From IMG/VR virus record IMGVR_UViG_3300042294_003666, positions 1 through 32,649 of that record: 32,649 bases of DNA; one strand, given 5' to 3'. The translations under genes were made by a program, and so were the position numbers. The notes under the pieces are model-generated. The model was not told the origin of the DNA. It did not search any database and saw only the letters and a list, made by a program, of their open reading frames with translations. How positions within the stretch are numbered: position 1 is the stretch's first letter; every line of letters starts with the position of its first letter. Origin of the DNA: a virus. Below are positions 1 through 32,649 of the stretch, piece by piece.

Positions 1-100
1 TTCCGCTCCAGTCTTCAGACAAATAACGAGAGGGATCGTAGCATGGTACCCAACTGCGAATGTCGGCAATGGTGAACCGCTCTTCAGGTGTCTTGGTCAT
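1..100 (-). CDS. Ala/Trp-rich phage protein family, N-terminal fragment (runs off left edge)
   Basis: This minus-strand frame starts at an ATG at 98-100, which overlaps the TGA stop of the next upstream gene (97-99) in an ATGA junction, so translation is probably coupled. Only 33 codons are inside the window. They read MTKTPEERF, then TIADIRSWVPCYDPSRYL, then SEDWSG. The pattern of a short KTPEE start followed by a Trp, Cys and Tyr-rich stretch matches, from memory, the N-terminus of a phage family whose C-terminus is an Ala/Trp/Asp repeat. Such a C-terminus is present at the right edge (32292-32649). Function unknown. Confidence 0.6.
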   Translation of the reverse strand, partial: MTKTPEERFTIADIRSWVPCYDPSRYLSEDWSG

Positions 101-1077
101 CGAAACGATCCCCCTCTAAAAGCAGGGTTTACAATGCCCATCTCCTTACCATCAACAACGAGCTTCGCCGTTGGCTTCCCGTGAATCCGCACGGCCTTTT
201 CTGCGATCTTAAAGCCGTAGTCGTTCCAGTAGTACCTGAAACGCCCGTCATTGAACGGGAGCGCCGGCCCTGCCGTTGCCACAACCTGCCCGTTATCGGC
301 GACCAGCTCAACGCGCTTGGCCTTTGGCGGCATGATTAGCACGGGTTTGTATGCTCGAGGTTCCGGCGGTGTTTCGTGCCGGTCGGCGTGGGACTTCCAA
401 AGGAGGTTGCGGCGGTACTTCACGTCACCCGCAGGGGTGCGCAGGTAAATGATCGAGTCGATCAGGTCCGAGTTCGGCCATGCCTTACGTTCCGGGCGCG
501 GGGTTTTGTCGTTAGTGTTAAGCCGACCGTTGAAGGCCGGATGCCACCAGAAGTAAACCTGAGCCTTAGTGTGGGCGGCCTTACTCTTCTCAACGTCGCC
601 GTCGACGCACGAGGCACCATCCCAGGAGTAGTTATAGGCACCTTTCGGCGCGGCCTTGTCGCCGTGTATTTCGTTTTTGAATTTACGCGAAAAACCACCT
701 TTCCAGGGGGTGTTTACAGGGGCGCAGCTCGGTGCCTCGTTTGCGACGATCTCAAGGTAAGGATCGGGGTTTGCAAGGTTGTGTTCACAAAACGGGCTGA
801 TCTCAATTTGCACTTGCGGGAACGCGCGCTTAAGGATCTCGTACTCCCTAGCAAGCCGGCGCACGGTTGGTATCTCAGCAGCCCCGAAACTATGCGTATC
901 ACTCCACAAAAGGTGCACGCGAAACAAGGGGCAACGACCGGTTTCAAGCAACCGCCTGACCGCGGGCAAAGCATTGCCAAACGTGTTAGCAAAGCAACCC
1001 GCTGCCCAACCGGCCGGGTGCTCACGCACCGCGAGATCAACAAACTTTGGCAATCCTAGATAGTCTAATCCGTACAT
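97..1077 (-). CDS. Phage protein of unknown function, possibly TIM-barrel-like hydrolase fold
   Basis: 326 codons starting at ATG 1075-1077, with a GAGGAG ribosome binding site about seven bases upstream. No signal peptide or membrane segment is seen. The N-terminal half alternates hydrophobic strands and amphipathic helices (VHLLWSD near residue 55, then IEISPFCEHN near residue 90) in a way that recalls TIM-barrel glycoside hydrolases. Many Trp, His and Asn residues follow (VYFWWHPAFNG near 175), and the C-terminal third looks beta-rich. I do not recognise a named family. A carbohydrate-active role, such as lysis or envelope degradation, is possible but is only inference. It is the largest unassigned gene of the leftward block and ends in an ATGA overlap with the gene at the left edge. 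Confidence 0.75.
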   Translation of the reverse strand: MYGLDYLGLPKFVDLAVREHPAGWAAGCFANTFGNALPAVRRLLETGRCPLFRVHLLWSDTHSFGAAEIPTVRRLAREYEILKRAFPQVQIEISPFCEHNLANPDPYLEIVANEAPSCAPVNTPWKGGFSRKFKNEIHGDKAAPKGAYNYSWDGASCVDGDVEKSKAAHTKAQVYFWWHPAFNGRLNTNDKTPRPERKAWPNSDLIDSIIYLRTPAGDVKYRRNLLWKSHADRHETPPEPRAYKPVLIMPPKAKRVELVADNGQVVATAGPALPFNDGRFRYYWNDYGFKIAEKAVRIHGKPTAKLVVDGKEMGIVNPAFRGGSFR

Positions 1078-1089
1078 GTATCCGCTCCT

Positions 1090-1653
1090 CTATTCACACG
1101 AAAAGGTTTCAGTTTGCCTCGCTAATCCTTTGGGGAACTCAAGGCGGCTATCAGTAAAACTACGCTCACGAAATACAACGTGGTTAGTCGGTTGAACGGT
1201 CAAACGCCCGTCAACCGTCTTGATGAAACAAAACTCCTTTGCTTGTTCAGGGTACGCACTAAACCCGTCGCCAACAGGCGCAGCCGTAAACAGGTAGCTA
1301 CCAACGACGTGCCGACCATTAGCGATTGCAGCGCAATCAAGCCCGGCCAAGTACCGATACTCGAGCACCGTAAACCCCTCGCCGTAACAGTCCCAGGCTT
1401 GCGCATCCTCCGGCGTCCAGGGCATCGCGGGCCGATCCTCAAACGCCATCGCATGAGCTGGCACGTTGCGGTAAATAGCCCCACACTCGAGCATCACCGT
1501 GCAGCCCCATAACCGACCCGGATACGAAACAAGCCCAAACCAGACGCAGGGAACAAACCGCGGCTTTTGCACCGCTTTGTACACAAACTTGGTATCCACG
1601 AAGCAGTACAGATGCCGGGGCAGCTCACCGACTAGCGTATACATCGCGCTCAT
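1090..1653 (-). CDS. Hypothetical phage protein, 187 aa
   Basis: The ATG at 1651-1653 forms a TAATG junction with the stop of the upstream gene, which decides this start; a GTG at 1662 is an alternative. The product is soluble and rich in aromatic residues and Cys (HLYCFVDTKFVYKA near the N-terminus, then VPCVWFGLVSYPGR). A Pro-Trp-Thr-Pro-Glu-Asp segment lies mid-protein. No catalytic motif, signal peptide or membrane segment is visible. It sits in the tightly packed leftward block between two other unassigned genes. Function unknown. Confidence 0.75.
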   Translation of the reverse strand: MSAMYTLVGELPRHLYCFVDTKFVYKAVQKPRFVPCVWFGLVSYPGRLWGCTVMLECGAIYRNVPAHAMAFEDRPAMPWTPEDAQAWDCYGEGFTVLEYRYLAGLDCAAIANGRHVVGSYLFTAAPVGDGFSAYPEQAKEFCFIKTVDGRLTVQPTNHVVFRERSFTDSRLEFPKGLARQTETFSCE

Positions 1654-1907
1654 TATGGCCACTCAGCACAAGCATACATGCCGTTTTTGGAGGTGCGATC
1701 AACGACCTCAATCGACGATATGCGCGGGATCTCCATCACCCGCTCAACGATTGCTCGAGGTGAAAGCCCTTCTACGTCGGCGAGGATATCGAGCAGGTCG
1801 GCAGTTGATCCGCTTGTCTGATCAAACTCCGGTCCCTCTTGCCGCCACACGCGGATCTCAAAATGGGTAGTGTGAAACTTGGTAATTGATTCAACGAGTG
1901 TAGCCAT
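1653..1907 (-). CDS. Hypothetical small phage protein, 84 aa
   Basis: Starts at ATG 1905-1907, just after the stop of the metalloprotease gene (1909-1911), and shares one base with the start of the next gene in TAATG. The sequence is a plausible small alpha/beta protein: FEIRVWRQEG is followed by a helix with LLDILADVEGLSPRAIVERV and a terminal strand ISSIEVVDRTS. No known family recognised. The overlap on both sides supports a real gene in an operon. Confidence 0.7.
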   Translation of the reverse strand: MATLVESITKFHTTHFEIRVWRQEGPEFDQTSGSTADLLDILADVEGLSPRAIVERVMEIPRISSIEVVDRTSKNGMYACAEWP

Positions 1908-1908
1908 C

Positions 1909-2922
1909 TTACTGATCCCTTTCCCTGCAAAACTTCAGTTTGTTCAGCGCGGATTGCGGCCAAGGTAGCCACGTTGAGCTTTTATCAACTGACGAAAGTG
2001 GCCCAGGGTGCATGATTGAAACGGGTAAGGTCTCGTCGTGAGAAAAACCGAGCATGTGCCCGATTTCGTGAGCGATAGCGATAACTGAATGACGATATCG
2101 CGGTCGACCTTCCGCGTTACTCATAAGCGCGCTCGAGATACCGACCCGCTTGCCACCGGACCAGTAGCACGTTGACTCATACGCCTGACCAACGATCCAG
2201 AGTGCCCCTTGAAACTGCACAGGCGGCAAAATGGCATAGTGGATCGCTCGTCTTCCCTTGTAACGTCTCCCTGTGAAGTAATCTTCTTCGTACCACCAGT
2301 GCGCGTTATCGACACCGTACCCCTCGAGCCGCGTAGCCCTCTTCCGAGGGTTTGGCGCGCACTTGAACCAACGCAGCCGGAGATCTATACCCAGGGGTGC
2401 ATAGAGCGCTTTTACATCGTCAAACATGCGCCGACCCTCTTCACACGTCACCGAGTGCTCACCGGTCGCAACGACAAGCGACACCGGCACCGTTTGCGCC
2501 GAGGCTACTACCGGCACCGCAAACAGGAGGGGAAAGGCAAGGCGTTTGCAAAAACCGCACTTTAAAAGCGCAACTCCATGTTTTGCCAAGCGTTTCACGC
2601 GGCGCAAAAACCTTTTACCTTGCCTTTTCCCCACAATCATTTTTCCCTTTGGCATCGCACTCTCAAGCGCGCAGGGTAGCGATCGGCGTTGTTTGACCCA
2701 CGCCTCAAAGTTGTCGTGCTTGTACCAAAGAAAAGAAGTTTGCCGCGCAGCTTCAAAGGCGTCCTGGCGGATCACCTCGAGCTCGTCGGATGTCACAAAC
2801 CAACCCTCTTCGATCCGGTCGTCGGGGTGGTACGGCATTAGGTTCTCACCGATAGCGCTTACCCGGTACGGAATGCGGGCGCCATCTTCGCGCAAGTAGG
2901 TGTGCAAATGTAATTTACGCAT
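1909..2922 (-). CDS. Metzincin-type zinc metalloprotease with internal signal/anchor segment
   Basis: Predicted zinc endopeptidase. Near residue 285 it has HEIGHMLGFSHDE, which fits the HExxHxxGxxH zinc signature, followed by a Met-turn candidate SIMHPG. I place the start at ATG 2920-2922 (MRKLHLH), which overlaps the MarR stop by eight bases; a longer in-frame ORF starts inside the MarR gene. The first 110 or so residues are a soluble acidic/basic domain I do not recognise. Next comes a Lys/Arg-rich stretch, then a hydrophobic segment LAFPLLFAVPVVASAQ that looks exactly like a signal peptide h- and c-region. The catalytic domain would therefore lie outside the inner membrane. An internal start at MPKGK (2653-2655) could give a separate secreted form. 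The protease is probably a moron or an envelope-acting enzyme; its substrate is unknown. Confidence 0.8.
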   Translation of the reverse strand: MRKLHLHTYLREDGARIPYRVSAIGENLMPYHPDDRIEEGWFVTSDELEVIRQDAFEAARQTSFLWYKHDNFEAWVKQRRSLPCALESAMPKGKMIVGKRQGKRFLRRVKRLAKHGVALLKCGFCKRLAFPLLFAVPVVASAQTVPVSLVVATGEHSVTCEEGRRMFDDVKALYAPLGIDLRLRWFKCAPNPRKRATRLEGYGVDNAHWWYEEDYFTGRRYKGRRAIHYAILPPVQFQGALWIVGQAYESTCYWSGGKRVGISSALMSNAEGRPRYRHSVIAIAHEIGHMLGFSHDETLPVSIMHPGPLSSVDKSSTWLPWPQSALNKLKFCRERDQ

Positions 2923-3358
2923 GGCACTCCTCCACAGCATCGACGATGTTTTTGAGGTGCTCGGACAGCCCAATCAGGTCGGCATCATCGAAATATCTGG
3001 TAATCTCTTCGCACGTCGCGGTTGCAATCTCTTCGACTTCCGAGAGAGCGGATCTTCCATCCTCAAGTATGTGCACAAGCACCACGCGGCGATCCTCGGT
3101 ATCGCGCTTCCTGTAGATCCAACCGAGTGATTCCATGCGATCAAGAATCCTTGTCATGTCGGGCACAAGTACGCCCGATGCTTTTGCTAGTTCTCTCACC
3201 GACACAGGGTTACCCGGCACAGCGCCCGCAACACGCAAAAGGTGGTAGCTTGTGACCGACATGTAGTACCGGCCCAAAACCTGATTGAGGTGATGGCGGG
3301 CTTTGCCTGCTACTGAAAGCAGTTCCCACACGGTTTTTTCTTTCTTACTTAGGTTCAT
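2915..3358 (-). CDS. MarR-family winged-helix transcriptional regulator
   Basis: 147 residues from ATG 3356-3358, chosen because GGAGG lies six bases upstream; a longer ORF reading from 3472 lacks this signal. A winged HTH spans about residues 50-100: VSVRELAKASGV forms the HTH, DMTRILDRMESLGWI the recognition helix, and RDTEDRRVVLVHI the wing with the DRR signature typical of MarR. Helices at both ends suit dimerisation. It sits inside a phage early operon, overlapping the preceding gene by 14 bases and the metalloprotease by eight. MarR proteins usually respond to small ligands and repress nearby genes; whether it acts on phage or host promoters cannot be read here. MarR regulators are unusual in phage operons. 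Confidence 0.88.
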   Translation of the reverse strand: MNLSKKEKTVWELLSVAGKARHHLNQVLGRYYMSVTSYHLLRVAGAVPGNPVSVRELAKASGVLVPDMTRILDRMESLGWIYRKRDTEDRRVVLVHILEDGRSALSEVEEIATATCEEITRYFDDADLIGLSEHLKNIVDAVEECHA

Positions 3359-3587
3359 TATTTCCCTCCACAAAACGTCGTAATCTCTCAAACTCAACAA
3401 CCCCGATCCGCTTGCTATGCTGCAAGAGCACAAATTGCCTTGCCCGCGCTTGCTCGAGCACCAGCTCGGCACCCTGAAACATCGCGGTTCTCAGCATGGC
3501 GCCGATCTCCGAGCGGCTTATCGTCACCTCGAACTCGTTCGGGGTATCGGGTATCGCTAGTTTTATTTGATCAAAAAGCTCGCTCAT
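3345..3587 (-). CDS. Hypothetical phage protein, 80 aa
   Basis: Begins at ATG 3585-3587 in an ATGA overlap with the upstream gene and ends inside the start region of the MarR gene. The soluble product has an acidic N-terminus, a central segment EFEVTISRSEIGAMLRTAM and a basic C-terminal helix. No family recognised. The 14-base overlap with the MarR start suggests translational coupling, so the two may be expressed in fixed ratio. Confidence 0.65.
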   Translation of the reverse strand: MSELFDQIKLAIPDTPNEFEVTISRSEIGAMLRTAMFQGAELVLEQARARQFVLLQHSKRIGVVEFERLRRFVEGNNEPK

Positions 3588-3787
3588 TTAACCCGTTGAA
3601 GTGCGCGTTGATTCGCGGCTGGTTGCATGTAGATCGCGGCCTCGGCTACACCTCGGATCTTGCCCTCCTCGTATGCTCGAGCGAGGCGAACGGATGTCAA
3701 GTGGTGCCGTATGCCGACCCCCATAACGAAGCCCGCCAGCGAGAAGAAACACGCAAACAACAACAGAAACTCGATATCACTTGTCAT
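3584..3787 (-). CDS. Small membrane protein, 67 aa
   Basis: ATG at 3785-3787 overlaps the preceding stop (ATGA). The N-terminal 25 or so residues form one hydrophobic membrane segment (FLLLFACFFSLAGFVMGVGI); the rest is a hydrophilic, probably cytoplasmic tail with Arg and Gln. A short N-out single-pass protein is likely. No family recognised. Position in the early block argues against a role in late lysis, but that is inference. Confidence 0.65.
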   Translation of the reverse strand: MTSDIEFLLLFACFFSLAGFVMGVGIRHHLTSVRLARAYEEGKIRGVAEAAIYMQPAANQRALQRVK

Positions 3788-4110
3788 ACACTCACCCCCC
3801 TCACCTGCTTAAAATCGAAATAGTTGCGGTATGCCGGATGCTTCAAAGCAAAGATCCGCGCATAGTACGCAGTCCAGTTGTTCGATACTTTGAAATCCTC
3901 GTTTCGCTCGATCTCAGTTTCCCACCGGACCCGCTCCATAACCGCTTTTGCGCCGAGCTTGCGGCGGGTTTGGATAGCATCCAGGGCAAAGCGCTCGAAC
4001 TGACGCCAGACGAGCGGGTTAGCGAGGAAGTTTTCAATGAATGCGGCAACCGTCTCAGCCGGCACACCTTCAGCAAGTAAACGCTCACGGGCTTGATCAA
4101 TTCTCAGCAT
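3784..4110 (-). CDS. Conserved phage hypothetical protein, 108 aa
   Basis: ATG at 4108-4110 with GGAGGG about ten bases upstream. The product is helical and charged, with many Arg and Glu. Its C-terminal region (SNNWTAYYARIFALKHP) resembles a motif I recall from small phage proteins near replication genes, where an Asn-rich turn is followed by YYAR. It overlaps the next gene by four bases. No enzymatic motif is visible. Confidence 0.7.
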   Translation of the reverse strand: MLRIDQARERLLAEGVPAETVAAFIENFLANPLVWRQFERFALDAIQTRRKLGAKAVMERVRWETEIERNEDFKVSNNWTAYYARIFALKHPAYRNYFDFKQVRGVSV

Positions 4111-4112
4111 GA

Positions 4113-4328
4113 TTAAAAACCCTCCCTATCGTTGTACGGTCCAAAATCAGGCGCCTCGGGTACTACAGGAGGCGGTTGAATCCAGAACCAAACTCCCGGC
4201 CTCCTCTCGCAGTAGAGTTTGCCCAGGCGGTAGTCGTAGAGGCGCCCGTTGTCGTCGCGATAGAACCCATCCTCAAGCTCGTACAGCCGCCGGCCCATGA
4301 TGATCTCAGTTCGTCCGGTTGGTTTCAT
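4113..4328 (-). CDS. Hypothetical small phage protein, 71 aa
   Basis: The start at ATG 4326-4328 (MKPTGRTE) overlaps the stop of the preceding gene as ATGA; a longer in-frame ORF beginning inside that gene has implausible composition. The protein is rich in Tyr, Trp and Pro (RLYDYRLGKLYCERRPGVW, then a Pro-rich stretch), with beta-strand character and no membrane segment. Family not recognised. Confidence 0.65.
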   Translation of the reverse strand: MKPTGRTEIIMGRRLYELEDGFYRDDNGRLYDYRLGKLYCERRPGVWFWIQPPPVVPEAPDFGPYNDREGF

Positions 4329-4846
4329 TTCGCTACCTCGAGCATGGGCGCGACTCGCGCGGTAATAGCTGGCAGCACCTTGGCCTTGAACTCGTCGCGG
4401 GTACGAAGCCCGCCGTACACTTTCCAGAAATGGGCGCGGTTGGCGGCTTCGTCCTCGGACTTCCAAGCGCAGATATCAGGCCACCCGAGCGCCCGCACGG
4501 TAGCAACGAGGCGATCACCGCCCTTAGTGCGCAGATACTCTCGCGCCTGGCCGGGTGAGTAGCGACCAAACCGGCGCACGGCCTCAGTCACTACGCCCCA
4601 GGCTTCGCCGTCTGTAAGCTCATCAGCGCCGCGCATCCGGTCGAGCGTTGCGTAAACCTGGCCGATGGTTGGCGGAAAGTTCCCCGCGTGGCTCTTGAGT
4701 GCCGCGCGCATCACTTCCCAGAACTCGGTCGGCGTCATCGTCGGGAACGAATCCGCCCAGAGTCGCACCATCGGCTCAGTGACGACGAAGTGCGGCCATG
4801 CCAAAAACGCCGTAGTCAAAATTTTGCCCATTTCGCTAGTTCGCAT
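4325..4846 (-). CDS. Replicative helicase loader/inhibitor-like protein (G39P-like)
   Basis: 173 residues from ATG 4844-4846, which overlaps the initiator gene stop. The N-terminal 70 residues follow the layout of the G39P family that binds and loads the replicative helicase: a helix, then EPMVRLWADSFPTMTPTEFWEVMRAA-type helices, then GNFPPTIGQVYATLDRM, with the typical FPP(T)I turn. The rest is helical and charged (EAWGVVTEAVRRFG). Placement right after the initiator gene fits an initiator-plus-loader pair like lambda O and P. Family assignment is from pattern recognition only. Confidence 0.65.
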   Translation of the reverse strand: MRTSEMGKILTTAFLAWPHFVVTEPMVRLWADSFPTMTPTEFWEVMRAALKSHAGNFPPTIGQVYATLDRMRGADELTDGEAWGVVTEAVRRFGRYSPGQAREYLRTKGGDRLVATVRALGWPDICAWKSEDEAANRAHFWKVYGGLRTRDEFKAKVLPAITARVAPMLEVAK

Positions 4847-5696
4847 CGCGCTCCTCCGCTTCCAGTTTTGCTATCAGGTCGAGGTGAGTTTTTATCTGTC
4901 GGTCGGATTGTGACTCCTGACCCATAGCCAGTTCCTCGTTTAAGCCCCTCCAGCCCTTCGCTACGGCACGATCTACGAGCGCCGCGTATCTCCGGGGGTC
5001 CGATTCAAATTGGCGCACCTGGATGGCGTATGAGTCGATCAGGCAGGGATGCCCCGAGCGCGCCTTGTACTCGACCCACCGGGCAAGAGCCGCACGAGCT
5101 TGCGCGCCCCAGAGCGGAGGGAAATCAAAATCAGCTTCCGAGTAGGTGCGATACTTATCCGCGCGCGCGCGTTTCCGATCATTCTGGTTGTTATTCTGGT
5201 TCTGGTTCTTATTCTTATTCTGGTTCTTATTCTTATTGGGGCCGTTGAACGAAGCGTCAACGGCCGTTGCTACGCTCGTTGAACGGTCGTTCAACGAGCG
5301 TTGAGCACGCTTTTCAGCAGATAAGCGACCGGCTTCTTTACGTTGTTCCAGCGCCTTCTCGTATCGCTCCATGCGCTCGAGCAGGGATCGGGAACGGATC
5401 GCCCCGGTTTCGTCCCTTTCGAACAAACCGACGTTTACGGCTAAATCGATGAAAGTTTCAAAGTCGTTTGAACGCTCGTTCAACGAGAGTGCAACGGCCG
5501 TTACCGCGTCGGCCTGAATGCAGTACCGGGAATCCTCGCGCATCACCTCGAGGCACGCGAAGTACAGACCATAGTACGCCCAGCCACCGGCAGCGCGGAG
5601 GCGTAGCACCTTCTGATCGGATCGGGCGTTTGCGTCGTGTATGAAACCGGCCGATTCTTTTCGGCGGCGTTGTGGTACACTGTTGTGGGCGGTCAT
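4836..5696 (-). CDS. Phage replication initiator-like protein (Lin1244/DUF4373-type N-terminus)
   Basis: 286 residues from ATG 5694-5696, preceded by GAGGATGAC as ribosome binding site. Residues 20-95 resemble the Lin1244/DUF4373 winged-helix domain of phage replication proteins (DQKVLRLRAAGGWAYYGLYF, then EVMREDS and a helix). A basic helical stretch follows, then a low-complexity Asn/Lys/Gln linker at about residues 153-172, a basic segment and a C-terminal domain (DFDFPPLWGAQARAALARW). The linker and the preceding segment are encoded by repeated DNA that looks like an origin. With the downstream loader-like gene this forms the replication module. A role in binding the origin is inferred from lambda O. 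Confidence 0.75.
   Translation of the reverse strand: MTAHNSVPQRRRKESAGFIHDANARSDQKVLRLRAAGGWAYYGLYFACLEVMREDSRYCIQADAVTAVALSLNERSNDFETFIDLAVNVGLFERDETGAIRSRSLLERMERYEKALEQRKEAGRLSAEKRAQRSLNDRSTSVATAVDASFNGPNKNKNQNKNKNQNQNNNQNDRKRARADKYRTYSEADFDFPPLWGAQARAALARWVEYKARSGHPCLIDSYAIQVRQFESDPRRYAALVDRAVAKGWRGLNEELAMGQESQSDRQIKTHLDLIAKLEAEERDAN
5160..5300 (+). repeat. Candidate replication origin inside the initiator gene
   Basis: Three structures lie side by side within the initiator coding sequence. A 12-base CG alternating run spans 5160-5171. A T-rich microsatellite of TTATTC and TTCTGG-type units spans about 5181-5238. Inverted and palindromic elements span 5243-5300: CGTTGAACG at 5243-5251, the perfect palindrome CAACGGCCGTTG at 5258-5269, and a perfect 12-base inverted repeat (CGCTCGTTGAAC and its complement, four-base spacer) at 5273-5300. 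Two of these words recur at 5477-5502. Iterons beside a skewed AT-rich stretch inside an initiator gene is the lambda ori arrangement; the function here is inference. Confidence 0.6.
5465..5502 (+). repeat. Second cluster of origin-type repeats
   Basis: A degenerate CGTTTGAACG at 5465-5474 is followed by CGTTCAACG at 5477-5485, then CAACGGCCGTT at 5492-5502. The last two are exact copies of words in the 5243-5300 cluster, about 190 bases away. Both clusters encode a similar peptide (SLNERS and SLNDRS), so a duplication or a shared DNA constraint is possible. Confidence 0.55.
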
Positions 5697-5728
5697 TAGT
5701 TGTCATCCTCAACTAATCTCGCCCAACG

Positions 5729-5757
5729 AACCCGCCCTTCGACCGGCGGGTTTTTTA
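5729..5757 (+). terminator. Rho-independent terminator, plus-strand direction
   Basis: AACCCGCC at 5729-5736 pairs with GGCGGGTT at 5745-5752 around an eight-base loop, followed by a T run to about 5756. It would stop rightward transcription entering the integrase/regulatory region. In the leftward direction the same stem lies in the leader of the replication gene, without a downstream U tract, so there it could only act as leader structure. Confidence 0.7.
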
Positions 5758-5764
5758 TTGTATA

Positions 5765-5903
5765 GGCGAGATGGTTCTCGCCACGGTCTGATCGAAATGG
5801 TATTTACTTATCAGCCAAAATTGATCCGACAACGTTACTTATCGGTCAAAATAAGACTGATAAATAAAAATGCGGGATCTTCCCGGAGGTGTATCAGACC
5901 GTG
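5765..5903. promoter_or_regulatory. Repeat-rich regulatory or attachment-type region next to integrase
   Basis: A non-coding stretch packed with symmetry. GGCGAGA/TCTCGCC forms a hairpin at 5765-5782. CACGGTCTGAT at 5782-5792 and its perfect complement ATCAGACCGTG at 5893-5903 bracket the region. Inside are two 18-base direct repeats differing at two positions, TTACTTATCAGCCAAAAT (5804-5821) and TTACTTATCGGTCAAAAT (5835-5852), 31 bases apart, plus an inverted partial copy at 5855-5867. This resembles integrase arm-type sites around an attP, or operators for the leftward promoter. No tRNA-like core was found, so the att core is unassigned. Confidence 0.5.
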
Positions 5904-5905
5904 AC

Positions 5906-5952
5906 ACACATCATGTGTCGCCTGTTATAAAGGTAGTCCCCTTACCTGACAA
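5906..5952 (-). promoter_or_regulatory. Leftward promoter of the replication operon with palindromic operator
   Basis: On the minus strand TTGTCA (plus 5947-5952) is separated by 17 bases from TATAAC (plus 5924-5929), a reasonable sigma-70 type promoter aimed at the replication genes. The predicted start point falls at about 5917, inside the perfect palindrome ACACAT-C-ATGTGT at 5906-5918, which is well placed as an operator. The leader of roughly 220 bases then contains the hairpins described for 5729-5782. Confidence 0.45.
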
Positions 5953-5970
5953 TATAAAAAATTGTGATCG

Positions 5971-7026
5971 TTAAAACTTTAGCAGGTGGGCCACGTTATC
6001 CGATTTTGCGCGCCTCAACTTATCGTAGTGCTCTATCATCGCAACGGAACCATGACGAGAAAATTTGGCAACCTCCCGATGAGGCACGCCATCTTCGAGG
6101 AGCTTGGTGATAGCGGTAGCTCGAGCGCAGTGTGGGGAAAAAGAGCCGGTGAGCCCGACGCGGCGCATGTATAGGCCAAAGCTCCGTCGTACTGTCCTGT
6201 CGTACAAAAACTCGTTGATGGGTTTCCCAGCGCGGTATTTCGTAAAAAGCGGATCGAGGTCGGCGGTATGGTGCCCCCGTCGTATCTGAAGATATGCACG
6301 GACGTGCTCGGCAGCCCAGGCGCCGATGCTTTGCTCCTCAGCACGTTGGCGTTTTGTATTGCGGAGCGTAAGCACTATCGACCCCTCTGGCCCCTCTTTA
6401 ACGTCACCTACGCGCAAGTTGATGGCCTCATTAAGACGCAAGGCGCCCCCGAAAAGCGCCGCTAATAGTGCCTTATCTTGCGCCCCTTCGGCCTCAAAAA
6501 AGTTTAGCTTGAAAAGCTCGGCAACGTTTTGAAAAGGGACAAGTTGATGGGGACGTCGGTCGTTGCCTCGGATGCGTTGCATATCGCGCTTAGGTTTTCT
6601 CCACGGGTTTGACGTTACGGCAGCAAGGTTTACCAGCTCGTCCCAGATCGATGAGAGCACGATAATCTTATGTTTTACAGTTGCAAGGCTCACGCGGTCG
6701 GAGATGGATGCGCTCCTCCCCGCTTGCGCCGGCAGCGTGCGCAGGTAGTTGGAGTACCGCGTCACCTCGACATGGCCGACGGTTTTAAGCCGCGCCGCGC
6801 CAGCCGCGTTGAATTCAATGCCGAACAACCCACAAAATTCTTCCAGGATTTTGCGATATTGCCGAGCGGTAGTTCTAGCCTTGAGTTCGAAAAACTGATT
6901 TAGATCGTCAAACATTCCCCACGTATCCCGTTTGTCGTTAGAACGAATGTTGATCGACAAATTAACGGGATTGTTGCGTGTGTCCGTGGTCGTTTGAATG
7001 AGGCGCAGTGTTGGGCGAGTATTCAT
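5971..7026 (-). CDS. int: Tyrosine recombinase (phage integrase)
   Basis: 351 residues from ATG 7024-7026, preferred over a GTG six bases upstream because AAGG lies five bases before it. Integrates and excises the phage genome by strand exchange through a covalent 3'-phosphotyrosyl link. A SAM-like core-binding domain covers about residues 35-140. The catalytic domain carries Arg197 (GGALRLNEAIN), Lys225 (RNTKRQ), His299 and Arg302 (SPHCARA), His325 (FSRHGSVAM) and Tyr334 (IEHYDKL), so all key residues are present. It lies between the replication genes and recT; the repeat-rich region at its 3' side is the likely place for attP or arm sites. No excisionase recognised. Confidence 0.93.
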   Translation of the reverse strand: MNTRPTLRLIQTTTDTRNNPVNLSINIRSNDKRDTWGMFDDLNQFFELKARTTARQYRKILEEFCGLFGIEFNAAGAARLKTVGHVEVTRYSNYLRTLPAQAGRSASISDRVSLATVKHKIIVLSSIWDELVNLAAVTSNPWRKPKRDMQRIRGNDRRPHQLVPFQNVAELFKLNFFEAEGAQDKALLAALFGGALRLNEAINLRVGDVKEGPEGSIVLTLRNTKRQRAEEQSIGAWAAEHVRAYLQIRRGHHTADLDPLFTKYRAGKPINEFLYDRTVRRSFGLYMRRVGLTGSFSPHCARATAITKLLEDGVPHREVAKFSRHGSVAMIEHYDKLRRAKSDNVAHLLKF

Positions 7027-7040
7027 GCACACCTTGTTGT

Positions 7041-7070
7041 GAGCGGCGGCGCTGCCCAGAACCGCCGCTC
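7041..7070. promoter_or_regulatory. Strong GC stem-loop ahead of integrase
   Basis: GAGCGGCGG at 7041-7049 pairs perfectly with CCGCCGCTC at 7062-7070 around a 12-base loop, in the gap between the recT stop and the integrase start. No T run follows on either strand, so it is not a canonical intrinsic terminator. It could attenuate or protect read-through transcript from recT into the integrase. Confidence 0.5.
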
Positions 7071-7076
7071 AAGTTG

Positions 7077-7922
7077 TTATCCGGTTGTCACCTCTCCGGT
7101 GTCGAGGTCGATTGTCACATCACCATCAACAGCGGCGAGAAACGCTTCAACGGCTTTCCGGTCGAGGTCCAGTAGCTTGTTTACATTTGCAAGCAGCTTA
7201 GGGGCGTCGGCTTGGTACGCATCGCGCACCGTTTGACCCTGCAAGCTGCACCGCGTTGTAATGACCCACCGGGCAAGCGCGTCAAGATCCTCCCCGTCAA
7301 TCGCGTTTTGCAACACCTTTGCCGGGTCGGTATGGAACGAAGCAGGTACATCGTCACCGTCGGGCATCGGCATGATGCGGCTCACCTTGGGGCGCTCAAC
7401 AAGCGTCACTTCATCTATTTCCTCCCTCGAGTACAGGCCGCCCAGGATGTCGGCGAACATATTCCTAACCAAAATCGACACCGCTCGAGCGTACAACATC
7501 GCCTTTGGCATCCGTTTCCAGTTGTCTTTAGAGGTGAGCCCGGCGCGGGTGGCATCTTCCCAGGAGTAGGAAGCGGAGTCCGTCCAATCGCCGCGGGTAC
7601 ACTCGAGGGTGCAAACGGTGTCGCTCCATTCGAGGGTTTTGATACGGCCACCATGCGCGATTGCGAGACTCTTCAAGGCTTGCGCCTCGAGCGTCGGTTT
7701 GCCGTTTATTACGGTGATCGAGTTGAGCGCGCGGATAGGTGAAAACCCAAGCTCTCGGCCGTACAGGATAGCCGTCAACACGCTCTCGGGGCTCCGGTAG
7801 TGGTTTGGCAACATGCCCGACTTGAGCAGCACCACCGCCATGCTCAACTTTTGCGAGAGGTTGTTTGCGTAGCTCTCAATTGACGCTGGCCCTTCCGTAA
7901 TCGTTGCTAGGTCTTTACTCAT
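7077..7922 (-). CDS. recT: RecT-family single-strand annealing protein
   Basis: 281 residues from ATG 7920-7922, overlapping the preceding stop by eight bases. Binds single-stranded DNA and anneals complementary strands for phage recombination. Family features: a helical start, then YRSPESVLTAILYGRELGFS and PIRALNSITVINGKPTLEAQ (the RecT core), a strand-rich part with WKRMPKAMLYARAVSILVR, and an acidic tail ending in DLDTGEVTTG. The partner exonuclease usual in recET-type modules is not recognisable nearby. It lies in the leftward block just before the integrase. Confidence 0.9.
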   Translation of the reverse strand: MSKDLATITEGPASIESYANNLSQKLSMAVVLLKSGMLPNHYRSPESVLTAILYGRELGFSPIRALNSITVINGKPTLEAQALKSLAIAHGGRIKTLEWSDTVCTLECTRGDWTDSASYSWEDATRAGLTSKDNWKRMPKAMLYARAVSILVRNMFADILGGLYSREEIDEVTLVERPKVSRIMPMPDGDDVPASFHTDPAKVLQNAIDGEDLDALARWVITTRCSLQGQTVRDAYQADAPKLLANVNKLLDLDRKAVEAFLAAVDGDVTIDLDTGEVTTG

Positions 7923-8127
7923 ATAATTCCCCTCCCCTTTCCTCGTTATTCATTTCCAAAGTGTTCAAAAGTAGCTCAAGCTCGGCCGCACCAACGCACG
8001 CGCACGCTTGTGAGCAGTATTCCCCGTGCCGCGCGATCCACCACGTTTTGGTGTGGCGGTATATATCGCGGTCGCAGCACGAGCAGCGTCGGCCCTGGTC
8101 GTCGTCAATCGTCCTTGTTTCAACCAC
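7915..8127 (-). CDS. Small Cys-rich, zinc-finger-like protein, 70 aa
   Basis: I place the start at GTG 8125-8127, which lies seven bases beyond a GGAGGAG ribosome binding site embedded in the upstream stop region. The longer upstream reading has shadow-like composition. CSCCDRD and a CSQACAC cluster are separated by about 20 residues with His and Trp, a likely single zinc site. The C-terminal helix is acidic (ELELLLNTLEMNNEE). Coupled to recT by an eight-base overlap. A nucleic-acid-binding role is inference. Confidence 0.6.
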   Translation of the reverse strand: MVETRTIDDDQGRRCSCCDRDIYRHTKTWWIARHGEYCSQACACVGAAELELLLNTLEMNNEERGGELYE

Positions 8128-8131
8128 TGCC

Positions 8132-8332
8132 CTACTCCTCCCCGCTATTATACCAGCTTGCCACGATTGCGGTTGCGGCTTGTATAAGGTGCTCACGCGC
8201 CTCGGGGCTAAGCCCTGGGTTTTCGGTTGTGATGACGTGCTCGATCTCGGTACGCAAGGAGAGCAGGTGCCGCACAAGGTCGGCGGCGTCTTCTCTGTCG
8301 GGTAGCGAGAGTGGTTTTGTTTTGCTTGGCAT
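8132..8332 (-). CDS. Hypothetical small phage protein, 66 aa
   Basis: Start at ATG 8330-8332 is fixed by AAGGAGG five bases upstream. The protein is two or three helices with a charged surface (REDAADLVRHLLSLRTEIEH, then SPEAREHLIQAATAIVAS). Its stop (8132-8134) overlaps the ribosome binding site of the next gene. No family recognised. Confidence 0.65.
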   Translation of the reverse strand: MPSKTKPLSLPDREDAADLVRHLLSLRTEIEHVITTENPGLSPEAREHLIQAATAIVASWYNSGEE

Positions 8333-8404
8333 GTGGTCCTCCTTGACCGTCGGCAACATCGCCGATCAACGCTCTCCCCGCGCACGGGGTAAGCACTCAT
8401 CGGC

Positions 8405-8435
8405 GCCGGCATAGCCCTCCTCGAGCTACGCCGGC
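8405..8435 (-). terminator. Stem-loop between two leftward genes
   Basis: GCCGGCATAGC at 8405-8415 and GCTACGCCGGC at 8425-8435 form an 11-base stem with one mismatch or wobble and a nine-base loop. It follows the stop of the small membrane protein gene. No T run follows on the minus strand, so termination, if any, would need a factor; otherwise it is an mRNA-end stabiliser. One CTCGAG copy spans the loop and stem. Confidence 0.4.
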
Positions 8436-8442
8436 GGCTTTA

Positions 8443-8634
8443 CTACCTACGCCGTGAAAGCTCCTGTACGTCTTTCGATGACGGCACAGAGAGCGTTACG
8501 TCGTTCCCCATTACGTGCACGTTGAAGAACATCCATGAGCCCAAAACCCCCAACACAATCATGTCGGTGATGATCGTTACGGCAACGCCTTTGAATGTGA
8601 ACAAGTCTTGTTTGATTTCGTTAACTAAACTCAT
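8443..8634 (-). CDS. Small single-pass membrane protein, 63 aa
   Basis: ATG at 8632-8634 overlaps the lipoprotein stop by four bases, so the two are probably co-translated. A hydrophobic segment of about 20 residues (VAVTIITDMIVLGVLGSWMF) follows a short charged N-terminus (EIKQDLFTFKG); the tail ends in Arg. The pair with the lipoprotein recalls two-component spanin architecture, but order, size and early position do not match known spanins closely. Function unknown. Confidence 0.65.
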   Translation of the reverse strand: MSLVNEIKQDLFTFKGVAVTIITDMIVLGVLGSWMFFNVHVMGNDVTLSVPSSKDVQELSRRR

Positions 8635-8831
8635 GATCCGGTTACCTCCTCAGTTTCAGCCTTGCAGCTTACGAACAGACACTTAAGCGGTGGCGTTTTG
8701 TGGGTCTTTTGCGAGCTATAGGACTCGTCAACCTTCATCACCCATGCCTTTCCCCCTATCTCCAACCCGCTGCAACCGGTGGCGCATACAAGCGCCGCAC
8801 AGCACAGCAAAACCTTCATCGCTCTTTTCAT
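8631..8831 (-). CDS. Small lipoprotein, 66 aa
   Basis: ATG at 8829-8831 with AGGAGG nine bases upstream. N-terminus KRAMKVLL, then a hydrophobic run ending in the lipobox VCATGC, so Cys20 would be lipid-modified and the mature protein (about 46 residues) anchored in a membrane. The mature part is strand-like and has two further Cys residues (KCLFVSC). A lipoprotein coupled to a membrane protein could act in lysis or in superinfection exclusion; I cannot decide. Confidence 0.7.
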   Translation of the reverse strand: MKRAMKVLLCCAALVCATGCSGLEIGGKAWVMKVDESYSSQKTHKTPPLKCLFVSCKAETEEVTGS

Positions 8832-8881
8832 GGTGTGTTTCCTCCTATGGTTACACGTTAAAAAACCTTGAATGATTTTAA

Positions 8882-8904
8882 GGGGTCCGGAAAATCCGGA
8901 CCCC
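8882..8904 (-). terminator. Perfect 10-bp hairpin after the first leftward gene
   Basis: GGGGTCCGGA at 8882-8891 pairs perfectly with TCCGGACCCC at 8895-8904 around a three-base loop. On the minus strand it follows the 8919-9134 gene and is followed by TTAAAAT rather than a clean T run. It probably attenuates read-through, so that the first gene is expressed more than those downstream. Confidence 0.55.
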
Positions 8905-8918
8905 CTTGACAGCCGCGA

Positions 8919-9134
8919 TCACGCTTGGGCGATAGCAGCAAACAGTCGCTCGGTGAGACACGGCACGGCGAGCTCGTCGCGCGTGAACGGGTAAAGCCCG
9001 TCGCGGTCGTCGTACCTGACCCAATAGGTAACGAAGCCGAGCCAATCGCGCTCGAAGTGTACGACCTCAACCTCAAACTTATCGCCGAGCCAATCGGTGA
9101 CGACTGCCCTTGTGCCTTCTGCTAAACGAATCAT
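8919..9134 (-). CDS. Hypothetical small protein, 71 aa, beta-rich
   Basis: First gene of the leftward block. ATG at 9132-9134 with GAGGAGGG upstream. Sequence alternates strands (AVVTDWLGDKFEVEVVHFE, then GFVTYWVRYDD) like a small SH3- or KOW-type barrel, with a C-terminal helix. No family recognised. A stem-loop follows it, separating it from the lipoprotein gene. Being first after the divergent control region, it may be a very early product. Confidence 0.7.
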   Translation of the reverse strand: MIRLAEGTRAVVTDWLGDKFEVEVVHFERDWLGFVTYWVRYDDRDGLYPFTRDELAVPCLTERLFAAIAQA

Positions 9135-9185
9135 AGGTACCCTCCTCTAAACCGCGGCATCTTATCCGCGTGTGGTATATATCGT

Positions 9186-9279
9186 TGTACAAGTAAACTT
9201 ACTTGAGTGTGATGAAGATAGCAAGCGAAGTTGTGCAAGTATTGTTGCAGTGTGCAAGGAAAGATGTACAATGTAAGTT
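9186..9279. promoter_or_regulatory. Divergent control region: repeated operators and rightward promoter
   Basis: Four copies of TGTRCAA occur at 9186-9192, 9232-9238, 9251-9257 and 9265-9271, and the perfect inverted repeat CAAGTAA-AC-TTACTTG lies at 9190-9205. A rightward promoter candidate is TTGCAG (9245-9250), 16-base spacer, TACAAT (9267-9272); two of the repeats overlap its spacer and -10 box. The predicted start point is at or next to the ATG at 9280, so the regulator message may be leaderless. I could not place a convincing leftward promoter. The layout suits autoregulation by the adjoining HTH protein. Confidence 0.5.
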
Positions 9280-9513
9280 ATGCGGATGAAACTGTTGGAT
9301 CTTGTTAAGAAAGAGCGCGGGCTTACCAATTACGGCGTGGCAAAGGCGCTTCGGGCGCTTGGTGTTGAGATAACCACCCAGGGGATCGACCACTACGAAA
9401 AGGGCAAAGCAAAGGCTATGCGGCTCGATGTGCTGTGTGGCCTGAAAACGCTTTTGGGCGCCAAATGGGAAACCGTCGGCAAAGTGCTTGAGGAGGAGTT
9501 TCGGAAGAAGTAG
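9280..9513 (+). CDS. Small HTH (Cro/C1-type) regulator, 77 aa
   Basis: Starts at ATG 9280 (a second ATG at 9286) with no ribosome binding site. An HTH spans about residues 8-45: LVKKERGLTNYGVAKALRAL then ITTQGIDHYEKGKAKAMRLD. The rest is a short helical tail with no C-terminal oligomerisation or peptidase domain, so it is Cro-sized and not a full CI. It lies between the repeat-rich control region and the late operon and is the obvious candidate for binding TGTRCAA. Whether it is the lysogeny repressor or a Cro-like switch is not decidable here. Confidence 0.75.
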   Translation: MRMKLLDLVKKERGLTNYGVAKALRALGVEITTQGIDHYEKGKAKAMRLDVLCGLKTLLGAKWETVGKVLEEEFRKK

Positions 9514-9582
9514 CGGGCATCCTGGGCGCTATATGGGCCGTCTGTCCTTGTAAAGTTGTCCAAGTGGCCTTACCTTGAAGGG

Positions 9583-10881
9583 ATGCGAAAACAAGAAACT
9601 CCCGCCTATAAAAAGCTCGAGGTAGCGTTGGCCGCGACCTCCTCAATCATCCCTTACTCGCTCAACAACCGAGTGCACTCGGATCAGCAGGTAGATCGGA
9701 TCGCCAATTCCATAGCACAGTTTGGGTTCAACCAGCCGATAGTGACGGACGAAAACAACGTCATCCTGGTAGGCCACGGGCGCCTTGAAGCCGCAAAGAA
9801 ACTCGGCCTCGAGCAGGTGCCGGTTCTCAAGAAAGCCGACCTCACCGAAACCCAAAAGAAGGCGTACCGCATCCTCGACAACAAGTTACAGAACGATTCG
9901 ACCTGGGATCTAGAAAACCTCGAGCTGGAGTTGGACGCCTTAACAGAAGGCGGGTTTGACTTGAAACCCTGGGGGTTGGATGAACTGGCCGGCATGTTCG
10001 CCGAGGAGCCGGTCGTTGAGGAGGATGACTATGAGGCACCTGACGCGAACGAGGTTGAAACGGTCATTAAGCGCGGGGACGTAATAGAGCTCGGGCGGCA
10101 TCGGGTTATGTGCGGGGATAGTACGAGCGCCGAAGATGTGCAGCGGCTGATGGATGGGGCAAAGGCGCACTTGTGGATCACTGACCCGCCCTACGGTGTT
10201 GGATACGAGTCTGCGGGCAGGCGAGGAAAAGCAAACCAGCACGCCGACATTGAAAACGATTCAATGCCGCTCGACAGCATGGCAGTTTTTTGGCAATCGG
10301 CTGCCGAGTGTGCGTATGAGTCATGCACGGACGCCGCTTCGTACTACTGGTTTGCGTGTCAGGGGGGGGACCAGATGATGATGATGATGATGATGAGCAT
10401 ATCGCGTGCCAGATGGCGAGTTCGTCATGAGTTGATATGGGTCAAGGATCAGATGGTTTTCGGTCGGTGCGACTATCACTACAAGCACGAGCCAATCTTG
10501 TACGGGTGGAAGCAGGACGGAACGCATGAGTGGCACGCAGACCGAAAGCAGACGAGCGTTTTAGAATACGAGCGGCCAAAAAAATCAGACGAGCACCCCA
10601 CCATGAAACCGGTGCAGTTGGTCGCGTACCTTGCGGTCAACAATACTTCCAAGGGCCAGTTGATCCTCGACACATTCCTTGGCTCCGGCACCACCCTGAT
10701 CGCCGCCGACCAAATAAACCGCACCTGCTATGGTATGGAGATAAGCCCGCAGTATTGCCAGGTCATCGTTGACCGGTACAAGGCGCATTGTGACAAGGCA
10801 GGTAAGCCGTTTCAGTGTAAGATAAACGGAGAAGATGTATCGAAGTACATTAGCGACAAAGGCGCAGGAGCCGACAAATGA
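9583..10881 (+). CDS. ParB-like nuclease domain fused to DNA adenine/cytosine-N methyltransferase
   Basis: 432 residues from ATG 9583; an in-frame TTG at 9556 is an alternative and both ribosome binding sites are weak. Residues 10-100 are a ParB/Srx-like domain (NNRVHSDQQVDRIANSIAQF, then ILVGHGRLEAAKKLG). After an acidic linker comes an amino-methyltransferase: motif IV DPPYG at residue 201 precedes the SAM-binding FLGSGTT at residue 365, the order of beta-type enzymes. Inside the methyltransferase a G8 tract and seven ATG codons encode GGD then seven Met. It is the only methyltransferase seen and may protect phage DNA. ATGA overlap with the small terminase. Target unknown. Confidence 0.88.
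   Translation: MRKQETPAYKKLEVALAATSSIIPYSLNNRVHSDQQVDRIANSIAQFGFNQPIVTDENNVILVGHGRLEAAKKLGLEQVPVLKKADLTETQKKAYRILDNKLQNDSTWDLENLELELDALTEGGFDLKPWGLDELAGMFAEEPVVEEDDYEAPDANEVETVIKRGDVIELGRHRVMCGDSTSAEDVQRLMDGAKAHLWITDPPYGVGYESAGRRGKANQHADIENDSMPLDSMAVFWQSAAECAYESCTDAASYYWFACQGGDQMMMMMMMSISRARWRVRHELIWVKDQMVFGRCDYHYKHEPILYGWKQDGTHEWHADRKQTSVLEYERPKKSDEHPTMKPVQLVAYLAVNNTSKGQLILDTFLGSGTTLIAADQINRTCYGMEISPQYCQVIVDRYKAHCDKAGKPFQCKINGEDVSKYISDKGAGADK
10362..10395 (+). repeat. G8 tract and (ATG)7 microsatellite within the methyltransferase gene
   Basis: Eight G bases at 10362-10369 are followed five bases later by seven consecutive ATG codons (10375-10395). The G tract is a slippage-prone homopolymer whose change by one base would frameshift the methyltransferase. 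The ATG run would change in-frame Met number only. This is visible directly; phase variation is inference. Confidence 0.8.
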
Positions 10882-11213
10882 GCCGCAAGCCCTGGGAACC
10901 GAGCGAACAGGATCGCAAGCTAGTGGAGAAGATGGCGGCGTGCGGCGTCCCGCAGGACCAGATCGCCGCGGTGCTTGGGCGCGACCCGAAGACTCTTCGG
11001 AAGTATTGCGCCGAGGAGCTCGACCACGCAGCAACCCGAGCAAACGCAAACGTTGCGGCATCGCTGTATCAGGCGGCCATAAAGGGGAACGTAACGGCTC
11101 AAATCTTCTGGTGCAAAACCCGGCTCGGATGGAAGGAAGTGCAGCAGGTTGAGCACTCAGGAAAGATCGAATCCATCACTGTGAACGTTGTACGAAAAGA
11201 GCCGCCTAAGTGA
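10878..11213 (+). CDS. Terminase small subunit-like DNA-binding protein
   Basis: 111 residues, ATGA overlap with the methyltransferase and a GTG overlap with the large terminase. An N-terminal HTH (KMAACGVPQDQIAAVLGRDP, then KTLRKYC) is followed by a helical oligomerisation region ending in AASLYQAAIKGNVTAQIFW and CKTRLGWKE, a pattern common to small terminases of phages and prophages. It would recognise packaging sites and regulate the large subunit. Called from motif and position. Confidence 0.85.
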   Translation: MSRKPWEPSEQDRKLVEKMAACGVPQDQIAAVLGRDPKTLRKYCAEELDHAATRANANVAASLYQAAIKGNVTAQIFWCKTRLGWKEVQQVEHSGKIESITVNVVRKEPPK

Positions 11214-12703
11214 AGGTTGAACTAGAGCTCGGATTGTGGCCTCGCCAGGAGCAAGCGTTCCTTACAGAAGCAACCGAAGTTTTATTCGGGGGCGCCACTG
11301 AAGGGGGAAAAAGTTTTTTCATCCGAGTTGCATTGATCGCGTGGTGCATGGCAATCCCCGGCCTTCAATGCGTACTGATTCGAAAAAAGTTTCAAGACAT
11401 CATCGACAACCACGTTGAAGGGCCGACCGGTTTTCGCGCCTTGTTGGCGCCTCTAGTAGAGCAAAAGGCGGTTAAGATCACCGAGTCGGAAATAACCTTC
11501 CCCAAAGGCTCGCGCATAGCGTTTATGCACTGCCAGGATGAGCGACAGTTCTCGAGCGCGCAGGGCGTGGAAAAGCACGTCCTCGCTATCGACGAGGCGA
11601 CCCAGATAAGCGAGCGCCTGATCAGGTTTTTCCGCGCGTGGGTGCGGATGCCGAAGGAAATGAAAGACAGTTTGCCGGCAGAGTGGCGCGGCAAGTTCCC
11701 CCGCATCATTTATACCGCCAACCCTATCGGGCAATCGGTTTCCTTTTTCAAGCGCAACTTTGTTGAGCTATGCCGCGACGAAAAGATTGTCCAGGTCGAC
11801 GGCTTCAAACGCCAGTACCTCCTCTCGAGGTATACCGACAATTACTCAGTGGACGAAGACGCGCACAAGGGGCGCCTTGACGGTATAGGTGACGAGCAGC
11901 TTGCCCGAGCGTTGGACCTCGGCGACTGGAACGCCATCACGGGCGAGTTTTTCCCGGAATGGGACGAGGACCGCCACGTTATCAAATACGACTTCCGGGT
12001 GCCCTCGCACTGGACCAGGTTTCGAACCTTCGATTGGGGAACCGCAGATCCATTCGCCGTGTATTGGCTGGCCGTGGCCGACGGCGAGCCCTTCACCGAC
12101 CGGGATGGTAAAACCCGGTGGTTACCTCGAGGATCGCTCGTTGTATATCGCGAGTGGTACGGGTGCGACCCAACCGACCCGGCAAAAGGCGCACGCCTCA
12201 GAAACGAGGAGATTGCACAAGGGATTGTATCACGCAGTGATATAGGTCACGAGAACGTCCCAACGCTGACCGATTCCCTTCCCTTCCAGGATAGAGGAGG
12301 TGAAACAATCGCCGACGTATTCCGGCGCCACGGGGTGATCCTCACGCACGGCGACACCTCGCGCATACCGGGATGGTCACAGATGAGGAGCCGGTTGATC
12401 GGCATCCAGATCGATAGCAACGACCCCTTGCGATATCCCCTATTGTATGTAGCAGTCGATTGCAAGTATGCTAGAGACTACATTCCGGCCCTCCCCCGGC
12501 ATCCATCCGACCACAAAAAGGAAGATGCAGCCGAACACGGGGAAGCAACCCACGCCTGCGACGCTATCAGGCTCGGTTGTATGGCGCACACAATCATAAA
12601 AGATAAAAAGCTTCCGACAGAGGCGCGCATACAACGCGCGCTTGCTGCCAAACCAACAATTAAGAAGATCGCGGCACGCATGGGCTATGGCAATATCGGT
12701 TGA
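11210..12703 (+). CDS. terL: Terminase large subunit (packaging ATPase/nuclease)
   Basis: 497 residues from a GTG start overlapping the small subunit stop. Walker A FGGATEGGKS at residues 26-35, Walker B with acidic pair Asp128-Glu129 (VLAIDEAT), coupling motif IIYTANPIG near 166-174. The RNase H-like nuclease domain begins with FDWGTADPF (Asp275) and has further acidic residues. It drives DNA into the prohead and cuts it. Gene order small-large-portal is standard. The family is the one often found in podophages with long portals. Confidence 0.95.
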   Translation: MKVELELGLWPRQEQAFLTEATEVLFGGATEGGKSFFIRVALIAWCMAIPGLQCVLIRKKFQDIIDNHVEGPTGFRALLAPLVEQKAVKITESEITFPKGSRIAFMHCQDERQFSSAQGVEKHVLAIDEATQISERLIRFFRAWVRMPKEMKDSLPAEWRGKFPRIIYTANPIGQSVSFFKRNFVELCRDEKIVQVDGFKRQYLLSRYTDNYSVDEDAHKGRLDGIGDEQLARALDLGDWNAITGEFFPEWDEDRHVIKYDFRVPSHWTRFRTFDWGTADPFAVYWLAVADGEPFTDRDGKTRWLPRGSLVVYREWYGCDPTDPAKGARLRNEEIAQGIVSRSDIGHENVPTLTDSLPFQDRGGETIADVFRRHGVILTHGDTSRIPGWSQMRSRLIGIQIDSNDPLRYPLLYVAVDCKYARDYIPALPRHPSDHKKEDAAEHGEATHACDAIRLGCMAHTIIKDKKLPTEARIQRALAAKPTIKKIAARMGYGNIG

Positions 12704-15116
12704 AGAAGTGAAGGCGTTCATTGAGGACGCAAAGAAAGCGCGCGAATCGTGGCTAGTGTGGGCGGATCGCTCATGGGCCGAGATAAAGAAGCGCCAACGA
12801 AACAACCGTCTTTTGAGTGTTACCCCAAACAGTGCAAAGCGCCGCGCGAAGTACCCCGCCTGGTACGGAATCTTTAAGATCCGCCAACCCCTTCTTCTCT
12901 CGCGTACAGGTATTCCAATCTGCAAGGACTCGACCCAGGACGGCACCGACAATGTGGGCGCCTCGGCCGCGTTCTTCAAAGAGCGGCTTGCAATCAACCT
13001 CGCAAAGTCGTTTCCCTTCTTTGACGCCCTGGCGACCGCTCGAGATGATTTCCTGGTGACCAATTTTGGCATCTTGCGCGCGTACTACGAGCGCGATGAG
13101 GTCAAGCAGAAGGTGAAGGAACGCATCTTCCCGCAGCAAATGGAGGGTACCGAGGACGTTGTATTCATCGACGGCGCCGGCGATATCGTTGAAAGTGACG
13201 ATATAGGGCAGGACGACGAAGGCTACTTCATCGAAACCGATGAGGTTGTGGACGTAGAAAACGAGCGCGTGTGTTTGGACCAAGCCCTCTACAAAGAGGT
13301 TTACATCGACCCGGACATCAAGCGCTTCAACCGGTGCGAGCGGATGGCGTTTGAGCTTCACTACTCAGTGCCGCAGTTCAAGGCCGTCTTTGGCGCTCGA
13401 GCGTACGCAGCGCTTGGAAAGGCAGACGACCCAAAAGACGGCGTCGACGAAGCCGCACCGAAGCGCCAAACCATCAAGGTATACGAGTATTGGGATAAGT
13501 ACGAGCGTAAGGTGATGTGGGTGCCCGAGCTGGGAAGCGAGTTTATCACGCCTAAGGCAATGCAGATGCCCGAGGAGTACGATGAGGGAGAACAGCCCAA
13601 CGGCCTGTATAACCTCGAGCACTTCTTCCCGGTGCCTGATCCTATCCTCTCGAACCAAGCAACGGATGAGTTCTGGCCCGTCCCAGAGTTCTACCAGCTC
13701 GTAGAGCTTATCGAGGATATCCACACGATATTCAGCCGCATGATGGCACTCACCAAGGCTATCCGCGCGCGGGTGCTCTTTGACAACAACGTGGAAGGCT
13801 TGCAAGAGGCACTAGCCGAGGCAACTGAAGGCGATGCGTTCGGGGTTCCTAACCTCTCTCAGTCGCTTGTAAACAACGGCGGGAGCCTTGATTCTGTTGT
13901 GCAGTACATTCCGGTTGAAAAGATGGTGTCGGCCCTGGCGCAGGTATACCAGGCGCTCGAGCAGCGCTTAAACACCCTCTACCGGCTTACAGGCGTTTCG
14001 GATCTCCTTCAGGGGCTCATCGCCGACGGCACACAACGCACGTTCGGCGAGCGGCAGATGCTTGAGAAGTACGCGCTCAACCAGCACGCCGAGCCGCAGC
14101 GCAAAATGCAGGAGTTTGTGCGTAACTGTTACGATCTCTTGTGTGAGATGGCGCTGAAAAACTTCAAAGATGAATCGCTCGAGCGCTACATGATGCCGGC
14201 GACCGCGCCCCAGGTTCACCAGCAGAATTTCAAGGCAGCACTCGACCTCCTCAAGGACGACCGCAAACGGTTCCGCATCGAGCTTGAAACCGATTCAACC
14301 ATTGCCCTCAATGAGCAGTACGACAAGCAAATGAGGGTGGAGCTAGTAAACACCCTTACCAGCGCGATTGAGAAGGTGGCCGGCATCGCGGCATCATCGC
14401 CGGCACTGGTAGCGATAGAGCTCCACGCGCTGAAATACATGGTGCAGGGCTTCCGACAGGGTAAGATGTTTCAGCAGGAGATCACGCAGGCCATTGATCA
14501 GGTTCTCAAGCAGATGCAGGAAGCCGCGCAACAGACCCCGGCACCAAACCCTGAAATGCTCAAGTTTGAGTTTGAGAAGCAGGTGAAGGAATCAGAGCTG
14601 AAGCTGAAGGAATACCAAATCCTCTCAACCGAGCGCATTGAAACCGCCCGTATACAGCTCGAGCAGCAGATGGCGCAGCTTAAAGGCCAGATGGAGAGCT
14701 ACACCGTACAATCCGACGAGGCTAACCGTAACGCGGATCGTGCGATACAGTACGAGAAGATCCGCAACGATATCGCAGTAAGCCAAGCCCAGATTGCGCA
14801 GCGCCAGGGCGAATTGCAGCTCGAGGCGCAGCGGCTCACCGATCAACGGGCGGCGAATGAGTACGATGCACAGGCATCCGAACGGCTTGCCATGTTTGAC
14901 TTCGAGCTAAAGCAAGCCGCGCAACAGCTCGAGCAATACCGCATCCAGATCGACGCAGAGGAACGTTGGGCGACCGAGAACCGCTTACAACGGGAAGCGC
15001 AATTGAATGAAATGCTGACCAACGTAGAGCTCGTACAGCGGCAAAACAAAGCGCAAACCGAAGCGCTCGCAGTAGCGGCAAAAGCAAAGATTGCATCGCA
15101 AATCCTGGGGTCATAA
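12687..15116 (+). CDS. Portal protein with very long C-terminal helical barrel
   Basis: 809 residues from ATG 12687 (MAISVEEV), which overlaps the terminase stop by 17 bases; an upstream in-frame ATG at 12642 is less likely. Residues about 1-450 form the portal body, rich in acidic residues, with EDIHTIFSRMMALTKAIRAR and NTLYRLTGVSDLLQG typical of podovirus portals. The last 200 or so residues (from about 600) are continuous Gln/Glu/Ala-rich heptads predicted as coiled coil, comparable to the P22 portal barrel but longer. It forms the dodecameric DNA channel and joins the neck proteins. Confidence 0.9.
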   Translation: MAISVEEVKAFIEDAKKARESWLVWADRSWAEIKKRQRNNRLLSVTPNSAKRRAKYPAWYGIFKIRQPLLLSRTGIPICKDSTQDGTDNVGASAAFFKERLAINLAKSFPFFDALATARDDFLVTNFGILRAYYERDEVKQKVKERIFPQQMEGTEDVVFIDGAGDIVESDDIGQDDEGYFIETDEVVDVENERVCLDQALYKEVYIDPDIKRFNRCERMAFELHYSVPQFKAVFGARAYAALGKADDPKDGVDEAAPKRQTIKVYEYWDKYERKVMWVPELGSEFITPKAMQMPEEYDEGEQPNGLYNLEHFFPVPDPILSNQATDEFWPVPEFYQLVELIEDIHTIFSRMMALTKAIRARVLFDNNVEGLQEALAEATEGDAFGVPNLSQSLVNNGGSLDSVVQYIPVEKMVSALAQVYQALEQRLNTLYRLTGVSDLLQGLIADGTQRTFGERQMLEKYALNQHAEPQRKMQEFVRNCYDLLCEMALKNFKDESLERYMMPATAPQVHQQNFKAALDLLKDDRKRFRIELETDSTIALNEQYDKQMRVELVNTLTSAIEKVAGIAASSPALVAIELHALKYMVQGFRQGKMFQQEITQAIDQVLKQMQEAAQQTPAPNPEMLKFEFEKQVKESELKLKEYQILSTERIETARIQLEQQMAQLKGQMESYTVQSDEANRNADRAIQYEKIRNDIAVSQAQIAQRQGELQLEAQRLTDQRAANEYDAQASERLAMFDFELKQAAQQLEQYRIQIDAEERWATENRLQREAQLNEMLTNVELVQRQNKAQTEALAVAAKAKIASQILGS

Positions 15117-15655
15117 TGGCAGAGCAGAAGATACAAACCCGCGTGTTTCAGTACGGCGACCCAAAGGAAAGCACCTGGCCTCCCATGTTCGGCAAGGGCG
15201 GCTCAGGACTCTACCACCGAGGGGAAGATGGCAAGTTTCACGAAGGGCCACCACCACCGCGGTTTGAGAAGTTCGGCGAGGCACCCTACGTCATTCAGGA
15301 CACCATCGCCCCGTATCGCCACCCGTCAACCGGCGAGGTGATAGAATCCCGCGCAAGGCTTAACGCAACTGACCGCGCATGTGGTACATTCACCACCGAC
15401 AAAAAACAGGATTGTACCGATATCCGAAAAAGCAGAGAGCGGCAGCTTGCCGTCGAGCGTAAGAAAGATATCCACGAAGCCATGCGGAAAGCAGTAGCCG
15501 CGGTTGATTCCGGTAACGCCCCACTATCGGAAGAGACACGGCATCGGTGCGAGGTACAAAACAGGATCGTCTCGGATGCGTTGGGGTTTGACGCCTTTAA
15601 TGTATGCGGAAAGAAAGATGACAGACGAGGAAAGAAGTACAGAAAGCGCACCTGA
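15116..15655 (+). CDS. Conserved phage protein between portal and scaffold, 179 aa
   Basis: ATG at 15116 shares a base with the portal stop (TAATG). The start region has a Gly-rich motif (MFGKGGSGLYHRGEDGKFHE), then EAPYVIQDTIAPYRHPSTGE, followed by a basic helical C-terminus. I recall similar proteins at the same position in podophages, without a known function. A role in head assembly or maturation is inferred from position. It overlaps the scaffold start by 38 bases. Confidence 0.75.
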   Translation: MAEQKIQTRVFQYGDPKESTWPPMFGKGGSGLYHRGEDGKFHEGPPPPRFEKFGEAPYVIQDTIAPYRHPSTGEVIESRARLNATDRACGTFTTDKKQDCTDIRKSRERQLAVERKKDIHEAMRKAVAAVDSGNAPLSEETRHRCEVQNRIVSDALGFDAFNVCGKKDDRRGKKYRKRT

Positions 15656-16700
15656 TGAAACAGCCGTTGTTAAAGAAGCAGGTGAAACCCTCTCGTTGCG
15701 CGATGCGCTCGAGGTAGCATTAGAGGCTCAAAAAGATGACGCTGGAAACGATGAGGGAGTGGGAGCGCCGAGTGCACGAGCAGCAACGGACGCTGAACCG
15801 GGAACTAACACCGGAGGAGATGCTGGAAACGTATCGGCAAGCGATGAGCCACCCTTACAACCGCCCGCCGAGTTCAACGCAGATGAAAAGGCCGATTTTC
15901 TCTTACTGTCAAGAAAGCAACAAGAGGCGCAGATCAGGCTTCATAAATCGCGTTTGTCGCGCCTGGAGGAGATTAAAGCGGCGTCTCGGGATTATGAGCA
16001 CGTTAAGCGCCTTGCGCAGCAAATAGAGCCGTACATCAAAGCGCGCGGGATTAAAGAACCCGCGGATATAGCGATACAAAAGGCCGTTGCACTATGGTCG
16101 GAAACTAAAGCAGACCCAAAGCGTTCGGCCGCGGCACTCTTGAAGGCAAACGGATTACCCGTACCACGCGAATTACTTGAGAGTGAGACGCGTGACCCAG
16201 ACGAAGAAAAACTTAGCCCTTTGCAAGAGCGCTTAATTGCATTAGAGTCAAGGATAGTTCGTGAGGACCAGGAAAAAGCGGCGAGCGCCCTTAATTCGAT
16301 CTGGTCCTCATTTGAACAACAAAGAAATGCGGCCGGTTCAGCACGTTTCCCCGATATACAACCTGATAAAGGTGAGTCGGGACTCCAGTTAGCTACCGAA
16401 ATCGGTTCCCTCGTTTCTGGAAAAACCCCCTTGAGTTTGCAGTTTATAAACTCAGTGCGCGCGAGAAATCCTCAAGCATCGGCAGAGACTTTAATCACCG
16501 AGGCATACAGGTTTCTAGGCGGCAAGGTGGATGATTCAGATGCCCCGAGGACTCACACACCGCAACAACACTTACACAAATCAAATCGCGCAGCAGCGAG
16601 CGTTCCCGGGCGCGGCGCCTCGAGTTCATCGAGTGGCGTTCGTAAGTTCAAAACGTACCGAGAAGCACTCGAAGCTGCAAAAGCAGAACTAGAGGGGTGA
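15618..16700 (+). CDS. Scaffolding protein-like, 360 aa
   Basis: Start at ATG 15618 (MTDEERST) with GGAAAGAAAG upstream, inside the end of the preceding gene; a longer in-frame reading is less likely. The first 105 residues are acidic and disordered (Asp, Glu, Ala, Gly, Thr), then PPAEFNADEKADFLLLSRKQ and a helical basic/acidic region follow. The C-terminus is Ser/Arg-rich (VPGRGASSSSSG), then a Lys/Glu helix. Position immediately before the capsid gene, composition and length fit a scaffold. A second reading frame at 15736-16026 is open; see findings. Confidence 0.75.
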   Translation: MTDEERSTESAPDETAVVKEAGETLSLRDALEVALEAQKDDAGNDEGVGAPSARAATDAEPGTNTGGDAGNVSASDEPPLQPPAEFNADEKADFLLLSRKQQEAQIRLHKSRLSRLEEIKAASRDYEHVKRLAQQIEPYIKARGIKEPADIAIQKAVALWSETKADPKRSAAALLKANGLPVPRELLESETRDPDEEKLSPLQERLIALESRIVREDQEKAASALNSIWSSFEQQRNAAGSARFPDIQPDKGESGLQLATEIGSLVSGKTPLSLQFINSVRARNPQASAETLITEAYRFLGGKVDDSDAPRTHTPQQHLHKSNRAAASVPGRGASSSSSGVRKFKTYREALEAAKAELEG

Positions 16701-16739
16701 TCCGCATGGCGTGACTCACCCTTCATCGGAGTGAGTAAC

Positions 16740-17717
16740 ATGGCAGGATTATCAGAAATCCAGGCTACCACCTGGGAATACAGAGAAAAGAAGCCCGCTG
16801 ACGCGGTTGCAGATAACATCCCTCTCCTCTTCGCGATGAAGAAGAAAGGGCGCGTTACAACCATTAACGGTGGTCGCGTTATCTGGGAGGATATCAAGTA
16901 CGCTCAGAACAGCTACGTTCAGCGTATCGACCCAACCGAAGAAATCACGCTCGGCTACAACCAGACGATCACAGGGTTTGAATACAGCCCTAAGATAATC
17001 GTGGTTCCTGTAGTCGTGAATGCACTTGAGAAGGCACAGAACGCGGGAGATGCTCAGTTCCTTGACCTCCTCGAGCAGCGCAACCAGGTTGCTGAGGATT
17101 CCTTGATGAACAACATGGAAACCGACCTCCAGGGCGATGGCACTGGGTTCGGTGGAAAGGCGTTTGCGGGCATCCAAAGCTATATCGCTACGAACGTTTC
17201 AACCGGCTCGTATGGTGGACTTGCTCGCGCATCGTACACCTCGATCCGCAACGCAACGGTTAATGCACCGACCACCTTCACTGGCGCTACTGACTCGAGC
17301 AACATCGAGAGCCGTTTGCGTCACTCAAAGAACCTCGTTGTTAGAAACGGCGGCCCTGAGTTGTGCCTAGCAGGATCGACTTACTACAACGCAGCATGTG
17401 ACGCGATGAGCGCCAAGCAGCGGTTCACGCAGAATGAAGAGATGTTCAAGGCTGGGTTTGACAACGTTGTGATCGAAGGCATGACGATGGTTCTCGCTGG
17501 CGGTAAATCGTTCAGCGGTGGAGCTCGTATCGCTGCTGATCGTTGCTACGGCGTCCGTTTGGAAAACTTCGCCCTTAAGATGTACAAGGGTTTCAACTTC
17601 CAGCCGGTTCCAGAGCGCGTTTCCGTCAATCAACTCGTAGACATTTCGATCACGGTCGGTATCGGGCAGTTTACCTGCAACGGCGCTGGCCTCTCGTTTG
17701 TTATGTTCGATTCCTAA
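16740..17717 (+). CDS. Major capsid protein
   Basis: 325 residues from ATG 16740 with GGAG eight bases upstream; a GTG nine bases earlier is in frame. The N-terminus (TTWEYREKKPADAVADNIPL) and LLFAMKKKGRVTTINGGR match capsid proteins of a podophage group I recognise, with an HK97-type fold expected. Conserved-looking Pro, Trp and Gly turns and an Ala/Thr-rich middle follow. Directly after the scaffold and before a decoration-like gene. A six-base hairpin (16714-16719 with 16731-16736) can cover the ribosome binding site. Confidence 0.88.
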   Translation: MAGLSEIQATTWEYREKKPADAVADNIPLLFAMKKKGRVTTINGGRVIWEDIKYAQNSYVQRIDPTEEITLGYNQTITGFEYSPKIIVVPVVVNALEKAQNAGDAQFLDLLEQRNQVAEDSLMNNMETDLQGDGTGFGGKAFAGIQSYIATNVSTGSYGGLARASYTSIRNATVNAPTTFTGATDSSNIESRLRHSKNLVVRNGGPELCLAGSTYYNAACDAMSAKQRFTQNEEMFKAGFDNVVIEGMTMVLAGGKSFSGGARIAADRCYGVRLENFALKMYKGFNFQPVPERVSVNQLVDISITVGIGQFTCNGAGLSFVMFDS

Positions 17718-17729
17718 TAGGGGGCAAAA

Positions 17730-18212
17730 ATGAATTTAGCAGGATTCAATTTGAAAGAGGCGGATGACGTTGCATCCGCCGGCTTAGGTGACGAAGTAAA
17801 CGTTGGCGGGAACGTGTGGAAATACGTCCAGGCAGACGGCGCGATCGCGCAATATGCAATAGTCGGACTGGAAGCCACAAACGAGGCCGTTGAACTCACG
17901 AGCACCATTTCTGGCGCTCGTCCAACAGCAGTAGGACTCGCGCAGTTCGCTTTTGCTGATAACCAGTACGGCTGGGTGCTAGTTGGTCCTTTCTCGGTTG
18001 ACGAGACAGGAACCGCTTTCAAGGTACTCACCAGTGCAGCATCAGCGGTTGACGTTATCATGTACACCTCGGCAACAGCCGGGAAAGTGGATGATGGCGA
18101 CGGCTCGGGAGACAAGATCGCAGGTCTTGTACTCACGGAGTCTGGATCAAGTGGCGCAGGCACGTTCAAGTGTCAGAGCGTTTGCCGTATGACCACAAAC
18201 TGCGGTGTTTAA
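17730..18212 (+). CDS. Head decoration or capsid-stabilising protein-like, 160 aa
   Basis: ATG 17730 with AGGGGGC upstream. Small, beta-rich, Gly/Ala/Val/Thr-heavy protein (VNVGGNVWKYVQADGAIAQYA) with DDGDGSGDKIAGLVL near the C-terminus. Such proteins usually follow the capsid gene and bind the shell. No signal peptide. Assignment from position and composition. Confidence 0.65.
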   Translation: MNLAGFNLKEADDVASAGLGDEVNVGGNVWKYVQADGAIAQYAIVGLEATNEAVELTSTISGARPTAVGLAQFAFADNQYGWVLVGPFSVDETGTAFKVLTSAASAVDVIMYTSATAGKVDDGDGSGDKIAGLVLTESGSSGAGTFKCQSVCRMTTNCGV

Positions 18213-18232
18213 TTAGTTAGAAGGTAACGACA

Positions 18233-18943
18233 ATGGATCTATCCCCGCTCAACAACGCAATTCCCACGTTTGGATCTCCGACTCTTGAAGGGTTAGAGGT
18301 CGGCCCCGGTGTTCAAGATGGACAACGGATCGGCGGCAGCTCTAAACGGCAATACGTCCGGTTTTACATGAAACGCATGGCAGAACCCTACGCGGTTGAA
18401 GTGCGAATCAACGAAAAGACCGGAGCAACGCAAGTCTTAAAAACTGCGGTGCGCGAGGTTGAGCGGGAAATGGTCCAGGTCGTTACCCCTGGCGATAAAA
18501 ACGAAGTCGATGACTTCGCCCAGGACTTTCACCGGCGTGAGTACTGGTCCCAATATCGGGCGTTTCGTGACGGGAAGGGGATACCCCTCGGAACACCCAT
18601 AGAGGATTGCCAGTACATCGCGCCGAACCTAGCGACGGAGTTGAAATACCTCGGGGTGCATACCGAGGAGCAACTAGCCGATGCGGCCGATCTCCTTGTT
18701 GAACGCTTACCCGACGGGTACAGCCTTCGGGAGTTCGCTCGAACAAACTGCAAAGTGAAGGTCGACAACCAGAACGCAGGATCGATCAACTTGCTCAAGG
18801 CAGAGATGCTGAAACTGCAAGAGACGATCCAGGCGCAGGCCGCCGCACTCGAGTCGATGAAGGGAGCCATCGTTACCCCTGACGGTGAACCAGTCGCACC
18901 ACGACGCGGTGGACGGCCTAAAAAAGTAGACCTAGAGGCATAA
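18233..18943 (+). CDS. Conserved phage head-region protein, 236 aa
   Basis: ATG 18233 preceded by GAAGGTAACGACA. Contains a stretch I have seen in podophage proteins at this position: DFAQDFHRREYWSQYRAF, RDGKGIPLGTPIEDCQYIAP, then TELKYLGVHTEEQLADAAD. This is followed by a short coiled coil and a basic C-terminus RRGGRPKK, an AT-hook-like sequence. The tail could touch DNA inside the head. Exact role unknown. Confidence 0.75.
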   Translation: MDLSPLNNAIPTFGSPTLEGLEVGPGVQDGQRIGGSSKRQYVRFYMKRMAEPYAVEVRINEKTGATQVLKTAVREVEREMVQVVTPGDKNEVDDFAQDFHRREYWSQYRAFRDGKGIPLGTPIEDCQYIAPNLATELKYLGVHTEEQLADAADLLVERLPDGYSLREFARTNCKVKVDNQNAGSINLLKAEMLKLQETIQAQAAALESMKGAIVTPDGEPVAPRRGGRPKKVDLEA

Positions 18944-18945
18944 CA

Positions 18946-19317
18946 ATGAAGAGAGTCGCAGAACTAATGGTTTTGGTCGTTGGTGTGTTGAGCGCATCGG
19001 TTGTACACGCGCAAACCACACCGAAATCCGCGCAGTTTGCAAGCGGCTCTCTTGCGTTCGGGAGTGTCACGGGAAGTTACGTGAAGGTGCTCGACGGTGC
19101 GGTGCAGTTCCGCAATATCGACATTCTAAACGCTACCGATCAAGACGCGTTATGCAGTTGGGACGATGGCACGACATCGGTCCGTGTGCCAGCGTATTCC
19201 TCGTTTAACGGCGACCTCCGGCAGCTCTCGTTGTTTGTGGGAGCTACGGAATTGAAGTGCAAGCACGCGGGTGTAGCGCCGACAGTGGGCAGTATAAACG
19301 CTTTCGGGATGTACTAA
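18946..19317 (+). CDS. Secreted phage structural-like protein, 123 aa, with Sec signal peptide
   Basis: ATG 18946, two bases after the preceding stop. Residues 1-22 form a typical signal peptide: basic KR, hydrophobic LMVLVVGVLSASVV, cleavage at HAQ-TT. The mature part is beta-rich (LAFGSVTGSYVKVLDGAVQF, RNIDILNATDQDALCSWDDG), like a small tail or head fibre protein. First of four consecutive exported products in the late operon. Function unknown. Confidence 0.75.
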   Translation: MKRVAELMVLVVGVLSASVVHAQTTPKSAQFASGSLAFGSVTGSYVKVLDGAVQFRNIDILNATDQDALCSWDDGTTSVRVPAYSSFNGDLRQLSLFVGATELKCKHAGVAPTVGSINAFGMY

Positions 19318-19318
19318 G

Positions 19319-20665
19319 ATGAAACGAGCGCTTGCCGTAATCCTTAGCTCTCTACTGGTTGCAATGCCAGCCTTTGCGGATCGCACCGTATACGCGCCTG
19401 TGAGGCTTGCTCCTACGGCTACGGCTGGAACCATTTTGTTTGGGGATGGCACAGCCGCAGCTCCTTCGATGAGCTTTAGTGCGGATCCTGATAACGGGAT
19501 GTATAGAGCAACCTCCAATGTCCTAAGTTTTTCCGCAGGTGGAGTAGGGCAAGCGCACATTCAAAGCAACACGCTTTGGTTTGGAAGGGCTATTGTTATA
19601 TCTGGCGCAAACCCCACAAACTTTGACGTAATTCCTGGCTATTCTAATAGCACAGATATAGCGGGGACAAATCTAAGAATATCGGGTGGTCCAAGTACGG
19701 GCAGCGCAGCAGGCGGCGCTCTGATTTTCCAAACTTCGCCAGCAGGATCAACTGGAAGCACTGCTAATTCTTCCGTCGAGCGCATGAGGATCACGTCAGG
19801 CAACGATGTTTATTTCGGCAACGGCACCACGAACGCCTCCCCCGCTAATCCCACCATACGCGCTACGGGAGGAACGGGATCAAACGTAGCGGGCGGCGAG
19901 CTGAATCTTTACGGCGGACAGAGCACCGGAAGCGGCGCGGGTGGTCCGATTCGCTTTTTTACCTCGGCAGCGGGATCGAGCGGGAGTAGTCCCAATTCAA
20001 ATACCGAGCGAGTGCGCGTTACGTCTGACGGCGATCTTCTTTTTGCTGGCACAACCCAAGTAATTGCTTCCAACACCTCCGACGGCTCAGACAGCAAAGA
20101 GCTATGGCTATCGGGAGGTGGGACACCGGGAGGCTTTGCGCGTGGTGCTCACCTTCGCCTTCAAGGCAATGAGAATGTCAATAACGGCAGTGCCGTTCTT
20201 CAGAGCGGCGATAATTCAAGCTCAACGGTAACTATTTCGGGTCGCGGGTCTAGCTCATCGGTTATCTTTCAAACCAATGGAGGAACCGAGCGCATGAGGA
20301 TCACCTCTGGTGGTACTGTGTATTTTGGCAACGGGGATTTTAGTGCATCTCCCGCCGCGGCCACACTACGAGGAACAAATGGACAGGGAACCGATATCGC
20401 AGGGGCTGAATTAATTGTTCAGGCGGGCGCTGGGACAGGCAACGCAGCATCGGGGGCCGTTACCTTCAGAACTGCAACGGCAGGAGCAAGCGGATCAGGA
20501 ACCAACTCATCATCTGATCGCATGCGAGTCAAAACAAACGGCCAAGTCCGCTTTATGCCCCTAGCCGCCGACCCCGCAGGAGCAGAAGACGGCGACGTAT
20601 ACTACAACAGTGCAACAAATAAACTAAGGGTCCGCGCTGGCGGCGCTTGGGTAGATTTACACTAA
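19319..20665 (+). CDS. Modular repeat protein, tail fibre-like, with Sec signal peptide
   Basis: 448 residues from ATG 19319. Signal peptide residues 1-20 (KRALAVILSSLLVAMPAFA, cleavage before DRT). The mature protein has about four related modules of 75 residues, each Gly/Ser/Thr/Asn-rich and ending in RMRITSGG then VYFGNG or a variant. The C-terminus has DPAGAEDGDVYYNSATNKLR, VRAGGAWVDLH, typical of phage fibre tips. A 17-base identical DNA stretch recurs at 19778-19794 and 20288-20304, so modules arose by duplication. A fibre or adhesin is likely, but a signal peptide on a virion fibre is odd. Confidence 0.75.
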   Translation: MKRALAVILSSLLVAMPAFADRTVYAPVRLAPTATAGTILFGDGTAAAPSMSFSADPDNGMYRATSNVLSFSAGGVGQAHIQSNTLWFGRAIVISGANPTNFDVIPGYSNSTDIAGTNLRISGGPSTGSAAGGALIFQTSPAGSTGSTANSSVERMRITSGNDVYFGNGTTNASPANPTIRATGGTGSNVAGGELNLYGGQSTGSGAGGPIRFFTSAAGSSGSSPNSNTERVRVTSDGDLLFAGTTQVIASNTSDGSDSKELWLSGGGTPGGFARGAHLRLQGNENVNNGSAVLQSGDNSSSTVTISGRGSSSSVIFQTNGGTERMRITSGGTVYFGNGDFSASPAAATLRGTNGQGTDIAGAELIVQAGAGTGNAASGAVTFRTATAGASGSGTNSSSDRMRVKTNGQVRFMPLAADPAGAEDGDVYYNSATNKLRVRAGGAWVDLH

Positions 20666-20675
20666 AGGAAAATAC

Positions 20676-20924
20676 ATGAAGCAGATAGTTTTTGGTTTGG
20701 TTGCAGTAGTAGCGTTGTCAGGATGTGCGGCTAAGGTAGTAGAGCAGCAGATTGCAGCGCAGCAGCAAGCATTGTTCATGGTAGGCGCAAAGGTCTTAGA
20801 GCTTGAGGCAATCGTAAAACCCGAGAAGGCAAGCGTTATCAACGCAGCCCTTTCTCGAGGCGAGGTTCAGATAGATCCCCCTGATATTAAGCATGACAAA
20901 CAAACCAACTCTAAGGAGGACTAA
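20676..20924 (+). CDS. Small lipoprotein, 82 aa
   Basis: ATG 20676 after AAAGGAAAA. Residues 1-17 are a lipoprotein signal peptide with lipobox LSGC, so the mature N-terminus is Cys17. The mature part is an Ala/Gln/Glu-rich helix (KVVEQQIAAQQQALFMVGAK) likely to be coiled coil, then a Pro/Asp-rich tail. Third of four exported products in a row. Could be an outer-membrane exclusion protein or a spanin-like part; neither is supported by motif. Confidence 0.75.
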   Translation: MKQIVFGLVAVVALSGCAAKVVEQQIAAQQQALFMVGAKVLELEAIVKPEKASVINAALSRGEVQIDPPDIKHDKQTNSKED

Positions 20925-20928
20925 AGAC

Positions 20929-21384
20929 ATGCGATCCATAGTAATAATGATTTCACTTCTCTTGGCGGCCGTTCCAGCGTACGCCGACACGTGCAGCAAG
21001 AACCTTGTCCCGACTTTCACCTCGGCACAAGCAACGCTTGTTTGCAAAAAGGGTTTGCAGCAGGTAGAGCCAACGGACAACTTCGAAACCGTAGCAGCCG
21101 CGGGAAGCACAGCGGGCAATGCCGCCGCGCTCTCGGGCACTAAGTTCTTTCACCGCGTAACAGGCGCCGACGGCACCAAGGGCGTAATTCTCGCCGCAGC
21201 CGCAGCCGGTGACGTTGGAGAGGTCCACACGATCCTCAACACGACCGCCGGAGTTCTCAAAGTGTATCCGGCCACCGGTGGAACCATCAACGGCGCCTCG
21301 GCAGATGCAGCTTTCTCGGCTTTGACAGGTATCAAGCCGATTATCTGCTACACCACGGCGGCGTCAACTTGGATATGCTCGTAG
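20929..21384 (+). CDS. Secreted phage structural-like protein, 151 aa, with Sec signal peptide
   Basis: ATG 20929 follows AAGGAGG by eight bases, which fixes this start rather than an upstream in-frame ATG at 20893. Residues 1-20 form a signal peptide (IVIMISLLLAAVPAYA, cleavage before DTC). The mature domain has HRVTGADGTKGVILAAAAAG and LKVYPATGGTINGASADAAF, a motif I recognise from phage head/tail structural proteins. Cys residues at both ends of the mature chain could form a disulfide after export. Last of the four-gene exported cassette. Confidence 0.75.
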   Translation: MRSIVIMISLLLAAVPAYADTCSKNLVPTFTSAQATLVCKKGLQQVEPTDNFETVAAAGSTAGNAAALSGTKFFHRVTGADGTKGVILAAAAAGDVGEVHTILNTTAGVLKVYPATGGTINGASADAAFSALTGIKPIICYTTAASTWICS

Positions 21385-21386
21385 TC

Positions 21387-21401
21387 GAAAGGAGGTGATC
21401 C
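21387..21401 (+). promoter_or_regulatory. 15-base perfect complement of the 16S rRNA 3' end
   Basis: GAAAGGAGGTGATCC starts three bases after a stop codon. It is the exact complement of GGATCACCTCCTTTC, the 3' terminus of 16S rRNA in many bacteria. The next gene starts 45 bases later at GTG 21447, too far for ordinary use, and an in-frame stop at 21435-21437 rules out an earlier start for that gene. It may capture or stall ribosomes, act as a standby site, or mark a hidden short ORF. Confidence 0.8.
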
Positions 21402-21446
21402 CTTCTCGGTTCGGTAGTTTTGTTGTGTCCTCATTAGGGTCGGAAC

Positions 21447-22367
21447 GTGGCAACGATAAAGGAAATCATTCAGCAGTTCTGTTATCGGGTGAATGTTCCG
21501 GCCCCCTCTTCCATCGTGGGCGTATCGTCGCCAACTGAACAGCAGTACCTTTCCCTCTTTAAGTTCGTCGGCGACAACCTACGAAACCGCCCCTACCAGT
21601 GGCCGCAGCTAAAACGCGGGTACACCTTCACCACCGCTACAAACCAAAGCAAATATCAGCTCCCCGGCGATTTCTACCGTCTTCTTGATAGCTCTCAGTG
21701 GGACACAACGAACAACTGGCCCCTCAGAGGTCCGATATCCGACTTTCAATTCAACGTGCGGCAATTCGCTGTTGTGAGCCTTCAAACGCGCAAGGCTTTC
21801 CGCATCCTAGGCGCTACAAATTACCTCTACAGCACCTCACCGTATAACAAGCGCTCGGCCGGATGGTTTGAGATCGACCCGGCAGCGGATAACAACACGG
21901 ACGAATTGTTCTTGGGCTACCTCTCGGCAAATTGGATACAGCCGCGCGATTGGACGGCCTCAACAGCCTACAACCTAGGCGACATCCGAAGCGGTAACGG
22001 CTACGTGTACCGAGTCACCACCGCTGGCACCAGCGGCACCACGAGGCCAAGCGTAGCAACCGGCACTGAGGTAGATGGCACTGTGACCTGGACGGTATAC
22101 ACCGAGCCTTACGACTGTTCAGCCGCCAACGCCGCGCTTAACGATGCAGACCTTTGCCTGTTCGACGATGACCTCATGATTGAGGGCATGCGGTGGGCGT
22201 ATTTCCGCGCCAAAAAGCAGGAATACGAGCAAGAGCGGGCAGACTGGGAGCAGATGGTAAAGAGCGCCTACGCCCGGTTTAACGGCCCTGTGCGCGTTTC
22301 TATGGCAGACGAGTACGGCGATTATTTCGATTGGCCGAATATCCCGGCTGGCGGGTGGAGTGTGTAA
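21447..22367 (+). CDS. Head-tail adaptor / neck protein with carbohydrate-binding-like insert
   Basis: 306 residues from GTG 21447, with AGGG about seven bases upstream. The helical N-terminus (TIKEIIQQFCYRVNV, PTEQQYLSLFKFVGDNLR) and YTFTTATNQSKYQLPGDF match podophage adaptor/tail-accessory proteins like P22 gp4-type necks. Residues about 172-222 (WTASTAYNLGDIRSGNG, YVYRVTTAGTSGTTRPS, then VTWTVY) look like a CBM5/12-style carbohydrate-binding module inserted between adaptor segments. The C-terminus resumes as a helix (MRWAYFRAKKQEYEQERADW). It links portal to hub. Confidence 0.75.
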   Translation: MATIKEIIQQFCYRVNVPAPSSIVGVSSPTEQQYLSLFKFVGDNLRNRPYQWPQLKRGYTFTTATNQSKYQLPGDFYRLLDSSQWDTTNNWPLRGPISDFQFNVRQFAVVSLQTRKAFRILGATNYLYSTSPYNKRSAGWFEIDPAADNNTDELFLGYLSANWIQPRDWTASTAYNLGDIRSGNGYVYRVTTAGTSGTTRPSVATGTEVDGTVTWTVYTEPYDCSAANAALNDADLCLFDDDLMIEGMRWAYFRAKKQEYEQERADWEQMVKSAYARFNGPVRVSMADEYGDYFDWPNIPAGGWSV

Positions 22368-22369
22368 AT

Positions 22370-24028
22370 ATGGCAGAGCAGCAACCCAACCCTCAGATGT
22401 TTGCCGGCGTTGATTTCTCTCAGTATCCAAGCTGGCAAAAGGTAGTTACACCTCGAGGAGCGGTCCTGTATGTAGTTCCTGGCACGGGCTGGGTGTACGA
22501 TCCGTTTCTCTCGGCAGCCAAGGGCCGGCCGGTTCTATCGCCTAATCCTCAGCAAGAGATTGACGATAGGCAGCGCGTCATTGACAACCAAAACGCAAAC
22601 ACCCGCGCGCAATCACCCGAGGGGCAAATAATACCAGTATTCGGCGGCGTGGCTGGCACGGTCGGCGGAGCAGCGGCGTATAATTACATCAGCAATTCAG
22701 GCAAACCCTCCCCGACAATAGATCCGCAAGTTGACGCGCAGGTGGTAGTAAATCCTACTCCTCCCCCTGCCACATCATCGCAGGGTTTTGTGGAGGGAGC
22801 GCAAACCGGCGCAAGTGTCGCGCCGGTCGGTAACACCATCCCGGCCGGGTCGCCGGTCCCTGCCGGATATACAGCGGTCGGCACAAACCCCGACGGTGGC
22901 ACTCTCGTAGCGCCCACGAGCCAGGTGAACGCAATTCCCGAGGAAGCATTAAACGATCCCGGTTTTCTGTCCTCGGTGAATTGGGGACAAGTGGTACAAG
23001 GCGGCCTTGGGCTTGCGCAACTCTATGGCGCGTATAGAGGCTATCAGAAGGGCGACTATGTAGGAGCCGGGTTATCCGGTGCAACCGGGGCGGGCAATAT
23101 AGCGCTTGCTACCGGCGTAGCATCACAGGGTGGCACAATGGCCACACAGGTGATCCCAGGGCTCAACATCGCAACCGGCCTGTACACGGGCTACCAAACA
23201 GCCGACGCCATGGGCGACATGGCCGCAGGAGGCAAGCGCACGAGAACGGGCGTTATTGGTGGAGCAAGCAGCGGCGCCGCGATTGGTGCCGGTGTGGGTT
23301 CGCTTTTCTTTGGCGCAGGGGCAGCACCGGGCGCCGCGATTGGTGCAGTAGTCGGCGCAATAGCAGGCTTGGCGGGGGATAAATTCGGCAGCTCCAAGGG
23401 CAAAGCGCAATTCATGCGGGACGGCATACGCACCGAGCTGCAAAAGGGCGGTATCCTCGATGAGAACTACCAAGGCACACTCGCCGATGGCACTAAGTAC
23501 GACTTTGGAAAAGACGGCTCGACTCTCAAGTGGAAAGAGATCGATAAAGTTGCAGCCGAGAATAAAAACGCATGGGACGCAGCGGTGCCCCTCGGTGATG
23601 CGCTCTCGGCCGGGTACGGTTTCGTCGGACAAAAGGCAAGCGACATCACCGCATGGTACTCAAAAGCCGCGGTAAGCAACGCAGGCGACGACCCCGAGAA
23701 AGCAAAGGCCAACATGCGGCACTTTGCCCGCCAGCAGGGTATTACCTACGAAGGGATCAAGCAGAAGCTCGACGAGGCCAAAGCGGATAACCGGATTGAT
23801 GAAGCCCAATACAACTACTACCTTGGCGGCGCTCAACAGCTCAACGAAGGTAACTCACCGCAGCCGCCTCAGATGCAGAAGCAAGGCGTTGCACCAATAC
23901 CGGGCACACCACAGGCACCAGCTCGTAGCAAAACCATCTCCCCTGGTATCGACCTACAAGGGCGGCGCGTCAACTACTCGGACATGGGCAAGCAGCTTGC
24001 AAACCGAATGAATAAGCGGGGGCGCTAG
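22370..24028 (+). CDS. Probable ejection/internal virion protein with glycine-zipper region
   Basis: 552 residues from ATG 22370 (MAEQQPNPQ), two bases after the neck stop; an earlier in-frame ATG lies inside the neck gene. The N-terminal half is Pro/Gly/Val/Thr-rich and disordered. Residues about 300-340 are a strong Gly/Ala zipper (GVIGGASSGAAIGAGVGSLF, GAAIGAVVGAIAGLAGDKFG), able to insert in membranes. A Lys/Asp-rich helical C-terminus follows. Short-tailed phage ejection proteins often have such zippers. Role inferred from order (neck, this, hub). Confidence 0.7.
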   Translation: MAEQQPNPQMFAGVDFSQYPSWQKVVTPRGAVLYVVPGTGWVYDPFLSAAKGRPVLSPNPQQEIDDRQRVIDNQNANTRAQSPEGQIIPVFGGVAGTVGGAAAYNYISNSGKPSPTIDPQVDAQVVVNPTPPPATSSQGFVEGAQTGASVAPVGNTIPAGSPVPAGYTAVGTNPDGGTLVAPTSQVNAIPEEALNDPGFLSSVNWGQVVQGGLGLAQLYGAYRGYQKGDYVGAGLSGATGAGNIALATGVASQGGTMATQVIPGLNIATGLYTGYQTADAMGDMAAGGKRTRTGVIGGASSGAAIGAGVGSLFFGAGAAPGAAIGAVVGAIAGLAGDKFGSSKGKAQFMRDGIRTELQKGGILDENYQGTLADGTKYDFGKDGSTLKWKEIDKVAAENKNAWDAAVPLGDALSAGYGFVGQKASDITAWYSKAAVSNAGDDPEKAKANMRHFARQQGITYEGIKQKLDEAKADNRIDEAQYNYYLGGAQQLNEGNSPQPPQMQKQGVAPIPGTPQAPARSKTISPGIDLQGRRVNYSDMGKQLANRMNKRGR

Positions 24029-25635
24029 TGCCGAGTGTTGGAGTACCACTACCGCCACCGTTTAAGGGTCAAAACGATCAGCTCCCGGCGTTTTCGCTTG
24101 AAAACCCCTTTTGCGTACGGATGCAAAATCTAAACAATGATAGAGGGATCGTTTCGCTCAGGAAGGGCAATAAAAAATTCGCGCAAGTCACAGCCAATGC
24201 CCCTCGAGCGTTGGCGATTGCATCTTACGGCGACAAGCTTTTTATGGTCGTGGATGACTCAACCGCCTACGCGAGATTTTACGACATTACCACCGGCACG
24301 CCGTCCTCTGTATATGTGACACCAAACGACGGGTTCGGAGATAGAGCGGTAGAAACCTTATATTTCAACAACTACCTGTTTTTTTTCGGGGACGGAGGGA
24401 TCGCAGGAGGCGGACTAATACCGGCATCCGACGGACCGGTTTATTACAACGGAAGCGCGTGGGGTAAAGCCACGTGGACCTACACCGGCAGCGCAAAACC
24501 GTTCGGGGGTGCTGTCTATAAAAACCGTGCTTACCTATTAGACTGGGGAACCGCTGACTATTTCTACACCAATATAGACGCAATCAGCGGAGTCACAACG
24601 CGCGTGAGTCTCGCAACCATCATCAGCGAGAAGGCGGAGCTTTTTGCAATTAAAAGCGTGTCGCTATCCGAGAACGTGACGCAAGAAAACTTGATTGCTT
24701 TCATACTGAGCAGCGGTGAGATTTTGATTTATAGCGGCTCGTATCCCAACTCTGAAAGTTGGCGCATTGTATCGCGACTAAAAACCGCGCCGCCGCTTTA
24801 TTATAATTCTACTATAGACGCGAAGGGCGATACGTTTTTATTGACCCGAACGGAGATCCTGTCACTTCGCAACTTGATTGCTAAAGGCTACGATGCCGAG
24901 CGGCGCGAAGGAATCGGTGCGGCTATTGAAAGCCGGTATAAACAAATTATCCAAGCGCTTACAGGATCGAGTGGCACGACGCCGTTTACAAGAGGCGTAT
25001 ACGATAAAAAGAATGACCGGCTTATTGTATCGTTTGGGTTTTATGTCGACCCGTCGGTGGCGCCGGGAGTGGTTGGCACGGGGCAGGTCGGGTTTTTTCA
25101 ACTAATTTACGATTTTGGGCTGGGCGCCTGGTACGAGTACTATCAGCTAACACCAGACACAACAGAGTGGACAAATATTGATATCACCGAGTTTAAAGAT
25201 GGTGTTTACGTTTTAACCAAAGGGAGCAAGGGCGCAAATGTCTATGCTACGGCCCATTTAATTGAAGGGCAAACCGGCTACCTCGACGACAACATAGTAA
25301 GTGATACTCAGGGCGTCCCTTACAAGCTCACCTCGGCCCCTCACCCGCTCAACCGCTACGGCGTTGTGAAAACTGACGGCCTTGAGGTCATCATGAAAAG
25401 CGATATTTACTCGACCGCCAAGTGGCGCCTTATCGGCGATCTTGGAGCGCAGCAAACCGCCGAGCAAGTAACAAGCGGCAACGGCTCAAACGTAACTAAA
25501 ACGTTTGTGAACCTCGGCATTGAATCGAATCTCGTACAGTATGAGCTCTCGGGCACCTCAACAACGTCCACCGTCGGCCTCGAGGTATACGGTACAAATC
25601 TTTGGGTTAATCCTTCGCAGGGGGTAGCGCGCTAA
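24028..25635 (+). CDS. Tail hub/nozzle-like beta-propeller protein
   Basis: 535 residues, GTG start overlapping the previous stop (TAGTG). It resembles the P22 gp10 / nozzle group: a Pro-rich start (VPLPPPFKGQND), NPFCVRMQNLNNDRGIV, then repeating strands (ALAIASYGDKLFMVVDDST, LYFNNYLFFFGDGG, AYLLDWGTADYFYTN). The C-terminal part contains the platform-like region. This type forms the tube below the adaptor. Base composition is slightly more A/T-rich than the genes around it. Confidence 0.75.
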   Translation: MPSVGVPLPPPFKGQNDQLPAFSLENPFCVRMQNLNNDRGIVSLRKGNKKFAQVTANAPRALAIASYGDKLFMVVDDSTAYARFYDITTGTPSSVYVTPNDGFGDRAVETLYFNNYLFFFGDGGIAGGGLIPASDGPVYYNGSAWGKATWTYTGSAKPFGGAVYKNRAYLLDWGTADYFYTNIDAISGVTTRVSLATIISEKAELFAIKSVSLSENVTQENLIAFILSSGEILIYSGSYPNSESWRIVSRLKTAPPLYYNSTIDAKGDTFLLTRTEILSLRNLIAKGYDAERREGIGAAIESRYKQIIQALTGSSGTTPFTRGVYDKKNDRLIVSFGFYVDPSVAPGVVGTGQVGFFQLIYDFGLGAWYEYYQLTPDTTEWTNIDITEFKDGVYVLTKGSKGANVYATAHLIEGQTGYLDDNIVSDTQGVPYKLTSAPHPLNRYGVVKTDGLEVIMKSDIYSTAKWRLIGDLGAQQTAEQVTSGNGSNVTKTFVNLGIESNLVQYELSGTSTTSTVGLEVYGTNLWVNPSQGVAR

Positions 25636-26756
25636 TGGCTAAGTTCATCACAACGAAATACGGAACAAAAATCAACGTAGAAGGGCTCACGCCCAAGCAA
25701 ATTGCCAAGGTGCGCACCACAGCAGAGGGAAAGGGCGCGTACGGTGCAAAAGGTGCCGCGCTTGCGCAAGAACTGAGGAAGCGCAACGAGACGAAGGCGA
25801 CCACCGGTGGAAATACCACCGAAGGTGTACAAGGCGATCCGGGAATACCGATAACGAGCGAAACCCAAAAAGTTGATCTTGGTGTGACGCCCGGAACGGG
25901 AGCGATAGATCCAGAAAAAGCCGGCTCAGCGCTAACCGGCGCCGAAGAGAAGGACTCCGAACGGAACTTCAACATGAACAACCCCGGCGTCGAGGTCGAT
26001 GCGTTTGGGAATAGAAGGATCATTGAACGAGATCCAGCGACCGGAGCAGTTTCAACCCGTATTGAGAGCGGAGCGCTGGCTACAGGGGCACAGGGGCTTT
26101 TAAGTGGTGCGATCTCCAATTTTGGAGCAAACGGCAATATTGACCTTTCGGGAGCACCGAGGATCCTTGAAACCGGCGACGTGCGAGACCAGGCGCAAAA
26201 GGTCGGTGATGCCAACTACTCGTACATCACCCGGAACGTGGAGCGCAACAAACGGCGGGAGCTCGAAGCAGCAAAACAAGAGCTTGCCGAGCGTGGTATT
26301 CCAATAGACTATGCCAACCCAGATTCGATGTGGAACAAGGCCACAGGTGCAATCAATCAACGGTATGACGATATCGACCAGGCCGCGAGCAATCAGGCAA
26401 TCATGGGCCGCGATGCCAGCATGGGCGCACTGATATCGGGGCAAAGTACAGCGCGCAACGCGTTTGTTTCGGGAGCAACGACCGTTGCCGAAAACGCTCG
26501 AGCAAACCTAAACAGCTCTCTAGCCGCAAGCGGCGCGCTATCGGGAGAGTTCACCCCGTACGCCGGAGGGTCGGTTGATCAATCCGGGGTACTCGGTAAC
26601 CTCGTCAGTAAGATGAGCGATGCAGAGTTAGCCCGCTACGGGATTGATAAAGATTACGCCGCCAAGCTACGGGCCATCAACAAGCCAAGTGGGGGCAGCG
26701 GTGGAGGCGCGGCGGTTCAGGATAACAGTCCAATTTTCATGGGGAGCCAAGGATGA
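25635..26756 (+). CDS. Probable internal virion / ejection protein, 373 aa
   Basis: ATG 25635 overlaps the hub stop (TAATG). Soluble, Gly/Ala/Asn-rich. N-terminal 50 residues are basic (KFITTKYGTKINVEGLTPKQ); the middle has VRDQAQKVGDANYSYITRNV and an Arg/Glu helix; the C-terminal half is helical and Ala/Ser-rich, ending Gly/Ser-rich. No enzymatic motif. Position between hub and the large ejection proteins suggests it is packaged in the head. Confidence 0.65.
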   Translation: MAKFITTKYGTKINVEGLTPKQIAKVRTTAEGKGAYGAKGAALAQELRKRNETKATTGGNTTEGVQGDPGIPITSETQKVDLGVTPGTGAIDPEKAGSALTGAEEKDSERNFNMNNPGVEVDAFGNRRIIERDPATGAVSTRIESGALATGAQGLLSGAISNFGANGNIDLSGAPRILETGDVRDQAQKVGDANYSYITRNVERNKRRELEAAKQELAERGIPIDYANPDSMWNKATGAINQRYDDIDQAASNQAIMGRDASMGALISGQSTARNAFVSGATTVAENARANLNSSLAASGALSGEFTPYAGGSVDQSGVLGNLVSKMSDAELARYGIDKDYAAKLRAINKPSGGSGGGAAVQDNSPIFMGSQG

Positions 26757-27910
26757 GCCCAACTCAACCATTTCCATTACTCGGCTATGAAGATCTCACG
26801 GCCTTCCAAAAGAACGTCGCAGACGACAATTTTATGCTCAACCTTGGCCCTGCTATCTCAGGCGCTAAGTTTGATATGCGCACTTGGTCTCCTCAAGCTC
26901 AAGTCGGATCGTCGTTTGCGCAAGGGTTCCTGGGTGCTCTCATGCGGGGTTACGGTCAACAGCAAGTAGCGGATCAGACAAGGCAAGCCGCGGCACTTCT
27001 CCCCCTTCTCTACTCTGACCCTCAAAACGTGCAGCGGCCCGAGGGGATGGACGCCGATGCATTTGCGGGGCTTCAAGGGATGGCGCAGCTCAGGAAGCTA
27101 CAGCAGCAAGCGTACCAACAGCAGACAAGGCAGGAGCTTTTTAATGACCTTTTGATGGAAGATGCGAAGGCTAATATCGGAGCAAAAAACGACATCAATA
27201 AAATCCTAATCGCGAAACTTGCAAGTGGAGATCCGCTCGAACGAAACGCAGCGCAGCGGATCATGGCAGGGCTCAAGGGGATAGACTTAGGCGACAGCGC
27301 GCCAAAAGTAACGCCTTTTGAAAAAAAGGTAGAGGAATACGGAGATCCCGACCTCGCGCGGCAAGCGGTCAAAGACGAGAATCCGGAGTTTAGGCAAGCC
27401 GATCTTTGGAAGATTGAACGGGAGTATACGGATAAACTTTTGACCGGCGACGAAGCAAGAAAAGCCCTTTCGATGAATAAGGCAACACGAAACATCTTTG
27501 AGGCATTGAAAAAAGAAAATCCGTTGGCAGCTTCAACGGCCATTTTTGAGTATGCAAAGCTACAAGATGCGCTGGGAACAGTGCGAGAAGGCGACGAAAT
27601 GCGGGTATCTGATCCGGGTGGACCGCTTGGACGATTGGCACAGATACACAACGAGATCCTCGCAAAAGGAAAACTTACACCCGAGGCAAAAATAGCGATG
27701 CGTGAGCTTGTGCCAATTCTGCAAGATTCAACGTTTATGCAGTACAATCAGCTCAAAGATAGTTATCTTGAGGCCGCCAAACAGTACGGCGCAAAGCCCG
27801 AGCGGATCAAGTACGTACGACCGTTGGACATATCGAGCTACTTAGAAGATGCGGCAGCGGCACCGGTAGTAAAAGCACCAGATGGCAATTTGTATCAGAT
27901 AGTGGATTAA
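26753..27910 (+). CDS. Probable ejection protein, helical, 385 aa
   Basis: ATG 26753 overlaps the previous stop (ATGA). Almost entirely helical, charged, with Gln/Arg/Lys/Glu-rich stretches (QQVADQTRQAAALLPLLY, then RKLQQQAYQQQTRQELFND), resembling the middle ejection proteins of podophages. The N-terminal region LGPAISGAKFDMRTWSPQAQ and Gly-rich turns precede the helices. No catalytic motif. Between two likely ejection proteins. Confidence 0.7.
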   Translation: MSPTQPFPLLGYEDLTAFQKNVADDNFMLNLGPAISGAKFDMRTWSPQAQVGSSFAQGFLGALMRGYGQQQVADQTRQAAALLPLLYSDPQNVQRPEGMDADAFAGLQGMAQLRKLQQQAYQQQTRQELFNDLLMEDAKANIGAKNDINKILIAKLASGDPLERNAAQRIMAGLKGIDLGDSAPKVTPFEKKVEEYGDPDLARQAVKDENPEFRQADLWKIEREYTDKLLTGDEARKALSMNKATRNIFEALKKENPLAASTAIFEYAKLQDALGTVREGDEMRVSDPGGPLGRLAQIHNEILAKGKLTPEAKIAMRELVPILQDSTFMQYNQLKDSYLEAAKQYGAKPERIKYVRPLDISSYLEDAAAAPVVKAPDGNLYQIVD

Positions 27911-30712
27911 ATGGCCCCACCAATACCCATTACTCGAGCAGAATACGAAGCAAGGTTCGGCGGCGTTGCGGCACCTGTCGAGGCACCCGTTGCGGCGCCT
28001 ATTCCTATTACTCGAGCCGAGTATCAGGCGAAGTTCTCTCCGCCCGTACCTTCGATATGGAGCGATCCGATCGACGCACTCACCTCTTACGATTGGTGGA
28101 CAACTCGACCGGATGGCTCAAAGTCGGGGCTTATCGGCCCGGTGATGGCAGCCGGCCAGGGGCTCACGTTTGGCACAATGGACGAGATCGCAGCGGGCGG
28201 TAACGCCCTTCTAGACCGAATATTCAGCGGCGTTCCTCTCTCAGAGGCGTACGATCAGCGGCTTGAGCAGACGCGCGGGGTGCTCAAGGATTATCAGGAA
28301 ACAAGCCCAGGGCAGGCGTTTGTTATTGAGCTCCTTGGCGCGGCGAACCTTCCCTTTAAGAGCGCCATCGGAGAGAAGGCAGGAATCGGGGCAAAAACGT
28401 TACAAGCGGCAAAAGAAGGCGGCACGCTTGGCGCCCTCTACGGGTACGGCAGCGGCGAAGGTGGGGCGTTGCAGCGCGCGGAAAGCGCAGCAATCAGCGG
28501 CGGGATAGGTGCCGGAGCGGGCGCGGTCCTTACGCCTGCAATCGAGGGAACGGTGCGCGGTGGGCAGTGGCTCGCCGATAAAGCAGCAGAGATCGGCATC
28601 ACACCGAAAGCCCTGATCGACGACCTCGCCGAGGCGTTGTTCAGCGGCTCAGCAAGCTCGCAGCGCGGTTCTATAAGCAACCGCCCAACGGGCGCCGGGC
28701 TCACACCGGAGGAGCTATACCTTGCACGACGCCTAAAGAACGTACCAGCAAGCGAGATCGACCGTGCAGCGGTGGAGCTGGCAGAGGCGGATGCTCGAGG
28801 GGTTCCCCTCTACCTGCAAGAAGCGTTAGGGGATCGCGGTGTGATGAGCAACGCCAACCTAGTAGCAACGCAGCCAGGGACGGCCGGGCAAGCGGGGCGC
28901 GCAATCGAGGCGAGAACCGCGGCGACACGGGATCGTATGTCTAACCTCCTATCGGGTGTGTCAGACGAGATTGATCCGTATACGGGGGCACAACGGCTAC
29001 AGAGCGCAGGAAAGAAGATAGTTGGTAAAGCCAAAGAGGACTTGAAAGAGATTGGCGAGGCGTTATATCGGCCAGCGTATGACCTCGCACCAACTATCGA
29101 TGATCCGAAACTAGTGGAATTGATCGACAGCGACAAATACCTACGTGATGAAATCAGGAGCCTACAGAATACCGCCGAATATTCAAAGCTGCCGCAAAAC
29201 TCGACTGAATTGTTAGTCAATTCGCGCAGCGGGCTCGACGACAGGATTAACAAACTAGCAGAGAAAGAGCCTAACTTGGCGCGCGCCATAAGAGTAGGCA
29301 CGTACAATAAGCTCAATGAAATCATCGGCGATGCGGTGCCAGAAGTGCGCGCAGCCGATGAGCTCTACGCAGCAGCAGCTCAAAAGATCGACGACCTAAA
29401 CAGCACGTTTCTGGGCTACCTCAACAAACTTGGACCTGACAAGATCGACAATGTGACGCAGCTTCTCGACCGGCCACCGACGCGCATCTCAGCACTTCGG
29501 GATAAGTTTATAGATGCCGGCCTTGAACAAGAATGGAACGCCGGCGTTCGGTCGGTTCTTGATCTGAAACTCATGGGCATGAAAAGCGGGCAAAACATGG
29601 CCGACCGGCTGGCAGGTGTCCCGGAGATGGAAAAGCAGATCCGCGCGGCGCTTGGTGATAAAGCCGATGACGTGCTTAGAGGTTTGTTCTTCGAAGATAA
29701 GATAGCTCGAGGTAAGAACGCTTACGCCGTAGGATCTCAGACTCAGCCGCGACAAGCCGAGGCCGAGGACGTAAAACAGGCGGCTTCGCTCCTGCAATCC
29801 ATCATTGGATTGGATTACAAAACAGCGATGGCGAAGTTGTTTGATCAAGGGATGCCCGAGGATCTTGCGCAGGGGCTTGCGGATATTTATTTCAACCCCA
29901 CCAGGGGCAAGGACACACTCACGCGGGTGGCTTCACTCCTCGATGATTACGCGCGGAACAGAAGGGCCGCCGATGCCGTCATGAAAGGCGCAAACGTTGC
30001 TACAACGCGCGGAGCAGCTACCAGCGCCGACGATTATATGGATCTCGGAACTGTTGGACTTAGCGGACGTTCGGGAACCACATCACCTTCATCACAAGCG
30101 GGAAAAACAGGATCAGCAAAATCACCACGATCAGAAGCACGTTCGTCGTCACCTGCGACTCAAGATAAGGCATCACCAAATCCAAAAGATTCTGAAGGAA
30201 AAGATCCCTCTTTTCGGCCTGTGTCATATACCGAAAACGATAGCCTGTTTAACGACCTTTTTGAAGGGGCAGATATGCGCGACGTAAAAGCGGTGGAAGC
30301 AGAGATTGATCAAGATGCGTACCTTTCGGCACTCTACGAGACAGAAAGCGGCCGAAACCCCAAAGCAAAAAACCCCAAATCCACGGCCTCGGGAGGGTTT
30401 CAGTTTATTAAGCGCACGGCGGCATCGCTCGGCCTCGAAGACCCGTTCGACTTGGATCAAAGCCTGACGGCGGTCAGAAGACTCACCGACGAGCATAAAA
30501 AGCTGTTTGGTGACGATCCGGCAGTGCTGTACTCGGCTCACTATCTGGGATCTCCCCTTCTCCGCAAAGTGCAGCGGGGCGCCGAGCTTACCGCGAAAGA
30601 GCAGGAGATAGTTGATTCGCTTCTACAGAAAGCATTGCCCCGGTTCCTCCGGATCTATAAGAGAGTCGCAGATCGTGACACCAACGAAGGCGGCGGGCAG
30701 GTGACGGCATGA
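27911..30712 (+). CDS. Large ejection protein with C-terminal lytic transglycosylase domain
   Basis: 933 residues from ATG 27911, directly after the preceding stop. Residues 1-35 hold two copies of PITRAEYxA(R/K)F separated by a Pro/Ala/Val linker. The middle is long and helical with a Gly/Ala-rich segment near 180-200. A Ser/Thr/Pro/Lys linker lies about 725-765. Residues about 795-925 look like a soluble lytic transglycosylase domain: YETESGRNPKAKNPKSTAS, then GGFQFIKRTA, with Glu812 as the likely catalytic acid. It would cut peptidoglycan while DNA enters, like T7 gp16. It ends in an ATGA overlap. Confidence 0.85.
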   Translation: MAPPIPITRAEYEARFGGVAAPVEAPVAAPIPITRAEYQAKFSPPVPSIWSDPIDALTSYDWWTTRPDGSKSGLIGPVMAAGQGLTFGTMDEIAAGGNALLDRIFSGVPLSEAYDQRLEQTRGVLKDYQETSPGQAFVIELLGAANLPFKSAIGEKAGIGAKTLQAAKEGGTLGALYGYGSGEGGALQRAESAAISGGIGAGAGAVLTPAIEGTVRGGQWLADKAAEIGITPKALIDDLAEALFSGSASSQRGSISNRPTGAGLTPEELYLARRLKNVPASEIDRAAVELAEADARGVPLYLQEALGDRGVMSNANLVATQPGTAGQAGRAIEARTAATRDRMSNLLSGVSDEIDPYTGAQRLQSAGKKIVGKAKEDLKEIGEALYRPAYDLAPTIDDPKLVELIDSDKYLRDEIRSLQNTAEYSKLPQNSTELLVNSRSGLDDRINKLAEKEPNLARAIRVGTYNKLNEIIGDAVPEVRAADELYAAAAQKIDDLNSTFLGYLNKLGPDKIDNVTQLLDRPPTRISALRDKFIDAGLEQEWNAGVRSVLDLKLMGMKSGQNMADRLAGVPEMEKQIRAALGDKADDVLRGLFFEDKIARGKNAYAVGSQTQPRQAEAEDVKQAASLLQSIIGLDYKTAMAKLFDQGMPEDLAQGLADIYFNPTRGKDTLTRVASLLDDYARNRRAADAVMKGANVATTRGAATSADDYMDLGTVGLSGRSGTTSPSSQAGKTGSAKSPRSEARSSSPATQDKASPNPKDSEGKDPSFRPVSYTENDSLFNDLFEGADMRDVKAVEAEIDQDAYLSALYETESGRNPKAKNPKSTASGGFQFIKRTAASLGLEDPFDLDQSLTAVRRLTDEHKKLFGDDPAVLYSAHYLGSPLLRKVQRGAELTAKEQEIVDSLLQKALPRFLRIYKRVADRDTNEGGGQVTA

Positions 30713-31077
30713 CCGACCCGATCCGGCTTTACGAGATAAACGGCGAGGTGTGCACGGTGCAGTGCGCAACTTTGGCCGCCCCGTTAGCGCTTAATCAAAC
30801 GCTTGTGCCCGCTGTGACGGGTAAGCGAATCAGGGTCATGGGATGGATAGCGCAGAGCGGAGGCGCGGTTGTCGGCGCGTTTGGCCTTAAAAACGGCGCA
30901 ACGGGCGCCTATATTATGTTCCTAAAACGGGTGCCCGCAATCACTGACGGGCTTATCGAGAAACTGCCCATAGTCGATTGCGGCTACATGGAAACTAGCA
31001 CAGGTACTGCGCTCGGCCTAGATGTCACCGACGCAGCGGTAAACCTGACCGTTTTTTATATTGAATACACGCCATGA
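30709..31077 (+). CDS. Hypothetical phage beta-rich protein, 122 aa
   Basis: ATG 30709 overlaps the ejection protein stop. No signal peptide. Strand-rich and hydrophobic (RLYEINGEVCTVQCATLAAP, RIRVMGWIAQSGGAVVGAFG, VDCGYMETSTGTALGLDV), like small receptor-binding or virion proteins of other phages. Position before the holin-type genes suggests a tail or lysis-accessory role; not recognised. Confidence 0.65.
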   Translation: MTDPIRLYEINGEVCTVQCATLAAPLALNQTLVPAVTGKRIRVMGWIAQSGGAVVGAFGLKNGATGAYIMFLKRVPAITDGLIEKLPIVDCGYMETSTGTALGLDVTDAAVNLTVFYIEYTP

Positions 31078-31409
31078 TGCAGCAAAACGGGAACGACAAG
31101 CAGCAAACTCACTGCCCGTTCTGGGATGAATGGAAGGAACACAAGCACCGCGCGCTTGAGACCGTCGGCCGCGTCGAGGCAATCGAAGCAACGCTTGTGC
31201 GGGTAGCCGAGAACCTGAACCACCTGGCAACCCTCCCGGCGATCCTTGACCGGCTTGTCGAGTCAGCAACGGGGCGCGACCATGTGCCCACGCGCGTGCT
31301 CCTCGTTATCGTCGGTACAATGGGTACGGTGATTCTCGGGCTTGTCTTTACGATAGTTTTTTTACTGACGGGTGAGAACGTCGGGTGGATTAACCAGCTA
31401 CACAGGTGA
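31074..31409 (+). CDS. Small membrane protein with coiled coil, 111 aa, lysis region
   Basis: ATG 31074 overlaps the preceding stop (ATGATG). An N-terminal hydrophilic coiled coil (ALETVGRVEAIEATLVRVAE) is followed by one strong membrane segment at about residues 80-100 (VLLVIVGTMGTVILGLVFTI). Proteins of this layout commonly precede phage holins, sometimes as holin-like or spanin-like partners. It lies four bases before the holin gene. Confidence 0.7.
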   Translation: MMQQNGNDKQQTHCPFWDEWKEHKHRALETVGRVEAIEATLVRVAENLNHLATLPAILDRLVESATGRDHVPTRVLLVIVGTMGTVILGLVFTIVFLLTGENVGWINQLHR

Positions 31410-31412
31410 TAC

Positions 31413-31625
31413 ATGCAAACAAAACCGCTCATCGCTTCTAAATCGTTCTGGGGTGCGCTGATTGCGCTCCTCCCGGCCGCTTCTGACACCGTACAGCAGC
31501 TTCTTGGCTCGGGCTTTCTCCCTCCCCATGTCACACCATGGCTCGCCGGTGCGGGCGCGTTGTTGGCGCTCCTGGGGCGCGTAACGGCAACCTCACAGAT
31601 CAGCGGGGTGTTGAGCTCGAAATAG
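31413..31625 (+). CDS. Holin-like protein, 70 aa
   Basis: ATG 31413. Two hydrophobic segments (SFWGALIALLPAASDTV and WLAGAGALLALLGRV) separated by a Pro-containing turn, with short charged ends. The pattern SK(T/S)FWGAL... with a second Gly/Ala/Leu helix is common in holins of temperate phages. Late in the rightward operon, as expected. No endolysin is seen next to it; the following gene is a nuclease-like ORF. Confidence 0.72.
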   Translation: MQTKPLIASKSFWGALIALLPAASDTVQQLLGSGFLPPHVTPWLAGAGALLALLGRVTATSQISGVLSSK

Positions 31626-31898
31626 ATGCGCCGCGCCGCTCGAGTCGATGCAAACCACAAAGAGATCGCCGACGGCCTCCGGGCTATCGGGCGCTCGGTG
31701 TTATCGCTTCATCGGCTCGGGCAGGATGCGCCGGATCTACTCGTTGGGAACGGGGATCACAACATCCTCGTTGAAGTGAAAACCGCAAAAGGTAAACTCA
31801 GCGACGGGCAAAAAGCGTTTTTCGAGTGGTGGCGCGGTCCTCGGGCGGTTGTGCGTAGCCTCGAGGAAGCGATAGAAGCTACATCACCAAAGCATTGA
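31626..31898 (+). CDS. Small VRR-NUC-like PD-(D/E)XK nuclease
   Basis: ATG 31626 directly follows the holin stop. 90 residues: RVDANHKEIADGLRAIG, then APDLLVGNGDHNILVEVKTA shows the PD...(D/E)xK core (Asp of PDLL, Glu and Lys of VEVK), then DGQKAFFEWWRGP. This is the compact fold of VRR-NUC and Holliday junction resolvase-type nucleases. It probably acts in packaging or branch removal. It is the last gene of the rightward operon; its stop abuts a minus-strand stop. Confidence 0.75.
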   Translation: MRRAARVDANHKEIADGLRAIGRSVLSLHRLGQDAPDLLVGNGDHNILVEVKTAKGKLSDGQKAFFEWWRGPRAVVRSLEEAIEATSPKH

Positions 31899-32024
31899 TC
31901 AGCCTTCCTCCTTCGGCGGCTCGGGTAGCGGCATCCAGTGGGTGACGTCAACCAACGCATCCGTTTCCCCATCATAGCCAATGATGTCGTATCCTTCCCA
32001 AGCAAGGCTAGTTCCACCTACTGC
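31899..32024 (-). pseudogene. DUF551-like C-terminal fragment without a start codon
   Basis: A minus-strand frame open for 41 codons ends at a stop that touches the rightward nuclease stop. Its last part, DVTHWMPLPEPPKEE, is the typical C-terminus of phage DUF551 proteins, preceded by WEGYDIIGYDGETDALV. No ATG, GTG or TTG opens the frame before the in-frame TGA at 32025-32027, and the N-terminal half of the family is missing. A GTG followed by KTPEQ and a stop lies just upstream in another frame. It looks like a deletion remnant. Confidence 0.6.
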
Positions 32025-32037
32025 TCAGGTGTTTTCA

Positions 32038-32295
32038 CTAGAAGATCCCTATCATTTTAACTTTTATCTTTTCCCAGATTCGGGTGTGTCTTTGCTCTTG
32101 GTGCGGTGGCAATTTGCTGCGCTCTTCTGCCTCTTTTTTGCGCATATCAATGATAATATCAACAATCTCTTGATCTGTTATTTCGCATCCAGCATGGTAG
32201 CCAGTAACATAAGCTTTCTCGCAAGCTGCCTTAACAGAGTGAGTGTCTGCTATTTTGTTGCAATACTCCTCCGCCATCTCTTCAGGTGTTTTCAT
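32038..32295 (-). CDS. Hypothetical small phage protein, 85 aa (MKTPEE start)
   Basis: ATG 32293-32295 shares bases with the stop of the Ala-rich gene, with GGAGG just upstream. MKTPEEMAEEYCNKIAD is followed by a helix with two Cys residues and VTGYHAG, then an acidic/basic helical part. The KTPEE start recurs in the gene at the left edge and in a remnant just downstream. Local base composition is more A/T-rich than the late operon. No function recognised. Confidence 0.7.
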   Translation of the reverse strand: MKTPEEMAEEYCNKIADTHSVKAACEKAYVTGYHAGCEITDQEIVDIIIDMRKKEAEERSKLPPHQEQRHTRIWEKIKVKMIGIF

Positions 32296-32649
32296 ACTTC
32301 CTCCACCATCTTCAGCAATTGTTTCACTTGAGCATCACTAGCAGCAGCCCCAGCAGCATCCCAAGCAGCAGCCCAAGCAGCATCACAAGCAGCAGCCCCA
32401 GCAGCAGCCCAAGCAGCATCACAAGCAGCAGCCCAAGCAGCAGCCCTAGCAGCAGCCCTAGCAGCAGCCCAAGCAGCAGCCCTAGCAGCATCACAAGCAG
32501 CAGCATCCCAAGCAGCAGCCCAAGCAGCAGCACAAGCAGCATCCCTAGCAGCAGCATCCCAAGCAGCAGCCCAAGCAGCAGCTAGTTCTATTTTTGTTGC
32601 TTCTCCATGTGCGAACTTTTCCGCTACTACTAACGCGGCTCTGCTACAC
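32292..32649 (-). CDS. Ala/Trp-rich repeat protein, C-terminal part (runs off right edge)
   Basis: Minus-strand frame, open to the window edge. 118 codons visible. VVAEKFAHGEATKIEL is followed by about 25 four-residue units of AAAW, DAAW, AAAR, AAAC and AAAG type, then SDAQVKQLLKMVEEV. The GCT-GCT-GCT codons make the plus strand look like a CAGCAG repeat from about 32338 to 32581. The regular period of four suggests a helical, Trp-studded rod. The family is known to me from phages as unassigned proteins whose N-terminus looks like the 1-100 fragment. Confidence 0.75.
   Translation of the reverse strand, partial: CSRAALVVAEKFAHGEATKIELAAAWAAAWDAAARDAACAAAWAAAWDAAACDAARAAAWAAARAAARAAAWAAACDAAWAAAGAAACDAAWAAAWDAAGAAASDAQVKQLLKMVEEV

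Follow-up and report, generated by a model that had tools for sequence, protein, structure and literature searches.

The window analysed here, 32,649 bp in length, is the whole of the IMG/VR virus record IMGVR_UViG_3300042294_003666 and encodes a temperate tailed phage with a nearly complete genome. Its gene set comprises an integrase, a RecT-like protein, a replication protein, a DNA methyltransferase, a terminase, a portal protein and a major capsid protein (Table 1). The tyrosine integrase and the temperate life style that goes with it imply that the phage genome is able to sit in the host chromosome. Contig L341 bridges both window ends with about 145 bp in between, which indicates a nearly complete genome of circular or circularly permuted form. 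Four contigs from other samples (L001-L004) match the window at 99.8-100%, and such near-identity in independent samples excludes an assembly artefact. The hexamer CTCGAG occurs exactly 48 times in the window, from the first copy at position 354 to the last at 31860, corresponding to a density of 1,470 copies per Mb.

Table 1. Selected genes and CTCGAG copies in the window. Positions of all copies come from an exact count.
Feature	Position	Strand	Remark
Tyrosine integrase	5971..7032	-	temperate life style
RecT-like ssDNA-annealing protein	7077..7922	-	
Phage DNA methyltransferase, ParB-like N-terminus + N6_N4_Mtase	9556..10881	+	candidate methylator of CTCGAG; presence not tracking enrichment
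Terminase large subunit	11210..12703	+	query for relatives
Portal protein	12702..15116	+	query for relatives
Major capsid protein	16731..17717	+	query for relatives
CTCGAG copy 1	354..359		
CTCGAG copy 2	1360..1365		
CTCGAG copy 3	1486..1491		
CTCGAG copy 4	1754..1759		
CTCGAG copy 5	2132..2137		
CTCGAG copy 6	2323..2328		
CTCGAG copy 7	2776..2781		
CTCGAG copy 8	3453..3458		
CTCGAG copy 9	3676..3681		
CTCGAG copy 10	4337..4342		
CTCGAG copy 11	5376..5381		
CTCGAG copy 12	5547..5552		
CTCGAG copy 13	6120..6125		
CTCGAG copy 14	7426..7431		
CTCGAG copy 15	7484..7489		
CTCGAG copy 16	7602..7607		
CTCGAG copy 17	7686..7691		
CTCGAG copy 18	8420..8425		
CTCGAG copy 19	9616..9621		
CTCGAG copy 20	9808..9813		
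CTCGAG copy 21	9919..9924		
CTCGAG copy 22	11551..11556		
CTCGAG copy 23	11824..11829		frame CTC TCG AGG, not CGA
CTCGAG copy 24	12126..12131		
CTCGAG copy 25	13039..13044		
CTCGAG copy 26	13396..13401		
CTCGAG copy 27	13614..13619		
CTCGAG copy 28	13956..13961		
CTCGAG copy 29	14178..14183		
CTCGAG copy 30	14658..14663		
CTCGAG copy 31	14820..14825		
CTCGAG copy 32	14928..14933		
CTCGAG copy 33	15708..15713		
CTCGAG copy 34	16619..16624		
CTCGAG copy 35	17070..17075		
CTCGAG copy 36	17294..17299		
CTCGAG copy 37	18848..18853		
CTCGAG copy 38	20854..20859		
CTCGAG copy 39	22452..22457		
CTCGAG copy 40	24203..24208		
CTCGAG copy 41	25579..25584		
CTCGAG copy 42	26497..26502		
CTCGAG copy 43	27933..27938		
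CTCGAG copy 44	28011..28016		
CTCGAG copy 45	28794..28799		
CTCGAG copy 46	29706..29711		
CTCGAG copy 47	31639..31644		
CTCGAG copy 48	31860..31865		

Excess of CTCGAG over composition and codon usage

The original prediction had put the number of copies at about 48 against about eight expected, and the exact count agrees with it, base composition alone giving an expectation of 9.3. Markov models built from di-, tri-, tetra- and pentanucleotides predicted 9.4, 13.4, 20.0 and 33.0 copies, respectively, so that none of them reached the observed number; the highest of these values is partly circular, since the counts of the pentanucleotides CTCGA and TCGAG are raised by CTCGAG itself. In the tetranucleotide-based model CTCGAG ranked first among all 4,096 hexamers (z 6.2). 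The one-mismatch neighbours, which had seemed far rarer, are so indeed: the 18 such words occur 0-19 times each (e.g., CTCAAG 19, CTCGAC 17 and CTTGAG 15 times).

We shuffled the codons of 36 genes 300 times in such a way that neither the encoded proteins nor the codon usage of any gene changed. The coding sequences contain 46 copies of CTCGAG compared with 16.1 ± 3.2 after shuffling (maximum 27), which places the word at rank 1 and amounts to about three times the level required by the proteins and their codon usage. The excess was present in all three reading frames, in all of which the word had been noted: 25 copies are read as CTC GAG (11.1 expected), 17 as xCT CGA Gxx (1.8 expected) and 6 as xxC TCG AGx (2.3 expected). 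The examples originally given for CGA arginine codons inside the word were correct apart from the copy at 11824. About half of the copies (24 of 46) being CTC GAG, codon or dipeptide usage (Leu-Glu) could be thought to explain the count; however, the shuffles and the excess in the CGA frame refute this explanation, and its chance of being right is practically negligible. The excess does not depend on the proteins, their codon usage or the reading frame.

The bases next to the copies are biased as well. Both outer flanks are G or C (S..S) in 33 cases compared with 6.0 expected, one flank is W in 14 (7.1 expected) and both are W (W..W) in a single case (1.7 expected). This preference for G/C flanks shows that the effective word is longer and close to SCTCGAGS. 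The density of CTCGAG falls beyond 20 kb, the fold excess remaining unchanged (36 copies versus 11.4 expected before this point and 12 versus 3.7 after it), and the spacing of the copies along the window is near-random.

The premise that phages generally avoid palindromes is borne out by the window itself, in which palindromes other than CTCGAG number 385 compared with about 557 expected. Among those avoided are CTGCAG (0 seen, 8.4 expected), CAGCTG (0 and 8.0) and CGATCG (3 and 16). Most palindromes thus follow the pattern of restriction-site avoidance, which is reversed for CTCGAG, and the excess of this word is contrary to the usual expectation of phages purging palindromes. It could be supposed that CTCGAG is just one palindrome that is protected in the host and hence left unpurged, and the avoidance of the other palindromes is consistent with this. 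However, relaxed avoidance predicts the codon-expected level, and with a count three times above that level we consider it very improbable.

Viruses in general have no excess of CTCGAG: in 80 unselected pieces pooled by GC class the ratios were 0.67, 0.79, 1.18 and 0.49. The best palindrome in 26 unselected 20-kb viral pieces had a z of 6.7 compared with 7.8 in the first 20 kb of the window. A pattern scan for CTCGAG clusters returned mostly high-GC phages without kinship to the window. Unrelated CTCGAG-rich contigs were picked by this cluster pattern (G050, G052, G053, G054 and G057) or met by chance (G032 and G035), indicating that the phenomenon is uncommon but not unique. The extreme case is G053, with 77 coding copies versus about 10 expected, every one of them flanked by G/C. 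The flank rule is weaker in certain other CTCGAG-rich contigs (G032), and therefore one common host signature is not demonstrable through unrelated phages.

Conservation, turnover and lineage specificity of the word

The sister phages of the window (contigs L005-L009, records G002-G006), which are about 80% identical to it at the nucleotide level, carry CTCGAG at the same density, 15-17 copies per 10 kb. In the shuffle tests, 23 copies were seen versus 8.1 expected in G002, 40 versus 13.1 in G003, 27 versus 9.3 in G005 and 30 versus 12.6 in G006. When the window, G003, G005 and G002 were pooled, CTCGAG reached 138 copies versus 46 expected (z 15.5), and the next non-overlapping hexamer had a z of about 8. 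The copies of the window were conserved in 73 of 129 alignable comparisons (about 57%) compared with about 29% for all hexamers. Conservation between relatives, which had been named as a check on the claim, persisted once the retention of the same codons at other places had been taken into account: CTCGAG was conserved in 32 of 53 cases versus 15.1 expected, the first place among 207 hexamers. Gains and losses of CTCGAG among the sisters were about equal. Of 25 sites, 10 had the word in each of the three lineages compared (14% for all hexamers), and the three-lineage patterns reflect a steady turnover. Conservation, balanced gain and loss and turnover together imply that the excess is a maintained equilibrium and not a relic.

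A maintained equilibrium alone fits selection or biased conversion alike. Biased mutation or repair without selection, e.g., a very-short-patch-like activity that converts one-mismatch words to CTCGAG, is in our judgement distinctly unlikely. It is consistent with it that, where a copy is missing from one of the three lineages, CTCAAG or CTTGAG most often stands in its place (7 of 15), and that CTCCAG/CTGGAG, CACGAG and CGCGAG are depleted (0.29, 0.45 and 0.61, respectively). However, Vsr-type repair should deplete both CTTGAG and CTCAAG, and these were seen 70 times versus 56 expected; over-representation of the kind of CCWGG in E. coli was rejected on this ground. Also at odds with biased repair, CTC codons were kept in 29 of 42 cases within the sites and in 119 of 224 outside them (three comparisons). 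CTC is not lost faster inside the sites than outside, which speaks against a 5-methylcytosine mutation hotspot.

Several relatives beyond the sisters lack the word or nearly so. None of the 8 alignable CTCGAG was conserved in L010, the terminase of which is 81% identical, and the contigs L345-L350, which have two proteins in common with the window (77% and 68% amino acid identity), contain no CTCGAG; G007 has none and G013 two. The absence of CTCGAG from homologous genes in other lineages implies that the word is a property of the lineage's genome at large and not of particular genes. The proposal of maintenance at the DNA level is thus supported by the all-frame excess after codon control, the positional conservation in sisters and this absence. 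In G015 and G018, which have almost no CTCGAG, CTGCAG is the top over-represented hexamer (21 versus 5.2 and 22 versus 7.6 expected from the Markov model), its shuffle scores being weaker (4.6 and 4.1). Both words are raised in G014, G022 and L366. The family might use an exchangeable palindrome 'dialect', one clade having CTCGAG, others CTGCAG and further ones both words or neither, as a genome-wide identity mark for a host or phage recognition system that rewards presence and does not punish it, although we regard this as decidedly unlikely.

The phage's own methyltransferase could methylate CTCGAG and the word accumulate for that reason, which would be in line with the adenine/N4-cytosine methylase domain encoded in the window. 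However, equally enriched sisters have no PF01555 match, the only family searched, at a locus that is covered, and G007 has a homologue yet no CTCGAG; this explanation is improbable. A block of genes at about 1.6-8.4 kb is common to the sisters and mostly missing from CTCGAG-poor relatives, and among the proteins shared across the family none was exclusive to the palindrome-rich members. A VRR-NUC protein was rejected as a shared marker gene, its distribution not being consistent with the enrichment. CTCGAG might also serve the phage lineage itself as a signal in cis that was not taken over from the host (e.g., in replication, packaging, recombination or self-recognition through a phage protein). 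The gene block, the codon-controlled conservation and the use of CTGCAG in place of CTCGAG in other clades fit such a signal, and if phage-borne and maintained it would give the same pattern as a word set by the host. We nevertheless consider it unlikely, because the copies are near-randomly spaced and turn over freely, a palindrome gives no direction and no shared protein is specific to the palindrome-rich members. For a recombination or segregation signal, as originally suggested, nothing was found in support.

A possible host-set word and its known counterparts

The nearest known parallel is provided by the highly iterated palindromes (HIPs) of cyanobacteria, a class of GC-rich words which occur at 1,000-2,000 copies per Mb and are each linked to a matching methyltransferase (PMC4390886). 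CTCGAG resembles them in its excess beyond composition and codons, its GC-richness, its presence in all frames and its density of 1,470 per Mb inside that range, which leads us to infer that a word of HIP type extends over the whole host genome and is linked to methylation in the host. With about even confidence, we propose that a process acting at the DNA level in the host cell keeps SCTCGAGS at about 1.5 copies per kb in the clade of temperate phages to which the window belongs, and that this process is probably linked to a methyltransferase of the host with specificity for CTCGAG. Both a host-wide iterated palindrome and a methylation target, as the original prediction had it, are plausible readings of CTCGAG. 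The host genome would carry SCTCGAGS at a similar density, and a CTCGAG-specific methyltransferase, which may stand alone or belong to a restriction-modification system, would mark the word. Methylation-dependent selection or biased repair could then retain the copies, which the phage might gain as a long-term prophage or via replication in the same cells, and other, unmethylated palindromes would be purged by restriction. TerL and capsid alignments, in two scans across 84,980 species genomes, revealed no provirus, and a plasmid search for a host link found nothing.

Like HIP1 (GCGATCGC) and the alternate cyanobacterial HIPs, CTCGAG is a GC-rich palindrome with a core and preferred G/C flanks, is present at about 1,000-2,000 copies per Mb and in coding sequence, and belongs to a set of words that differ by lineage (PMC4390886). 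Unlike them, it is seen here in a phage clade, and its fold excess is lower. The methyltransferase family of the window is missing from enriched sisters. CTCGAG appears nowhere in the text of the HIP paper (PMC4390886), and no report of it as an iterated palindrome was found in the literature searched, which included little subscription literature. CTCGAG in these phages is not a one-off, other viral contigs also being rich in it. To our knowledge, the question of what HIP1 and similar iterated palindromes do has been pursued almost only on cyanobacterial chromosomes. A small phage clade in which close relatives keep, lack or replace the word represents a compact natural experiment on its gain, loss and switching.

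In Helicobacter pylori, CCGG is over-represented despite a cognate R-M system (PMC4687349). This is likewise a modification-linked palindrome above expectation for which there is no accepted explanation; unlike CTCGAG here, it is a 4-bp word of a bacterial chromosome with known enzymes (PMC4687349). Myxococcus phage Mx8 is a distant relative of the window phage (30% identity of the capsid protein). Its adenine methylase Mox acts on XhoI and PstI sites, CTCGAG and CTGCAG, both of which are enriched in the family of the window. In contrast to that family, Mx8 depletes both (6 CTCGAG versus 28 expected and 9 CTGCAG versus 22), and a link to Mox was rejected for this reason; Mox aligns with the window enzyme over 85 residues only (34%). 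CTCGAG methylation occurs in giant viruses, e.g., in mollivirus with 850 CTCGAG sites (PMC7253447). Unlike the window phage, mollivirus is a eukaryotic giant virus whose methyltransferase has been identified, and the passages considered here give no enrichment test (PMC7253447). The likeness lies in a viral genome rich in CTCGAG sites, which in mollivirus are methylated (PMC7253447).

Over- and under-represented words in related and unrelated phages

In the related phages G015 (L166 and L167) and G018 (L168 and L169), the most over-represented hexamer was CTGCAG rather than CTCGAG, which was almost missing there. Both palindromes were depleted in the more distantly related Myxococcus phage Mx8 (CTCGAG, 6 seen vs 28 expected; CTGCAG, 9 vs 22). 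CTCGAG was also found in 91 copies in L323 (G053), a GC-rich phage contig of 19.4 kb that is unrelated to the window; every copy was flanked by G or C, and CTCGAGCTCGAG was a frequent form.

When the window and its sister phages G003 and G005 were pooled, CTGGAG/CTCCAG was strongly depleted (12 vs 42 expected), as were AGGCCC, GGGCCC and CGATCG in this clade. These words could possibly be host restriction targets.

Nuclease and other features

The VRR-NUC nuclease was 90-100% identical in two sister phages and 67-68% identical in two distant palindrome-rich relatives, but was missing in others. The relatives of the 326-aa protein (41-45% identity) were encoded in the low-GC viral contigs L356, L357, L361 and L362 (61-260 kb).

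Features of the window
Position	Feature	Remarks
97-1077	326-aa protein	No Pfam match
31626-31898	VRR-NUC nuclease	
32340-32582	Tandem repeat, ~20 x AGCAGCAGCCCA	Trp-Ala-rich repeats when read on the minus strand; near the contig terminus

Genome ends

Positions 1 and 32649 of the window were bridged in contig L341 (4928-5141), with ~145 bp in between. The record is therefore a nearly complete phage genome, circular or circularly permuted.
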